DNA of 64,000 bases from Catenovulum sediminis (GTDB lineage: Bacteria; Pseudomonadota; Gammaproteobacteria; Enterobacterales; Alteromonadaceae). Below, one piece after another: positions 1-64,000 of the stretch (the stretch's first letter is position 1; every line of letters begins with the position of its first letter). The stretch covers positions 558,001 through 622,000 of the forward strand of contig NZ_CP041660.1 in NCBI RefSeq assembly GCF_007289895.1. Reading direction: 5' to 3'. The translations under genes were made by a program, and so were the position numbers. Under the pieces are notes generated by a model that saw only the letters and a program-made list of their open reading frames with translations, was not told the origin of the DNA and did no database searches.

Positions 1-2596
1 CACTCGAATTGCCAGATAGCGTTATTTCAGCTGTCGTGTCGTCAATACGGTTAACACTGCCTAAACTGACCCCATTTGGTAAATTGATAGCTTGCCAGTT
101 ATTAATATCTAGAGTTTGTGCAAATGTATTATTAGTCACGCTAACCGTAATAACTTCGCCGTCTTCCTTTTCTTCAATAATGCCATCCGTGTCTGCTTTT
201 GCTGAAATAAAAGTGCGTCGATTCTGCATATCCGCCAATTGATATACCTGAACCTCGGTAAACTCAGTATCCGCTGCTTGCGAATAAAGCGCGATGTGAT
301 TGCTGTCATCTTTTGTTGGATAAATCCTAAAAGAAAAGGCCGCTTTGTCGTTGATAAATACATCTACTACTGAACCATCAACAAAAATATGAAATTTTTC
401 TGGTTTACCAAATGCCGTTTCGTCATAACTGCCGGCTTGTTCGGTGAGCTCAAACGCACTGTCTGAAGTGGTTGATTTTGTTTTATCCAACACAATGTTT
501 TTATTCACTGCATCGTAATAAATAATTGTTTTTTCTTCGCCGTCAGCAGACGCAGCAATAACCACACCGTATTGGTTCGCTGTATCCGTTGCATCTAGTT
601 CAGCGATAATTTCTACTCGGCGTCCTTTCGCATCTAACAGCGTTTCTCCATTAACCACCAAGTTAGATTGCTGGCGTAAACTGTTATTCAAACGTAAATC
701 ACTTAACTGAGCAGCGGGTGCTTGCTGAACAGTCGCGCCGTCTGCAGCTAACGACCAAACGCGGGGTGCTGAAAAGGTTTGTGTCCAGCCTGCCGCTAAC
801 TGAGCTTCAGAAGAACGTCTTTCATCGACTATACCAATCGCAGTTAATAATCCGTCCGCATTGCGCGCAACCGTTGGTGATATATGGCCGACAATTAAAT
901 CTAAATATTTAGCTTGGGTATCGTCCGCTACAAATTGGCCATTTGTCCAACTGCCAATCCAGTACAAACCTCTGGGTTTGTATCCACCACCGACAGGGTT
1001 AACGAGCAATATATATTTATCGTCTGAAATTTTGTCGAATACCGGCATTTCCCATAACACATTCGCAAGTCCGTCTTTTGAGCCATCAGGTGCTGTTAGC
1101 GCCGAGAAATCGGCCATAAAGTCGCTAGATTGCCAGCTATTTCCGTCCGTAATATCTGTAGTCGATAAGTGCAACAGTGCGCCATGCCCCCCCTTTATTG
1201 CACCAACTATCATGTGCCACGTGTCGCCGTCTTTCCATAAATACGGATCACGCATATCATCAACCCCAGTGCGGTCAATAATCGGGCCTAATTTTGTCCA
1301 GTTTTGTAAATCAGCATCCGAACTGGTTGCAACTGCCACGCCCGGATTAAACGGCCCTGTATGATTCACATTCGTGTAAAACGCATAGGCTGTATCACCT
1401 TCAACAACGACATCACCCGACCAAATGCCCTTCATATCAAAGCCGTTAGCACCGCCCTGCTCTACTTCAGGCCAGAGCGCATCTTGCATATGTGTCCAGT
1501 TAACAAAATCATCTGACTTCATATGACCCCAATGCATTTGGGTTTTAAACGGGCCATTTGGTGTGCGCTGGTAAAACATATGATACTGGCCGTTAAACTC
1601 AACCAAACCATGTGGTTCATTTGCCCAGTTGGCAGGTGGCATAGCATGAAAAATAGGCCGGAGCGGATCATCAATGAAACGGCTCTCTGGTGTTTCAAGT
1701 GAGACCGTACCTAACGGATGAGCGTCATCTTTTATCTGAGTGTTTGTGGTAAACGCATCTGCCGATTTGCTACCTTGGTAAATCTTAACTTCATCAAACG
1801 CGCCATTTAATCCATTAATGACAGAAAATGGCCCTGAAGATGTCGTTGCATGACTTTTTGCAATGAGCAAATCAGAATCAACGTTGTCTATTTTGCCACC
1901 AATAGGGTTAGTATCCGTAGTCGCGACTTCTACACCATTTAAATACAGTTTAATATTACCGTTAAAACCGTCAACTACTGCAGCAATATGGTTCCAGCTA
2001 TACAAAGGGAAAACGTCTGGCGCTTGTAAATTATACATAGTGCCATCAATTGATACATTAAACTGCCATTGACCAAAGGTATTGATATCAATACTAAACC
2101 CTTTGCCATCTTTCATTTTTGAAATAAACGAGGCTGGAGACAAATTTGCGTGGCCGGTTTCGTGATCACTCGGGTAGCTTTCTAACGCAACCCAACTCTC
2201 TATGGTCATTTCGGATAAATTAGCTAAATCAGGATTCCCAGTCACCCAAGTAGAAAAACCATCCGTACGCAGTGCCTTCCCCTTTACGCCTGACACTCTT
2301 TCGGGTTGTGAAAATGTATTGGTTACACTGTAAACCGCTTGATTAACTTGGTTTATTGTTTCTGAGCTTCCGGTTTGGCCTTCAAAATTTAAGTATACCT
2401 TTTCGCTTAAAGCGACTGGCTGTTCAGGCGTTGGCGAGGGTGTTGGCGAAGGAGTCGGTTCAGGGGTTGGCTCTGGTTGGCTAATCCCCCCCACATCAGA
2501 CGAATCTATGGTTGCTTTGTTATCAAGTATACAACCGCTTAATGAGCTGGTTGCTACCGCAACCAGACTTAACTTTACTATATTTTTGGCTTTCAT
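1..2596 (-). CDS. GH32 fructan-active lipoprotein, 3' end beyond window
   Basis: Partial gene; 865 codons from the ATG at 2596 run off the left edge. The N-terminus is a lipoprotein signal with lipobox LSGC (Cys22), then a Pro/Thr/Glu linker of PTPE/PTPS repeats, a LamG-like segment, and a GH32 five-bladed propeller. GH32 landmarks are NEPHG (Glu327), RDP (Asp450) and WEMP (Glu516). In most GH32 enzymes the first motif is NDPNG with an Asp nucleophile; here it reads Glu. The segment at the window edge resembles the Ig-like repeats of the neighbouring gene at 2890, which has the same architecture. It probably sits on the outer membrane and cuts or transfers fructosyl units of levan or inulin; the exact specificity cannot be read. 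It is divergent from its paralogue, with an operator palindrome 30 bp upstream of its start. Confidence 0.88.
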   Translation of the reverse strand, partial: MKAKNIVKLSLVAVATSSLSGCILDNKATIDSSDVGGISQPEPTPEPTPSPTPSPTPEQPVALSEKVYLNFEGQTGSSETINQVNQAVYSVTNTFSQPERVSGVKGKALRTDGFSTWVTGNPDLANLSEMTIESWVALESYPSDHETGHANLSPASFISKMKDGKGFSIDINTFGQWQFNVSIDGTMYNLQAPDVFPLYSWNHIAAVVDGFNGNIKLYLNGVEVATTDTNPIGGKIDNVDSDLLIAKSHATTSSGPFSVINGLNGAFDEVKIYQGSKSADAFTTNTQIKDDAHPLGTVSLETPESRFIDDPLRPIFHAMPPANWANEPHGLVEFNGQYHMFYQRTPNGPFKTQMHWGHMKSDDFVNWTHMQDALWPEVEQGGANGFDMKGIWSGDVVVEGDTAYAFYTNVNHTGPFNPGVAVATSSDADLQNWTKLGPIIDRTGVDDMRDPYLWKDGDTWHMIVGAIKGGHGALLHLSTTDITDGNSWQSSDFMADFSALTAPDGSKDGLANVLWEMPVFDKISDDKYILLVNPVGGGYKPRGLYWIGSWTNGQFVADDTQAKYLDLIVGHISPTVARNADGLLTAIGIVDERRSSEAQLAAGWTQTFSAPRVWSLAADGATVQQAPAAQLSDLRLNNSLRQQSNLVVNGETLLDAKGRRVEIIAELDATDTANQYGVVIAASADGEEKTIIYYDAVNKNIVLDKTKSTTSDSAFELTEQAGSYDETAFGKPEKFHIFVDGSVVDVFINDKAAFSFRIYPTKDDSNHIALYSQAADTEFTEVQVYQLADMQNRRTFISAKADTDGIIEEKEDGEVITVSVTNNTFAQTLDINNWQAINLPNGVSLGSVNRIDDTTAEITLSGNSS

Positions 2597-2625
2597 AAAT
2601 TTTCCATTGGTGCTGACAAAAGAAA

Positions 2626-2639
2626 AAACAACGTTGTTT
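2626..2639. promoter_or_regulatory. operator palindrome for the LacI-type regulator
   Basis: Perfect 14-bp palindrome AAACAACGTTGTTT, 30 bp upstream of the GH32 start at 2596. The same core recurs upstream of other genes of the locus. Assignment to the LacI protein at 22562-23566 is inference from co-localisation and the palindromic form with a central CG that LacI/GalR proteins bind. Confidence 0.75.
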
Positions 2640-2829
2640 AACGTTACACTAACTACAGTAAAATTACAAGATATTAACTTAAATGCTCAGATACAGCATA
2701 TTCACGACCCAAAACAGCACTCAAATTAAACCAAATATGCAGTTGAATAGCACTCTTTCACCTGCGCTACCACAGAAAAGTAAAATAAATGTAACATTTT
2801 GTTGAAAATAACAACAATCACACCTAGAA

Positions 2830-2845
2830 TAAACAACGTTGTTTA
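2830..2845. promoter_or_regulatory. operator palindrome for the LacI-type regulator
   Basis: Perfect 16-bp palindrome TAAACAACGTTGTTTA, the longest and most symmetric copy in the window, 45 bp upstream of the GH32 start at 2890. With the site at 2626-2639 it places both divergent GH32 genes under one regulator. About 15 bp further upstream is a spaced inverted repeat, TTGTTG and CAACAA seven bases apart (about 2799-2817), of unknown relevance. Confidence 0.78.
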
Positions 2846-2889
2846 AAATGTAACAACAAACTAAACCTCAGCACACAAAGGTTATTACA

Positions 2890-5800
2890 ATGAAAACTAT
2901 TAACGCCAAACCACTTAACGCGCAACGACTCAACAGCATTAAAACCTGTTTAGCCGCAGGTCTATTGCTATCTAACACAGTAAGCGCAGCACCACTCTTT
3001 GCATTGCTTTATGACGAAACAAATGGAACGCAAAATACTCAAGATGTTATAAATGCCACGACATTCTCAACACACTACACCAATAACCCGCCAGAACGCA
3101 CACCAGGTATATATGGCAATGCACTACGTACTGACGGTTATTCAACTTGGATGACTGGTCCATTTAATTTAACCCAAGCAAATGCTTTAACATTTGAAAC
3201 TTGGATTGCGTTAGAAAGCTACCCCTCTACACATGAAAATAACCATATGCCTTCTTCACTCTGGCACCAGAAAAGTGGCATAAATGGTTTTAATTTTGGC
3301 ATAAACACCTACGGGACTTGGTGGTTTACCATCAATATTAACGGCCAAGAATACAGTGTCACCGCACCTGATAGCTTTCCGTTATATGATTGGACACATT
3401 TAGCAGCAACCATAGATAACGGTCTGATAAAATTGTTTGTTAACGGGCAAAAGGTTGCTGAACAATTTACCCAAACTGGCGATGCGATTTTAGCACCCAC
3501 TACAGATATGGTAATTGGCCGCAGTTACACTCCGCAAATTGATGGTGTTTTTGAAATTAATGCGATTAACGCCGCGTACGATGAAACAAAAATCCATGAT
3601 GTAGCGATAGCTGACAGTGCATTTGTTGGCGCATATGACGCGGGAAAAAACACACCATGGCAACCCTCGTTAGCCGTGCCGGACACTCGTTTTGCAGATG
3701 ACGACTTAAAACCCAGGTATCATGCAATGCCGCCCGCCAACTGGACAAATGAACCGCATGGTTTGGTTGAGTACAATAGTAAATTTCATATGTTTTACCA
3801 ACGTACGCCTAATGGGCCTTATAAAACCATGATGCATTGGGGCAATATGGCCAGTGACAATTTGCTCGTTTGGGAAAATTTGAAAGACGCATTCTACCCA
3901 AGGCAAAATATTGGCGCTATAAATGGCCTAGGCTCTAAAGGTATTTGGTCTGGCGATGTTGTCGTAGACGACTTCGGTACGGCTCATGCTTTTTATACAA
4001 CTGTTAATTACAATGGCGACTACAATCCAGGCGTTGCGTGGGCGACCAGTACTGATGCTAAATTAGAAAACTGGACACTGCATGGCGGCATAATAGATAA
4101 AAACGACCCAAACCCGGGTGGAATTGCTGATTTTAGAGACCCTTACATTTTTAGAACTGGCAATACTTGGCACATGCTAGTTGGTGCAGGTACGGGTTCT
4201 AGCGGCGCTGTAGAATATTATACAAGTAACGATATCACAACTGGCAACTGGCAACGTGCACCACATAGCTTTTCATCCATTCCTTATGGACAAATGGGCA
4301 TTGGCGCCGGCATATGGGAAATGCCAGTGTTCGAATTTATTGGCAAACACAACGGCATAGATAAATACGCACTGGTTGTTGCCCCTATTGGCGGTGCAAT
4401 GAATAAAACGGTTGCGCCTTATGTTAGAAGCGTTTATTGGATTGGCACTTGGCAAGAAAATGTAAACGGAAATGCAGGGCAATTTATACCTGACTTTTCA
4501 GCCCCCAAAAATTTAGATGTGATCCACGGGCACCTCTCCCCCACTGTGGTTCGTGATAATCAAGGCAAACTCACCTCAATCGGCATAATTGACGAGCGTA
4601 CAAACTCACAAATGCAAAATGATTTAGGTTGGGCACATGTATTTAGCTTACCCAGAGAATGGCGTTTACTTGAAGATGGATTAACCATTGGTCAAACACC
4701 TTCCGAAAATCTCAAAGATTTACGTATTACTAGCTCACTGGTAACTGAAAACAATATATCGGTCGCTAACGAATACAAACTTGCCGCCAGTGGCAACCAA
4801 ATAGAAATGCTCATCGAAGTTGATGCAAACAACACAGCAGATGAATATGGTTTTTATATCAGCACTTCTGCTGATAAATCTGAGCTAACCAAAATCTACT
4901 ATGATGGTGAAGACATAGTCATAGACAAAACCAAAACTACACTGACCGCCGGCATGGAAGAAACAGGCATTTATAAAGACAGATACGATGAAATCGCCTT
5001 TGGAAAACCGAGTAAATTTCAAGTGTTTGTTGATCACTCAGCGATTGCCGTTTTTATCAACGACAAAGCTGTATTTGAAAACAGAATATACCCGTCAAAA
5101 GCAGATAGCGTAGATTTATATCTATATTCAAATGGTGGTACGACTAATTTTAATCAGGTCGATGTTTACCAACTTGGCGATATTAATGCTGCTGAGCATA
5201 GTATTATTGAACTGTCATTTGACGGCGAAATACTCGAAGAAGCAGAAAATGAAGAAGTCATTACTGCGACCCTGCAAAACAATCAATTCAAATCTGTATT
5301 AGATAGTAACCAATGGAATTTTAGTGGTTTACCCGTTGGCGTGACCATTGGCAGCATAACACGTGTTTCTGACAGCCAAGTGGATATAACATTGTCGGGC
5401 AATACAACGGGCGACTACGACGCCAACATCATAAACGCTACTTTAAGCGTAAACGGTAATCAGCTAGTCAACAGCCAACTGCCAGAAGTGGTGAATGCTA
5501 AAGGTATTGAATTTACCGCCAGCATAGAGCCGGTGACACAAATATCGTTAAGCTATGACGGTCAAATAACCGAAGGCAATGAAGATGGTGAAGTAATTAC
5601 CGTTTCTTTGCTAAATAATAGCTTTGATACATTTAATGCAACTGACTGGGCAATCTCCAACTTGCCTGCAGGAGTGGGTTACCAAATAACCATTCAAAAC
5701 AGCCAAACCGCGGTAATTACGCTAACTGGTAATGCATCAGATTACGATGTAGATATTAATGATCTAACAGTCGATATTGACCCAGCAGCATTTTTATACA

Positions 5801-7542
5801 CTGACCCTGAACTGTTCGGTTCATCCGTATACACCAGCAGCGGCGTTGAATTTAGCGCAACAAATGGTGTATTAAATTACGACTTTGAAACAGGCTACTT
5901 AACCAATTGGTGTGTAGTACAAGGTAGTGCTTTTAAAGACGAAGATGTTTCAACAGCGACCCACTGGTTTGCAGGGCAATTTAATTTACATGGGTTTTAT
6001 CACCTATGGAGCTTTTTTGACGGTGGCGATAGCGATGTAGGGGAAATCCGTACCGGCAATTTTGTATTGGAAGGTGACGGCCAAATACAACTCTTAATTT
6101 CGGGTGGCCGCGACCTCAGCAATTTATATTTAGCATTGGTCGATGCAAATACAGACACTGAATTATTGTGGGCAACAGGGGCAAACAGAGAAACCTATGA
6201 AGAAAAAGTGATGGATGCATCTGCATATATTGGCCAATCAGTTTATTTAAAATTGGTTGACAGCAGTACCGGCGGTTGGGGACACATCAACCTTGACTAT
6301 GTTCGCGTGCCAGTTGCCGATAACTTGTCTGGACAATTCCCATCTGCGGGGCCAGGCAATCCACCAACCAGCATTGCACTAAACACGAGTTCAACTGCAT
6401 TAACTGTCGGTGAATCACTCAACCTTACCGCGAGTGTGCTGCCAACAAACACTTGTGATGCAACCGTTAATTGGATATCAAGTGCGCCGCACATTGTAAG
6501 CGTAAATAAAAATGGTGTTATGACTGCTTTAAGCGCTGGCACAGCAACCATTACCGCAAGTACATTCGATGGCGCGCTTTCAGATTCAATAGTTGTAACG
6601 TCTTCAGTCTCTACTGCACCGACAGAGTTAGTGCTAGATTTTGAAACAGGTGATTTAAGCGGTTGGACAACCACAGGTTTAGCGTTTTCAACTGCAGATA
6701 TATCTACGGCAACAACCTACTGGGGCACTGAGCAATTTAATCATCAAGGAACCTATCATATGTGGTCGTTCCAAGACGGTGGTGACAGCCAAACCGGTAG
6801 CATGCGAACCAATGACTTTGTATTAGGTGGTGATGGCCAAGTTAAGTTTAAAGTGGGTGGCGGTAACAACATCAACACTTTATATGTTGCTTTAGTACGC
6901 AGTTCTGACAGTACAATTTTGTATAAAGCAACGGGTAGCAATATTGAAGGATATGTAGAAACTGTATTTGACGCCACAAGCTACATTGGCGAAACGCTAT
7001 ACCTACAAGTTGTTGATAACGAAACGGGTGGTTTTGGACATATCAACATTGATGATGTGCGCATCCCCCTGTATGTCATACCACAACCTATAGTGTACGA
7101 CTTTGAAGGTGCAGACTTGTCTGATTGGACAATTACCGGCAATGCTTTTTCTATAGCCGATTTGGCCACAGAAACCTGTTATTGGACTGAATGTTATGCG
7201 TTTAATCATCACGGAAGTCAACATTTATGGGGATTTAAAGACGGTGGTGATAGCCAAACTGGTACTATGCAATCTCAAACATTCAAATTAAGTGGTAACG
7301 GCCAAATTCCATTGCTGATTAGCGGTGGCGATTTAGCTGAGCAAACCTATGTTGCTTTAGTTGACGCCTCTAGCGGGCAAGAACTGGCAAAAGTAACTGG
7401 CAATAACAGTGAAGCTTACCAACGAAAAATAATAGATGGCAGTGACTACATAGGCCAGAACCTTTATTTAAAAGTTGTCGACAATGCAACTGGCGGATGG
7501 GGTCACCTAAATATTGACCATATATTGATTCCAGTTGAATAG
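2890..7542 (+). CDS. multimodular secreted GH32 fructan hydrolase/transferase
   Basis: 1550 residues. A Sec signal peptide (first ~33 residues, ending TVSAA) has no lipobox. Then come a LamG/concanavalin-like domain (~36-260) and a GH32 catalytic region (~281-770) with NEPHG (Glu288), RDP (Asp417) and WEMP (Glu477). Two Ig-like repeats (~770-990) each carry an EVITVSL-type strand. A C-terminal module (~995-1141), a bacterial Ig-like Big_2 domain (~1159-1238) and two more C-terminal modules (~1247-1394, ~1401-1550) follow. The three modules share a DFE-x-G-x-L-x-x-W start and a GGWGHIN-D end. The nucleophile motif has Glu where typical GH32 has Asp, as in the paralogue at 1-2596. Probable role: extracellular attack on levan or inulin with the modules binding glycan. 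A strong terminator follows. Confidence 0.9.
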   Translation: MKTINAKPLNAQRLNSIKTCLAAGLLLSNTVSAAPLFALLYDETNGTQNTQDVINATTFSTHYTNNPPERTPGIYGNALRTDGYSTWMTGPFNLTQANALTFETWIALESYPSTHENNHMPSSLWHQKSGINGFNFGINTYGTWWFTININGQEYSVTAPDSFPLYDWTHLAATIDNGLIKLFVNGQKVAEQFTQTGDAILAPTTDMVIGRSYTPQIDGVFEINAINAAYDETKIHDVAIADSAFVGAYDAGKNTPWQPSLAVPDTRFADDDLKPRYHAMPPANWTNEPHGLVEYNSKFHMFYQRTPNGPYKTMMHWGNMASDNLLVWENLKDAFYPRQNIGAINGLGSKGIWSGDVVVDDFGTAHAFYTTVNYNGDYNPGVAWATSTDAKLENWTLHGGIIDKNDPNPGGIADFRDPYIFRTGNTWHMLVGAGTGSSGAVEYYTSNDITTGNWQRAPHSFSSIPYGQMGIGAGIWEMPVFEFIGKHNGIDKYALVVAPIGGAMNKTVAPYVRSVYWIGTWQENVNGNAGQFIPDFSAPKNLDVIHGHLSPTVVRDNQGKLTSIGIIDERTNSQMQNDLGWAHVFSLPREWRLLEDGLTIGQTPSENLKDLRITSSLVTENNISVANEYKLAASGNQIEMLIEVDANNTADEYGFYISTSADKSELTKIYYDGEDIVIDKTKTTLTAGMEETGIYKDRYDEIAFGKPSKFQVFVDHSAIAVFINDKAVFENRIYPSKADSVDLYLYSNGGTTNFNQVDVYQLGDINAAEHSIIELSFDGEILEEAENEEVITATLQNNQFKSVLDSNQWNFSGLPVGVTIGSITRVSDSQVDITLSGNTTGDYDANIINATLSVNGNQLVNSQLPEVVNAKGIEFTASIEPVTQISLSYDGQITEGNEDGEVITVSLLNNSFDTFNATDWAISNLPAGVGYQITIQNSQTAVITLTGNASDYDVDINDLTVDIDPAAFLYTDPELFGSSVYTSSGVEFSATNGVLNYDFETGYLTNWCVVQGSAFKDEDVSTATHWFAGQFNLHGFYHLWSFFDGGDSDVGEIRTGNFVLEGDGQIQLLISGGRDLSNLYLALVDANTDTELLWATGANRETYEEKVMDASAYIGQSVYLKLVDSSTGGWGHINLDYVRVPVADNLSGQFPSAGPGNPPTSIALNTSSTALTVGESLNLTASVLPTNTCDATVNWISSAPHIVSVNKNGVMTALSAGTATITASTFDGALSDSIVVTSSVSTAPTELVLDFETGDLSGWTTTGLAFSTADISTATTYWGTEQFNHQGTYHMWSFQDGGDSQTGSMRTNDFVLGGDGQVKFKVGGGNNINTLYVALVRSSDSTILYKATGSNIEGYVETVFDATSYIGETLYLQVVDNETGGFGHINIDDVRIPLYVIPQPIVYDFEGADLSDWTITGNAFSIADLATETCYWTECYAFNHHGSQHLWGFKDGGDSQTGTMQSQTFKLSGNGQIPLLISGGDLAEQTYVALVDASSGQELAKVTGNNSEAYQRKIIDGSDYIGQNLYLKVVDNATGGWGHLNIDHILIPVE

Positions 7543-7572
7543 ATTAGCCTAGTAAAGGTTTTATAAGTAACC

Positions 7573-7602
7573 AAAACCGCAGCCCAGTGCTGCGGTTTTT
7601 TA
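7573..7602 (+). terminator. rho-independent terminator
   Basis: Stem ACCGCAGC / GCTGCGGT around a five-base loop, followed by a T run, 30 bp after the stop of the large GH32 gene. It ends the plus-strand transcript. Confidence 0.9.
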
Positions 7603-7885
7603 TTGGTCCATTCGACTTCATTATCGCATATATTTGTTTTAGCTAGGTCGATACTAGCTGACGATAAAATTTTGATAACCTGTCGTATTCAAGTCTTTTC
7701 GATGTAGTACTTTTTAATTGAGTAACTTTCGGACATCAGGAAAACTTATAATCGAAATTGAAAATGCGGTTAAAATATTGCCATCTATAAGATAAGACTA
7801 AAAGGCAGTCATCAAGCTTAAGACGATATATTTACTTAATTCTTTAAGGTTTCGTAGCTTTACCAAAGTGTTAATTTTAATAGAT
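7603..7885. other. AT-rich intergenic gap
   Basis: No open frame of convincing length, repeat, operator palindrome or hairpin was found. It separates the fructan locus from the decayed Rhs region. Confidence 0.5.
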
Positions 7886-8266
7886 TTAGTCTCCGCTGTC
7901 GCTGGTATCAGAATGGTTTTCAGAAAAAGTGCTACTAGTTTTTAAATTTGCGTCAGGTACCCCGTCCAACCTCGCAAAGCTTCTTAACGACTTAGCGGTA
8001 AAATCAACATTTTTCTCGAACAACAATTTTGCGATAACTTGGCGTAGCTCAACATACCTGTGCTCTGATATATCGATATCACTTTGCTTACAAAACATCA
8101 CTTGCGCGATTTCACGCTTGTAACGATAAAACCAAAATCCCCTTTGGAGGCTGCAGACAACTTGCTTTTTTGTATAAAAATCGCTTTTACCAAACGAGCT
8201 CGCCAGTTTTATCGATAAATCATTCACTATATTTCTAACAATTATTTTTTGTATAATATTTACCAT
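7886..8266 (-). CDS. small hypothetical protein, DUF6559-like
   Basis: 126 residues. The first part has the pattern I associate with DUF6559 proteins: IIQKIIVRNIVNDLSIKL, then FGKSDFYT, a central MFCKQSD, and a VDFTAKSL stretch. The assignment is from memory of the family and is only moderately secure. No signal peptide or membrane segment. The C-terminus is Ser/Thr/Asp-rich. Function unknown. It lies at the end of a run of small minus-strand genes next to Rhs debris and may be part of that accessory cargo. Confidence 0.5.
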   Translation of the reverse strand: MVNIIQKIIVRNIVNDLSIKLASSFGKSDFYTKKQVVCSLQRGFWFYRYKREIAQVMFCKQSDIDISEHRYVELRQVIAKLLFEKNVDFTAKSLRSFARLDGVPDANLKTSSTFSENHSDTSDSGD

Positions 8267-8292
8267 TTAAGCATACCTACAAGCTTTAAATT

Positions 8293-8829
8293 TTAGTCAC
8301 TGACACCAACACTGTTTGGAATGAATTTTTCATACATAAAACAAATTGGAATAAACAATTCGCAATTAGAGCAATCTAAATAAACCCTAACATAATAGCT
8401 ATCACTAACCGATTCTATGGGTAATCGTTTTAACGATACTACATTTTTCCAAGCAATAAACACCGGTCCACAAAATATAAGTGTATAAAAGTAGATATGA
8501 ATACCTTTTTCATTCAACCAAACTAAACCAAACAAGCTATTTTTGTTAATCCCAATCTGGTTTTCACAGGTATGTCCCTGCCACTTCAACTCAGGAACTC
8601 GAGGTCGGTTTTTACGCTTAAATTTAATATAGTCTTTAGTCGTTAACTGTTTAGCGATTAAGTACTGCCTATATGTGTTGTAACAACCCAATAGCACAAA
8701 ATTAATAAACAACACGATAAGCACATTACTTACGGTATAAGCTCCGTTGCTGAAAATACCTAACAAAATAAACGTACAGAATAATAAAATGAGAAACCTC
8801 AAAACTCCGAAGCAAAGGGACTTATGCAC
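8293..8829 (-). CDS. small membrane protein, unknown function
   Basis: 178 residues with two N-terminal hydrophobic helices (about residues 7-27 and 30-50) and a third short hydrophobic stretch around residue 120 (IFCGPVFIAW). No family recognised. The frame opens with GTG, which overlaps the TAG of the upstream frame by one base, so the start is uncertain. Its position behind Rhs remnants would suit an immunity-type protein, but nothing in the sequence proves that. Confidence 0.5.
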   Translation of the reverse strand: MHKSLCFGVLRFLILLFCTFILLGIFSNGAYTVSNVLIVLFINFVLLGCYNTYRQYLIAKQLTTKDYIKFKRKNRPRVPELKWQGHTCENQIGINKNSLFGLVWLNEKGIHIYFYTLIFCGPVFIAWKNVVSLKRLPIESVSDSYYVRVYLDCSNCELFIPICFMYEKFIPNSVGVSD

Positions 8830-9071
8830 TATTTATCTCTCCTTATTAAATCGGGGCGAATAATTCTTTTTCTCCAAACAGAGTCAACTTCCTCAATATA
8901 AGGTCGAATGCCCCTCCCTTTAAGTTTACTAAAATCTACCCCGTCGGGACTATAAAATGTATTCAAAGCACTAGTTAAAGTAACAGCATACTCAGTGGTA
9001 TTGGCACCCCCGAATGCAGAAACTCCAGACACCAAGAATTCTATGGTTAAAGGAAAGCCTATTTGAATGCA
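8829..9071 (-). pseudogene. orphan reading-frame fragment in Rhs debris
   Basis: Open frame of about 80 codons without ATG (only TTG/GTG candidates), containing FGGANTTEYAV, YSPDGVDF and a basic C-terminus ending RRDK. It follows, in the same frame, the TGA that ends the frameshifted tail of the lipoprotein gene upstream. Probably the remains of a longer gene, perhaps an Rhs or toxin tip; no family recognised. Confidence 0.35.
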
Positions 9072-9192
9072 TCAGTAGTTGATTACCCAACGCCCATTAC
9101 AATCCAACTCTGCCGAGTTTTGACATGCAGCATCACAATAAATTTCATACGCTCGATTAGCGTCATCTACTTTTGCCCACTTTGCTTTTAAG

Positions 9193-9684
9193 TTAGAAAA
9201 AAGAATGCAAGTGTTTACGAAATAAAGCCCCTTCGCCTGTCAGTTCACTATTTTTAAAGCTAACTTGTCTGTATTTAGACTGAGAGGGGAGATTAATTGG
9301 CTTGGCAATTCGACAACAACCAAACCCTAAATCAATTGATATAAAAAATTGACTAAATGATATTTTACCCGAATCAACAACCTCACCGTGACCTATTCCA
9401 CTGCATTTATCCGGCATATAGACCTTTCCATCACAACCCGGAAGTATCCACTCATAATTCATTAAACTATGACGTTTATCATCGACTTTGAATGATGTCA
9501 CTCTAAATGCACCGTACACTAACTCGGTTGTATTGTGTAAATTTTGAGCTTCAACTATTATCCATTCATTTTGCTTAAATATTAAATCCCTATACTCTAC
9601 TGGTTCGTTAAAACAACCACTTAGAGTTAAAACCAACATCATAAATATAAAATTTCTAACCTTTATCAGACTGTTACTCCACAA
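9193..9684 (-). CDS. small lipoprotein, probably frameshifted near its end
   Basis: 163 residues with a signal peptide and lipobox TLSGC, then a Cys-containing body (PGCDGKVY, DKCSGIG, GFGCCRIA). Not assigned to a family. The frame ends HSFF at a six-base homopolymer (A run 9197-9202 on the plus strand). Removing one base joins a further ~38 codons ending at 9072-9074, with YCDAACQNS and LDCNGRWVINY. That suggests a recent indel, slippage or a sequencing error. It lies between the Rhs fragment and another orphan fragment. Confidence 0.55.
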   Translation of the reverse strand: MWSNSLIKVRNFIFMMLVLTLSGCFNEPVEYRDLIFKQNEWIIVEAQNLHNTTELVYGAFRVTSFKVDDKRHSLMNYEWILPGCDGKVYMPDKCSGIGHGEVVDSGKISFSQFFISIDLGFGCCRIAKPINLPSQSKYRQVSFKNSELTGEGALFRKHLHSFF

Positions 9685-9750
9685 AATCGAAGTTCTTTAT
9701 ACTCAGTTATCAAGCCTTTATTAAATTTTTTATACTTAATAATCAGATGG

Positions 9751-9987
9751 TTAATCTATATAGCCTAATAGCCTACCTTCTTTAAAAACACCTGTTTGCT
9801 TCCAATAATGCCGATAAGATATTTCGCTGAACCTTACTGTTCGAATTTCATCGGACACAGCTTCAACTGAACCTAAATGATCTCTATGCGCATATTCAAT
9901 ATGATTTTCTATTCCGGTAAAAACATAAGGACCTGTATATATATTAACACTGGATTTGATATGCTTAACGCGGCTGCGATCTGAATT
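9751..9987 (-). pseudogene. Rhs/YD-repeat protein fragment
   Basis: Reverse-strand open frame of 78 codons without a start codon; an in-frame stop lies just upstream. It contains DRSRVKHIKSS, YVFTGIENHIEY and HRDHLGSVEAVSDE. The HxDHLGS block is the hallmark of the Rhs repeat-associated core that precedes the variable toxin tip. It therefore looks like the 3' stump of an Rhs polymorphic toxin gene. Its start abuts the end of the fructan locus. Confidence 0.7.
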
Positions 9988-10057
9988 TTATATGTCTAAA
10001 TTCAGGCCCACTATTAATAAAAGCACGGAACCCAATTTGGTTCCGTGCTAAGTTTAA

Positions 10058-12007
10058 CTACTGCTCGAGCTGAGTTGCACTCATATGAATGTGGTCAAAT
10101 GAAAGGAAACCACATCCGCCCGATTCATTATCGAAGAGCTCAACTTGTACGCTTTGGTCAATATAGTCAGACAAGTCTAAAGTATGCCAGTTGGTGTCCA
10201 CTACCCCACCTGCGCCTAACCAAGCTTGGTTACAGGTTTGCGGCTGGGTAATAGCTACCTCTTCACCGTTGGCATTTAACACTTTTAAGCCAACTGCTTT
10301 GCCTGCATCGCCACCGCCTAGATTAACATTTAAATAAGGACGTTCTGCATTGACCACAAATTGTGGTGAAGTGATTGTGCCAGTAGGTGCATCGCAACCA
10401 CTCGCGTTGTCATTAATTTCACAAGTTGAACCGGCTGATAAACCTATAACTTGAGCATTTTTTTCACCATTATCACCTGAGTGATTATCCGGTAAAAAAG
10501 TCCAGCCTGATGTACCTTCAGCTGGGACAAAGTCACCCGTTGCCTGCCAGCCATTGGCAATCATAGCGGCGGGGTTGTCAAAACTGGCAATAACCTGGGC
10601 AAAACTATCGTCTGCCACAGTAACATTAGCAACGCTTTGATCAGGATTTACTTCTTTATAATCATTTGCCGGCCCTGCTGAGGCGCTCATATGTAAATGG
10701 TCAAAGGCAATAAAACCACAACCAGCGTCTTCATTATCGTAAATTTCAACTCTAACATTCTGGCCAATAAAATCGGTTAAATCGTGAGATACCCAGTTGT
10801 GATCGCCTTTTACAAATGCATCTCCACAGGTGCCCGGGTTGTAGCTGGCGATTTCACTGCCATCTGCAGCTAATATTTTCATACCAACGTCATTGCTGCC
10901 TTCTGGGTTACCACCCGATAACAACATATTTAACACAGGGCGCGCTTCGTTCACCAAAAATAGCGGCGATGTTAGTGTGCCTGTTGGCGCATCACAGCCA
11001 GCTTCATTTTCGTTGATTTCACAAGTTGATGCCGCGTGCAAGCCAACTACGCCAGCAGCTGGTGTATCACCCGTCATGTTTTTATCCGGTAAAAATGCCC
11101 AGCTAGTAGCGCTGGCCGGAGATGCAAAAGCGCCTGTCGCACTCCAACCACTCTCTAACATAGCCTGTGCATCATCAAAACTACCGATAACTTGGCTAAA
11201 TGAGTCGTTCGATACGCTCACATTCAATAAAGACTGATCAACATCTGTTTCTGAATAATCGGTTACCAATGAAGCAAATGCACTCATATGTAAATGATCA
11301 AATGCAATAAAACCGCAACCTGCGTCTTCGTTATCGTAAATTTCAACTTGAACAAATTTTCCAGCGTATGTCGTTAAATCTATGCTTTGCCAATCGTCGT
11401 TTGATTTATTCCAAGCACCGCCACAATTGCCTGGGTTCATGCGTGTAACTTCATTGCCGCTTTCATCTAATACTCTTATGCCGACATCATTGCTCCCTTC
11501 AGGGTTACCGCCGGACATCAGCAATCTTAAATATGGGCGCGCAGATTCCACTTTAAAAAATGGTGATAATAAAGTTCCAGTTGGGCCATCACAGCCTTGC
11601 GCATTTTCGTTAATTTCACAGGTAGAAACACCGTGCAAACCAACAAATGCGGTTGGCTCAGTTTCATTAGATGCTTGGTTGTCTGGCAAAAACGCCCAGC
11701 TTGCAGCGCTTGCCGGGTTATCAAAGGCGCCACTAGCCACCCAACCGGCATCTAAAGTTGCAGTCGCATTGTCGAAACTGCCAATCACTTGAGTAAACGC
11801 ATCAGGCGCGACACTGACATTGTTGAGTGTTTGATCTACGCCAGTTTCTTGATAAGACTCTTTTGGCGGCTCGGGTGGATCGGATATCACCACTTCAGTA
11901 TTTCCGGAATTCACCGTTTGAGTTGGCGCATCTTCAATGCCGGTTTTGCAACCCGCTAATGCAATCGTGAGTGCGGTTAATCCCGCTATAGAACTTAAAT
12001 TTTTCAT
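10058..12007 (-). CDS. three-module surface lipoprotein, probable glycan-binding protein
   Basis: 649 residues from the ATG at 12007, chosen because it gives a clean lipoprotein signal with lipobox ALAGC (Cys20); a longer frame exists but adds an unlikely leader. After a short linker the protein is three tandem modules of about 190 residues (~52-242, ~250-440, ~447-649). Each has an SFDN...GW start, a WAFLPD segment, four conserved cysteines (STCEIN, GCD, a later Cys and AGCGF) and an FDHLHMS end. The modules resemble those of the GH32 proteins but carry extra cysteines. No catalytic domain is visible. By position downstream of SusCD it could do the job of a surface glycan-binding protein (inference). 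Two operator palindromes lie upstream, so it probably has its own promoter. Confidence 0.75.
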   Translation of the reverse strand: MKNLSSIAGLTALTIALAGCKTGIEDAPTQTVNSGNTEVVISDPPEPPKESYQETGVDQTLNNVSVAPDAFTQVIGSFDNATATLDAGWVASGAFDNPASAASWAFLPDNQASNETEPTAFVGLHGVSTCEINENAQGCDGPTGTLLSPFFKVESARPYLRLLMSGGNPEGSNDVGIRVLDESGNEVTRMNPGNCGGAWNKSNDDWQSIDLTTYAGKFVQVEIYDNEDAGCGFIAFDHLHMSAFASLVTDYSETDVDQSLLNVSVSNDSFSQVIGSFDDAQAMLESGWSATGAFASPASATSWAFLPDKNMTGDTPAAGVVGLHAASTCEINENEAGCDAPTGTLTSPLFLVNEARPVLNMLLSGGNPEGSNDVGMKILAADGSEIASYNPGTCGDAFVKGDHNWVSHDLTDFIGQNVRVEIYDNEDAGCGFIAFDHLHMSASAGPANDYKEVNPDQSVANVTVADDSFAQVIASFDNPAAMIANGWQATGDFVPAEGTSGWTFLPDNHSGDNGEKNAQVIGLSAGSTCEINDNASGCDAPTGTITSPQFVVNAERPYLNVNLGGGDAGKAVGLKVLNANGEEVAITQPQTCNQAWLGAGGVVDTNWHTLDLSDYIDQSVQVELFDNESGGCGFLSFDHIHMSATQLEQ

Positions 12008-12033
12008 TTCTGATCCCCATGAATAAAAACAAT

Positions 12034-12045
12034 AACAACGTTGTT
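12034..12045. promoter_or_regulatory. operator palindrome for the LacI-type regulator
   Basis: Perfect AACAACGTTGTT, 27 bp upstream of the three-module lipoprotein start. Confidence 0.75.
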
Positions 12046-12137
12046 TTATTTGAGTGTAAAAATCCACCTAAATAGTCACGTTGTATCTTGTTCAAACTAT
12101 CTTGAGTTACAAGGTGCTGCTTGCAACCCAATAAATT

Positions 12138-12149
12138 AACAACGTTGTT
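12138..12149. promoter_or_regulatory. second operator palindrome upstream of the lipoprotein gene
   Basis: Perfect AACAACGTTGTT, 104 bp from the copy at 12034, centre to centre. Two sites at about ten helical turns could allow looping by a tetrameric LacI-type protein (inference). Confidence 0.72.
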
Positions 12150-12197
12150 TTAATATATTTAATAACAACCCGATTTGCAACATTTACAACAAATATT

Positions 12198-15100
12198 TTA
12201 CTCTTTAGTGATAACAAAGGCCTGATTAAACGCAACTTGCTGTTGTGTGGTTGTGCTACCATCTGGCCATACAACTTCTACGTGCGTTATGCTCTGAGCT
12301 TGCCCCAATCCAAAATAAACAACCGCTGGATTATTAGACATATAGTTTGAGTTTAATGTCAGCCATTTTGTTTGACTGCCGACATCAGTCACTACCGTTA
12401 CTTTTGCGCCAATCGCCTGCCGATTATTTCCTGATTGCTGAAGTTGAATATTTAAATAATTACCTTGATTATTGTTCCTATACAACTGAGGTGCTTTACC
12501 GTTGTGGGCGATTAGGATGTCTTGGTCACCATCGTTATCAAAATCAAAACAACTTATCCCGCGGCCTTGACCCGTGTGTGAGATCCCCCACTCAACAGAT
12601 TCTTCTGTAAACGTCGAATTCTGTTGATTGATATATAAGCGGCTTGGGTCATCAAAAAATTGGCTGACTTCTGATTCACTGGCAATACGGCCATCTGTCA
12701 TACCGTTGGTGTGAAATAAATCATCCCAACCGTCTTGGTTGAAGTCGGCGAAACACGCTCCCCACCCCCAATAACCGAAACGTACACCTGTACTTTCTGT
12801 GGTATCAATCCATGTGCCGTTATCGTTTCTATACATTCTATTGCCCGATTCTCCGCCATCGTACGCTTTATGAACTGATGGATTCCAAATGGATGATACA
12901 AACCAGTCTAAGTCGCCATCATTGTCATAATCACCTAGCGCACTGCCCATGCCGTTTTCATCCGTTATACTGCTTGGTGTTACATCGATAAATCCTGCCT
13001 CGCCAGTATTTTTTAGCACTTGCGATGTACCAAAATCTGCAGCTATAAGGATGTCTAAGCGACCATCTTGATCGTAGTCGTAAAACGCTGGGGTAAATTG
13101 CATATCAATATCACCGTATAATTGCGACCTACGAGTTGGCGGCAATAAGTGGCTAACATCGGTAAACGTGCCATTATCATTACGCCATAAATTTTCACGA
13201 CTCACTGGTTTTATCCGCCCTGTGTTCCAATGGGTTACGTATAAATCTAAATCGCCATCGGCATCATAATCACCTGCTGCAATAGAGTGCGAGAAACGGC
13301 TAAACTGCAATCCTTTTTTGCTTGTGTCTTCAACAAACCCGTTCCCTGCCTGATTGATAAATACTTGCAAATAGCCCATGTTGATATCGTCGTTAAGCAC
13401 AATTAAATCCGGCCAAGTATCTGCATTTAAATCGATAAATAGCGAGCTAAAGTGAATACCTTGTAAACTGGCTAAGTAAGTTGAGGTTACTTCTTCATAT
13501 ACACCTTGGTTGTTTCTAAACAATTTACCGGGCTGATTACCATGGCTCACAAATATATCTAGCCAACCATCCTGATCGATATCCGCGACACTGACCCCAC
13601 CCGCTATGGTGTGCATTTCGTCGGTAAATTCAGCTGCTGATAAACTATAGTCTAAGCCTGTTAACGAACTGGCGTAGGTAAATGCAGCGGTTTCGTCGAT
13701 ATCTTGTTCGGCTCCGTCACCGCTGTGAATGGGTGGTTGCCAAGTATTAACCTGCTCACTGAAGGTTGCAAAATCAGGGGATAACAATGCCAGCTCTGCC
13801 GTATCATGAGATTCGCTAGCAAGCGATTCTGTTTCAACCCAAGCTTGTAGACATGCTTGGCTTTTCGTGCAAGGGTCAGTTAACGTTTTTAAAAATGCAA
13901 CTAAGTCATTTATATTGCTCTGGCCAAATACAGATGTAGCCAACAAGTCTCTGTCTGGCGAGGTTTGCCAAATTTCAAATGCGCGACTGCTGCGATCTTT
14001 GTTGCGCTGGCTGTCTACCGGTAAATGCGCAAATAATGGGTTGTCGTTTAATGTATAGTCAAATTCGTTTAACGCTTTTTCAACACCAACATGGTGTTTA
14101 ACAATTTGCTCTAACGTTAAATATGCACCCGAGTGCCCGTAAGGCGCAGTCACCTCTATGTTCAATAAACTAGGTGTACGGAAGCTGTATTTGTCTTGCT
14201 GCAACGAGGTTACGAGTGCACGACCGGTGTCAAAAGCAGCTGTATTTTTGCCGCGACCAATTTGCGGTACAGCAATATTATGAAATTGATTGTCGGTAAA
14301 ACCTGCACCACTGTGGCAGGCATTACAGCCGTAACCACCTTGTCCAAGCGGCTTGTAAAACAATAATGCACCTTTTTTGGCTGATTCTGAAATTGCCGTT
14401 TTGTCACCTGCCAAATAGTCAAACCAAGGGGATTCAATAAATACTTGCGATTTTTGGTAGTGTGCAAGTGCTTTAGCAATATTATCTACTGTCACTAAAT
14501 TTTCTGCATTGTCGCTATTGTCTGAAGCAAAGGCCTCTGAAAAAAGCGTTAACCATGTTTGTTTTTGTTGTAGTTTATTGATTAATAATTGGCGCTTTTC
14601 AGTATTGGATTTACCCGCATCACTACCATGACCAAACATCTCGTTGGTTGATACAATTGGAAAGCGCGCTTGCGCTTCTACTAAGTCAACGCCAACATTT
14701 GGGTCGGCTTGTTTTGCGATGCTATCAGGTGTTTTTATCCCGTCTGCTAATTGTTCTATGCGACCATCCCAAAACATATGGTCGGTATATACATGCAGAT
14801 TAAATGTGGTTTGTGCATTTCGTGGCACATTTGGCCCACCGTCTGCCAAAGGGTCTTTACTGCGCTCTCCATCATGCGTTCTGCCCGGCCCAATCATATT
14901 TTTATTTAACGAATCAACACCAATAGGTAAAGACAATGCATCGCCCCCACCTAATTCAGGATGATGGCAAGATACACACGCCACGTCATCTTGCATGCTC
15001 AAGTCTGTGCTAAAGAAAAGGGCTTTACCCAACTGAAAAACAGCACCTTGTGCTTTTAAATCATGCTGTGGTTTAACAGACGTTGTATTAAAAGATTGAA

Positions 15101-15257
15101 GCGCTGCTAGGCGCTCGATTTCATCATCTATAGTTTGTTCTGTTTGTGGTTGTTCTGGTGTGGGTGTGTCTGAGTTACCATTCGAAGCATCAGAATTTGA
15201 ACCGCCACCACAGCTAATCAGTGTTGATAAGAACAAAACAAAGTATAGATAACGCAT
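12198..15257 (-). CDS. di-haem cytochrome c peroxidase fused to FG-GAP repeats and ASPIC/UnbV domain
   Basis: 1019 residues, with lipoprotein signal LISC (Cys16). Residues ~45-470 are a MauG/CcpA-type di-haem peroxidase with two haem-binding CxxCH motifs (94-98 and 311-315). Residues ~530-940 carry FG-GAP/VCBS-type repeats with many Ca-binding DxDxDG loops (DQDGWLD, DADGDLD, DNDGDLD). Residues ~945-1015 fit the ASPIC/UnbV domain of CRTAC1-like proteins (VVWPDGSTT). FG-GAP/ASPIC proteins are often neighbours of SusCD in marine Bacteroidota (known from general genomics); the fused peroxidase is the odd part. It follows susD by 55 bp and is probably co-transcribed. Substrate and redox role are unknown. 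Confidence 0.88.
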   Translation of the reverse strand: MRYLYFVLFLSTLISCGGGSNSDASNGNSDTPTPEQPQTEQTIDDEIERLAALQSFNTTSVKPQHDLKAQGAVFQLGKALFFSTDLSMQDDVACVSCHHPELGGGDALSLPIGVDSLNKNMIGPGRTHDGERSKDPLADGGPNVPRNAQTTFNLHVYTDHMFWDGRIEQLADGIKTPDSIAKQADPNVGVDLVEAQARFPIVSTNEMFGHGSDAGKSNTEKRQLLINKLQQKQTWLTLFSEAFASDNSDNAENLVTVDNIAKALAHYQKSQVFIESPWFDYLAGDKTAISESAKKGALLFYKPLGQGGYGCNACHSGAGFTDNQFHNIAVPQIGRGKNTAAFDTGRALVTSLQQDKYSFRTPSLLNIEVTAPYGHSGAYLTLEQIVKHHVGVEKALNEFDYTLNDNPLFAHLPVDSQRNKDRSSRAFEIWQTSPDRDLLATSVFGQSNINDLVAFLKTLTDPCTKSQACLQAWVETESLASESHDTAELALLSPDFATFSEQVNTWQPPIHSGDGAEQDIDETAAFTYASSLTGLDYSLSAAEFTDEMHTIAGGVSVADIDQDGWLDIFVSHGNQPGKLFRNNQGVYEEVTSTYLASLQGIHFSSLFIDLNADTWPDLIVLNDDINMGYLQVFINQAGNGFVEDTSKKGLQFSRFSHSIAAGDYDADGDLDLYVTHWNTGRIKPVSRENLWRNDNGTFTDVSHLLPPTRRSQLYGDIDMQFTPAFYDYDQDGRLDILIAADFGTSQVLKNTGEAGFIDVTPSSITDENGMGSALGDYDNDGDLDWFVSSIWNPSVHKAYDGGESGNRMYRNDNGTWIDTTESTGVRFGYWGWGACFADFNQDGWDDLFHTNGMTDGRIASESEVSQFFDDPSRLYINQQNSTFTEESVEWGISHTGQGRGISCFDFDNDGDQDILIAHNGKAPQLYRNNNQGNYLNIQLQQSGNNRQAIGAKVTVVTDVGSQTKWLTLNSNYMSNNPAVVYFGLGQAQSITHVEVVWPDGSTTTQQQVAFNQAFVITKE

Positions 15258-15277
15258 ATTTACCTCTTACAAAAGCA

Positions 15278-15300
15278 GGGTTGCAGCATAGCTGCAACCC
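15278..15300 (-). other. strong intercistronic hairpin after susD
   Basis: Perfect 10-bp stem GGGTTGCAGC / GCTGCAACCC with a three-base loop, between susD and the peroxidase fusion gene. The minus strand has only a short T stretch after it. It may act as a partial terminator or as an mRNA-stabilising hairpin that sets susCD expression above the downstream gene. Confidence 0.6.
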
Positions 15301-15312
15301 CTTTAAAGCAGA

Positions 15313-17067
15313 TTAATAACCTGGGTTTTGCACGTACTCTTTGCCGTTGCGGCTTAAGATGATTTGCTCTAACGGAATAGGTAAATATTCATGTTTACCT
15401 GCCGTGAATTGAGCACCCGCTAAGTAAGCTTTACGCTCCATTTCTTTAGGGAAATAGCTGTCATTTAACCAAGATGCAGCAACGCCCCAGCGAACTAAAT
15501 CAAAGAATCTATGCCCTTCTAAGCCTAATTCTAGACGACGCTCCCAACGTAACGCTTTACGCGCTTCATCTTGGTCAACAAATGCTTGGCTATACTCTTC
15601 AACTTTGTAGTTACTTTGTACACCAGCAGTAGTTAATTTGTCTGTGCTATTTTTGGCTCGGGTACGCAATTGATTAATCAATCCACGTGCTTTTTCTAAA
15701 TTGTCATTACCACCAATTTCAATCAAAGCTTCGGCTTGCATTAACAATACATCTGAATAACGCAAGATAGGTGTGTTCATTGAAGTTAAGGTAAATGGTT
15801 TAACATCGTTATTACCGTTTTTCATTAAACAGTTACATGAAGGTAATTCGAGTTCTTTTATCGAAGTATGTGAACCATATTGATCCGCTTTACGAGCCCA
15901 GTCAGCGCCGCCATGCACTACATTGGCGTCATACTTAACGGGTTTATCTTCCATCGCAACCGTATGGTCTAAGCGAGGGTCAACCGGATCGGCATAAACG
16001 TAAATAGTGTCATTGTAGCTGTCGAACAAAGGTAGACCTGTTGTCGCATCTGTTTTAAACGCATTGACAAAATTGTCTGTTGGCACATGGAAACCACAAC
16101 AACCGTAAAAACCGTCAATTTCAGCTTGCGGGCCGTTTAGGGCAAACGCAAACGCGCCTTTACCATCTTGCGAACCATCTTGCTGAGAACGCTGAATAGA
16201 AAAGACTGATTCATTACTATTTTCGTGTTCGTACAAGAAGTTATTTGCGTAATCGTCATTTAATGCATATTCACCCGATGAAATGATACTTTCGGTTAAG
16301 CTCACGACCTCTGCCAATTCATTTTGGTTAATGCTAGTCACTTGATGATTTTCATCTTGTACATAAGCTTTAAACAATAATGCTTTTGCTTGGAAAGCTT
16401 GCGCTGAATATTTATTTGCTCGACCTACATCATCTTGTACTTCAGGCAAATTATTTGCAGCAAAGGCAAACTCATCCACAATAAACTGCCAACTTTCTTG
16501 GTCGGTCATATCACGGTTACCAATTTGCGCAACTTCAGCCGGTAAAGCGTCTGCTGGTATAACCGGTATATGTTTATAATGAATCTTCAACCAAAAATAA
16601 AAGATTGCGCGCACAAATCTAAGCTCTGCTTCTTTAGCGGGCTCATCTGCATTAGCAGCTTGCATTGCTGACAAGGCCGCATTGGCACGTGAAACGGCCG
16701 CATACCAGCGTACCCATTGGTTGTTGTTAATATCAATAAAGTCACGAGGTAACTGAGATAAGTCGGGCTTTAGGCCAGTAAAAACTGAAAGTTCATGTCC
16801 CCACTGTACATCATCAATCCCATCTCCCCCTTTATGTGCATCACCGGCACGTAGATTACCAGTGAGCCAAAATGAATGTGGAATTGAGTAGTGATCGTTA
16901 CCTAAGAATGCATAGGCCGCAATAACTAAACGATCGATATTATCTTCTTCTGTTACTGCATCTGGCCCAAGCACGGCTTTCGGTTCTGGTTCGTCTAAAT
17001 CGGCCCCACATGCTGAAAGCATGCCCGCCAATACGGATGCGCTAATAAGTTTTTTTAAGTTTTTCAT
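15313..17067 (-). CDS. SusD/RagB-like outer-membrane glycan-binding lipoprotein
   Basis: 584 residues from the ATG at 17067, chosen because it gives a lipoprotein signal with MLSAC (Cys20); the upstream extension has no such signal. SusD family marks are ELRFVRAIFYFWLKIHY followed by IPVIPAD, the LRYSDVLLMQAEALIEIG segment, and the C-terminal RWERRLELGLEGHRFFDLVRWG signature. SusD forms the lid over a SusC TonB-dependent transporter and captures oligosaccharides. It lies 46 bp downstream of the SusC gene. SusD is a hallmark of Bacteroidota, so its presence among gammaproteobacterial genes points to horizontal acquisition. Confidence 0.93.
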   Translation of the reverse strand: MKNLKKLISASVLAGMLSACGADLDEPEPKAVLGPDAVTEEDNIDRLVIAAYAFLGNDHYSIPHSFWLTGNLRAGDAHKGGDGIDDVQWGHELSVFTGLKPDLSQLPRDFIDINNNQWVRWYAAVSRANAALSAMQAANADEPAKEAELRFVRAIFYFWLKIHYKHIPVIPADALPAEVAQIGNRDMTDQESWQFIVDEFAFAANNLPEVQDDVGRANKYSAQAFQAKALLFKAYVQDENHQVTSINQNELAEVVSLTESIISSGEYALNDDYANNFLYEHENSNESVFSIQRSQQDGSQDGKGAFAFALNGPQAEIDGFYGCCGFHVPTDNFVNAFKTDATTGLPLFDSYNDTIYVYADPVDPRLDHTVAMEDKPVKYDANVVHGGADWARKADQYGSHTSIKELELPSCNCLMKNGNNDVKPFTLTSMNTPILRYSDVLLMQAEALIEIGGNDNLEKARGLINQLRTRAKNSTDKLTTAGVQSNYKVEEYSQAFVDQDEARKALRWERRLELGLEGHRFFDLVRWGVAASWLNDSYFPKEMERKAYLAGAQFTAGKHEYLPIPLEQIILSRNGKEYVQNPGY

Positions 17068-17113
17068 AATCTTCTCTCTAAATACGTTTCCTGAGTTATT
17101 ACACATAGTTAGC

Positions 17114-20113
17114 TTAGAAACCAACGTCGATACCAAATGTAATGGTGCGTGGTACCGGGAAAGTGGCATCAGGCGTTTCTGGGTCTTGGCTGATGGTGCC
17201 ATCCGGTGTAAACGTCAATAAGTTTGACGCTGACAAGTAAACTCGGATATTGCTTATGCCCCAGTCGCGAACCGTTTTATCATCAGGTTTGTAACCCAAG
17301 GTGATATTGCGAAGTTTTAAATAAGATGCATCTTCGTAATAGAATGTAGAGTTTCTACCTTCACCATTGGTATCTTGTAAAGAAAGTGCCGGTATATCAG
17401 AGTTTGAATTTTCAGGTGTCCAGGCTGATAGTACTCGATCGCCAAAGTTACTGGTTGTACCGACTGAAACTAAGTCAGTAAAGTTACGCCAGCCATTGCG
17501 AATTTGACCGCCTTCAATACCTTGCCAGAACATGCTGAAGTCCCAGTTTTCATACTCAAGATTAATACCAAAACCATATTCATAATCTGGATCCATCTCG
17601 GCAAAGAACATCTGATCTTTATCATCAATCACACCATCTTGATTTAAATCAGCGTAACGAATACGACCCGGTGCAGCACCCGTTTGATCAGCATGTTCGT
17701 TAACTTCTGCGTCACTTTGAAATAAGCCATCCGCAACATAACCATAGTTAGCATTAACTGAGTGCCCTAAAATAGTGATGTCGTCACCGTTACCGCCGAA
17801 GGTATTTTTAACGTTTTCAGGTAGATAGGTTACTTCGTTGTCGCTACTAAATAAGTTAGCAAAGACATCAAATTTGATTTCGCCAATGCCATCAATTTCT
17901 ACGTAGTCGTCGTATCCAAGAGTGAATTCCCAACCTTTGTTGGTGACCGTACCACCATTAACAATTTGCTGAGCGCCTTCCCCTAATGTCGCCAATGGTG
18001 AAGTAACGGTCAAAATGTCGCTGGTTTCTTTGTCAAAAATATCCAACGTACCGTAAATCGTGCCGTAATATAGACTGAAATCGACACCGAAGTTGACCAT
18101 TTCAGAGGTTTCCCATTTTAGATCTGGGTTGGCTGTTTGTGTACGGACGAAACCAGATGGCAATACGCCTTGATCATTACCGCCGATATCGTATGCCGTA
18201 CCATTGTCTTGTTCTGTGGTAAAAACAGACGGCGTTGAATAAAGAGTTTGATAAGTAAAGGTTGTTGCTCTGGTATCAATTTCTTGATTACCGGTACGAC
18301 CCCAGCTAGCACGAAGTTTTAACGTAGATACTAACGGAACATCGAAGAAATCTTCGTTGCTGACAACCCAACCACCGGAAAATGCCGGAAAGTTACCATA
18401 TTGATTGTTGTCACCAAATCGTGAAGAGCCATCGCGGCGAATCGTACCTGACAAAAGGTATTTATCGTCATAGTTGTAATCTACTTTTGCAAAGTATGAG
18501 TTAAGTGACCACTCATCCCCGCCACCTGCAACTACACCACCACCGGTCGCCGCATCTAAAAATGCGTAGTCTCTGTCTTCAACCAATAATCCGGTAGAAG
18601 ATACAAAAAAGCCTTCACGCTCAAATTCGATTGCTTCGGTACCTGCCAGCACAGTTAAATTGTGCTTTTTGTCAAACGTGGTTTTATATTCGGCTGTGTT
18701 TGACCATACGGTTGTTTGTTCCCAGTTATCTTGTGTCGTGATCCGCTCTTCGTTATATAAGTTCCCTTCTGATACCGTTGGGAATAATCGACGATAATAA
18801 AATTGGCCATAATCCAAACCAAAGTTTGAACGTAGCGTTAAACCATCTATTGGTTTTAATTCGGCAAATACATTACCCATTAAACGGTTATAACGACTGT
18901 CATTACCTTTATTGCCTTCAATTAGTGAAACTGGGTTACGACGGTCATTAATACCTGAGCGTGGACCACCAAAATCACTACCATCATCGTTATAAACCGG
19001 CACTATCGACTGTTGCTCTATCGCCAAACTAACGATATTACCTGCATCTCGGTTGTTCTGATTTTCTACTTGATGCGTCACGGTTAAGTTTTCGCCTACC
19101 GCGAAAACATCATCGATGATTTCATAACGAGAGTTTGCTCTAAACGAGATACGCTCAAACTTAGAGCCCTTTACAACACCTTCTGCGTCAAAGTAGCCCA
19201 GTGAAATATAACCATGCCCGCGATCTGAACCGCCTGATGCTGAAACATGAAAATCACGGATTTTCGAAGTTTGGATCACTTCCCCAAACCAGTCAGTCCC
19301 CGGCACAGCGGGTGTTGTATTGCCTTCTTGATCTAACGAATTAGGCAGTATGATTTTATTAAGCTGTGGGCTTGCATAATCACCGTTCCAGTCATACTGA
19401 TATAGTGGACTGGCTGCATTTGGATCGCTGCCGTCATTAACCGCGGCTTGCCAGATCACCTGTGCACGCTGCTCTGTATTGAGAGGATTTAAATCGTAAC
19501 TAAAATCTTGGGTAGACTGGCTATATGCAACATCAAATTTAATGTCTTGTGACGCGCCATTTTTCGTTGTAATGACAATAACACCATTACCTGAACGCGC
19601 ACCATAAATACTGGCAGCTGATGCATCCTTTAAAACTTGAATAGATGCAAAATCACGTGAGTTTAATTCGTGCATGCCTAATTTTGTTGGGATGCCATCA
19701 ATAATATAAAGTGGATCGTTGTTACCTAAGCGACCAATCCCCTGCCCACGAATACGAATAGAGGCAGTAGAACCTGGGTTACCATCCGTTCTAATGGATA
19801 AACCTGGAATTTTACCTTGCAGGTTTTTCATGATATTGCCCGCAGGCAAGTCTTCAATATCCCCTAACTCAACAACAGATATTGCACCTGTTAAGTCTTC
19901 TTTACGCTGGGTACTATAACCTGTCACTATGATGGTTTCTTCGATTGCAATATCACAACCTTCTGCACCGAGTTCAATTTGCTCTGGTGTACATTCTTCT
20001 TGCTCATTTGCTTCAGCTGCATAGCCTGCAGCTGGTAACATTAACAATAGCGAACCACATAATTGTGGGAGCGCATTTTTGCTACTAAACGGATTTAACT
20101 TGAACATTTTCAT
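17114..20113 (-). CDS. SusC/RagA-like TonB-dependent outer-membrane transporter
   Basis: 999 residues from the ATG at 20113 (MKMFKLNPF), preceded by a GGGGA stretch. Signal peptide ends near AGYAA. Then come a short acidic segment, a TonB-box-like EETIIVTG, and a plug with IRIRGQG and the SusC signature LKDASAASIYGARSGNGVIVITTKNG (given as its two halves LKDASAASIYG and ARSGNGVIVITT). A 22-strand-type barrel follows, ending TFGIDVGF. The carboxypeptidase-regulatory-like domain common at the N-terminus of Bacteroidota SusC proteins is missing; the acidic stretch resembles proteobacterial TonB receptors. It probably imports fructo-oligosaccharides with the SusD downstream. An operator core lies 45 bp upstream. 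Confidence 0.93.
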   Translation of the reverse strand: MKMFKLNPFSSKNALPQLCGSLLLMLPAAGYAAEANEQEECTPEQIELGAEGCDIAIEETIIVTGYSTQRKEDLTGAISVVELGDIEDLPAGNIMKNLQGKIPGLSIRTDGNPGSTASIRIRGQGIGRLGNNDPLYIIDGIPTKLGMHELNSRDFASIQVLKDASAASIYGARSGNGVIVITTKNGASQDIKFDVAYSQSTQDFSYDLNPLNTEQRAQVIWQAAVNDGSDPNAASPLYQYDWNGDYASPQLNKIILPNSLDQEGNTTPAVPGTDWFGEVIQTSKIRDFHVSASGGSDRGHGYISLGYFDAEGVVKGSKFERISFRANSRYEIIDDVFAVGENLTVTHQVENQNNRDAGNIVSLAIEQQSIVPVYNDDGSDFGGPRSGINDRRNPVSLIEGNKGNDSRYNRLMGNVFAELKPIDGLTLRSNFGLDYGQFYYRRLFPTVSEGNLYNEERITTQDNWEQTTVWSNTAEYKTTFDKKHNLTVLAGTEAIEFEREGFFVSSTGLLVEDRDYAFLDAATGGGVVAGGGDEWSLNSYFAKVDYNYDDKYLLSGTIRRDGSSRFGDNNQYGNFPAFSGGWVVSNEDFFDVPLVSTLKLRASWGRTGNQEIDTRATTFTYQTLYSTPSVFTTEQDNGTAYDIGGNDQGVLPSGFVRTQTANPDLKWETSEMVNFGVDFSLYYGTIYGTLDIFDKETSDILTVTSPLATLGEGAQQIVNGGTVTNKGWEFTLGYDDYVEIDGIGEIKFDVFANLFSSDNEVTYLPENVKNTFGGNGDDITILGHSVNANYGYVADGLFQSDAEVNEHADQTGAAPGRIRYADLNQDGVIDDKDQMFFAEMDPDYEYGFGINLEYENWDFSMFWQGIEGGQIRNGWRNFTDLVSVGTTSNFGDRVLSAWTPENSNSDIPALSLQDTNGEGRNSTFYYEDASYLKLRNITLGYKPDDKTVRDWGISNIRVYLSASNLLTFTPDGTISQDPETPDATFPVPRTITFGIDVGF

Positions 20114-20157
20114 GCTTGTGTGTCCCCATGTTTCTAGGTTATCAATCAACAACAATT

Positions 20158-20167
20158 ACAACGTTGT
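20158..20167. promoter_or_regulatory. operator palindrome upstream of susC
   Basis: Ten-base perfect core ACAACGTTGT; outer positions are partly degenerate (T replaces the first A). It sits 45 bp upstream of the SusC start. Confidence 0.68.
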
Positions 20168-20255
20168 TTAATTTATTTGTTAATTTATCTGACAACTGAT
20201 ATTTTCCTGCAAGGTCAGAGATTTTCGAGCCAGCGTCCTTGCTTGCCTTATTTGT

Positions 20256-22346
20256 TTACTTCCAAATCGATGTCAGTTCGTGCAATGACCAACTTTTCAA
20301 TTTAATTTCTTCATCAGAATTAATGATAACCTTGCTGTAGTCTTGATTAGGAAAGACTAGTGCAGTCATCACAATTTCGCCATTATTTACAAACAGTTCT
20401 GTTGAAGAAGCATCTTGATAAACGGTGATTTGATATTCACTTTGCTCGCCGTCCAGTGGGGCAAATTGCTCGATTGCAAACGAACCATGAAAACGTGATT
20501 TACCTGAATTTCTTCTGTCTAATACAAGTTGATTATTTTCACGATCAAATACTATTGAGACTTTCTCACCCACCGCATTGGCAATATCAATGCTAAATTG
20601 TTCAGCGGTTTGGGCATCTACCGTTGCATTAAACTCAAATTGGGCACTGTTAAATCCGGCCAATCTGGTTAAATCAGTACGACCATATACTAGGGTATTT
20701 GAATCGATATGCGTGGTAGATCTGAGTTTATCTAACTCATCCACAGGTACAGAACGCACACGGTAACCCGCTTGAGATTTATACAGTTGCAATTCACGCG
20801 GTATGGTCATCGCGCTGCGCCATCTATCCGTTGGCGTGTTATTAGCGTATAACCAGTTGCTCATCCAGCCGATAAATAAGAAACGTCCATCTTCTTGCGG
20901 TACATTAGACCAAGTCACGCCCGCATAATTGTCGGTCCCGTAATCTAACCAGACAGCCGGCTCTATATCTGTATGTGCTGCTTTGTTCGAAAAAACAATA
21001 TGGTCGACATTAATATGCCCCCAACCACCAGCAACGCGGTCAATAATTTCGATTTGCGCATCTTTACCAGTCAAATCTGATACATCCCAACTGGTGATCT
21101 CTAAACGTTCATTGTTAGGGCCGGTCGCGGTTTTGACAACTTCACCATCCACCAAAAGATTAACGGCTGTTTTGCCCGGGTGCATACCACCACCGACATA
21201 CAAATTGATATATGGTTGTTCAATTGTAAATGTTTTAGACGTCATCGCGCCGGTTGCTGCATCTCCTTTATAAAAAGAGTTCACTAATCTTTTACCAATG
21301 TAGTTACTTACGCTGCCTTGATTCGGGTAATTACCGGCGACTGGACCAGCTGAAAACGCGGTTCCGGTTAATGTCCACTCGGAAAAATCGTTCTCAAAAT
21401 CAGCAAACACCTGACCTTCCGGGAAATGCGCTGGGATCTTGCTGACTTCTTGTTTCATTTTCGGATCTAATGTGAATTTATGACCGTCAAAGTCACCGAC
21501 AAAATATTGAGTTGCGGAGCCTCCATTTGGACCACCCGGATTAATACTGACTAATAAAACGTATTTTTCTTCGTCACTTCCTTCAACCGGCATTTTGATT
21601 AAGTCAGGACACTCCCAAACGCCGCCATGCGTACCGGCATCAATGCCAAAGTCACTTTCAAATTTCCAGTCAATTAAATTAGGTGAAGAATAAAAGCTAA
21701 CATGATCGTCCACTGCTAAAGTCATGATCCATTTTTGATCCGGTTCATACCAAGCAACTTTCGGGTCCCGAAAATCTGGAATATTTGGACCGATTAATAC
21801 AGGGTTACCTTTATATGGAGTCCAGCTGCGGCCATTATCTAAACTATAAGCAATGCCCTGAGTTTGATAGTTTTTGCTACCCGCTAAGCGCTCGGGTTCA
21901 TTGTGATAAGTATAGATTGCAATAAGCGGCGGATTTTCTTTAGTCCCTAAACCTGAAGTGTTGTTTACATCAGCAACGGCACTGCCTGAAAAAATCCAAC
22001 CATGCTCATCTGGATATAACGCAATTGGTAATTCTTCCCAATGCACTAAATCTTTAGAGACAGCGTGCCCCCAATGCATAGGACCCCAAACCGTATCGTC
22101 AGGATAGTACTGAAAAAATAAATGATATTCACCATTGTGATATACCATTCCGTTGGGATCATTCATCCAATTGGCTTGTGGGGTAAAGTGAAACTGCGGT
22201 CTATGGTGATCTTGATAATGAAATGAGTTAGCCGCATTCACTTTCTCTTCTCCTGAGACTACTTGTGCTTGAGACAAAGAGTCTATATTGCTTTGACTAC
22301 ATGCCGTCAACAAGCCAGCAGCAATCAATGGATAAACTTTTTTCAT
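20256..22346 (-). CDS. GH32 exo-fructanase/invertase-type lipoprotein with inserted module
   Basis: 696 residues; lipoprotein signal LLTAC (Cys16). Canonical GH32 motifs: WMNDPNG (nucleophile Asp63), RDP (Asp194, transition-state stabiliser) and WECPD (acid/base Glu245). The fourth and fifth propeller blades are split by a module at ~313-455 (starts FADFENDFSEW, ends GGWGHINVDHIVF). It is the same type as the three C-terminal modules of the protein at 2890-7542. The fifth blade resumes at GVTWSNVP...FIGWMSNW, then the beta-sandwich domain. This is the most conventional fructan beta-fructosidase of the three and is probably anchored in an envelope membrane. Two operators lie upstream; susC follows on the same strand. 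Confidence 0.93.
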   Translation of the reverse strand: MKKVYPLIAAGLLTACSQSNIDSLSQAQVVSGEEKVNAANSFHYQDHHRPQFHFTPQANWMNDPNGMVYHNGEYHLFFQYYPDDTVWGPMHWGHAVSKDLVHWEELPIALYPDEHGWIFSGSAVADVNNTSGLGTKENPPLIAIYTYHNEPERLAGSKNYQTQGIAYSLDNGRSWTPYKGNPVLIGPNIPDFRDPKVAWYEPDQKWIMTLAVDDHVSFYSSPNLIDWKFESDFGIDAGTHGGVWECPDLIKMPVEGSDEEKYVLLVSINPGGPNGGSATQYFVGDFDGHKFTLDPKMKQEVSKIPAHFPEGQVFADFENDFSEWTLTGTAFSAGPVAGNYPNQGSVSNYIGKRLVNSFYKGDAATGAMTSKTFTIEQPYINLYVGGGMHPGKTAVNLLVDGEVVKTATGPNNERLEITSWDVSDLTGKDAQIEIIDRVAGGWGHINVDHIVFSNKAAHTDIEPAVWLDYGTDNYAGVTWSNVPQEDGRFLFIGWMSNWLYANNTPTDRWRSAMTIPRELQLYKSQAGYRVRSVPVDELDKLRSTTHIDSNTLVYGRTDLTRLAGFNSAQFEFNATVDAQTAEQFSIDIANAVGEKVSIVFDRENNQLVLDRRNSGKSRFHGSFAIEQFAPLDGEQSEYQITVYQDASSTELFVNNGEIVMTALVFPNQDYSKVIINSDEEIKLKSWSLHELTSIWK

Positions 22347-22371
22347 ATTTATATACCAGTTCTAACAAATT

Positions 22372-22383
22372 AACAACGTTGTC
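22372..22383. promoter_or_regulatory. operator palindrome upstream of the GH32 lipoprotein gene
   Basis: AACAACGTTGTC, one mismatch from the perfect palindrome, 26 bp upstream of the start at 22346. Confidence 0.68.
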
Positions 22384-22398
22384 TGAACTATAAATCAA

Positions 22399-22412
22399 AA
22401 ACAACGTTGTTT
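22399..22412. promoter_or_regulatory. second operator palindrome upstream of the GH32 lipoprotein gene
   Basis: Perfect AAACAACGTTGTTT, 28 bp from the neighbouring site centre to centre. The pair brackets the likely promoter. Confidence 0.75.
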
Positions 22413-22561
22413 GCAAATGTTTTTACAAAAATAAAACATATAAAGTAAGGATAGTAGATGAATACTGGCGGTAACTATTTAAATTTATTAAGTTTTTAAA
22501 CTTTATCGTTTAAGATAAAAAATTATCAAAAATACCACATATTAAAAGCGGTACAGCGTAC

Positions 22562-23566
22562 TTAAAATGACTCACGCGACGAGATTTGACATTTTACACG
22601 ATCAATATGTGTAGAGACCTGCTTATCGCCAACCATCTCAACAATTCTGGAAACGGCTGCGCGCCCCATTTGATAATAAGGCAATGCGACAGATGATAAT
22701 GCCGGAACCAACAATTGCGGTATACAGTCCCAATCATCAAAACTTGCGACCCCGATATCTTGCCCAACCCGCAAGCCTTTGTGTTCTAAAACAAAGTATA
22801 AACGCAAGGCAACAAGATCTTTACCGCATAAAATCGCATCTGGTTTGAACTCTTCGATTACCCGCTCAGCCACTTCACGTGTTACGTCACTCGTGTGTCC
22901 GTCTATCACTCGCTCAACCGTTTCAACCAAATAATTAGATTGCTCTATGTTGAACTCCTGCAATGCTTGCTCAAAACCAGCAAGACGCAGTTTTGCTGCA
23001 ACAATTTCTGGATTTAAGTTTAAAAAAGCAATTCTCTTATATCCTTTGTTCAGCAATTGCATGGTGACATCATATGCGGCCTGTTGATCGTCCGGTACAA
23101 TGCTGGCGCGTTCTACATTTGGATCAAAACAATTAACCATAACCGTGGGTTGTTTATCAAACGTTTCGGGTAATTCTACAGGCTGATGGTACATTGCGCC
23201 ATATATAACGCCTTCCGCTCTGTGCTGGCGGCACTCTTCTAATAATTTTATCGGTGTCGGTTTTTTATGATCTAGGTTAAAAACCATTAGGGTTTTGCCC
23301 AGTTCCCATGCCCTGTCCTGCGCACCGCGTAAAATATCAACAGATGATGGGGTTGTTGATATCTCGTCTGAAATAAATCCAATCACATCTGAGTTTTTTT
23401 TACGTACCATGCGTGCCGCTAAATTGGGCTGGTAGCCGAGCTCTTCAATTGCAGCCAGTATTTTCTCACGGTTTTCCGCTTTCACGGTTGGATCATTATT
23501 GACAACCCGAGATACCGTTTTAAAGGATACACCCGCTCTTTTTGCGACTTGTTTTATAGTTACCAT
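22562..23566 (-). CDS. LacI/GalR-family transcriptional regulator
   Basis: 334 residues. The N-terminal helix-turn-helix (TIKQVAKRAGVSFKTVSRVVN) is followed by the hinge helix region LAARMVRKKNSDVIGFI and a periplasmic-binding-type sensor domain. It lies between the minus-strand GH32/SusCD genes and the divergent fructokinase. By context it is the repressor of the fructan locus that binds the AACAACGTTGTT palindromes, and a fructose or fructo-oligosaccharide signal is likely (inference). A degenerate site upstream of its own start suggests autoregulation. Confidence 0.92.
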   Translation of the reverse strand: MVTIKQVAKRAGVSFKTVSRVVNNDPTVKAENREKILAAIEELGYQPNLAARMVRKKNSDVIGFISDEISTTPSSVDILRGAQDRAWELGKTLMVFNLDHKKPTPIKLLEECRQHRAEGVIYGAMYHQPVELPETFDKQPTVMVNCFDPNVERASIVPDDQQAAYDVTMQLLNKGYKRIAFLNLNPEIVAAKLRLAGFEQALQEFNIEQSNYLVETVERVIDGHTSDVTREVAERVIEEFKPDAILCGKDLVALRLYFVLEHKGLRVGQDIGVASFDDWDCIPQLLVPALSSVALPYYQMGRAAVSRIVEMVGDKQVSTHIDRVKCQISSRESF

Positions 23567-23600
23567 GTATACGTTTCACTCAACAATCAATTACGACAAT

Positions 23601-23617
23601 AAATACAACGATGTTTT
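23601..23617. promoter_or_regulatory. degenerate operator upstream of the LacI gene
   Basis: TACAACGATGTTTTA, one change in the core, 35 bp upstream of the regulator's start. Possible autoregulation. Confidence 0.5.
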
Positions 23618-23665
23618 AACTTATCTTAGCATGCGATTATCTATAAATACGATTTAAGAAACAAG

Positions 23666-23701
23666 TTTCACCTATTTCACCTATTTCACCTATTTCACCT
23701 A
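23666..23701. repeat. 9-bp tandem repeat, four copies
   Basis: TTTCACCTA repeated four times without change, in the gap between the LacI gene and the fructokinase gene. A short slippage-prone repeat between two divergent promoters; it could alter promoter spacing. Confidence 0.9.
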
Positions 23702-23751
23702 TATTGTGAAGGTATCTGTAAAAAGTCGCTCTAAATTTGTACCGAAACAAT

Positions 23752-23779
23752 TTGACAACGTTGTTTCAACATTTATACT
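23752..23779 (+). promoter_or_regulatory. fructokinase promoter with overlapping operator
   Basis: Sigma70-type -35 TTGACA (23752-23757) and -10 TATACT (23774-23779), 16 bp apart. The operator core ACAACGTTGT (23755-23764) overlaps the -35 box and spacer, so a bound repressor would block RNA polymerase. Confidence 0.75.
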
Positions 23780-23812
23780 TTAGCAATGATTTGAGAATAA
23801 GCGAATAGTTCA

Positions 23813-24775
23813 ATGAAAAATGTTGTTTGTATCGGTGAGTTGCTAATAGACTTTGTGTGCTCGGATAGCGGAAAAAGCATGTTAGAAGCTGAACACTTTC
23901 TGAAAAAATCAGGTGGCGCACCTGCAAATGTTGCTGCTTGCGTATCTAAACTCGGCGGCTCGTCTGCTTTTGCCGGGGCGGTTGGCAACGATCCATTTGG
24001 GCAAAGTTTAGCCAACGAATTACAGGCTTTTGGTATCAACATAGATTATTTACATCGGGTTGCCACGCCAACCACTTTGGCTTTTATTTCTTTGGCTGCA
24101 GATGGTGAACGTGATTTTGTTTTTAATCGAGGTGCCGATGCTCTGTTTGAGTTATCCTCGGAAGAAATCACATCGCTACTCGACAATAGTATATTGCATC
24201 TTGGCTCTGCCACTGCGCTATTAGGTGACAAGTTGTACGAAACTTATATTAATGCCATCACCTACGCCCATAAAAGTGGTTTGTTTATATGCTTTGACCC
24301 GAATTACCGCGAAGACTTGTGGCCTGGTAAAACAGAATTATTTGTTAAACGTTCATTAGAATTTATCAAATGCGCCCACCTTGTAAAAGTCAGCGAAGAA
24401 GAACTGGAATTGTTGACCGGCGAATCTGATTTAGCCAAAGGTTGTAATATGCTGCACGAGTATGGGGTTGACTATATTACGGTTACAATCGGCAGCCGAG
24501 GTTGCTTTTTATCAACAAAACGTGAGCAGGGTATTATTCCTGCATATGAAATTAAGCCAATTGATACAACTGGCGCTGGCGATTCTTTTATTGGTGCTGT
24601 TTTATTTCAGCTCGCGTATGCCAATGTAAACGAATTATCTTTCTCAGAATTAGCAGGTTATGTTCAGTTGGGTAATAAGGTCAGTGGGATTGTATGTGAG
24701 CACTTAGGGCCGATGACAGGCTTAACCGATTTTTCGACCATACAAAGTTTAGATAAACAATTGAAAACAAATTAA
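23813..24775 (+). CDS. fructokinase, PfkB family
   Basis: 320 residues. PfkB carbohydrate kinase with N-terminal GELLIDF, the SGGAPANVA segment that contacts sugar, and the C-terminal signature DTTGAGDSF with catalytic Asp257. Phosphorylates fructose to fructose 6-phosphate (or 1-phosphate in some relatives) with ATP in the cytoplasm, which would bring the products of GH32 hydrolysis into glycolysis. Divergent from the LacI gene, with an operator overlapping its promoter and a terminator behind it. Confidence 0.9.
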   Translation: MKNVVCIGELLIDFVCSDSGKSMLEAEHFLKKSGGAPANVAACVSKLGGSSAFAGAVGNDPFGQSLANELQAFGINIDYLHRVATPTTLAFISLAADGERDFVFNRGADALFELSSEEITSLLDNSILHLGSATALLGDKLYETYINAITYAHKSGLFICFDPNYREDLWPGKTELFVKRSLEFIKCAHLVKVSEEELELLTGESDLAKGCNMLHEYGVDYITVTIGSRGCFLSTKREQGIIPAYEIKPIDTTGAGDSFIGAVLFQLAYANVNELSFSELAGYVQLGNKVSGIVCEHLGPMTGLTDFSTIQSLDKQLKTN

Positions 24776-24833
24776 CCTCTATCTCCAGCATGTTATAAGC
24801 CCGATGTACAATCTTTATCATGTGTGACGTTTT

Positions 24834-24862
24834 GCCGCTGTTTATTCCCAGCGGCTTTTTTT
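24834..24862 (+). terminator. rho-independent terminator after fructokinase
   Basis: Stem GCCGCTG / CAGCGGC with an 8-base loop followed by seven T. The convergent ABC transporter operon ends at 24872; the other strand has no T run here. Confidence 0.88.
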
Positions 24863-24871
24863 ATGGATAAT

Positions 24872-25750
24872 TTATTGCTTCATACCCGCCTGAATACTGG
24901 AAATAAGATATTTGTGCAAGGCGATAAACACCACAAAAACCGGCAATGTAATCATGCTTGCGTATGCCATAACCGCCCCCCAATCCACACTATGGTGAAA
25001 AAACTGCTGCATCCCCGGCATTAACGGTCTTACACTTTCGGCATTGGCAACCAAAACGGGTAATAAATACGCATTCCAACTGCGTAAAAAGGTCAGAATT
25101 AATACAGCTGCCAGCACAGGTTTAGACATAGGCAGCACAATTTTGAAAAATATTTGCCAGATGCTCGCGCCATCTAAAAGCGCCGCTTCTTCATAATCTT
25201 TCGGTAAACTTTTAAAAAATTGATAGAACAAAAATATAAAAAACGGATTGGCCAGCTCTGGAATAATTTGCACATGCAAACTATTAAACCAAGAATAAAC
25301 CACTTGCCAACTTTCATTCTGATACTCAATCCAAGGTAATTGCGTAACTATAAAAACCAAAGGCAGCACGATCGCTTCAAAAGGCACAATCAGTAACGCC
25401 AAGAGGCCTAAGATAAGTAACTGTTTACTTGCCCAAGGGAATCTAAGCAGTGCATAAGCCGCCATGCTATTAATCAAGGTTGTTAATACAACCGATATCG
25501 AGGTAATGATTAGAGAATTTAATAAGTAAGTTGTAAATGGTGTGGTTTGCAGCACAGTTTGATAATTTTTTAATCCGACGCCTTCAAACAGGTTAAACAT
25601 ATTGAAAAAACCGGCATCAGAAAATATCTGGCTTTCATTTTTAAAAGAGGCAAAAAAAACAAAAAGTATCGGCAATACAAAAATAACGCCGAGTGCGAAT
25701 AAACTTGCTGTTTTGATAAGTTTAACTGTTTTATCTAAGTTATTTTGCAT
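24872..25750 (-). CDS. ABC sugar transporter inner-membrane permease, MalG type
   Basis: 292 residues with six predicted membrane helices and the EAA motif EEAALLDGASIWQIFFKIVLP in the last cytoplasmic loop (shown whole it is 20 residues up to VL). CUT1 family permease that pairs with the permease encoded upstream; the genes overlap by 11 bases. No MalK-like ATPase is in the window, so the importer would need one from elsewhere. In this locus the likely substrate is a fructo-oligosaccharide or sucrose-like sugar (inference). Confidence 0.9.
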   Translation of the reverse strand: MQNNLDKTVKLIKTASLFALGVIFVLPILFVFFASFKNESQIFSDAGFFNMFNLFEGVGLKNYQTVLQTTPFTTYLLNSLIITSISVVLTTLINSMAAYALLRFPWASKQLLILGLLALLIVPFEAIVLPLVFIVTQLPWIEYQNESWQVVYSWFNSLHVQIIPELANPFFIFLFYQFFKSLPKDYEEAALLDGASIWQIFFKIVLPMSKPVLAAVLILTFLRSWNAYLLPVLVANAESVRPLMPGMQQFFHHSVDWGAVMAYASMITLPVFVVFIALHKYLISSIQAGMKQ

Positions 25751-26825
25751 AGTTAAGCAACTTTCTTTGCAACATTGAAATCATTAAAATCATCATAAAA
25801 TATAAAATACACACAGTCGCACCGTAAGCTATTTGTTGCTGACGAAAGCCCTTTTCAATCGCAAAATATAACACGGTTGAAGTGGCGTCCTGTGGGCCCC
25901 CTTGCGTCATCACATCAACCTGGACAAATAACGAAAATGCGAAAATAGTGGTTGAAAGCACAACAAACACCAGTGTTTGTTTTAAGCCAGGTAAGGTAAT
26001 AAATCTAAATTGCGCCCATTTTGATGCGCCGTCGATACTGGCGGCTTCGTAAAGCATTTTAGGTATGCCTTGTAATCCCGCGATAATGATCAACATTTGC
26101 ACACCAACGCCCTGCCACGCCGACAGACAAGCAATTGCAAAAAGTGCCCAATTTGAGTCGTTTAACCAGTCAATCTCCTGATAGTCTGGCCAGATTGATA
26201 AGATAGCCTGATTAATCAGCCCTTCCTGCTGATGAAGCATTAATGTCCAGATCACACAGACAACAACCATAGACATCACAACTGGCGCGAAAAACATTAA
26301 CTTTAACACTAATGCACCGCGAAAATTTCGCCGCAAAGCCAATGCTAATAGCAGGGCAAGACCAACCTGAATAGGGACGACCATCACGACAAATTGAAAG
26401 GTATTTAACACTGAGCGAATAAATAAAGGGTCTCTTGCCAGTAAAAATTGTTGCTTTTTATTAAATTCAAATTCAGCCAACACCGAGTAACCATACAGCT
26501 GAGAATTGTTGCGTAAAATATCACGCACCTTGGCATACCGCTGTCCATTAAAAATAAGCGATTTATCTCTTCGCGCTTCAACACTAATATGTTTAAGCGA
26601 CAACAAACGCTTGTAGTTTTCTAAACCAACAAAATTTGCAGTGTTGGGTGACAATAAACGTTCATCGGTAAAAGAAACGCCCACTGAAACCAGCAGCGGA
26701 AGCAACACGAAGATAGCCAATAAAAAAATAGCGGGCAGCAACATAACCCTAGCTTGACGCTTGTCATTTCCTATCCCCGTATAACTGAGTTGATACTGTT
26801 GATCTGCCGATAGTTTTACTGACAT
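25740..26825 (-). CDS. ABC sugar transporter inner-membrane permease, MalF type
   Basis: 361 residues. First membrane helix at ~28-50, a periplasmic loop of about 80 residues, then five further helices; EAA motif YEAASIDGASKWAQFRFITL. Second CUT1 permease of the operon, in the order binding protein - this gene - MalG-type permease. Confidence 0.9.
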   Translation of the reverse strand: MSVKLSADQQYQLSYTGIGNDKRQARVMLLPAIFLLAIFVLLPLLVSVGVSFTDERLLSPNTANFVGLENYKRLLSLKHISVEARRDKSLIFNGQRYAKVRDILRNNSQLYGYSVLAEFEFNKKQQFLLARDPLFIRSVLNTFQFVVMVVPIQVGLALLLALALRRNFRGALVLKLMFFAPVVMSMVVVCVIWTLMLHQQEGLINQAILSIWPDYQEIDWLNDSNWALFAIACLSAWQGVGVQMLIIIAGLQGIPKMLYEAASIDGASKWAQFRFITLPGLKQTLVFVVLSTTIFAFSLFVQVDVMTQGGPQDATSTVLYFAIEKGFRQQQIAYGATVCILYFMMILMISMLQRKLLNYAK

Positions 26826-26844
26826 AGTTTATATTACATATACC

Positions 26845-28112
26845 TTATTGATAGCCACGGTTGTCGAGTATATTGAGCTCTATTTCATCGACCGCTCTAT
26901 CCAAAGTTGCGTTCACATCAGAGCCTTGTGCAATTCGTCTAACTGCCTGAGAAAATATTGAAGATATCACCGGGTAGGCAGGTGTGGCCGGCCGCATCAC
27001 AACATTATTTTGCGAAAGCATATATAGTTTTCTTAATGACCCATCCGGCTGGTATTCCGGTAATTTGTTTGCCGCTTGTTGCGACGTAGGGATAAAGCCG
27101 GTCGTTCGGTTAAAAAAAGCGATTTCATCAACCTGCATAATAAAACGGATAAACTGTGCTGCTAGCTTGGGGTTTGCACAACTTCGACTGACAGCATAAT
27201 GCCAACTCCCCCACCAATAAACACGCCTTCACCAAAATCAATAGGCGGTAAAATAAGTAAATCATCGCCTACTGCTTTGCGATAACGCTCTATCATCCAG
27301 CTGCCGGTATACTGTATCGCTAATGAATTTTTTTCAAACTGGCCATGTTCTAAATTTTTGAGCTGAGTGAGTTCTTGCTCTAGCAACCACTGCAGCCATT
27401 TTGCCCAGCGCACAACGCCCGGATGATTCATATAGCCTTCAGCACTTTGATAGTCCTGACGCTCAATAAAATCGCCACCTGCACTATAAATCATAGGCAA
27501 AAAAGCATACGCGTGCCACTCACCCACACCGGATAAATTCAAATCAAAGATATATTTATAGCTTTGGTCTTTTTTAATGGCGAATAAAATTTGGTTAAAC
27601 TCTTCAACGCTCCAGGGTGAATCTATCGTTGGAACTCTAATATTTAATCGTTTAAGTAGCGAACGCCTAGAAAACAACGCAAGAGAAATATCAAATGATC
27701 CCGCAGCGTAAATTTTATCATTATAAATACTCAGGCCATTTGTATTGACGTGGCTTAACGCTGAGTACTTGAGTAAGTTTTTTTCGTGACCATCTGCAAT
27801 AAATAACGGACGAATTAATCCAGACCAAGCGTAGTTCGCAATATTGGGTTGATCAACGGCGATAATGCAAGGTAAACGCTGCGCCAATGCCCCACCAATG
27901 ACAGCTTCGCTATAAGCGCCATGCGGGATAGCTTCTACCACAATATTCGACTCAGGGTGTTGTTGATTAAATCGTGCAACCTGTTGGTTAAAAGTTGCCA
28001 TTTCATCTTCGGCTGTTAAGGTTCGCCACAGGTTAATTTCAACAGCGCTCACCTGAGCCGCTAATAAACCAATAATCAGCAGCCCTATTTTTTGCAACAT
28101 AACTTCATACAT
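26845..28112 (-). pseudogene. ABC sugar-binding protein, frameshifted
   Basis: Family 1 extracellular solute-binding protein split in two frames: 28112-27162 (signal peptide ending AQVSA, then EINLWRTLTAEDEMATFN) and a second part through 26845 (VDEIAFFNRTTGFIPTSQ). The break is at a run of five G in the coding strand (plus-strand C 27208-27212). One extra G gives a continuous product of about 422 residues through GGGSWHYAVSRSCANP, the usual length for the family. Either a real inactivating or slippage-prone indel or a sequencing error. The permeases downstream are intact. A degenerate operator lies upstream. Confidence 0.85.
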
Positions 28113-28187
28113 TATAAATACATTTAGTTAATAATCGCATGCAGCGAGCCTTATGTCATGTGATAAATTGTAAAAAACGGAAATTTA

Positions 28188-28199
28188 AACATCGTTGTT
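28188..28199. promoter_or_regulatory. degenerate operator upstream of the ABC operon
   Basis: AACATCGTTGTT, one change from the palindrome, 76 bp upstream of the binding-protein start. Places the transporter in the same regulon. Confidence 0.55.
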
Positions 28200-28227
28200 A
28201 AAATAATTTCAAGAATCTACAGGCAAT

Positions 28228-28270
28228 AAAAAACCCCATTGCGCGTTAGATAGCAGCAAATGGGGTTTTT
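28228..28270 (-). terminator. rho-independent terminator, both directions possible
   Basis: Stem AAAAACCCCATT / AATGGGGTTTTT with an 18-base loop, flanked by A and T runs on both sides. It follows ahcY on the minus strand and separates it from the fructan locus. Confidence 0.85.
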
Positions 28271-28333
28271 AAACAAACTTTGTCCACTAAGACAAAATTA
28301 AAGACAAAGTTAAAGACAAAATTAAATCGATTT

Positions 28334-29698
28334 TTAGTAGCGGTATGTTTCTGGTTTAAACGGGCCGTCAACCGAAACGCCAATATATTCAGCCTGTTGT
28401 TCGGTTAATTGCGTGATCACACCACCAAAGCCTTTAACCATATAAGCAGCCACTTCTTCATCTAACTGTTTTGGCAATACTTCTACCGTTATCTTGTCGG
28501 CCTTTTCTGCGGCCGGTAAATCAGCAAATTTTTCTTTAAACAAATGAATTTGCGCCAATACCTGATTAGCAAAAGAGCCATCCATAATACGTGAAGGGTG
28601 ACCTGTTGCATTACCTAAGTTAACCAATCGACCTTCTGATAACAATAATAAGAAATCAGCTTCATTGTCGCTGCGGTATACTTGGTGAACTTGTGGTTTA
28701 ACCTCTGCCCAGCGCCAGTTTTTACGCATGAATGCGGTATCAATTTCATTGTCAAAGTGACCAATGTTACAAACCACAGCGCCCGATTTAAGTGACTGTA
28801 ATACGTTAGCATCACATACATTGTAGTTACCGGTAGTGGTGACAATCAGGTCTGTTTTGGCTAATAACTCTGCATTAATATCTTCAATTTTGCCTGTATT
28901 AACGCCATTTTTGTATGTAGATACAACTTCAAAACCATCCATACAAGCTTGCATCGCACAGATAGGATCAGCTTCTGTTACGTTTACAATCATACCTTCC
29001 TGACGCAAACTTTGTGCAGAGCCTTTACCCACATCACCATAACCAATGACCAATGCTTTTTTACCAGATAACAAGTGGTCAGTTGCACGTTTAATCGCAT
29101 CATTTAAACTATGACGACAACCATATTTATTGTCATTTTTAGATTTAGTGACAGAATCATTTACATTGATAGCTGGTACTTTAAGTTCGCCCTTTGCCAT
29201 CATTTCCTGTAAACGGTGAACACCGGTAGTGGTTTCTTCAGTAATACCGTGAATACGCTCTAATAACTGAGGATAACGCTGGTGCAAAATTTCAGTTAAA
29301 TCACCGCCGTCGTCCAATACCATATTGGCATCCCACGGCTGACCGTCTTTATTAATGGTTTGTTCAATACACCACTCATACTCTTCTTCTGTTTCACCTT
29401 TCCAAGCAAACACAGGAATGCCCGCTGCTGCAATTGCCGCTGCGGCGTGATCTTGAGTTGAGAAAATATTACAGGATGACCAACGCACTTCTGCGCCTAA
29501 TTCTAACAAGGTTTCAATTAACACCCCAGTTTGAATCGTCATATGGATGCAACCTAAAATTTTTGCACCTTTTAACGGCTGCTCTGCTTTGTATTTTTCG
29601 CGAATTGCCATTAACGCAGGCATTTCACTTTCTGCAATTTTTAACTCTTTACGACCCCAATCTGCGAGGTTTATATCTGCGACTTTATAGTCAGTCAT
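28334..29698 (-). CDS. ahcY: adenosylhomocysteinase
   Basis: 454 residues. S-adenosylhomocysteine hydrolase with the NAD-binding [14 protein letters not shown] block and ending [11 protein letters not shown] as family members do. Splits S-adenosylhomocysteine into adenosine and homocysteine in the cytoplasm and so relieves product inhibition of methyltransferases. It follows adenosine kinase by 18 bp, which removes the adenosine formed; the two are almost certainly one operon. Confidence 0.96.
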
Positions 29699-29716
29699 AG
29701 CGTTCTCCGCTCTTAA

Positions 29717-30715
29717 TTAATTAAATTTAGCCAATAATTCTTGCTGGCTTTCTTTGCTAATTCGAGGACCAAAGTGTTTAACCACTTCAGCGGCCGAAGC
29801 ACAGGCAAAGAGAGCTGCTTTTTCAATATTCCAATTCTGCGTGATCGCATATAAATAAGCGCCAGCAAACATATCACCTGCCCCGTTAGAATCAACAGGT
29901 GTGATAGTGGGCGCTGCAACCTGTACTTTTTCTGCACCTGTGTAGACACAAGCGCCATCTGCACCACATGTGATAGCCACTTGTTTAGCACGCTGTAATA
30001 GTTTGGTGGCTGCTTTATCTAAATCTGCTTCACCGGCAAAAGTCGTTGCTTCTTCGGCGTTACAAAACAATATATCAACAGGTTTGTCACCTAAAACTTC
30101 TTCAACACCCTCTTTAAAATACTTCACCATGGCGGGATCTGAAAATGTCATCGCGACTTTAATGCCGGCTGCATCTGCTGCTTGGCGGGCTTTAATAATG
30201 GCCGCTCTGGCTTTATCAGAAGTCACTAAATAACCTTCAATATACAAATATTCAGCTTGCGGTAACTCTTCTAAAAATAGCTCTTGCTCGCTAAAATCTG
30301 CCGTAATCCCCAAATAGGTATTCATGGTGCGCTCGGCATCTGAAGTTACCATAACCATACACTTACCCGTTTGGCCTGAAACATCTAACTCAGCAATGCG
30401 TGTGTCTACACCCGCTTGTTTTAAATTATCTACGTAAAACTGGCCAGTTTCATCATCGCCCACTTTACAGGCTAAAAATGCGCGGCCACCAAATTGTGCT
30501 AAAGCAACCAAACTATTCGCTGCTGAGCCACCACCTACACGCTTTTTTAAGCCAAACTCTGTGGTCAATTTATCCAACAGTGTTACATGAAGATCTTCTT
30601 CAATTAAGGTCATTAAACCTTTTTCGATGTTGTTTTGTTGCAAAAAATCGTCAGTCACTTCAAATTCTTTATCGACCAACGCGTTGCCTAATCCATAAAC
30701 CTGATATTTATACAT
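29717..30715 (-). CDS. adenosine kinase-like PfkB sugar kinase
   Basis: 332 residues from the ATG at 30715 (MYKYQVYGLGNALVD), the conserved family start; a longer frame adds 13 unlikely residues. PfkB family with VGGGSAANS and the catalytic NGAGDMFAG motif. Position directly before ahcY supports adenosine as substrate (ATP + adenosine to AMP), though inosine/guanosine kinases are similar. Confidence 0.85.
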   Translation of the reverse strand: MYKYQVYGLGNALVDKEFEVTDDFLQQNNIEKGLMTLIEEDLHVTLLDKLTTEFGLKKRVGGGSAANSLVALAQFGGRAFLACKVGDDETGQFYVDNLKQAGVDTRIAELDVSGQTGKCMVMVTSDAERTMNTYLGITADFSEQELFLEELPQAEYLYIEGYLVTSDKARAAIIKARQAADAAGIKVAMTFSDPAMVKYFKEGVEEVLGDKPVDILFCNAEEATTFAGEADLDKAATKLLQRAKQVAITCGADGACVYTGAEKVQVAAPTITPVDSNGAGDMFAGAYLYAITQNWNIEKAALFACASAAEVVKHFGPRISKESQQELLAKFN

Positions 30716-30770
30716 GCTGCATGCCTGTGTTGTTAGATCTGTGCCAGCAAACAACCAGCGACCTAAAAGA

Positions 30771-30822
30771 GTTACGAAAAATAGTTACAAAAAATAGTTA
30801 CAAAAAATAGTTACGAAAAGTA
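30771..30822. repeat. 13-bp tandem repeat, four copies
   Basis: Four units of GTTACAAAAAATA with G/A and A/G variants in the first and last. The stop codon of the cobD-like gene lies in the last unit; the array sits in the leader of the adenosine kinase gene. Confidence 0.9.
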
Positions 30823-31770
30823 ATAGGGCAGGATCATAATGACACTGACAATAATTACAATCACTATCCACCAAATCAGCATGGATTCTTTAATTAATCG
30901 GCTGCAATTTAAAATATCTTTGCATTGCGGGCTTGTAGACAGGCCGACTCGCTCACGCCTAACTTTGTCTTTTTGATAGATAACAGGGCCCGCCAGCTGC
31001 ACTTTTAATGCATCAGCCATTGCAGAAATGAGATTGAGAGCAATACATGCACGAGGCGTGTTAAAAATAGCTTTATACATGCTTTTAAATGAGCGCGGCG
31101 CGAGTAAGGAAAACATCAAGAGTTTCGCAGGAAACCAAATTAAAACCTTTAACAACTGACTCACCGGTTTTGCAAAAACAACAAAATCAGATTTTTTTGG
31201 ATTCCAACTTTGCTGCAGCGCAAATAATAACCGCAGCAGGATCACAGCCAGTGGTCCGCCAACTAAATACCAGAAAAAAACTGCAAAGTAGCCATATAAA
31301 GCATGCAAACTTAAACTCTCGATACTGGCTTTACAAATTCCGATAGCTGACAGGGTATCGGTTTTACGCAGTACCCAATCACTTAACCTATCTCTGGCTA
31401 AGTTTTTTTGCTCTTTAATGAGCGCCGCGGCAACTTTCTGCTGAGCAATTTTACAAGGTTGATAATTAATGCATAACCATAAAATTAACCAGTCTAGAAA
31501 TAGTGGAAACTCAACAAACGGATAGAACAGCCATACCATTAAAATGGGCGGTATTACTGAAGCCGATAAAGCGAGTGTGCCAGATATAATCAGTTGAGTG
31601 GCGGGCCGGGCAGGATCTGGATTGACTTTCGCCCCTAAGCGCTGCGCAATGACGGTGTAAATATAAACAGGATGATATTTATTATCGACTGGCCAAAAAA
31701 GCGCAGCAATGCTAGCGGCGGCGAGCACTGCGACTTGCTGAACAAAGAAAGGAATTTCTGGCCAGTTCAT
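30811..31770 (-). CDS. CobD/CbiB-family membrane protein
   Basis: 319 residues, several membrane segments. It resembles CobD/CbiB (adenosylcobinamide-phosphate synthase family): RDRLSDWVLRKTDTLS, then IESLSLHALYGYFAVFFWYLVGGPLA, and a later IWFPAKLLMFSL. The AmpE family shares the same fold, and the invariant Glu-Asn-type residues of true CbiB look altered (SLSLHALYG), so cobalamin function is uncertain. It follows mtnN by 10 bp, a pairing common in Alteromonadales and Shewanella. Confidence 0.75.
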   Translation of the reverse strand: MNWPEIPFFVQQVAVLAAASIAALFWPVDNKYHPVYIYTVIAQRLGAKVNPDPARPATQLIISGTLALSASVIPPILMVWLFYPFVEFPLFLDWLILWLCINYQPCKIAQQKVAAALIKEQKNLARDRLSDWVLRKTDTLSAIGICKASIESLSLHALYGYFAVFFWYLVGGPLAVILLRLLFALQQSWNPKKSDFVVFAKPVSQLLKVLIWFPAKLLMFSLLAPRSFKSMYKAIFNTPRACIALNLISAMADALKVQLAGPVIYQKDKVRRERVGLSTSPQCKDILNCSRLIKESMLIWWIVIVIIVSVIMILPYYFS

Positions 31771-31780
31771 ATTGCTTAAG

Positions 31781-32473
31781 CTAGCTTAACTGAATAAAGT
31801 CCATCACCAGTTGTGATGAATGTCTGGCGGCTTGTTCTAAAAATGTCTCGAAACTACCATGCGATTCTTTTCCGGCAATATCAGACAGCGCACGAACAAC
31901 AACAAATGGAGTATTAAATTGAGCACAAACCTGCGCAATGGCGGCAGCTTCCATTTCAACAGCAATCATTTGCGGGAAATCGCTACGCGCTTTGGCAACA
32001 CGCTCAGGACACGCCATAAAACTGTCACCCGAACAAATTAAGCCGACTTTAGTTTGCAAATCATGCTGCTTGGCGGCTGCCTGTTCTGCGCGGCGAATAA
32101 GGGTTTCGTCTGATTCAAATGCCGCTGGAAAACCATATCCCTGCCCCATTTCAAAGCCAAAAGCGGTTAAATCGACATCATGGTGACGTACTTCAGATGA
32201 AATCACCAAATCCCCAACATTTAGCTCACTGGCAAAACCACCGGCAGAGCCTGTATTTAATACAATATAGGGTTTGTGATTGTCTAATAACATAGTGGTA
32301 GACATAGCAGCGGCTGTTTTGCCGACACCACTTTGTACCAGTACGACATCGCGTCCGTTTAACTGACCACAATAAATTGTACAAGGGCCATGTTGTTCGG
32401 CCCGGCAGTTTTCAATTTTCTGCAGCAAAATTTCAACTTCCTGCTGCATCGCACCAATAATTCCGATTTTCAT
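31781..32473 (-). CDS. mtnN: 5'-methylthioadenosine/S-adenosylhomocysteine nucleosidase
   Basis: 230 residues, the usual length. Starts [14 protein letters not shown] with the catalytic Glu region, has GVGKTAAA, the MEAAAIAQ substrate-binding motif and ALSDIAG with the catalytic Asp. Cleaves methylthioadenosine and S-adenosylhomocysteine to release adenine; also supplies the autoinducer-2 precursor. First gene of the pair with the CobD-like protein. Confidence 0.95.
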
Positions 32474-32534
32474 TGCAAATAATTACCCGATGACAAAAGT
32501 AAAAACGTAAATTCGCAATAGCTTAGCATAAGAA

Positions 32535-33137
32535 TCAAGCAACAGCTTGCGACTGTTGAACATTATCAGCCAGTCTTGCGGTGAGCGGTTTAACCGGTCG
32601 GGTGGGTCCTTTAGGCGTAACCGGCTTCACATTCAATGGAGCGAGCTTGCCGCGACCCAGTTTGGCAGATAAACACTCGCGAATCTCGGCCGATTTATAA
32701 CCAGAGCGAATTTTAATTCGAACGTGCGGAATACCGACTGTTTCCAAAGCACCTCGTACAAACCAATCTGGACGCGCTTTGTATCCTTGCTTTGATTCAG
32801 TGTTAACCAAATCAATGGCGGCAACCGGCTCAAGGGTTTTTCTGTCTAACAAGACAAAATCTAATGTTTTTGCACTGGCTTTGGTTTTAGCCAGTTGAGC
32901 AGCCCGTTTAGTTACTGTGTTTTCTACTTGCACCAAGTCGACTAATTTTACCCGGTTTACCACTCTGAACTTATCCCCGACGGCTTGTTCCAGCTTGATT
33001 AAAAATGCGCGTTCAGGCTCTGAAAACAATACATTTTTCTTTTGGTAGGGAAATGGTGATCCTGTTTGAGTCATTCGTATAGCAATCGCGGCTACAATCA
33101 CCAATACCATCATCATAATTATGACAACTAAATCCAT
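32535..33137 (-). CDS. DUF2726 protein with N-terminal membrane anchor
   Basis: 200 residues. One N-terminal membrane helix (~3-23), then a DUF2726 domain with LFSEPERAFLIKLEQAVG, KTLDFVLLDRKTLEPVAAIDL and a KARPDWFVRGALETVGIPHVR segment. The fold resembles restriction-endonuclease-like nucleases; function unknown. Basic C-terminal tail. Confidence 0.85.
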   Translation of the reverse strand: MDLVVIIMMMVLVIVAAIAIRMTQTGSPFPYQKKNVLFSEPERAFLIKLEQAVGDKFRVVNRVKLVDLVQVENTVTKRAAQLAKTKASAKTLDFVLLDRKTLEPVAAIDLVNTESKQGYKARPDWFVRGALETVGIPHVRIKIRSGYKSAEIRECLSAKLGRGKLAPLNVKPVTPKGPTRPVKPLTARLADNVQQSQAVA

Positions 33138-33311
33138 ACGTTACTCCTAAAACTCAAATCAAAATTAGAGAAAGTTCAAAATATTGACGCTTACAGCATT
33201 TTATTGGCGTTCAATACGATTCTTGTAAGGTTTGCAAAGCTTATGCCAATAGATGATTATCATTTGTCGATTAACCGAGCGCAGGATAAAATAAAATGTC
33301 ACTTCACAGTT

Positions 33312-34040
33312 ATGAGCATCAATTTGCCAACACAAAATTATCAATCAGTGCGCCAACAAAGGTTAGCAAGAGCCACTCGTCAATTTAATGCCAGAGGGAT
33401 AGCCGTTAAACGTTGCCCACACTGTTTGGTGGCGCAATATGCATGTATTTGCAGTTGGAAACGCACGGCGCCCTGTAATACCGAAGTCATTCTGTTAATG
33501 CACAGCGCTGAAATATTAAAACCAACAAATACAGGGCGATTGATTAGTGATGTATTGGCAGATAAGTGTCATGTTTTTGAATGGTCTAGGACAGAGCCAC
33601 CCGCAGAACTCGTTAAAATGCTTAACGAACCAAGTCGTCAATGTTTTATTGTCTTTCCAACCGAAGCGTCCAACCGCCAGGTTTATTCTGAAAAGCCTGA
33701 TAACCAAGAGAGTAAAACGCCTACCTTAATTATATTAGACGGAACATGGCGACAGGCTAAAAGAATGTTCAACCAAAGTAGCTGGTTGAAACCTTTTCCT
33801 TGTCTGCAGTTAAACATCGCAAAGGTAGAAGATTACGGGTTAAGAAAAGCTTTCAGTCATGAGCAGTTTTCTACTGCACAGGCCGCTGCATTTGCCCTCG
33901 CCCAACTCGGTGAAATACCTGCAGCTCAAGTACTACAGGCATTTTATTCAGTTTTTATTTGGCATTATGCAGAAAGTAAAATGAATCGTCAGCCGACTCT
34001 CACTGACAACCACCGGCTGCTAGTGGGTTTGGCGCGCTAA
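33312..34040 (+). CDS. tapT: tRNA-uridine aminocarboxypropyltransferase, DTW domain
   Basis: 242 residues from the ATG at 33312. The frame is open further upstream, but the only earlier starts are a TTG at 33204 and an ATG at 33243, and the chosen start best matches the length of E. coli TapT (YfiP). Zinc-binding CPHCLVAQYACIC motif, NTGRL segment and the DTW-family signature (LDGTWRQAKRMF). Transfers the 3-amino-3-carboxypropyl group of SAM to a tRNA uridine (acp3U). The 3' end overlaps the convergent GGDEF/EAL gene by 21 bp. Confidence 0.88.
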   Translation: MSINLPTQNYQSVRQQRLARATRQFNARGIAVKRCPHCLVAQYACICSWKRTAPCNTEVILLMHSAEILKPTNTGRLISDVLADKCHVFEWSRTEPPAELVKMLNEPSRQCFIVFPTEASNRQVYSEKPDNQESKTPTLIILDGTWRQAKRMFNQSSWLKPFPCLQLNIAKVEDYGLRKAFSHEQFSTAQAAAFALAQLGEIPAAQVLQAFYSVFIWHYAESKMNRQPTLTDNHRLLVGLAR

Positions 34041-36047
34041 ATCGACTTGTACATTTAATAAATCACAAAACTCATCTATGGGTAACGGTTTACTAATTAA
34101 ATAGCCTTGTCCAAATTGACAACCCAGTGAAGACAATACGTCACGTTGTTTTTCAGTCTCAATACCTTCGGCAACCACTGTCATACCCAACCCCTTGGCC
34201 ATACTGAGAATAGAATTAACCAGCGCAACATCCGCAGTATCGTGTTGGATATCTCGCACGAAAACGCGGTCAACTTTTATCTTGGAAATAAAGCTGCGAT
34301 AGTGTTTAACATAGCTGAGCGCTGAGTAGCCAGTACCAAAATCGTCAATCGCAATTTTCACCCCCAGTTTTTCCATATTTTGCAAAATAAGCGGTATATT
34401 AGCGTTGCCCGATTCATTGATCATCGAGCGCTCTGTGACTTCTACTTCAAGTCGATTCAAAGTCAGTGGATAACGCTCTAAAAGGCCTGCCATATGGTCA
34501 ATTAAATCAGTTTGTTCAAAATCAAGCGGACAGAAATTGACTGTCCCGAATAATCTTGCACCTGTCTGTTCCAGCTTGTGCAATTTCTTGACAACCTTTT
34601 CTAGCACAAACCTATCAATTTCAACTACATCGCCGGTTTCTTCAGCTAACGCGATAAATATATCGGGTCGAATAGATCCATACTCTGGGTGATTCCAGCG
34701 GCATAAAGCTTCAAACCCGACAATACTTGCATCATCAATTGCAAATATGGGCTGAAAATACACACTAATCTGCTCATTTTTTAATGCATCTTTCAGCGCG
34801 GCTTTTAAGCGGGATTTAACCACCAAATCTTCAAACATTTCAGCTGAAAATGTTTTATATTGGCTTTTGCCAGACGATTTGGCCTGAAACATCGCGGTAT
34901 CCGCATTTGCGATTAAATTAGTCGCGGTATCCGCATCTTCAGGGTACATCGCAATACCAATGCTGCAGCTTAAATTTAATATATCATTGGCGATCCCGTA
35001 AGGTTCTTTAATGCGTTGTAATAAATTTTTAGCTAACGCGTCCAATTGAATACCATCCAGCTCGACAGCCAACATAAATTCGTCGCCCCCTATACGGGCA
35101 ACAAATCCGCCGTACACGTTACCTATATCTAGCAAACGGGCTGAAACGATTCTTAAGATTTCATCCCCAACTAAATGGTGGTGCGTATCATTGATATCTT
35201 TAAAGCCGTCTAAATCAATAAACAATAAGGCAAACTTACCGTCGATACTAGTTGAACGAATTTTTTCTTCTAATAAATGCAAACCATATCTGCGATTGGC
35301 AATACCGGTCAGATCATCATGGTTGGCCTGATAGGTTAAGTGCTTTTCATACTGACGTTTGGCTTTAAAGTAATCCTGAGTTTCACGCCCTAACCTATTA
35401 TAACTGTTTACAATTTCACTCAACTCATCTTCAATGTAGGGCGCACGATTTAAAACAATTTCACGCCTTAGTGAATCATCCAGTTTAAATGATTGCATAT
35501 GCGACACTATATTGGATAGATGACGCGATAACATGTAGCCAATCACACGAATGGCAATAAAAGATACCAGCACAGCTGAAACAACATAAACGCTGACAAC
35601 AAACAAAACAGAATCGATGACGTAACGATTAATGGCCTTGCGATCTAGCCAAATATCAACATTACCAACTAATTCTTGTTGGTGGGTTAAATCTTGTGTT
35701 AACGATGGCGGACCCGATTTCACACCGTATAAATAGCGCTCGCCGGTTTCACTTATCACTTCGGTCGCGGCAATATATTGTGACTGGCTTAACCCCGACG
35801 CCATGTATTGCACAGTTTCTTCTTTAAAGCTCCACAAGGCTTCTGATAACGAAGCGCTGACCAACTCGATGTTTTTTTCAACATCTTTTTGAATTTGATC
35901 ATGTACTTTGTAGTACTGAACAACTGAAAAACCAGTTACGGCAAGTAGTGTGGCAAACAAGCTTGAAACCACTAGAGCCAATACAACTCTGGCTTTTAAC
36001 GAATGCAAAGAAAACTGCTTTAGTAGCCGATAACAGGCTGCGTACAT
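34020..36047 (-). CDS. membrane GGDEF/EAL protein (cyclic-di-GMP turnover)
   Basis: 675 residues. Two membrane helices (~17-42 and ~140-165) flank a periplasmic sensor loop; a short HAMP-like linker follows. GGDEF domain (~245-405) with an intact GGDEF motif near residue 320, so possibly an active diguanylate cyclase. EAL domain (~420-665) with FEALCRW, NFCPLDF, and IDDFGTGYSALSYVKH metal/substrate motifs. Could make or degrade c-di-GMP; the net activity cannot be read. Monocistronic. Confidence 0.93.
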   Translation of the reverse strand: MYAACYRLLKQFSLHSLKARVVLALVVSSLFATLLAVTGFSVVQYYKVHDQIQKDVEKNIELVSASLSEALWSFKEETVQYMASGLSQSQYIAATEVISETGERYLYGVKSGPPSLTQDLTHQQELVGNVDIWLDRKAINRYVIDSVLFVVSVYVVSAVLVSFIAIRVIGYMLSRHLSNIVSHMQSFKLDDSLRREIVLNRAPYIEDELSEIVNSYNRLGRETQDYFKAKRQYEKHLTYQANHDDLTGIANRRYGLHLLEEKIRSTSIDGKFALLFIDLDGFKDINDTHHHLVGDEILRIVSARLLDIGNVYGGFVARIGGDEFMLAVELDGIQLDALAKNLLQRIKEPYGIANDILNLSCSIGIAMYPEDADTATNLIANADTAMFQAKSSGKSQYKTFSAEMFEDLVVKSRLKAALKDALKNEQISVYFQPIFAIDDASIVGFEALCRWNHPEYGSIRPDIFIALAEETGDVVEIDRFVLEKVVKKLHKLEQTGARLFGTVNFCPLDFEQTDLIDHMAGLLERYPLTLNRLEVEVTERSMINESGNANIPLILQNMEKLGVKIAIDDFGTGYSALSYVKHYRSFISKIKVDRVFVRDIQHDTADVALVNSILSMAKGLGMTVVAEGIETEKQRDVLSSLGCQFGQGYLISKPLPIDEFCDLLNVQVDLARQTH

Positions 36048-36256
36048 ATAGTGGGTTCCAGAATTATTAATTTGTATAAAAAATCAAACAAGATGTAAAT
36101 GCATGGTAGACAATCTGTAAGCAAAAATCTATCGCCTATTTATTTATATTAGCAAAGAATCAAGTACAAGGATTGATTTTTTACGATAGAACCCCACTTT
36201 AGCGCTATCAAAGCAATTCAAAAGATAAATGGTTTTAAGACGACGGATTTTAAATT

Positions 36257-36961
36257 ATGAATATGAGCCTGATTACCAATTTACTCGCAGCTTCAGTTAC
36301 TTTAATAGGCTATTTTACACAACAGGATATCGTGTTTTCAGTAGGGTTATTCGCACTGTCTGGCGCTTTTACAAACTGGCTGGCGGTACATATGTTATTT
36401 GAAAAAGTACCGGGTTTATATGGTTCGGGTGTTATTGAAGCTAAATTCGACAACTTTCGCACGGCAATCAATAACCTGATCATGACAGAATTTTTTAATC
36501 ATGAGAATATTGATAAATTTTTGACCGATCAACAAGGACATGCCAGCCACTTCAATTTTGCCCCGGTGATAGAACAGGTAGATTTTGAACCCGCTTATGA
36601 TTCGTTGGTCGCAACAATCAATGAATCTAAATTTGGCAGCATGCTGGCCATGTTTGGTGGTTCATCAGCGATTGAACCGCTTAAAGAGCCTTTTATAACC
36701 AAATTGAAAGGTAAAATCATTGAAATCAGCCAAACTGAAGAATTTAATGAATTAGTGCGCGATTCATTGGAAAAACCGGATGTGATCGAAGAATTAAAAG
36801 ATAAAGTTTCCAACATTGTCAGCACCAGATTAGAAGAATTGACACCTAAAACGGTTAAAGAAATAGTCCAGAAAATGATCCGTGAACATTTAGGTTGGTT
36901 AGTTGTTTGGGGTGGAATATTTGGTGGCTTTTTTGGTTTACTCGCCGGTTTATTGGGATAA
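36257..36961 (+). CDS. DUF445 family membrane protein
   Basis: 234 residues. N-terminal hydrophobic segments, the DUF445 mark GAFTNWLAVHMLFEKVPGLYGSG, a long helical middle region and a C-terminal membrane helix rich in Gly (WGGIFGGFFGLLAGLLG). Function unknown. First of four co-directional genes (DUF445, small membrane protein, Sel1-like, CreA). Confidence 0.88.
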   Translation: MNMSLITNLLAASVTLIGYFTQQDIVFSVGLFALSGAFTNWLAVHMLFEKVPGLYGSGVIEAKFDNFRTAINNLIMTEFFNHENIDKFLTDQQGHASHFNFAPVIEQVDFEPAYDSLVATINESKFGSMLAMFGGSSAIEPLKEPFITKLKGKIIEISQTEEFNELVRDSLEKPDVIEELKDKVSNIVSTRLEELTPKTVKEIVQKMIREHLGWLVVWGGIFGGFFGLLAGLLG

Positions 36962-37008
36962 ACTACATAAGAACCTAATAACCCGTTGCCAACCTGCAAG
37001 GAAATTAA

Positions 37009-37281
37009 GTGAAAGAATTAGCCCGAAAGATTTTTGCCCCCGTTTTGCGCCCGTTTGAAGCTGGAGCAGAACCATACCACTACAAACCATTAAACAGAAC
37101 GATTTTGCTAGTTGTTGGTTTTTTGTTTTTAGTGTTGGCGACTACTGTCTATTTTTTAAGCCCGCCGGGGTATGGTTTTTTAATCCCTTTCACTGTTTTT
37201 GGCGCTGGCGGCTGTTTGTGTTTAATAATTGGATTGTTGGGTGCGGATCGGGCGGTCGCAAAAATCTGGGGAAATAAATAA
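37009..37281 (+). CDS. small two-helix membrane protein
   Basis: 90 residues from GTG with a GGAAA-type ribosome site just upstream. Two membrane helices (~29-49 and ~55-77) with a short loop. No family recognised. Lies 47 bp after the DUF445 gene and 12 bp before the Sel1-like gene, so likely in one operon. Confidence 0.7.
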   Translation: MKELARKIFAPVLRPFEAGAEPYHYKPLNRTILLVVGFLFLVLATTVYFLSPPGYGFLIPFTVFGAGGCLCLIIGLLGADRAVAKIWGNK

Positions 37282-37293
37282 AAAGGACTTGAG

Positions 37294-38265
37294 GTGAAAA
37301 AATTTCTGCTGTTTTTTGTTTTACTAATACTGCTTTCTTTAGTTATTGTGGTTTTAGTATTGTTATGGCCAAACAAAGCGCAGCAGCCCAGCCCGGCGCA
37401 GACACCAGCAGATAGATATGCGGCAGCAGAGCCGCCATTAAGCACTCAAATAAATATTGAAAAACTGAATATCAATGAGCAACCTAAAATCGAATCTTTA
37501 GATGATTCTGATACACCTACTGACAACAGTGAGAAAAACAAGCCTCACCCCAGCAAACCTAAAATAACAGAGCTTCAGCAAATAGAAGCCCTGCAACAAA
37601 ATATTGCGCATATCGATTTAGACCAGTACAAAAAAAATGCAACAACAGAAGCTTATTTGGCCTATTTATTAGCGCTGGAAAAATGTTTGCCCTTTCATCG
37701 TTATATCAATAATGCCGGCAAAATTGAATTTACTGAGCAACAGATTAATACCACGGTAGAGCAACATGCCAACAATGGTTTCCCTAAACATGTCACTCAA
37801 CATATGTTGGATAAAATCAATTTATGTAAAAACGTGAAGGGAGAATACCTGAATCGCTTATATGACGAGGTCACGTATGTTGCCAACCATGGCAATATAC
37901 AAGCAATGATGTTGCTTTCACATATGCCTTCGTTAAATTTAGCGCTACGTAAAAATATTGATAAAGAAACGCGTAAAAACTTTTATCACAAACAAGTGAT
38001 GTGGCTTGAGCAAGCCAGACAACAAGGTAGTTTAAATGCACTATTTAATTTAGCCGTGCGTTACCACCATGGTGTCAGTCCTGATGCTGTGGCTGCGGCA
38101 AGCTACTATAGCGCGTTGCAACACTTTATGCCTGAATACGAGTATACAGAGACTGTAACCGTATTAACGGAAAATATGAAAACATGGCAAAAAGCAGAAG
38201 TGGATAAAACCACCCGCTTAATAATTGAAGAAATGCAGCAGCTACCCGAACTGTACAACTGGTAA
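37294..38265 (+). CDS. membrane-anchored protein with Sel1/TPR-like C-terminus
   Basis: 323 residues from GTG, with GAGG upstream. N-terminal membrane anchor (~4-26), then a Pro/Gln/Lys-rich low-complexity linker to about residue 100, then a helical region with a Sel1-like unit (LNALFNLAVRYHHGVSPDAVAAASYY). Probably periplasmic. Function unknown. Confidence 0.75.
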   Translation: MKKFLLFFVLLILLSLVIVVLVLLWPNKAQQPSPAQTPADRYAAAEPPLSTQINIEKLNINEQPKIESLDDSDTPTDNSEKNKPHPSKPKITELQQIEALQQNIAHIDLDQYKKNATTEAYLAYLLALEKCLPFHRYINNAGKIEFTEQQINTTVEQHANNGFPKHVTQHMLDKINLCKNVKGEYLNRLYDEVTYVANHGNIQAMMLLSHMPSLNLALRKNIDKETRKNFYHKQVMWLEQARQQGSLNALFNLAVRYHHGVSPDAVAAASYYSALQHFMPEYEYTETVTVLTENMKTWQKAEVDKTTRLIIEEMQQLPELYNW

Positions 38266-38307
38266 GCGAGCATTTTTAGCCTTACAACATAGGATTTAGG
38301 AGTAAGT

Positions 38308-38772
38308 ATGCAAAAGCAATATCTGATTTTTCCATTTTTATTAGCCTGCTTGATAAGTTGCAGCGATAACGAAGTGGGCGATGTGAGCCTAGGCTGGTTT
38401 ACCACAAAAGATATCAAAATCGACAGTTTAAATGATCCAATCGTAACCGGAGTGACTTGTCATATCTCCAGTATAGAAGCGGATCTGGATTTTGCAGACC
38501 CGTCTGACTCCAGCATCAGTTGCCGACAAACAGGTCAAATCACCCCCGCTATGATTGCCGCAATTGATAAATCAAAAAGCGGCGATATTGTGTTTAAAAA
38601 ATCAAAAAGCATCTTTTTTAAGAATCTGAAAATCAGAAGGATTTTTGATGCTGAAAACCAAACGCTGTTATATGTTTCATACAGCACCAAAGAGACGCAA
38701 GGAAGTTACAAACATAGCATGTCGACAGTCCCCTTGTGGGGGACAGCAGCATATGAAACGATTCAGAAGTGA
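38308..38772 (+). CDS. creA: CreA family protein
   Basis: 154 residues. Signal peptide with lipobox-like CLISC, then the CreA pattern: VGDVSLGWFTTKDIKIDSL, DPIVTGVTCHISSIE, a DPSDSSISCRQTG block and KKSKSIFFKNLKIRRIFD. Periplasmic protein of unknown biochemical role. REP palindromes start 13 bp after its stop codon. Confidence 0.88.
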   Translation: MQKQYLIFPFLLACLISCSDNEVGDVSLGWFTTKDIKIDSLNDPIVTGVTCHISSIEADLDFADPSDSSISCRQTGQITPAMIAAIDKSKSGDIVFKKSKSIFFKNLKIRRIFDAENQTLLYVSYSTKETQGSYKHSMSTVPLWGTAAYETIQK

Positions 38773-38784
38773 TAGTGATGAGCC

Positions 38785-39333
38785 GTGTAGGTCGGCCCTT
38801 TAGGGCGACGATGTTTAATTCGACATCGTGCATGATGCGAGATTTGTCGGACTAAAGTCCGACCTACATTTAAGCTACAAGTTTCAAGTTGAAAGCCGCG
38901 AGCTACAAGCCGTGTAGGTCGGCCCTTTAGGGCGACAAGTTTTGAGATTCGAGCCGCGAGCTTCGAACCGTGTAGGTCGACCCTTTAGGGCGACAATTAT
39001 TAATTAGACATCGTGCATGATGCGAGATTTGTCGGACTAAAGTCCGACCTACATTTAAGCTACAAGTTTCAAGTTGAAAGCCGCGAGCTACAAGCCGTGT
39101 AGGTCGGCCCTTTAGGGCGACAAGTTTTGAGATTCGAGCCGCGAGCTTCGAACCGTGTAGGTCGACCCTTTAGGGCGACAATTATTAATTAGACATCGTG
39201 CATGATGCGAGATCTGTCGGACTAAAGTCCGACCTACATTGTCGGGCTAAAGCCGCGACCTACATTCCTACATTGCCGGGCTGAAGCCACGACCTACATT
39301 CCTACATTGTCGGGCTAAAGCCGCGACCTACAT
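38785..39333 (+). repeat. REP/REPIN cluster with 185-bp tandem duplication
   Basis: About eleven GTAG-type palindromes separated by AT-rich spacers and degenerate 7-bp repeats (GAGCTTC/AAGTTTC). It contains an almost exact tandem duplication with a 185-bp period (38823-39007 and 39008-39192) plus the start of a third copy. Three arm types occur: CCCT-TT-AGGG, GACT-AA-AGTC and GGCT-GA-AGCC inner stems in GTCG...CGAC. It fills the whole gap between creA and rapA; no gene seen. Confidence 0.9.
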
Positions 39334-39367
39334 TTCTTGCAACTCGAAGCTTGTAACTGAAAGTCGA

Positions 39368-42286
39368 TCAATTATGGCTGACGACAATCAACCTAACGGC
39401 ATCTAATTTTACACGGGCTTGTTTTAAATGCTCATGCAATGCTGTTTTTTGCTGAATCAAAGATTCCAGCTCTATCGGTCGAATACTTGGGTTAACAGCT
39501 TTAAGTGCGGTTAATCGCTCAATTTCATCGCCTAATTCTTCGTCTACTTTAGCAATTGACTGAGCGATTAAATTATCCCGCTCAACATTAGCTTTAGTTT
39601 CAGCCTGCCCTATCAGTTCGTGAATCTGCGGTTGTAACGCAGTCGCTAACTGAGAAGCAACTTGCTTATTAACCGGTTTAAGCTGTTTGTTTAAACCATC
39701 AAACGTTACTTTTGCCGCTAAATCATTCCCCGCTTTATCTAATAAAATACGCACCGGTGTCGGCGGTAAAAAGCGACCGGGCTGCAATTGTTTTGGCGCA
39801 CTGGTTTCAACCACAAAAATTAACTCAACCAAATAGGTGCCTTCTGGCAAAGCTTTGTTGTTTAAAATGCTAACCGCGTTATTGCCCATTTCGCCGGCGT
39901 TGATCATCTCAAAACAGCCTTGCACCATAGGGTGATCCCAACTGATAAAACGCACATCTTCACGGGATAACGCTGTTTCGCGGTCAAAACTAATGGTCAT
40001 GCCCTCATCCCCTAATTCAGGGAAATGCGGTTCAAGCATATGTTCGGTTGGGTTTATCGCAATACACTGCTCACCCTTATCATCTTGCGAAACCCCATAC
40101 ACATCAAAAGTTTGAAGCATAAAAGCAACCAACTGAGTATCATCATCCATCGCTTCAATATCTTCAGCGATGCGCTCGCCATCAAAACCTTTTGAATTTA
40201 ACTCAAGTAAGATATCACGCCCTTCTTCTAACTGAAGATTGATTTGTTCAATTTCAGCTTTTGCGCGTTCAATTAAAGGCTTGATCTGGGTTTCATCAAA
40301 TTGGTTACTGGCCAAAGCCGTTAATAAAGCATCGTTTTGTTGCTCGAATACTTTAACCCCAGCCGGACAGGTTTCTGCATAGGCATTAATCCCTTTGTGC
40401 TGCCAGTTAAACAAAGTTTCAGCGGCCGAGTCGGCAAAATACGGAATGTTAATTTGAATATCATTACGCTGACCAATACGGTCTAAACGACCAATTCGCT
40501 GTTCTAACAAATCTGGGTTAAGTGGGATATCGAATAAAACAAGTTGACGGGCAAACTGAAAGTTACGACCTTCCGAACCAATTTCAGAACAGATCAACAA
40601 CTGACATCCTTCATCCTGATCAGCAAACCAAGCGGCCGCTCGGTCACGTTCAACTATCGTCATACCTTCGTGAAAAACTGCAGCATTTAAACCAAATTTA
40701 ACACGCACCGCTTGCTCAAGCGTCAACGCAGTAGAGGCCCGCGCACAAATAATTAAAAACTTGTCTTGTTTGTTTTCTTTAATTAACTCAGCTAACCAAT
40801 CGATACGCGGATCAATTCGCCACCATTCAATATCGCCGCTAATTGCATTTTGATACAAAAACTCAGGCGTTAATAATGGCGCAACCGCTTTTGCTGAATA
40901 ATCTTCCGGGTGGCGTTTTAACCACCAATCTGCTGCAGCCCGATATTCAGAAGGTAGTTCTAATTCAGTAGGCAATACACAACGTTTCGGAAAGCCTTTG
41001 ACGGAAGCTCGCGTATTTCTGAACAACACACGGCCTGTGCCATGTCTGTCGATTAAACTGCGGATAATTTTATGCCTAGCCTGCTGCGCAACCGTTTTAT
41101 CTGCATCATTGATTGACAACACAGAGGCTTCAAAACCTTCACCCTGCTCTTGCTCGCCTAAAGACTTGAGTTTTTCTAAACCGTCGGCGTCAATTTTTTC
41201 ATCACTGTTTAATAATTTAGCTAAATCAGCAACTGCTTTATAACCCGCCTCTTCTTTAACAAAAGTCGCATAATCATAAAAACGCTCAGGATCTAACAAA
41301 CGTAAGCGCGCAAAATGGCTTTGATGCCCCAACTGATCCGGCGTTGCTGTTAACAACAACAAACCTGCACAAATTTTAGCAAGCTTTTCCACCGCGCTAT
41401 ATTGTGGACTAACGGCCTCTTCGCTCCAGTCTAAGTGGTGCGCTTCGTCAACAACCACCAGATCCCAACTGGCCTGACAAGCTTGCTCTAAACGTTTATC
41501 CGATTCAGATAAAATGGTTAATGGCGCAATGATAAGCTGTTCTGTTTCAAAAGGATTTTCTTCTGACTCATCATATTCGCCACATCTTTCTTCATCAAAA
41601 ATCGCGAACTTAAGATTAAAACGGCGCAGCATTTCAACAAGCCACTGATACTGCAAAGACTCAGGTAATAAAATCAGCACCCGAGATGCACGCCCAGTTA
41701 ATAACTGCTGATGAATAATCATGCCAGCTTCAATGGTTTTACCTAAACCCACTTCGTCAGATAGCAAAATACGGGGGGCCACCCGGCTACCCGCCTCTTT
41801 GGCAATGTGTAATTGGTGCGGAATTAACGCTGTACGCGCACCGGCTAAACCAACGAGCGGATGGGTTTGATATTTATGCTGCATGCATCTAGCGTCGTAG
41901 CGTAATGTATACCAGTCATTTCTATCAATTTGCGCGGTGAATAATCTGTCTTGTGGTTTATTAAATTTGATATGATGATTAATTCGGGTTTCTAATAACT
42001 GCGCTTTTTCACCATTATCCGAGCGCTCGCCTATGTAAATATTTAAACCATCTTCGGCCATAACCTGATGGACATTTAGCGTCCACCCTTCAGCACTTTC
42101 CACTGAATCTCCGGGGTTAAAACTGACTCGCGTTAAAGGTGCGCTGCCTGCTACGTATTCTCGTTGGTCGCCTGTGGCAGGAAATAACATTGAAATTCGA
42201 CGGCCGTTGATGGCAACAATAGTACCTAAACCTAAATCAGACTCTGAATCACTAATCCAGCGTTGTCCAAGTGCAAAATCACTCAT
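39368..42286 (-). CDS. rapA: RNA polymerase-associated ATPase RapA
   Basis: 972 residues, close to E. coli RapA. N-terminal Tudor-like domains (~1-110), SNF2-type helicase core with DEVGLGKT near residue 177 and DEAH near 278, helicase C-terminal part with GRLDRIGQRNDI, and a C-terminal RapA domain. Swi2/Snf2 ATPase that recycles RNA polymerase. REP clusters flank it on both sides. Confidence 0.96.
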   Translation of the reverse strand: MSDFALGQRWISDSESDLGLGTIVAINGRRISMLFPATGDQREYVAGSAPLTRVSFNPGDSVESAEGWTLNVHQVMAEDGLNIYIGERSDNGEKAQLLETRINHHIKFNKPQDRLFTAQIDRNDWYTLRYDARCMQHKYQTHPLVGLAGARTALIPHQLHIAKEAGSRVAPRILLSDEVGLGKTIEAGMIIHQQLLTGRASRVLILLPESLQYQWLVEMLRRFNLKFAIFDEERCGEYDESEENPFETEQLIIAPLTILSESDKRLEQACQASWDLVVVDEAHHLDWSEEAVSPQYSAVEKLAKICAGLLLLTATPDQLGHQSHFARLRLLDPERFYDYATFVKEEAGYKAVADLAKLLNSDEKIDADGLEKLKSLGEQEQGEGFEASVLSINDADKTVAQQARHKIIRSLIDRHGTGRVLFRNTRASVKGFPKRCVLPTELELPSEYRAAADWWLKRHPEDYSAKAVAPLLTPEFLYQNAISGDIEWWRIDPRIDWLAELIKENKQDKFLIICARASTALTLEQAVRVKFGLNAAVFHEGMTIVERDRAAAWFADQDEGCQLLICSEIGSEGRNFQFARQLVLFDIPLNPDLLEQRIGRLDRIGQRNDIQINIPYFADSAAETLFNWQHKGINAYAETCPAGVKVFEQQNDALLTALASNQFDETQIKPLIERAKAEIEQINLQLEEGRDILLELNSKGFDGERIAEDIEAMDDDTQLVAFMLQTFDVYGVSQDDKGEQCIAINPTEHMLEPHFPELGDEGMTISFDRETALSREDVRFISWDHPMVQGCFEMINAGEMGNNAVSILNNKALPEGTYLVELIFVVETSAPKQLQPGRFLPPTPVRILLDKAGNDLAAKVTFDGLNKQLKPVNKQVASQLATALQPQIHELIGQAETKANVERDNLIAQSIAKVDEELGDEIERLTALKAVNPSIRPIELESLIQQKTALHEHLKQARVKLDAVRLIVVSHN

Positions 42287-42420
42287 GGTTGTTCATTACT
42301 CCTCTTTGAAGGCGGCGTATATTACCCAAAGCGCTGGTTGCTTTCACGGATAATTTCAAAGTATTGAAGATAAATGGTGAAGTTACAAGCTTCTAGCTGT
42401 AAGTTTCGAGCTGCGAGTTG

Positions 42421-42757
42421 TGTAGGTCGGCCCTTTAGGGCGACAATTATTAATTCGACATTGTGCATAATGCAAGATTTGTCGGGCTGAAGCCGCGACC
42501 TACATTTTAGCTACGAGCCGCGAGCTTCGAGCTTCGAGCTGTGTAGGTCGTTCCTTTAGGACGACAATTATTAATTCGACATCGTGCATAATGCGAGATT
42601 TGTCGGGCTGAAGCCGCGACCTACATTTAAGCTTCGAGCTTCGAGCTTCGAGCTGTGTAGGTCGTTCCTTTAGGGCGACAATTTGTAGGTCGGCCCTTTA
42701 GGGCGACAATTATTAATTCGACATCGTGCATAATGCAAGATTTGTCGGGCTGAAGCC
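42421..42757 (+). repeat. REP/REPIN cluster, left of the IS
   Basis: Three head-to-head arm pairs with the CGACATTGTGCATAATG-type spacer and heptamer runs (GAGCTTC) between them. The last pair is interrupted in its second arm by the IS at 42758. The cluster continues after the IS. Confidence 0.9.
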
Positions 42758-43957
42758 TTAGGGATCCCCACAATTAAGGTGACATCTCGTTTCCATAATG
42801 AGTAACTCAAAAGCTTCTTGGAGCATCGAATTTGTTATAGCAAAACTTGAATTCAGCAATATTCTTTTGGCCAGATAGCAATATGATAAGACACGCCTTC
42901 GCTTTTCGGTATTGGCCTGAAAGTGTCGGTGATAACCTTGCAATTCTGCAGCTTTTCCAATGACGTATAGTTGCCACTGAGCCAGCAAAGCGATGAGTAG
43001 CAATGCCTGTAAACGCTCGATAGATTGGCTTCTAGAGCGCCTTAAGCCCAGCCCATAATATTCGTTTTTAGTGTCTCTAAAAGCTTCTTCTATTGTCATT
43101 CTACGCTTGTAAATATTAACCAGAGCAAGAGCAGAAAACTCATCTTCAGGTAGATTACTGACCAGAAACCAGGGCTCACTGTTACCTTTTGAATATTTTT
43201 TATAGCTGTTGCAGTTAGGTCGTTTCGTGGGTTTTTTGTGTTTCTTTGGTGGGGGTGATGTTTTATACAAGACGCCTCTGCAAGACCACTTGTGTTGTTT
43301 TGATAAGACTAAACCTTTTAAGGCCGTGGGTTTTGTTTTGGCCTGTGAGTGATAGGCATCCACCAATGTCCATTCTGAGTTATCGTCTGTTTTACATTTT
43401 ACAGTGCCACGAGTACGTGCAAGCCAATACCAATTTAATTTATCAATTGCTTTGAACCATGGCACTTTAAATCCAGCGTCTGTAACAATCACAGGACAAC
43501 ACTCATCGGGCAGAATCTGCTTTAAATTCTGAAGAAACTTGACATGAATTTTATGGTTATTCATAGCGCCTTCAGCGTGTACCTCTTCATAGATGGTAAA
43601 AGCTCGACCATCAAATGCGACCGAAGCTCGAAGTAGTACAAAGCTTTGGTCGTAAACACTTGACCAGTCAACAATAATGGGCAAAGCATCCTCAATTCCA
43701 CCCGTTAAATAAGCGGTCAGAGTCTTATAAAATTGCGTGCGGTTTTGTTGTAATTTCTCATTTTTAAGTAATCTATCAACACGTTTGATGCAATGTTTTT
43801 CTGTAGTGGAAGGGCTTTGCTCACCAAGTGTTCTGCCAATCGCGGTTAGGCTTAACTTCGCACCATGTTGAACACAAGAAACGGTATCGGAGAGTGCCTT
43901 TTTAATTCGTTTATCCAGTGCTATTGAATTTTCTGAAAGCAAGTTTGATAATAACAA
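42758..43957 (-). CDS. IS4-family (IS10-like) transposase
   Basis: 399 residues, DDE transposase. Catalytic Asp regions VDWSSVYDQ and VTDAGFKVPW, and the IS4 signature Y-x2-R-x3-E-x6-K in YKRRMTIEEAFRDTK. Overall sequence resembles IS10 transposase (402 residues), for example LRASVAFDGRAFTIYEEVH and GLGLRRSRS. The reading frame appears intact. Its stop codon is formed by the terminal three bases of the IS end. Confidence 0.94.
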   Translation of the reverse strand: MLLSNLLSENSIALDKRIKKALSDTVSCVQHGAKLSLTAIGRTLGEQSPSTTEKHCIKRVDRLLKNEKLQQNRTQFYKTLTAYLTGGIEDALPIIVDWSSVYDQSFVLLRASVAFDGRAFTIYEEVHAEGAMNNHKIHVKFLQNLKQILPDECCPVIVTDAGFKVPWFKAIDKLNWYWLARTRGTVKCKTDDNSEWTLVDAYHSQAKTKPTALKGLVLSKQHKWSCRGVLYKTSPPPKKHKKPTKRPNCNSYKKYSKGNSEPWFLVSNLPEDEFSALALVNIYKRRMTIEEAFRDTKNEYYGLGLRRSRSQSIERLQALLLIALLAQWQLYVIGKAAELQGYHRHFQANTEKRRRVLSYCYLAKRILLNSSFAITNSMLQEAFELLIMETRCHLNCGDP

Positions 43958-44044
43958 TTTGATGCCCCTTGTTGTAACTTGTTTTTGGCGAAATTAGTTT
44001 AACCAATAAGTGGGCATCTTTTCAAAATTTGTGGGGAGCCTTAA
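42758..44044 (-). mobile_element. IS4-family insertion sequence, IS10 group
   Basis: 1287 bp. Terminal inverted repeats TTAGGGATCCCCACAA and TTAAGGCTCCCCACAA match at 14 of 16 positions. Both ends are flanked by GGCTGAAGCC (42748-42757 and 44045-44054), a 10-bp direct repeat. Because this sequence is a palindrome, the exact duplication length is ambiguous, and 9-10 bp fits the IS10 group. The target is the right arm of a REPIN. One transposase gene fills the element. Confidence 0.92.
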
Positions 44045-44404
44045 GGCTGAAGCCGCGACCTACATTTAAGCTTCGAGTTTCAAGCTTCGAGCTGTGTAGG
44101 TCGTTCCTTTAGGGCGACAATTATTAATTCGACATTGTGCACAATGTGAGATTTGTCGGGCTGAAGCCGCGACCTACATTTTAGCTGCAAGTTTCAAGTT
44201 TCAAGTTTCAAGTTTCAAGTTTCGAGCCGCGAGCTTCGAGCTGTGTAGGTCGGCCCTTTAGGGCGACAATTATTAATTCGACATTGTGCACAATGCGAGA
44301 TTTGTCGGGCTGAAGCCGCGACATTGTTTAGCTCGACATTTGTGCGTTCTGCTTTGACGGACTAAAGTCCGACCTACATTGTCGGGCTGAAGCCGCGACC
44401 TACA
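44045..44404 (+). repeat. REP/REPIN cluster, right of the IS
   Basis: Continues the cluster cut by the IS. Five or six palindromic arms, with a very regular 7-bp run of five AAGTTTC units followed by GAGCCGC, GAGCTTC and GAGCTGT just before an arm at about 44243. The rest of the gap to the PhoH gene (44405-44578) holds more heptamer-like repeats, then an ordinary leader. Confidence 0.9.
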
Positions 44405-44578
44405 CTTCTTGCAACTTGCAACTTGCAACTTTTATCTTGCAACTCGTAGCTCGTAGCTCGTAGCTCGCATCTCAAAACACAAAACTTAAATAAAAAACTT
44501 GCTCATTTTGCGTTTTCACCCGATAGTAAAAATAAGCGTATAGGATAAACGCGATAATCTAACTATTCAGGGGGCCAG

Positions 44579-45967
44579 ATGACCGAGAAAATGACTAAGA
44601 TTTATATACTCGACACCAACATCCTGCTACACGAACCATTCGCTTTTTTGAACTTTCAAGAACACGACGTATTCATCCCAATGACGGTATTAGAAGAACT
44701 CGATGCCATCAAAGACCGTAAAAAAGACGTCAGTCGAGATGCACGAATTGCGATTCGGGCACTAGAAGATTCATTAAAAGATGCCACACCAGAGGAGATT
44801 GCCGACGGTGTCAGCATGAAGAGATATTCAACTGAACATGGCTCAACCGGAAAACTAGCCATTTACCCTGATCACCTGCTCACCCAAGACAGAGTCACTT
44901 TACCTGGCCCTGAAAATGACAACCGAATTATTAATGCAGCATTGCACCTGCAACAAGACAAAGCACCCAGAACCGTCATACTGGTTACCAAAGACATCAA
45001 TATGCGCCTCAAAGCAAAAGGCGCTGGTATGGAACGCGTTGAAGACTATCGCACCGACCAATTAATTTCCGACATAAAATACTTAAGCACAGGCTATGCC
45101 GAAATAAAAGGTGATTTCTGGTCACAAATCACCAACTGCGAAAGTGAAACAGAAGGTAGAGATGCCATTCACACCGTTGAACGATCAGTGCTACCCAAAA
45201 CCGTATTCATCAACCAATATATATTTGACGAAGCACATTCATTTGCCGGTAAAGTTATAGAGCACAATGACGAAACGGTAAAACTTAAAGATCTCGGCTT
45301 CGACCGCATGATGGGCCGCCATGCTTGGGGCATTTCCCCCAAAAACTTTCATCAAGCGATGGCCATGGATGCACTGCTCGACACCCATATTGATTTAGTG
45401 TTACTAACCGGCCCAGCTGGAAGCGGTAAAACCTTACTGGCTCTAGCCGCTGCGCTTGAAATGGTCGTTGAGCAAGGCATTTACGAAAAAATTATAGTCA
45501 CCCGAAACACACCAGAAATTGCCGAATCTATTGGCTTTTTACCCGGTACAGAAGAAGAAAAGATGGCCCCTTGGTTGGGTGCGATTAATGACTCGCTGGA
45601 TTTTTTACATCGCCATGATGAATGCCGCGAAAGTAGCATGCGTTATATTATGGAAAAAGCCAACATACAGTTTAAATCAGTCAACTTTATGCGCGGGCGT
45701 AGTATTCAAAAGTCCATTGTGATTTTGGATGAATGCCAGAATATGACCTCTTCGCAACTCAAAACCATAATAACTCGGGCTGGTGAAGGTACTAAACTTA
45801 TTTGCTGCGGCAACCTGGCGCAAATCGACAGCAATTATTTATCACCATTAACTTCAGGTTTAACCTATATTGTCGAATGTTTTAAAGATTTTGAGGGGAG
45901 CGCCACGGTCCATATTGCAGGTGTGATGCGGTCAAGATTAGCGTCATTTGCAGAGAAAAATTTGTAG
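44579..45967 (+). CDS. PhoH-family ATPase with N-terminal PIN domain
   Basis: 462 residues. PIN nuclease domain (~5-140) with LDTNILLHEP, EELDAIKD and a later acidic KDINMRLKA site; PhoH ATPase domain (~250-460) with Walker A GPAGSGKT (278-285) and VILDECQNM. PIN-PhoH (PhoH2/YlaK-like) proteins are described as ribonuclease/RNA helicases. Strong GGGGG stretch before the ATG. REP clusters on both sides. Confidence 0.93.
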   Translation: MTEKMTKIYILDTNILLHEPFAFLNFQEHDVFIPMTVLEELDAIKDRKKDVSRDARIAIRALEDSLKDATPEEIADGVSMKRYSTEHGSTGKLAIYPDHLLTQDRVTLPGPENDNRIINAALHLQQDKAPRTVILVTKDINMRLKAKGAGMERVEDYRTDQLISDIKYLSTGYAEIKGDFWSQITNCESETEGRDAIHTVERSVLPKTVFINQYIFDEAHSFAGKVIEHNDETVKLKDLGFDRMMGRHAWGISPKNFHQAMAMDALLDTHIDLVLLTGPAGSGKTLLALAAALEMVVEQGIYEKIIVTRNTPEIAESIGFLPGTEEEKMAPWLGAINDSLDFLHRHDECRESSMRYIMEKANIQFKSVNFMRGRSIQKSIVILDECQNMTSSQLKTIITRAGEGTKLICCGNLAQIDSNYLSPLTSGLTYIVECFKDFEGSATVHIAGVMRSRLASFAEKNL

Positions 45968-45994
45968 TTTTATTAAGCTGCGAGTCACGAGCTG

Positions 45995-46362
45995 TGTAGG
46001 TCGTCCCTTTAGGGCGACGATTATTAATTCGGCAGTTGCGAATTATGCTTTGTCGGCGTAAACACCGACCTACATTGTCGGGCTAAAGCCGCGACCTACA
46101 TTTTAGTTTTAAGCTGCGAGTCACGAGCTACGAGTTGCGAGCTGTGTAGGTCGTCCCTTTAAGGGCGACGAGTTTAATTCCGCAGTAGTGTATCCTTCAT
46201 TGTTGGCCTAAAGACCAACCTACACTTTGTCGGCGTAAACACCGACCTACATTGTCGGGCTAAAGCCGCAACCTACATTTTAGTTTTAAGCTACGAGTCA
46301 CGAGCTTCGAGCTGTGTAGGTCGTCCCTTTAGGGCGACGATTATTAATTCGGCAATTGCGAA
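45995..46362 (+). repeat. REP/REPIN cluster running into the DUF1289 gene
   Basis: Seven or eight arms of four stem types, including GTCGGCGTAAACACCGAC and the T/A-substituted form GTTGGCCTAAAGACCAAC. The last REPIN is truncated: its left arm and spacer remain, and the spacer encodes the C-terminus and stop of the gene ending at 46344. Confidence 0.88.
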
Positions 46363-46559
46363 TTTTTCTTTTTTATTTCTTCCATTCGCTTTTCTGCTGA
46401 AACAAGTACTTTACGTTTGTCATCATCCGACATAAAAATCCAATCTGTTCTTTCGTCTCGTGTCCGTCCGCATCCTTCACAAACATTTTGATCATTCAAC
46501 ACACAGTAACCAATACAAGGATTTGCCACATGCTGACCCCACAAATCTTTATCTGTCAC
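46344..46559 (-). CDS. DUF1289 family protein
   Basis: 71 residues. NPCIGYCVLNDQNVCEGCGRTRDE with four Cys suited to metal binding is the DUF1289 mark, followed by a W-x-x-MSDDDKRKVL helix. Function unknown. The last codons (about NSQLPN and the stop) lie in REPIN spacer sequence, so its tail has probably been rewritten by the repeat. Confidence 0.88.
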   Translation of the reverse strand: MTDKDLWGQHVANPCIGYCVLNDQNVCEGCGRTRDERTDWIFMSDDDKRKVLVSAEKRMEEIKKKNSQLPN

Positions 46560-46707
46560 AAAAAACTCCGCGAATCAATTTAGAAAAATGTAAGACAATA
46601 CACTACACTATAAAGACATTTCCAGATTATACTAATCAAGTCAGCAAATTAAATGCAGGTTCCAGTGAAACTGACTGAGCTTTAAATAGAAATTAGGATT
46701 AAATAAT

Positions 46708-47028
46708 ATGGTCATCAACAAACCAGAAGCGCTAGAACGTTTAGCAGGAAATGAACAACTTTTTGTGATGTTGGTTAAAAAATTTGCAAACCAATATGAA
46801 AACGCAGCCAGTGAACTTGAAACATTGCTCAAAGAAAACAATCTTAAAGATGCGGCAGTAATGGCGCATTCAATTAAAGGTGCGGCCGGAAATTTGAGTA
46901 TGAACAATCTTTACGAAGAAGCAAAAGTTCTAGAAGCAGAGCTCAGAAATGGCGAATATAAAGCAGAATCCTTTGCAAAGTTTTCTACCGCTTTAAACGA
47001 TGTTATTCACGAATCAAAATCTTGGTAA
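46708..47028 (+). CDS. histidine phosphotransfer (Hpt) protein
   Basis: 106 residues, all helical. Hpt motif MAHSIKGAAGNLS with phospho-accepting His54. Relays phosphate between a hybrid sensor kinase and a response regulator. The REC-GGDEF protein gene begins 13 bp downstream and is its likely partner; no kinase gene is nearby. Confidence 0.9.
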   Translation: MVINKPEALERLAGNEQLFVMLVKKFANQYENAASELETLLKENNLKDAAVMAHSIKGAAGNLSMNNLYEEAKVLEAELRNGEYKAESFAKFSTALNDVIHESKSW

Positions 47029-47041
47029 ATAAAACAACTTA

Positions 47042-47968
47042 ATGACGAATGCAATTGATAATCAGCAAAGTGTACTCATTGTTGATGACCAAAATATTAA
47101 CACATTGGTATTAGAAAATGCACTATCCCCCCTTTACACAGTCTATACTGCAAATGGTGGGCAAGCCGCTTTAAATATTTTACATTCTCAAACGTCTATC
47201 GACCTAGTCTTGCTAGATATTCAAATGCCCGATCTAGATGGATATCAGGTACTACTAGACATCAGACAAAATGACGCAACAAAAAATATTCCAGTGATAT
47301 TCATCTCTGCTAAAGATGCAGCAGAAGACGAAGCCAAAGGACTGGAGTTCGGGGCAATGGATTATATCACCAAGCCATTCAACATAACGGTTGTCAAAGC
47401 AAGAGTTAGAAACCAACTTTCGTTAAAAAAGAAATCAGATTTACTTGAAAAGCTCGCCAACATTGACGGTTTAACAGAAGTTCCGAACCGCAGACGTTAT
47501 GATGAAAAATTAGATTTAGAATGGCGGCGTTGCGCACGCTCTTCTAGCCCACTGTCAATGATAATGCTGGATATAGACGCCTTTAAACCGTTTAATGACA
47601 ATTATGGACACAGTGCGGGTGACGAAATTCTAAAACAAGTTGCCTCAACACTCAGTAAAAAAATAAGAAGAAGTGGAGACGAAGCTTTTCGCTATGGCGG
47701 CGAAGAATTTGTAATTTTACTACCCGAAACCAGTTTTGAATCATCAATCCGAGTGGCAGAAATGATGCGTGAAGCAATCGAAGCATTAGACATACCGCAC
47801 GAGTATAGCCCGGTAGAAAAACACATCACGGTCAGTCTAGGGGTATCTTCAATCGTCCCCGTTGCAACCATGTCCGCCAAGACATTACAAGAATTTACTG
47901 ATCTACAGCTTTACAAAGCCAAAAATGCAGGACGAAACCAAGTGCAAGGCGAACTCCTGCAAGTATAA
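47042..47968 (+). CDS. response regulator with diguanylate cyclase domain (PleD-like)
   Basis: 308 residues. REC domain (~9-125) with LLDIQMPDLDGYQ, phospho-acceptor Asp59 and conserved Lys in ITKPFN; GGDEF domain (~140-305) with active-site GGEEF near residue 219 and an upstream SMIMLDIDAFKPFND metal site. Makes c-di-GMP when phosphorylated. Operon with the Hpt gene. Confidence 0.94.
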   Translation: MTNAIDNQQSVLIVDDQNINTLVLENALSPLYTVYTANGGQAALNILHSQTSIDLVLLDIQMPDLDGYQVLLDIRQNDATKNIPVIFISAKDAAEDEAKGLEFGAMDYITKPFNITVVKARVRNQLSLKKKSDLLEKLANIDGLTEVPNRRRYDEKLDLEWRRCARSSSPLSMIMLDIDAFKPFNDNYGHSAGDEILKQVASTLSKKIRRSGDEAFRYGGEEFVILLPETSFESSIRVAEMMREAIEALDIPHEYSPVEKHITVSLGVSSIVPVATMSAKTLQEFTDLQLYKAKNAGRNQVQGELLQV

Positions 47969-47984
47969 ATTTATCTGAACTGAC

Positions 47985-48452
47985 TTAAACCGTATCGAAA
48001 AATATTTCGATATGCTCACATGTTTTGTCAATTTCAGATGTATCCACCGGTGCAATAAAAATAGTGTCATCACCAGCAATCGTGCCTAAAACACCATGCG
48101 ATTTATTTAATGAATCTAACATACGCGCAATTAACTGCGCTGCGCCAGGTGTGGTTCTGACTATAATCATTGCCTGATTATGACTTACATCTAAAACCAA
48201 CTGTTTTAAAGGACTTTCAGCTGTCGGCAGCCCTAACTCAGGCGGCAAACAATAAACCATCTCCTGCTTTGCGTTGCGCGTCCTTACAGCGCCAAAACGA
48301 CTTAATAAGCGCGAGACCTTAGATTGGCTGATGCTATCAAATCCCTCATCTTTCAACGCCTCGACAATATCAGCCTGAGATGAAAACGTCTGCTCGTTTA
48401 ACAGCGTTTTAAAAACCTTTAATAACTTGTCTTGTTTATCATTATTGTTCAA
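47985..48452 (-). CDS. argR: arginine repressor
   Basis: 155 residues, typical for ArgR. N-terminal winged helix ([20 protein letters not shown]), C-terminal arginine-binding/hexamerisation domain with the [11 protein letters not shown] motif. Convergent with the REC-GGDEF gene. REP clusters follow its start side. Confidence 0.95.
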
Positions 48453-48508
48453 AAAAATACCTATGTTTTAGTTTTAAGCCGCGAGCTTCGAGCTTTAAGC
48501 TACGAGCT

Positions 48509-48889
48509 GTGTAGGTCGTCCCTTTAGGGCGACGAATTTCAAGCTGCGAGCTTCGAGCTTTAAGCTACGAGCTGTGTAGGTCGTCCCTTTAGGGCGACAA
48601 TCTCAATTCAATAATTGTGCAATATGCCTTTGTCGGCGTAAACACCGACCTACATTGTCGGGCTGAAGCCACGACCTACATTTTAGCTTCGAGTTGCGAG
48701 TTTCAAGCTGCGAGCTTCGAGCTTCGAGCTGTGTAGGTCGTCCCTTTAGGGCGACAATCTCAATTCAATAATTGTGCGATATGCTTTGTCGGCGTAAACA
48801 CCGACCTACATTGTCGGGCTAAAGCCACGACCTACATTGTCGGGCTAAAGCCGCGACCTACATTGTCGGGCTGAAGCCACGACCTACAG
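48509..48889 (+). repeat. REP/REPIN cluster between ampE and argR
   Basis: About nine palindromic arms; the left part repeats an (AGCTTCG)-type heptamer run plus arm unit twice (48481-48600). The right end is three consecutive GGCT-type arms, the last ending two bases before the ampE stop codon. No gene seen in the gap. Confidence 0.9.
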
Positions 48890-48890
48890 T

Positions 48891-49727
48891 TTACAAAATG
48901 CCCGTTATGGTAAAAATTGCGATAATGCTTAATAAAAACAAAAATGCACGTTTCGCCAATTTTAACAACACACACGGCTCTGTTAAATAATCATGTTCTG
49001 GGCAACTCACATCTTCAGCTTTATCTGCAATATCCGTAATATAAGTACGGGCGTCTAAATCGCAGCGCGTTAAACCATTTAACCAAGTGGGTAACGCCCT
49101 TGAAAAATGACCAACAAACAAAAACGCAAAACCGGTAATCCGCGCCGGCAGCCACACTAAAATTGCCAATAGCCTATTACTGGGCCGAGCCAACCAACGT
49201 AAATTATCTTTCTGTAAACTCTGTTTCGCCAAATTTCGGCTAAAAACGTAAAACACAGCGCCCGCCGCACCTAACACAACAAACCAAAAAATAACCGCAA
49301 AATAATGCCTAAAATTAATCCAAACTAAAGTTTGCCCCAAGGTTTCCTTTGAACCCTTATTAAACTTCTGGCCAAGTTTTTCACCATATAAATAGCAAGC
49401 TTCCTGATCGCCCCGACAAGCCGCTTCTAAATACTGTTTATAACAAACGCGATGCTGCGGACAGCCATAACATAAAAACAAAATAAAAATAGAAAACAGC
49501 AACCCCAGCACCCCCGTGCCTAAAAGTAACTGCACAACAGCAACAGACACCGCTGGGATAGCCAGCCAAATAAGCAGAAAAACTTCAGCGCTGACAGATT
49601 CAGATTTCTTCAAAACCGACTGCACTTTATCCTGATACCAATTGAAATAATGACGATAGTGAAACGTTTCAGTCACCTGAACTAAACGCTCCAGAAGCAC
49701 CACAACGATTAAGCTAAGCAATGTCAT
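48891..49727 (-). CDS. ampE: AmpE-like membrane protein
   Basis: 278 residues with four to five membrane helices. AmpE family features: start TLLSLIVVVLLERLV, VQVTETFHYRHYFNWY, and later LVWINFRHYFAVIFWFVVLGAAGA. AmpE is an inner-membrane protein encoded with ampD and linked to beta-lactamase/cell-wall recycling signalling. It overlaps ampD by 4 bp. Confidence 0.88.
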   Translation of the reverse strand: MTLLSLIVVVLLERLVQVTETFHYRHYFNWYQDKVQSVLKKSESVSAEVFLLIWLAIPAVSVAVVQLLLGTGVLGLLFSIFILFLCYGCPQHRVCYKQYLEAACRGDQEACYLYGEKLGQKFNKGSKETLGQTLVWINFRHYFAVIFWFVVLGAAGAVFYVFSRNLAKQSLQKDNLRWLARPSNRLLAILVWLPARITGFAFLFVGHFSRALPTWLNGLTRCDLDARTYITDIADKAEDVSCPEHDYLTEPCVLLKLAKRAFLFLLSIIAIFTITGIL

Positions 49728-50299
49728 TGTTTTTCCTTATCCAATAAATTAAAAAAGTAATCCCAGTTAAAAGCCGGTCCAGGATCGGTTTTTCTACCCG
49801 GCGCAATATCACAATGTCCCACAATATTATCATTTAAAATCAGCGGATACTGGCATTGGATCTGCCTCACCACTTTTGCCAACTGCTGATACTGGATAGC
49901 TTCATACTCAATATTATCCGCACCTTCCAGCTCGATGCCAATAGAAAAATCATTACAATTATCCAATCCCTTAAAACAAGAGACACCCGCGTGCCATGCT
50001 CTTTTATCAAAAGGAACAAACTGAACCACCTCACCTGTTCTACGTATTAAAACATGCGCCGAGACCCTAAGGCCAGACAACGCATTAAACGAGGCATCTG
50101 CATCACAATCTAAACAGCCTAAAAACAGATCGTCAATATATTTTAAGCCAAACTGCTCTGCGGGCAGTGAAATGCAATGAATAACCAACAAATTGATATT
50201 GTTAACATTTGGTCGATCATTAAAATGCGGAGAAGCTTTAAAAACAGCATCAGGTAAAATATGATGATTATTAATTTTAGAATACGCCGGAGTTTTCAT
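49724..50299 (-). CDS. ampD: 1,6-anhydro-N-acetylmuramyl-L-alanine amidase
   Basis: 191 residues. Amidase_2 fold with zinc ligands His41 (IHCISLP), His162 (VGHCDIAPGRKTDPGP) and Asp172. Cytoplasmic enzyme that recycles anhydro-muropeptides. Its start lies one base from the start of the divergent aspartic protease gene. Confidence 0.95.
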   Translation of the reverse strand: MKTPAYSKINNHHILPDAVFKASPHFNDRPNVNNINLLVIHCISLPAEQFGLKYIDDLFLGCLDCDADASFNALSGLRVSAHVLIRRTGEVVQFVPFDKRAWHAGVSCFKGLDNCNDFSIGIELEGADNIEYEAIQYQQLAKVVRQIQCQYPLILNDNIVGHCDIAPGRKTDPGPAFNWDYFFNLLDKEKQ

Positions 50300-50300
50300 A

Positions 50301-50816
50301 GTGGACCCAGATTATAGTCAAAAAACAGGTAAAATAATGAGTTATGCAGCATGGATAATTGCATTTTTTCTACTTACCTACTTTTTTGAAGGATATTTAA
50401 ACAAAAAAGAAAACCCAAATCAAAACCCCGAAAGCTACTATACAAACCAAGGGGCAATCGAAGTTAAACTAGAAAGAAATCAACACGGTCACTATGTTAC
50501 CAATGGCAAAATTAATCAACAAATCGTCACCTTTTTATTAGACACAGGGGCAACCAATGTATCGGTACCGGAAAACATAGCGAAAAGACTTAACCTGCCG
50601 TACGGCCCATCACAAAGAGTGGGAACAGCTAATGGCAGCATAAATGTATACCAAACCCGAATCGACGTATTAGAAATCGGTGACATAAAATTAAGAAACG
50701 TAGCCGCCAACATCAACCCGTACATGCAAGGTGAACAAATATTACTAGGCATGAGCGTATTAAAAAGAATAGAATTTACACAACGCGGCAGCACCCTAAC
50801 GCTAAAACAATATTAA
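50301..50816 (+). CDS. membrane-anchored retropepsin-like aspartic protease (TIGR02281)
   Basis: 171 residues from GTG; the start is supported by the conserved leader DPDYSQKTGKIMSYAAW seen in this family. One membrane helix (~14-30), then a clan AA domain with the catalytic FLLDTGATNVSVP motif (Asp81) and ILLGMSVLKRI near the end. A single retropepsin half that should act as a dimer, active site probably periplasmic. Confidence 0.88.
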   Translation: MDPDYSQKTGKIMSYAAWIIAFFLLTYFFEGYLNKKENPNQNPESYYTNQGAIEVKLERNQHGHYVTNGKINQQIVTFLLDTGATNVSVPENIAKRLNLPYGPSQRVGTANGSINVYQTRIDVLEIGDIKLRNVAANINPYMQGEQILLGMSVLKRIEFTQRGSTLTLKQY

Positions 50817-50896
50817 AAATTGCGTTATACTGGGAGCTGCGAGCTTTGAGCTTTGAGCTGCGAGCTTTGAGTTTCAAGTTTCAAGCAACAAATTAT

Positions 50897-51319
50897 TGTA
50901 GGTCGCGGCTTTAGCCCGACAAATTTCGCAATATGCACGATGTCGCCCTAAAGGGACGACCTACACGACTCGAAGCTTAAAGCTAAAATGTAGGTCGCGG
51001 CTTCAGCCCGACAAATTTCGCAATATGCACGATGTCGCCCTAAAGGGACGACCTACACGGCTCGAAGCTCGCGACTCAAAGCTTAAAACTAAAATGTAGG
51101 TCGCGGCTTTAGCCCGACGTGTAGGTCGGTGTTTACGCCGACAATTTTGATATTTACGCTAAATGTCGCCCTAAAGGAACGACCTACACAGCTCGAAGCT
51201 CGCGACTCGAAGCTTAAAACTAAAATGTAGGTCGCGGCTTTAGCCCGACGTGTAGGTCGGTGTTTACGCCGACAATTTTGATATTTACGCTAAATGTCGC
51301 CCTAAAGGGACGACCTACA
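50897..51319 (-). repeat. REP/REPIN cluster with 131-bp tandem duplication
   Basis: About ten arms, in the opposite orientation to the clusters to its left (GGCT-type arm first, CCCT-type last). A unit from about 51091 recurs at 51222 (131-bp period) with few changes, holding a GGCT arm, a CGTAAACA-type arm, a spacer (TTTTGATATTTACGC) and a CCCT arm. Heptamer runs (GCTCGAA) lie between units. No gene. Confidence 0.9.
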
Positions 51320-51354
51320 CGACTCGAAGCTGACAACTAAAATAAGGAAATACT

Positions 51355-52218
51355 ATGCGAAAGCCAAGAATAGGCATCAAATTCGCCTTAACAATCATCA
51401 CGTTCAGTATCTTTTTTACCCTATTCATCCTCAACCCAAAAGCCCATGCTGACCCCCGTTCACTACTGCTGGCCGAGGTCTATTCACCGGAAATAGACAT
51501 CACAGACTATTACGTCAGTGAAAAATTTGACGGTATACGCGCCTACTGGGATGGCGAAAAACTATGGACCCGAAATGGCAATTCCATAAACGCACCCAAA
51601 AGCTTCACACAAGGATTCCCAAACATACCACTAGACGGCGAACTTTGGTTAAAACGTAATGCATTTGCCCAAACACTATCCATAATAAAAACCGGTACAG
51701 AGCAAAACTGGGCAAAAATAAGCTACCAAGTATTTGATCTCCCCTCAGAACAAGGCACATTTAACCAACGCCTAATCAAAATGCGAACACTAGAACAACA
51801 AACAAACGCCCCACAACTCAAATGGGTAAAACAATTTAAAGTACCCTCACATGCAGAGCTTAAAAAAACACTCGAAGAATACATAGCACAAGGCGCAGAA
51901 GGACTGATGCTGCATCACCAAAATTCTTACTACCAAGGCAAACGCAGCAGTGATTTATTAAAAGTAAAAAAATACCTAGATGCCGACGCCACCGTCATCG
52001 CCTATCAAGCCGGAAAAGGCAAATTTAAAGGACAAATGGGCGCATTAATAGTTAAAACCCCAAAAGGTCAAACCTTTAAAATCGGCACAGGTTTTACCAA
52101 CCAAGAAAGAGCAAACCCACCGCCAATCGGCAGTTTAATCAGCTACAAATACCTAGGCTTCACCAAAAACGGACTACCGCGCTTTGCGGTATTTTTAAAA
52201 GTTAAAGAGGAAGATTAA
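51355..52218 (+). CDS. ligE: periplasmic ATP-dependent DNA ligase, Lig E type
   Basis: 287 residues. N-terminal signal peptide ending PKAHA, then the minimal nucleotidyltransferase and OB domains. Catalytic Lys57 in SEKFDGIRAYWDG (KxDG); later LDGELWLKR, EGLMLHH, and KVKKYLDADATV. Lig E proteins lack extra DNA-binding domains and are exported; a role in natural transformation or handling extracellular DNA has been proposed. The stop is 6 bp from the next gene's start. Confidence 0.9.
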   Translation: MRKPRIGIKFALTIITFSIFFTLFILNPKAHADPRSLLLAEVYSPEIDITDYYVSEKFDGIRAYWDGEKLWTRNGNSINAPKSFTQGFPNIPLDGELWLKRNAFAQTLSIIKTGTEQNWAKISYQVFDLPSEQGTFNQRLIKMRTLEQQTNAPQLKWVKQFKVPSHAELKKTLEEYIAQGAEGLMLHHQNSYYQGKRSSDLLKVKKYLDADATVIAYQAGKGKFKGQMGALIVKTPKGQTFKIGTGFTNQERANPPPIGSLISYKYLGFTKNGLPRFAVFLKVKEED

Positions 52219-52224
52219 CAAATA

Positions 52225-53637
52225 ATGGAATATCCAAACATACAACACCACGGCGCGGTCGATGGTGTAACCGGCTCATGCCACAGATTATGCGTCAGCG
52301 AACAACAACATATACTCATCGATTGTGGACTGTTTCAAGGCGCAGAAACATCCGGCAAAGCCAACCAGTTAATACCTGAAATCGATTTTCCAACAGAACA
52401 CATTAAAGGCCTCATCGTCACCCACTGCCACATAGATCACGTGGGCAGAATCCCCTGGCTGATAGCCGCAGGTTTCACCGGCCCCATCTACTGCACACCC
52501 GCGACAGCACAACTACTGCCACTCGTATTAGAAGATGCGATAAAAATTGGCATCACCAAGAAAAAACCCTTTATCGAAGCACTGCTAAAACGCATCAAGT
52601 CACAAATCAACGCTAAACCCTATAAACGCTGGTTTAATGCCAGTGGTGTACAAAACGTAAAAATAAAATTTCAACCTGCCGGACACATATTAGGATCGGC
52701 CTATGTAGAAATTGAACACCAGCCAACTGCGCACAAATACGTATTTTCCGGCGACTTAGGCGCGCCGCACACACCCCTGCTACCCGCACCACGCTCGCCT
52801 TACCGAGCAGACACCTTAGTCATAGAAAGCACCTACGGCGACAAAAAACACACAGGGCGAAGACAAAGACGCAAACAACTGCAGCAGGTAATTGAAAAAT
52901 GCCTGCAAGATCGCGGCGCAGTTTTAATCCCCGCCTTTAGTATTGGCCGGACACAAGAATTGTTATACGAAATAGAAGACATTATTTCACGCAGCAAAAA
53001 CAACGGCCTAACCAACCGAAACATCTGGCATTCAATGCAAGTGATACTCGACTCACCACTTGCGGCAAAATTTACCGAACACTACAAGTCATTATCAAAA
53101 TTATGGGATGCAGAAGCCCAGCAAAAAATAGTCCGCCATCGCCACCCACTAGACTTTGATGATTTGTACACCATAGACTCACACGAAGAACATCTAAACG
53201 CGATAAATTACATACAAAAAACAGCAACACCATGCATTATCATCGCAGCCAGCGGCATGTGCAGCGGCGGGCGCATATGCAACTACCTAAAAGCCCTGCT
53301 ACCCGATAAAAGAACCGACGTATTATTTGTTGGATATCAAGCAAAAGGCACACCCGGACGCGACATACAAAAATACGGCCCTAAAGGCGGATATGTTGTG
53401 ATAGATGGAGAAAAAATTGACATCAAAGCCGGCGTACACACTCTAAGCGGTTACAGCGCACATGCAGATCAAAAAGATCTGCTCAATTTTGTTAAACGCA
53501 TGCGTATAAAACCTAAACATATCAAAATAGTACACGGCGACGATGACGCAAAATTAGCATTAAAAAAGGAATATGAAAGAATACTCCCCGAAGCAAAAAT
53601 AGAAATAGCAAGCAGCGAGAGTGGGTCGTCCCTTTAG
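52225..53637 (+). CDS. metallo-beta-lactamase/beta-CASP nuclease
   Basis: 470 residues. MBL motifs HCHIDH (67-72) and GHILGSAYVE, SGDLGAP, then the beta-CASP domain with PAFSIGRTQE, SGMCSGGRI and the C-terminal HTLSGYSAHADQ. Resembles RNase J/CPSF-type exonucleases, mostly RNA processing. No signal peptide. Tightly coupled to ligE. The last four codons and the TAG stop are REP sequence (GGGTCGTCCCTTTAG), so the natural C-terminus may have been altered. Confidence 0.9.
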   Translation: MEYPNIQHHGAVDGVTGSCHRLCVSEQQHILIDCGLFQGAETSGKANQLIPEIDFPTEHIKGLIVTHCHIDHVGRIPWLIAAGFTGPIYCTPATAQLLPLVLEDAIKIGITKKKPFIEALLKRIKSQINAKPYKRWFNASGVQNVKIKFQPAGHILGSAYVEIEHQPTAHKYVFSGDLGAPHTPLLPAPRSPYRADTLVIESTYGDKKHTGRRQRRKQLQQVIEKCLQDRGAVLIPAFSIGRTQELLYEIEDIISRSKNNGLTNRNIWHSMQVILDSPLAAKFTEHYKSLSKLWDAEAQQKIVRHRHPLDFDDLYTIDSHEEHLNAINYIQKTATPCIIIAASGMCSGGRICNYLKALLPDKRTDVLFVGYQAKGTPGRDIQKYGPKGGYVVIDGEKIDIKAGVHTLSGYSAHADQKDLLNFVKRMRIKPKHIKIVHGDDDAKLALKKEYERILPEAKIEIASSESGSSL

Positions 53638-53872
53638 GGCGACAATTGCGCATAATGCGGGGTTTGTCGGGCTAAAGCCGCGACCTACATTTTAGCTACG
53701 AGCAGTGTAGGTCTGCCCTTTAGGGCGACAATTGCGCATAATGCGAGATTTGTCGGGCTAAAGCCGCGACCTACATTTAAGCTACGAGCAGTGTAGGTCT
53801 GCCCTTTAGGGCGACAATTGTGCATAATGCAAGATTTGTCGGGCTAAAGCCGCGACCTACAGGGCGACAAAT
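53621..53872 (+). repeat. REP/REPIN cluster overlapping a gene end
   Basis: Three head-to-head pairs about 85 bp apart, with the spacer CAATTGCGCATAATGCG. The first arm lies inside the beta-CASP gene. The last arm ends 7 bp before the convergent nadC stop. Confidence 0.9.
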
Positions 53873-53878
53873 TTCAAT

Positions 53879-54736
53879 CTACCCACTCACCCTTAAACTT
53901 AAATCAATGGCACGCACATGCTTTGTCAATGCGCCGCTTGATATAAAATCGACACCATCTTGTGCATAATCAACAATGGTATCAATGGTAATATCACCCG
54001 ACACCTCAATTTTCGCGGTATTGGCATGTGCCTTATTAACAGCAACGGCCGACTGAATCTCAGCAGGCGAATAATTATCTAACATAACAATATCGGCACC
54101 CGCGTCCAACGCTTGTTTCAGCTCATCATTGTTTTCAACTTCCACTTCAACTTTTTTACCCGGCGCAATCTTATGTGCTTGCGTCACAGCGTTGGCAATC
54201 GACCCGGCCGCCATAATATGATTTTCTTTAATTAAAAAAGCATCATACAAACCCACTCTGTGGTTGACCCCACCGCCACAAGCAACCGCGTACTTTTGTG
54301 CCACACGCAAACAAGGGATCGTTTTACGGGTATCCAACAAACGCGTATTGGTATGCGCAATTTTATCCGCATAAATTGAAGTAGCAGTCGCAGTTGCGGA
54401 TAAAGTTTGAATAAAATTAAGTGCAGTACGCTCACCGGTTAAAATCGCACGTGCAGGGCCATGCAAAGTACAAATTAACTGATTTTCTGACAATCGGTCA
54501 CCATCCTGACAATGCCAATTAATATCAACTGTCGCGCCCAACTGCTTAAAAGTTTCATCAGCCCAGCCTTTACCACAAAACACAGCTTCCTCGCGGCAAA
54601 TCACATTAGCCGAAATCACCTGCTCGGCAGGAATCAACTGTGCAGTAATATCATTGTTCGCATCGTCTCCGTTTAAATCTTCAAACAAAGCCTGAGCAAC
54701 AATTTTTTGAGTATTTTGTAAAAGCTGAGAATCCAT
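53879..54736 (-). CDS. nadC: quinolinate phosphoribosyltransferase
   Basis: 285 residues from the ATG at 54736; a GTG two codons upstream is possible. Conserved RLLDTRKTIPCLRVAQKYAV and GVNHRVGLYDAFLIKENH motifs, and VMLDNYSPAEI and VSGDITIDTI near the end. Converts quinolinate and PRPP to nicotinate mononucleotide in NAD synthesis. Confidence 0.95.
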   Translation of the reverse strand: MDSQLLQNTQKIVAQALFEDLNGDDANNDITAQLIPAEQVISANVICREEAVFCGKGWADETFKQLGATVDINWHCQDGDRLSENQLICTLHGPARAILTGERTALNFIQTLSATATATSIYADKIAHTNTRLLDTRKTIPCLRVAQKYAVACGGGVNHRVGLYDAFLIKENHIMAAGSIANAVTQAHKIAPGKKVEVEVENNDELKQALDAGADIVMLDNYSPAEIQSAVAVNKAHANTAKIEVSGDITIDTIVDYAQDGVDFISSGALTKHVRAIDLSLRVSG

Positions 54737-54846
54737 AAACACGCCGGTAAGGTAGAGAAATTGGGGAATGGATTATAAAGGGGCAAGCTATAAGCTGCAA
54801 GTTTTGAGATTCGAGCTACGAGCTTTAAGCCGCGAGCTACGAGCTG

Positions 54847-55230
54847 TGTAGGTCGGCCCTTTAGGGCGACAAATTTAATTCGACATCGTGCATATTGCGA
54901 AATTTGTCGGGCTAAAGCCGCGACCTACATTTTAGTTTTGAGCTTCGAGCTACGAGCCGCGAGCTACAAGCCGTGTAGGTCGGCCCTTTAGGGCGACAAA
55001 TTTAATTCCGCAATTGTGTATCCTTCATTGTTGGCCTAAAGACCAACCTACACTTTGTCGGCATAAATACCGACCTACATGTCGTGCTAAAGCCGCGACC
55101 TACATTTTAGTGTTGAGCTTCGAGCTTTAAGCCGCGAGCTACGAGCCGTGTAGGTCGTCCCTTTAGGGCGACGAGTTTAATTCGACATCGTGCATATTGC
55201 GAAATTGTCGGGCTGAAGCCGCGACCTACA
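54847..55230 (+). repeat. REP/REPIN cluster before manC
   Basis: About eight arms of four types, alternating with heptamer runs (GAGCTAC, GAGCTTC, AAGCCGC). It includes GTTGGCCTAAAGACCAAC. The 600-bp gap between nadC and manC is otherwise empty apart from a 100-bp AT-rich leader before manC. Confidence 0.9.
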
Positions 55231-55338
55231 TTGGTACGCTCGTAGCTATTTTGCAACAATTCCGCGCTTACGCAATTTATAAATAAATGATAGCATTAGC
55301 CGGATAAAACGAATCAGTAAAACAAGGAATAAAAGCGC

Positions 55339-56748
55339 ATGTTTTTACCAGTAATTATGGCGGGCGGTTCTGGCTCGCGATTGTGGCCATTGTCACGCTC
55401 TGCATACCCTAAACAATATCTGCCATTAACCAGCGACAGCACTATGTTACAAGAAACTGTGCTACGCTTAAAAGGCGCTCAACACAGAGCACCTATGGTT
55501 ATCTGTAACGAAGATAGCCGATTTATGGTTGCAGAACAATTACGTGCAATCAACGCATTACAAAGCCCGGTTATCTTAGAACCGGTCGGACGTAACACAG
55601 CACCCGCTATCGCATTAGCTGCACTACAAGCAGTTGCCGACGGAGATGATCCACTATTATTAGTATTGGCGGCCGATCACGTCATCAAAAACCAACAAGC
55701 ATTTATCAATGCAATTGCACAAGCTGAAAAACTAGCAGAACAAAATGCAATGGTGACATTTGGAATCGTACCAACACACGCCGAAACCGGATACGGATAC
55801 ATCAAACGTGGCGCAAGCCAAGATGATGCCTACAAAGTAGATGCATTTGTCGAAAAACCAAATTTAGAAACCGCAACAGAATACCTAAACAGCGGCGAAT
55901 ACTACTGGAACAGCGGCATGTTTATGTTTAAAGCCAGCCGCTATTTAAGTGAACTCGAAAAATATCAGCCAGAAATACTCGCGGCCTGTAAAAAAGCGAT
56001 TGGCAATACATCGGCCGATTTAGACTTTGTGCGCGTCGACAAAGCCGCATTTGAAGCCTGCCCAGACGACTCAATAGACTACGCTGTAATGGAAAAAACA
56101 GATTCAGCCGTAGTTGTACCATTAGATGCTGGTTGGAACGATGTTGGCTCATGGTCAGCATTATGGGAAGTCAACGACAAAGACGAAAACGGCAATGCAG
56201 TTCGTGGCGACTTTATCGGCGAAAACAGCAAAAATTGTTTAGTTTATGGTTCAGTTGAAGGCCGATTAGTGGCAACCGTAGGCGTTGAAGACCTGGTAAT
56301 AGTCGATACCAAAGATGCCGTCATGGTCGCGCACAAAGACAAAGTGCAAGATGTCAAAACCATCGTAAACAAACTAAAAGCCGAAGGCCGCAGCGAATCT
56401 AAATTCCACCGCGAAGTTTATCGCCCATGGGGTAAATACGACTCAATCGACAACGGCGCGCGATATCAGGTAAAACGCATCACAGTAAAACCGGGTGCAA
56501 AATTATCGGTACAAATGCACCACCACAGAGCCGAACACTGGATAGTGGTATCCGGCACAGCCAAAGTAACCAACGGCGATAAAGAATTATTATTAACAGA
56601 AAATCAATCAACCTATATACCGGTCGGCGTGATACATGCATTAGAAAACCCAGGAAAAGTGCCATTAGAATTGATAGAAGTTCAATCCGGCTCATACCTA
56701 GGCGAAGACGATATCGTCCGATTTGAAGACAGATACGGCCGAGTGTAG
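55339..56748 (+). CDS. manC: mannose-1-phosphate guanylyltransferase / mannose-6-phosphate isomerase
   Basis: 469 residues. Bifunctional type II enzyme: GDP-mannose pyrophosphorylase part with [19 protein letters not shown] and [10 protein letters not shown], and a C-terminal cupin isomerase with [18 protein letters not shown]. Makes GDP-mannose for exopolysaccharide. Followed by phosphomannomutase. The stop codon TAG is the GTAG of a REP arm, so the final Val-stop (GTG TAG) comes from the repeat. Confidence 0.95.
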
Positions 56749-56969
56749 GTCGCGGCTTCAGCCCCACATGTAGGTCGCGGCTTCAGCCCGACATGTGGGT
56801 CGGTGTTTACGCCGACAAATCTTGCAATATGCACAATTATCGAATTAAAACCGTCGCCCTAAAGGGACGACCTACACGACCGGTATTAAATTGAAATTTG
56901 TCGCCCTAAAGGGACGACCTACACGACCGGCATTAAATTGAAATTTGTCGCCCTAAAGGGCGACCTACA
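56744..56969 (-). repeat. REP/REPIN cluster between manC and manB
   Basis: Three GGCT/CGTAAACA-type arms followed, after the spacer, by three CCCT-type arms; the last two are separated by a short ACCGGCATTAAATTGAAAT unit that is repeated. Reverse orientation. Starts inside the manC stop codon. Confidence 0.9.
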
Positions 56970-57000
56970 CTGAATTGAAAATTTACGGATAAACCAAACA

Positions 57001-58365
57001 ATGAACAAACTAACATGTTTTAAAGCCTACGACATTCGGGGCAAACTAGGTGAACAACTAAACGAAGATATCGCCTACCGCATTGGCCGGGCATACGGCG
57101 AAATACTCAAACCTAAAACTGTCGCCGTAGGCGGTGATGTTCGCGAAACCAGTGAAACATTAAAACTGGCGGTAGCCGAAGGATTAACCGACGCAGGCGT
57201 CGAAGTACTCGACATCGGCATGTCAGGCACAGAAGAAATCTACTTCGCAACCTTCCACCTAAAACTAGATGGCGGAATAGAAGTCACAGCCAGCCACAAC
57301 CCAATCGACTACAACGGCATGAAACTGGTTAAATCAGGCTCACAACCCATCAGCGGCGACACAGGTTTATTCGACATACAAAAAATGGCCGAAGAAAACA
57401 ACTTCCCGCCAGTCACGCAAAAAGGCAGCATCAAAACCGTCTCAATAATAGAAGACTACACAGCGCACCTACTCGGCTACATAAACCTAAATAACATCAA
57501 ACCATTAAAAATAGTCGCAAACTCAGGTAACGGCGCAGCGGGCCACGTAATAGACAAAATAGAAGCCGAATTTGCCGCCAAACAAATACCCATTGAATTT
57601 ATAAAAGTACACCACAACCCAGACCCAAGCTTTCCAAACGGCATCCCTAACCCACTGCTGCCCGAAAACCGCGCAGACACCGCAAACGCAGTAAAAGAAC
57701 ACAAAGCAGATATGGGCATAGCATGGGACGGCGACTTCGACCGCTGCTTTTTATTTGACGAAAACGGCGAATTTATCGAAGGATATTACATCGTAGGGCT
57801 ACTCGCCGAAGCGTTTTTACAAAAACACCAAGGCGCAAAAATCATTCACGACCCAAGACTGGCGTGGAACACAGTAGACATCGTAAAAAAATCAGGCGGT
57901 GAACCGATTCTGTGCAAAACCGGCCATGCATTTATAAAAGAACGCATGCGCAAAGAAGACGCCATCTACGGCGGCGAAATGAGCGCCCACCACTACTTTA
58001 AAGACTTCGCCTACTGCGACAGCGGCATGATCCCATGGTTATTAGTTGCCGAACTACTATGCGTAAAAGGCCAATCATTATCTTCACTGGTAAAAGAACG
58101 CATCGCAGCCTACCCATCCTCCGGCGAAATAAACAGTAAACTGGACGATCCAAAAGCCGCCATTGAACGAGTAAAAGCCAAATACTCAAACGACGCACTG
58201 GAAATCGACTACACCGACGGCCTCACCATGGTATTTGAAAACTGGCGCCTCAACATCCGCTGCTCAAACACCGAACCGGTATTACGCTTAAATATAGAAT
58301 CCAGAGCCGACATCACCCTAATGGAACAAAAAACGGAAGAAGTCCTAAGCCTAGTTAGAAAGTAG
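57001..58365 (+). CDS. manB: phosphomannomutase/phosphoglucomutase
   Basis: 454 residues. Active-site [13 protein letters not shown] with phospho-Ser98, metal loop DGDFDRC, sugar-binding [10 protein letters not shown] and phosphate-binding [10 protein letters not shown]. Interconverts mannose 6-phosphate and mannose 1-phosphate, feeding manC. Confidence 0.94.
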
Positions 58366-58417
58366 ATGCGAGCTACGAGCTTCGAGCTTCGAGCTTTGAG
58401 CTGCGAGCTTCGAGCGG

Positions 58418-58522
58418 TGTAGGTCGTCCCTTTAGGGCGACAATGTAGGTCGTCCCTTTAGGGCGACAATGTAGGTCGTCCCTTTAGGGCGACAATGTAG
58501 GTCGTCCTTTAGGGCGACAATT
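58418..58522 (+). repeat. four head-to-tail REP singlets, 26-bp period
   Basis: A 26-bp unit (TGTAG, then GTCGTCCCTTTAGGGCGAC, then AA) is repeated at 58418, 58444, 58470 and 58496; the fourth copy lacks one C. Unlike other clusters there are no right arms or spacers. A heptamer run (GAGCTTC) precedes it. Confidence 0.92.
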
Positions 58523-58583
58523 TCTAGCAACGAGCTTTGAGCTTTATTTATCAATAACATGGATTTTCAGAAAGGGATTTTTT

Positions 58584-58928
58584 ATGTATTACGAAAAACT
58601 CGCGATATGGCAGCGTAGTAAAGCTTTAACAATTGACGTTTATAGTACGCTGTCAAATTTAAGAGACTACGGATTTAAAGACCAAATAACACGCTCTATC
58701 TTGTCAGTTCCCAGCAATATAGCCGAAGGTATGGAAAGATACTCAGATATCGACAAGGCGCGTTTTCTAGTCATTGCGAAAGCCTCTATTGGCGAATTTA
58801 AAACACAGACTGACATAGGCGTAGAAATTGGTTATATTCCATTGCAAACAGGTACAGTATGGATGAACGAAGCCGAACAAATTTCAAAAATGATCGGCAG
58901 CTTTATCCACACACTCAAATCTAATTAA
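58584..58928 (+). CDS. four-helix-bundle protein (S23 family)
   Basis: 114 residues. Family marks: YEKLAIWQRSKALTIDVY, LSVPSNIAEGMERYS and KASIGEFKTQTDIG. Related to the proteins encoded in 23S rRNA intervening sequences; often found near polysaccharide genes. Function unknown. GAAAGGGA ribosome site upstream. Confidence 0.92.
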   Translation: MYYEKLAIWQRSKALTIDVYSTLSNLRDYGFKDQITRSILSVPSNIAEGMERYSDIDKARFLVIAKASIGEFKTQTDIGVEIGYIPLQTGTVWMNEAEQISKMIGSFIHTLKSN

Positions 58929-58989
58929 AGCTCGAAGCTCGTAACTTGAATCTCGAAGCTCGAAGCTAAAAAAACCTAAGGAGCCAAAT

Positions 58990-60156
58990 ATGAAAATAGC
59001 GGTAGCCGGAACAGGCTATGTAGGGATCTCAAATGCCGTATTACTTGCACAACACAACGAAGTAGTCGCACTTGATATCGTAAAAGAAAAAGTAGATTTA
59101 CTAAATAACAAAAAATCGCCAATAGAAGATGAATACATCCAAGAATACCTGGCAAACAAACCGCTAAACTTCAGAGCCACATTAGATAAAGAAGAAGCCT
59201 ACAAAGACGCTCAGTACGTTGTAATCGCGACACCAACAGACTACGACCCAGAAACCAACTACTTTAACACCCGCTCAGTAGAAGCCGTGATTAAAGACGT
59301 AATGAGCATCAACCCAGATGCGGTTATGATTATAAAATCAACCGTACCTGTTGGCTATACAGCCGATATAAAACAACAACTTGGTTGCGAAAACATCATA
59401 TTCTCACCCGAATTTTTACGTGAAGGTAAAGCACTATACGACAACCTATACCCGTCCAGAATTGTATTAGGTGAACAATCAGAGCGTGCTAAAGTATTTG
59501 CCGACCTACTGGTACAAGGTGCAATAAAAGAAAACGTAGACGTACTATTTACAGACGTAACAGAAGCCGAAGCCATAAAATTATTTTCAAATACCTATTT
59601 AGCAATGCGTGTTGCTTACTTCAACGAACTAGACACATACGCAGAGCGCCACGGCTTAAACACACGTCAAATTATCGAAGGCGTTGGCTTAGACCCAAGA
59701 ATTGGCAACCACTACAACAACCCATCGTTTGGTTACGGCGGCTACTGTCTACCAAAAGACACCAAACAGTTATTAGCAAACTACCACGACGTTCCTAACA
59801 ATCTAATAGCTGCCATTGTCGATGCTAATACCACTCGAAAAGACTTTATCGCGGATTCAATCATACGAAGAAACCCGAAAAAAGTCGGCGTATACCGCTT
59901 AATCATGAAAGCCGGCTCGGATAACTTCCGCGCATCATCAATACAAGGCATCATGAAACGCATCAAAGCAAAAGGTATCGAAGTAGTAATATACGAACCG
60001 GTACTAGAAGAAGACACCTTCTTTAACTCAAAAGTAATCAAAGACTTAAATGAATTTAAAGAAATGTCAGATGTAATTGTCTCAAACCGAATGTCAGAAA
60101 GCCTGCAAGACGTAGCAGACAAAGTATACACCCGCGATTTATTCGGCAGCGATTAA
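58990..60156 (+). CDS. ugd: UDP-glucose 6-dehydrogenase
   Basis: 388 residues, same length as the E. coli enzyme. N-terminal Rossmann motif [34 protein letters not shown], and catalytic Cys253 in [10 protein letters not shown]. Makes UDP-glucuronate for exopolysaccharide. A REP arm starts at the base right after the TAA stop. Confidence 0.95.
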
Positions 60157-60304
60157 TGTAGGTCGCGGCTTTAGCCCGACATGTAGGTCGCGGCTTCAGC
60201 CCGACATGTAGGTTGGCCTGTAGGTCGCGGCTTTAGCCCGACAAATCTCGCAACATGCACGATTGTCGATTTAAAATTTGTCGCCCTAATCGGACGACCT
60301 ACAT
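60157..60304 (-). repeat. REP/REPIN cluster between ugd and hepT
   Basis: Three GGCT-type arms, a degenerate TTGGCC piece, spacer, then a CCCT-type arm mutated to CCGATTAGGG that encodes the end of the hepT gene. Reverse orientation. Confidence 0.88.
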
Positions 60305-60720
60305 GACCCACATAACCTTTCACTCATTTTTAAACCATAATTAACAACATCTAAATAAAGCTGTTGCTTAATAATGGCGACCAAAATCGCAGGCTCTAAA
60401 TTTAAATAATCATGAACAATGGCGTTACGCATCCCTACAATTTTACGCCACACAACCAACTCATCTTGGCTGATTGCACCCAACTCACACACTTTAACAA
60501 AAACCTGATAAGTATCAGACGGAACATTTATTTTATTCAGCTTAAGCCAATGCTTACTGATACCAATACAAGACTCAACCAAAATTTGCAAAACCCGCTC
60601 AGCCGCTTTACGCTCAATACGCGTCCAACTTCTGGAATTAAGCACATTCTCTAATTCAACTAAATCTTGATGATTTTCCCGGATATGTTCCTGAATAGAA
60701 CGAGCGTAAGCTTCAAGCAT
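60286..60720 (-). CDS. HepT-like toxin (DUF86)
   Basis: 144 residues. HepT signature R-x4-H-x-Y in RNAIVHDY, on an all-helical HEPN-type fold. HepT proteins are RNases or RNA-binding toxins inactivated by AMPylation by MntA partners. The last residues (about SCRSSD) and the stop are read from a REP arm. Overlaps mntA by 8 bp. Confidence 0.85.
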   Translation of the reverse strand: MLEAYARSIQEHIRENHQDLVELENVLNSRSWTRIERKAAERVLQILVESCIGISKHWLKLNKINVPSDTYQVFVKVCELGAISQDELVVWRKIVGMRNAIVHDYLNLEPAILVAIIKQQLYLDVVNYGLKMSERLCGSCRSSD

Positions 60721-61093
60721 AATGTTTCAAATGATGTTGGTAATCAATATCCCATTTTGACATGATAATGCGCTCTGTTTCCAGTTGCTTAAAATCATCT
60801 TTACTCAGCAAAACACAATTATCCTGCACAACCGTATAAGCCAAAGGAACAGATACCTGAGTAATATCAATAACCGACAGCGAACACCCCAAAGCTTGCT
60901 GCCAATCCATAGCTAACAACTCAGGACGCAACCTACGCTCTAAAACATCATGGTGGAAGGAAGAAAATAATACAGCCAGATCATAATCACTGTTTTGATC
61001 AGCCGAATTACGCGCCCGAGAACCATAAAGCCAAAGCACATCAATATCATGATGCGCCGCTGCTAACTGCTTTATTTTATCTAATAGACACAT
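60713..61093 (-). CDS. MntA-like minimal nucleotidyltransferase antitoxin
   Basis: 126 residues from the ATG at 61093 (MCLLDKIKQLAAAHHD); the longer open frame is repeat sequence and was not used. Motif GS-x10-D-x-D in LYGSRARNSADQNSDYDLAV is the MntA active site that AMPylates HepT. Order here is mntA then hepT. Confidence 0.87.
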   Translation of the reverse strand: MCLLDKIKQLAAAHHDIDVLWLYGSRARNSADQNSDYDLAVLFSSFHHDVLERRLRPELLAMDWQQALGCSLSVIDITQVSVPLAYTVVQDNCVLLSKDDFKQLETERIIMSKWDIDYQHHLKHYA

Positions 61094-61102
61094 AAAAAAC
61101 CT

Positions 61103-61366
61103 GTGGGTCGTGGCTTTAGCCCGACATGTAGGTTGGCCTTTAGGCCAACAATCCATAAATAAACGCCAATGTCGCCCTGTAGGTCGTGGCTTTAGCCCGA
61201 CAAATCTCGCAACATGCACATTGTCGCCCTAAAGGACGACCTACATTTAAGCTGCGAGCTTCGAGCAACGAGTAAACAACCTGTAGGCCGTGGCTTTAGC
61301 CCGACAAATCTCGCAACATGCACGTTGTCGATTTAAAATTGTCGCCCTAAAGGGACGACCTACATT
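61103..61366 (-). repeat. REP/REPIN cluster between YjbH gene and mntA
   Basis: Two to three reverse-oriented REPINs with the spacer AAATCTCGCAACATGCACGTT, a TTGGCCTTTAGGCCAACA arm (symmetric in its stem), and heptamer runs (GAGCTGC, GAGCTTC, GAGCAAC). An open frame at 61247-61435 is made of this material. Confidence 0.9.
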
Positions 61367-61409
61367 TGAGCTGCGAGCTTCGAGCAACGAGCAACGAGCA
61401 AAATCCACA

Positions 61410-63614
61410 CTACCGTAATTCAAAATACGCGGCACGCAACCTATCTTGATGCTTATACAAATAACTTAAACCCTTGCGGCCAAAATTATTAAAATGATTA
61501 TCTAAATGATAGAAGGTACGGGCTTCACTTGCCAACCCATAAGTTAAACCATTATGCTCCTCGCCTACCAAAGTATTCACAATATAACTCCAATCGGCTC
61601 TACCGCGAATATTAATATAACGAGAATTAAAATCTTTACGTGGCCCTAAAGCCACTGTAAAACCTAAACCAATGGTTTTTTGGTACTCATCTTCATAAAC
61701 AAAACCTTGCATTAAACCTTCATCTGCATTTTTAGTGGCCTTAAACTGCAAGTTAACTTCAACATCATCAAAATGGCGGCTTACTAACAAATGCAAACCT
61801 TCATCACCCGACCAAAACTTACCATACTTGGTAAAAAAGCTGGTATTTAACCAAGGTGAATAATACCGATACTTAGCCACAGAAATGGTTTTATCATTAT
61901 ATTGCGGTAACACCCCATAACAATCATACAAAGGTTTACTCGGGTCTTTTACACACGCCTGATCGTAACCTAACTCTTTTTCACCGGTATGATTATACTG
62001 GCCATAATAATAAAACAAGTGATGCTGGCCATTGTCACTTTGCCAACCGGCTTCAACCGCTGACAAACGGTAATCTTGCGAAAACTCACCATAATTTAGC
62101 ATTAACTTAGTATTAAACGGCAATTCAAACGTTTGGTGTAACATTAAATTATGTATACCCGTTTGTTGTCGTGAGCCAGCAAAAAACTTACCGTCTCTAA
62201 AATCTTCTGTTTCACGCAATTGTTTTAAATGAAACGCCGTTGCCGTTAAACCCGGCCACAAAGGGATAGGCAATTCAAGATGGGTTGCCCAGGCAAGCGA
62301 ATAATCTAACATACCCAACTCAGTGCCCACAGTGGTAACCAAATGCGGATAAAACGTAAGTTTAGGTTTAATAAAAAAGCTGCTGTCTTCTTTTAGCCAG
62401 TTAACTGAATCACCTGCGTTATTGGGCTGCTCAGCTAACTTCAAATCAGCCCCTTGCAAAAACGCACGGTAGTCATTTAAATTACCGCTCACGGCATCCA
62501 CCTGAATACCGCTTTGTAAAATTTGTACGGTAAAATGCTCAACTGACTCTGGCGACATTTTACTAACAATGCTCAGCACAACTGCAAAAGTATCAATATG
62601 GTTGCCACTATACAGATTGTTTTCAACCGCTATCACTAAATGCTGCTTTTGGCTATCAGCCTGATAGCCAGCCGTACCAATTTTAAAATCGGTAAAACCA
62701 CGGGCGCGCAAAGCCTGCCGAATTAATAAAAACGCATCCTGATTTGCAGTATTATTTTTTACATAATCTGGCTCTGCCACATATTTAATACGAGCTGGCT
62801 CGATATCCGCACGCGCTTGATACAAATTCGTATTTAAGCCAATGCCCCAATAGGTTTCATCAGACAAGGCATCTTCACTTGCGCCCAACATGGCTTTTGC
62901 AAAAAAACGGGTATGCCCACCCAGCCAATTTTTTGGGGTAGAAAGTTCAATACCATAATTGGTGCTAATCGCATCATGCTCTAACAACACAGCGCCCCAA
63001 TCATAAGGTTGCCATTTTACCGCAGCAAAGGTGCCATCTAAACGGCCTAAACGCGATTCACTTTGCCCAACACCCACTGATGCATCAAAATTATAATCAG
63101 CAAAATAACGCGAAAGCACAACATACTTAGAATCAAAATGATTGGCAGCGCCGCCTAAATCTTGAATACCCACAGCTAATTTAAACCAGTTTTCAGGGAT
63201 ATACGGCAGCGCAAATTTAATATTAGCAGAAAGATCAGAGCTTTTGCTGGTTGTGTCTTCGTATGCTGCATTACGGCCAGATACTTCTAAGTTATCCCAC
63301 AAGCCAGCTGCAAAGTGAAAGTTAGGGGTAGTACGATAACTGCCTAAACGCTCTGTTTGGTTAGAGTACATAAACACACCCTGCCCACCACCAAAACTAT
63401 AGGCGCTTGGGGTATTAAAATAACCACCAAAACCTTGTAATGATGGGGTTACGTAAGGGCTGCTGCTTGCGTTACTGCTGGTACTAGTACTTGCGCTCTC
63501 ATCCGCCCAACTATTAAAAGCAAAAGGCAGACACAAAACCGCCAGTTTAAAAACAGAAGTAGCAGATGTTAAATTACAAAGGTTATTTAAAGATAGGTAT
63601 CGTACAGTCATCAT
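61410..63614 (-). CDS. YjbH-like outer-membrane exopolysaccharide protein
   Basis: 734 residues. Signal peptide ending NSWA, then a YjbH-type barrel-rich protein: GFGGYFNTPSAYSFGGGQG, PNFHFAAGLWDNLEVSGRNA, DLSANIKFALPYIPENW, and later YGIELSTPKNWLGGHTRFF, in the pattern of YjbH. Family members work in extracellular polysaccharide export or assembly. Context with manC, manB and ugd supports this. Confidence 0.88.
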   Translation of the reverse strand: MMTVRYLSLNNLCNLTSATSVFKLAVLCLPFAFNSWADESASTSTSSNASSSPYVTPSLQGFGGYFNTPSAYSFGGGQGVFMYSNQTERLGSYRTTPNFHFAAGLWDNLEVSGRNAAYEDTTSKSSDLSANIKFALPYIPENWFKLAVGIQDLGGAANHFDSKYVVLSRYFADYNFDASVGVGQSESRLGRLDGTFAAVKWQPYDWGAVLLEHDAISTNYGIELSTPKNWLGGHTRFFAKAMLGASEDALSDETYWGIGLNTNLYQARADIEPARIKYVAEPDYVKNNTANQDAFLLIRQALRARGFTDFKIGTAGYQADSQKQHLVIAVENNLYSGNHIDTFAVVLSIVSKMSPESVEHFTVQILQSGIQVDAVSGNLNDYRAFLQGADLKLAEQPNNAGDSVNWLKEDSSFFIKPKLTFYPHLVTTVGTELGMLDYSLAWATHLELPIPLWPGLTATAFHLKQLRETEDFRDGKFFAGSRQQTGIHNLMLHQTFELPFNTKLMLNYGEFSQDYRLSAVEAGWQSDNGQHHLFYYYGQYNHTGEKELGYDQACVKDPSKPLYDCYGVLPQYNDKTISVAKYRYYSPWLNTSFFTKYGKFWSGDEGLHLLVSRHFDDVEVNLQFKATKNADEGLMQGFVYEDEYQKTIGLGFTVALGPRKDFNSRYINIRGRADWSYIVNTLVGEEHNGLTYGLASEARTFYHLDNHFNNFGRKGLSYLYKHQDRLRAAYFELR

Positions 63615-63665
63615 TATATTCTTTAAAAATATGGGCCGCCGATAAAAGCGACGTTTTTATTTCAA

Positions 63666-63857
63666 TGTAGGTCGTCCCTTTAGGGCGACAATTCAAAATC
63701 AATGTAGGTCGTCCTTTAGGGCGACAATGTGCATATTGCGAAAATTTGTCGGGCTAAAGCCGCGACCTACATTTTAGCTTCGAGCTGTGTAGGTCGTCCC
63801 TTTAGGGCGACAACGTGCATAATGCGAAAATTTGTCGGGCTAAAGCCACGACCTACA
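63666..63857 (+). repeat. REP/REPIN cluster near the window end
   Basis: Two CCCT arms, then a GGCT arm, then a complete REPIN with spacer GTGCATAATGCG. Lies between the YjbH gene start and the terminator below. Confidence 0.9.
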
Positions 63858-63869
63858 AGGCAACAAATA

Positions 63870-63897
63870 CAAAAAAGTCGACCGCTTGGCCGACTTT
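63870..63897 (-). terminator. rho-independent terminator, minus strand
   Basis: Minus-strand stem AAAGTCG...CGACTTT around a short CC/GG inner pair, followed by a T run. It ends the partial gene at 63903. Confidence 0.8.
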
Positions 63898-63902
63898 ATT
63901 AA

Positions 63903-64000
63903 CTATTTGGCTGATGCCAACCTAGCTTGTTTTTTCCTTAACCGCTTAACAGTCGCCCTGCGAACAAAACGAACCAGCTTCCAAACATGCATTAAGGCAT
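63903..64000 (-). CDS. C-terminal end of an unknown gene, 5' end beyond window
   Basis: 32 codons in the window, ending KRLRKKQARLASAK then TAG. Basic, helical tail. Too little to name. The terminator directly behind supports it as a true gene end. Confidence 0.5.
   Translation of the reverse strand, partial: ALMHVWKLVRFVRRATVKRLRKKQARLASAK

Follow-up and report, generated by a model that had tools for sequence, protein, structure and literature searches.

A population of GTAG-tagged hairpin repeats of the REP/REPIN kind crowded around a RAYT gene in Catenovulum sediminis

The intergenic DNA of Catenovulum sediminis contains short GTAG-tagged hairpins (hereafter arms), which form a sharply bounded zone of approximately 70 kb around a gene for a REP-associated tyrosine transposase (RAYT). 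It is very probable (about 0.9) that the arms are a REP/REPIN population of the GTAG type and that this gene is their own RAYT, and it appears reasonably likely that the copies preferred sites near the RAYT. The window, i.e., the whole stretch of 64,000 nucleotides that was analyzed (positions 558,001 to 622,000 of contig NZ_CP041660.1, here C1), covers the left part of this zone.

A pattern scan with GTAGGT[CT]G-N10/11-C[GA]AC, allowing up to one mismatch, detected 87 arms in the window, so that the number of about 90 given in a sequence-only reading of this DNA was right. All of them are located within positions 38,787-63,856, while no arm was detected by the same pattern and mismatch limit in positions 1-38,786, and 20 random sequences keeping the dinucleotide steps of the window contained only 0 to 4 arms each. 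The sequence-only reading had described each arm as a GTAG tag followed by a hairpin with one variable base; tag and hairpin are indeed present, but the variable base is confined to the 23-nt arms (68 of 87; 18 of the 27 distinct arms), whereas the 19 22-nt arms, which include the GTGT/ACGC, GACT/AGTC and GTTGG/CCAAC forms together with some CCCT-like arms, form a continuous stem if G-T pairs are counted. Its claim that the inner stems differ while pairing is kept agrees with our counts: over the 27 distinct window arms, 105 of 108 inner-stem cells were paired (G-T counted), compared with a mean of 73.4 and a maximum of 91 in 2000 shuffles, a control that takes no account of the relatedness among arms. 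Likewise, in five other genomes, whose 27 distinct arms include 18 left triplets, 77 of 81 inner cells were paired (67 of 81 without G-T), compared with a mean of 35 and a maximum of 52 after shuffling. A search of the window against Rfam at the gathering score gave no match.

Neighboring arms in + then - orientation with less than 60 nt between them were regarded as facing pairs, and 25 such pairs were found in the window, in line with the inverted arms, short spacer and many copies that characterize REPINs. The spacer of 35 bp proposed earlier holds for the 15 pairs that are separated by 32-37 nt (36 nt in 7 of them), but not for the remaining 10, in which the distance is only 21-22 nt. Three spacer centers recur, GTGCATAATGC with five exact occurrences, GTGCATGATGC with three and GCGCATAATGC with two. 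Furthermore, the pairs are asymmetrical in that arms with an AGGG right side occupy one strand, opposite the other types that could be classed. This split was observed in all 12 window clusters having both kinds and in 35 of 40 two-type clusters over the DNA of this genome that was examined (57 clusters, of which the other 17 were one-sided; 36 of 336 arms were unclassable and excluded from the strand count).

Many clusters are tandem arrays with periods of 26-185 bp. The first cluster (38787..39331, 11 arms) includes a 185-bp tandem duplication of an arm-spacer-arm unit with a heptamer tract, the cluster at 53621..53860 (6 arms) has an 86-bp tandem unit and overlaps the upstream ORF (52225-53637) at its 3' end, and four AGGG-type arms stand head to tail with a 26-bp period on the + strand at 58419..58518. 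The cluster at 45996..46338 (7 arms) has GTGT/ACGC and GTTGG/CCAAC forms among its arms, and the one at 50898..51318 (10 arms) is in reverse order, with an AGCC-type arm first. At 56745..56968 (6 arms), the mannose-1-phosphate guanylyltransferase gene upstream of the cluster has its stop codon in the TAG of the first GTAG. Further clusters are located at 44096..44403 (5 arms), 48511..48887 (9 arms), 54848..55229 (8 arms), 60158..60302 (4 arms and a broken arm at 60208, which has two mismatches and was not counted), 61103..61363 (6 arms) and 63667..63856 (5 arms); the latter is the last in the window, and the zone runs on to C1:667274. Heptamer tracts accompany the arms, as exemplified by 3.6 copies of AGCTTCG at 42630..42654 (+ strand) and by the tracts at 44188-44223, 48685-48730, 58369-58415 and 58928-58967. 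Four loci that seemed to contain such tracts without arms (L059, L060, L061 and L063) turned out to have arms in all four stretches, and one tract on contig C2 is 2.4 kb away from the nearest arm. The reversed heptamer pattern also gave matches, 91 in this genome and 14 in the relative G043, as expected of repeats, so the reversed-pattern control is a weak one for heptamers. No novelty is claimed for these tracts; among the entries listed in literature searches on them, one concerned other bacteria and nothing fitting was found.

The cluster at 42422..42707 (6 arms) is followed by an arm of the GGCT/AGCC type that is split by an insertion sequence of the IS4 family (1287 bp, 42758..44044, - strand; transposase ORF 42758-43957). 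The element is inserted in the inner stem-loop and flanked by a 10-bp duplication, GGCTGAAGCC, and all three copies in the genome are found at the same point of an arm stem-loop. The restriction of all 3 copies of the element to these hairpins suggests that the arms are also recognized by a second, unrelated transposase. A comparable case is ISRm22 of Sinorhizobium meliloti, which likewise belongs to the IS4 family and is inserted exclusively in REPs, where it occupies a palindromic site, but differs in its 6-bp duplication, the REP concerned and its copy number of nine (PMC1525189).

The RAYT gene is located at C1:647,033-647,479, 25 kb beyond the end of the window. In a profile search (E ≤0.001) it gave the only Y1_Tnp match of the genome (49 bits, above the cut-off); it also matched NCBIfam NF047646, the REP-associated tyrosine transposase model, with 131 bits (cut-off 80), and the TnpArep structure 4er8 in PDB (E 3e-7). 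Its HUH motif is MPDHFH, and its tyrosine lies within ARYI. Among six aligned homologues, the second histidine (H67) and the tyrosine (Y124) are invariant and the first histidine is present in five. The sequence-only reading had proposed a search for a single RAYT with matching flanks, and this one Y1-type gene does have arms on both sides, the nearest upstream at approximately 80 bp from the start used for the RAYT and the nearest downstream at approximately 730 bp, past another ORF. One of the 150 "arms" scored in the zone is a stretch of the RAYT gene itself and bears no resemblance to an arm.

The strict 23-nt pattern gave 241 exact matches on both strands of the genome and none for its reversed control, compared with no match in 53 of 59 relatives and 1-3 in the other six. 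The excess of arms elsewhere in the genome that was looked for is thus present, and a large minority of the arms lies outside the zone, on both contigs. None of the findings named beforehand as adverse (no RAYT, no excess of arms elsewhere, chance-level compensation) was encountered. Because the strict pattern misses 22-nt arms, a 22-nt pattern was run separately on the relatives; it had 49 matches in this genome and none in 54 of the 59. The three relatives that have a close RAYT were also those with the most matches (34 in G010, but only 4 in G005 and 5 in G030), and two others had 2 and 1. GTAGGTCG hairpins, built on the same plan, adjoin the RAYTs of all three, which are 56-57% identical to the one described here (56% in G005 and G030), as well as those of two Pseudoalteromonas, sp. 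S2755 (53% identity) and P. flavipulchra (62% over the best segment). The latter two were the only RAYT relatives found in a wider contig scan; they have 27 and 37 scattered arm matches, of which 4 and 1, respectively, adjoin the RAYT, and since the P. flavipulchra match spans 646 bases for 149 residues, this gene may be interrupted. The low numbers in G005 and G030 and the scatter in the two Pseudoalteromonas speak against a REP population served by its RAYT, and so does the distance of the downstream arms from the RAYT described here. When the locus of the RAYT itself is set aside, 4 of the 15 arm loci of G010 are within 30 kb of the gene (binomial 3e-5, with the limit chosen after the list was seen; 4 of 17 with a wider pattern).

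Within the zone, arms were present in 21 of 25 intergenic gaps compared with 2 of 78 in the flanks, one of the two very probably being the zone's first gap (the preceding ORF ends at C1:596772, 8 bases before the limit). Most gaps of the zone are filled, and the sequence-only reading had missed the scale of this crowding around the RAYT. With only 1.45% of the genome, the zone contains 46 of 76 AGGG-type 23-nt arms, 28 of 49 22-nt matches and 17 of 30 merged loci (binomial 5e-24, for zone limits drawn after the data were seen). The genome-wide crowding rests on these whole-genome pattern counts and not on densities in clusters outside the zone, which are not a random sample because these clusters were taken for having matches. 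By analogy with characterized TnpA-REP enzymes, the RAYT probably copies these arms: it would bind an arm folded as a single strand, by way of the GTAG tag and the hairpin, and then cut it, and arm pairs (REPINs) would be copied to new intergenic sites. After arrival or activation of the RAYT, copies may have accumulated mainly nearby, and tandem duplication of 26- to 185-bp units may have multiplied the arms within gaps. Arm similarity showed no clear fall with distance and at best a weak signal in Mantel tests of two arm types (AGGG type, r 0.148, 86 of 5000 permutations as high; AGCC type, r 0.03, 1514 of 5000; within the zone, r -0.002 and 0.162, respectively), so that spread from the RAYT can only be inferred.

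The shape of the zone is what could be expected if it had come as one block, RAYT included, by recombination from a repeat-rich donor, which would require no local preference. Its edges are abrupt, with no arm in 98.8 kb to the left and one in 94.7 kb to the right, and arm density, calculated per kb of non-coding DNA, follows a step instead of decaying from the RAYT. Six of the seven zone bins have 7.5-18 and flank bins 0-0.36, and the lowest value among the six occupied bins (7.55) is that of the bin starting at the RAYT, a profile that also speaks against local spread. Moreover, arms inside the zone resemble each other hardly more than those elsewhere do (mean edit distance 10.29 versus 10.83-10.87 for the AGGG type, 11.32 versus 11.21-11.52 for the AGCC type). 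However, the zone genes rapA, phoH, P47042 and argR are no more divergent (distance ratio 0.99-1.26) than two genes just outside (1.44 and 1.19), as judged from 3-7 genus relatives per gene and the left part of the zone only, and the GC content of the gene-dense outer zone (43.1 and 43.8% versus 41.9 and 41.7% in the flanks) is shifted too little to be decisive. Third-position GC was 40.1 and 40.7% in the outer parts and 37.1% in the flanks, and the polysaccharide part of the zone has a GC content of 37.6%. Import from a distant donor is thus not supported by gene divergence or GC in this small set, and a block may still have come from a donor within the species or very close to it; overall, we consider such an import unlikely. 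The sharp edges and the saturation of most gaps within a fixed stretch of approximately 70 kb could also mean that REP spread was bounded by a chromosomal domain, with the degenerate heptamer tracts as a co-amplified second component, a distinctly doubtful proposal.

Arms are accommodated between widely conserved genes, such as rapA, nadC, a leuS-like gene and PBP genes. We take four further genes to be argR, ampD, ampE and phoH from their sequence and gene order, the NCBIfam matches of phoH being below their cut-offs. The rapA-phoH gap measures 2292 bp, or approximately 995 without the insertion sequence and its duplication, compared with 343-451 bp in four relatives; in G002 it is 80 bp and the gene order is different. 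Similarly, the argR-ampE gap is 438 bp here and 36 bp between aligned ends in G002, and 182,543 bases around rapA in seven relatives contained no hairpin arm, only two one-mismatch matches that fail to pair. Replication slippage and recombination between repeats could have generated most copies, leaving a minor role for the present RAYT, given that many clusters are tandem and that the heptamer tracts, which are unlike RAYT substrates, are tandem as well. Yet tandem growth alone cannot place arms in 13 separate clusters of the window, and the link between arms and RAYT recurs in other genomes, which makes this explanation very unlikely. Selection of the hairpins as transcription terminators, mRNA stabilizers or gyrase sites, with their spread being secondary, would be in keeping with roles proposed for REPs (PMC3733652, gyrase sites apart), but the arm-bearing zone gaps cover every one of the four gene arrangements (12 --, 4 ++, 3 -+ and 2 +-) and 76 of 78 gaps outside have no arms, rendering a selected function highly improbable as the main cause.

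A GTAG-type population with its own RAYT has clear precedents. An accumulation of REPs close to rayt genes has been reported for three marine gammaproteobacteria and also for Thauera (Nunvar et al., 2010, PMC2817692), and Marinomonas sp. MWYL1 has the REPtrons Ma and Mb (PMC8266576), a source whose text calls the way in which REPs disseminate poorly understood. In this respect, a single RAYT, a compact and abrupt zone and arm-poor relatives provide a convenient case for asking whether RAYTs work chiefly on DNA in their vicinity, and homologous systems in which one pattern counts 4 to 37 arms add to its value. The GTAG REP super-family (Di Nocera et al., 2013, PMC3733652), for which 24 family consensus sequences are reported and whose main text has no mention of Pseudoalteromonas or Alteromonas, shares, by its described features, the unpaired GTAG, the hairpin, the opposite pairs and dimers that are repeated in tandem together with DNA flanking them. 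Judged by their text, the systems of PMC2817692 and PMC8266576 have in common with ours GTAG hairpins, a linked RAYT and REPs near the gene in regions of up to two hundred kb, but they concern other genomes and another hairpin (here GTAGGTCG...TTTA...CGAC), while edges and gap occupancy were measured here. Crowding of REPs near rayt is therefore already in print, and since the hairpins are of a known mobile-repeat kind around the gene of their probable copying enzyme, the present case is a clear further example and not a new kind.

Arms defined as GTAGGT[CT]G, 10 or 11 further bases and C[GA]AC, with at most one mismatch, numbered 87 in the window, grouped into 13 clusters of which the first starts at 38,787 and the last ends at 63,856, while 20 random sequences with the window's dinucleotide steps gave 0-4 matches, so that the roughly 90 arms counted by eye in the sequence-only reading were close to the mark. 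Written without the extra base, the main stem types were GTCG-CCCT/AGGG-CGAC (29 arms), GTCG-GGCT/AGCC-CGAC (28), GTCG-GTGT/ACGC-CGAC (7), GTCG-TCCT/AGGG-CGAC (6) and GTCG-GACT/AGTC-CGAC (3). The single variable base ascribed to every arm was present, between outer and inner stem, in the 68 arms of 23 nt, but absent from the 19 arms of 22 nt. Changes in the inner stem proved to be compensatory, as had been proposed: 105 of 108 inner-stem cells paired over the 27 distinct window arms, compared to 73.4 on average, and never more than 91, in 2000 shuffles of the 3' halves. In a wider set of 261 arms (56 distinct) from the window and an initial set of 20 loci of the genome, 206 of 224 cells paired (shuffled mean 143, maximum 165). 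Two reading frames end in such arms, the stop codon of a mannose-1-phosphate guanylyltransferase gene (56746-56748) being the TAG of a GTAG, and the ORF at 52225-53637 likewise terminating within an arm.

AGGG-type arms, named by the right side of the inner stem, and other classed arms lay on opposite strands in all 12 window clusters having both, and in 35 of 40 clusters (five exceptions) in all DNA fetched from this genome, where 17 further clusters were one-sided and 36 of 336 arms unclassed. The usual REPIN in this genome therefore has two unlike ends. Arm pairs were commonly duplicated in tandem, with units of 185, 131, 121, 92 and 86 bp. Degenerate 7-bp tandem tracts (RAGYTNC) adjoin the clusters at 42630-42654, 44188-44223, 44408-44467, 48685-48730, 58369-58415 and 58928-58967. 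Tracts of at least three units numbered 71 in the DNA examined from this genome: 15 in a 264-kb stretch (498-762 kb), none of which was more than 60 bp from the start of an arm, and 56 spread over 24 other loci, where all but one lay within 500 bp. A four-unit pattern gave 411 overlapping matches in the genome (reversed pattern, 91) and, among 34 relatives, 15 in G043, one in G010 and none in 32. Arms also receive insertions, since an IS4-family element (window 42,758-44,044; C1:864396-865589; C2:164980-166173) interrupts an AGCC-type arm at one identical point and in identical orientation in all three genome copies, flanked by a 10-bp duplication, GGCTGAAGCC or GGCTAAAGCC, that comprises inner stem and loop. 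Similar insertion behaviour is described for ISRm22, of the same family, from S. meliloti (excerpt of PMC1525189).

The predicted excess of arms elsewhere in the genome (4,868,003 bases in two contigs, C1 and C2, the window being C1:558,001-622,000) was evident from 241 matches to the strict 23-nt pattern against none for its reversed control; among 59 relatives, 53 had no match and six had 1-3. The 22-nt pattern matched 49 times and was absent from 54 of the 59 relatives, the others having 34 (G010), 5 (G030), 4 (G005), 2 (G001) and 1 (G048). Clusters occur elsewhere on C1 and on C2, a further group of several being at 2.49-2.58 Mb, and 46 of 76 AGGG-type 23-nt arms and 28 of the 49 22-nt matches fall within one zone, C1:596,787-667,157. 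When merged by distance, the AGGG-type arms form 30 loci, 17 of them in the zone (binomial 5e-24, for limits drawn after the data had been seen). Across the 264-kb stretch, arms occupied 21 of 25 zone gaps of at least 60 bp compared to 2 of 78 in the flanks, one of these very probably being the first gap of the zone itself. Per kb of non-coding DNA, the left flank had 0 arms, the right flank 0-0.36 and six of the seven bins in the zone 7.5-18; the remaining bin, located in the polysaccharide gene cluster and with 130 bp of non-coding DNA, held none. At window 15316-23566, this gammaproteobacterial-looking genome encodes a GH32 enzyme, a LacI regulator and a SusC/SusD pair, a transporter pair typical of Bacteroidota; no arm matched, at up to one mismatch, in this locus, which we take to be one for fructan use.

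At E up to 0.001 the genome has just one Y1_Tnp match, which a protein search located within the zone at C1:647,033-647,479; arms stand close upstream of it and, downstream, beyond another ORF. With REP_Tyr_transpos, an NCBIfam model with a cut-off of 80, its product scored 131 bits, as against 36 with the IS200 model, whose cut-off is 55; the product also matches the solved structure TnpArep 4er8. RAYTs 56-57% identical to this one occur in G010, G030 and G005, the remaining same-genus genomes giving weaker matches only. Hairpins of the form GTAGGTCG-NNN-TTTA-NNN-CGAC stand beside these three genes, together with other GTAG hairpins in G010, and, seen on one side only, beside those of Pseudoalteromonas sp. 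S2755 and P. flavipulchra; in G007, whose homologue is more distant (38% identical), the GTAG hairpins differ in sequence. The S2755 protein (fetched stretch L034, 10001-10447) reads MPDQFH where others read MPDHFH or MPDHLH, so that its HUH motif lacks the first His. In five of the genomes with homologues, 77 of 81 inner cells paired (shuffled mean 35) over 27 distinct arms with 18 left triplets, under a pattern that fixed the outer stem and loop side but not the inner triplets, which independently supports the view that pairing is what counts. In summary, both the observation of a REP family and its interpretation as RAYT-linked were right.

TnpA-REP proteins bind and cut single-stranded REPs via GTAG and the hairpin (excerpt of PMC8266576), and by analogy the C. 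sediminis enzyme would act likewise on its arms, copies of which may pile up near the gene. Such local accumulation is favored by the widely conserved genes included in the zone, by the shorter and arm-free corresponding gaps in relatives and by a smaller arm concentration in G010. However, neither arm similarity nor density clearly falls with distance, G005 and G030 carry a RAYT yet few arms, and arms are scattered in the two Pseudoalteromonas; because of these three points, the zone may instead have been imported as a block from a close donor. Import from a distant donor is not supported by gene divergence or GC, as judged from few genes. Same-genus genomes differ in how the genes around argR, phoH and rapA are ordered and oriented (window 34020-50816 compared with fetched stretches L050, L053, L054 and L056). 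Local accumulation has precedents, as Nunvar et al. (PMC2817692) proposed a pile-up near the gene for Thauera and listed three marine gammaproteobacteria with REPs accumulated near rayt genes, and copies near the RAYT gene are likewise stated for Marinomonas (PMC8266576). The C. sediminis case adds to this known kind a clear-cut REP zone surrounding its RAYT.
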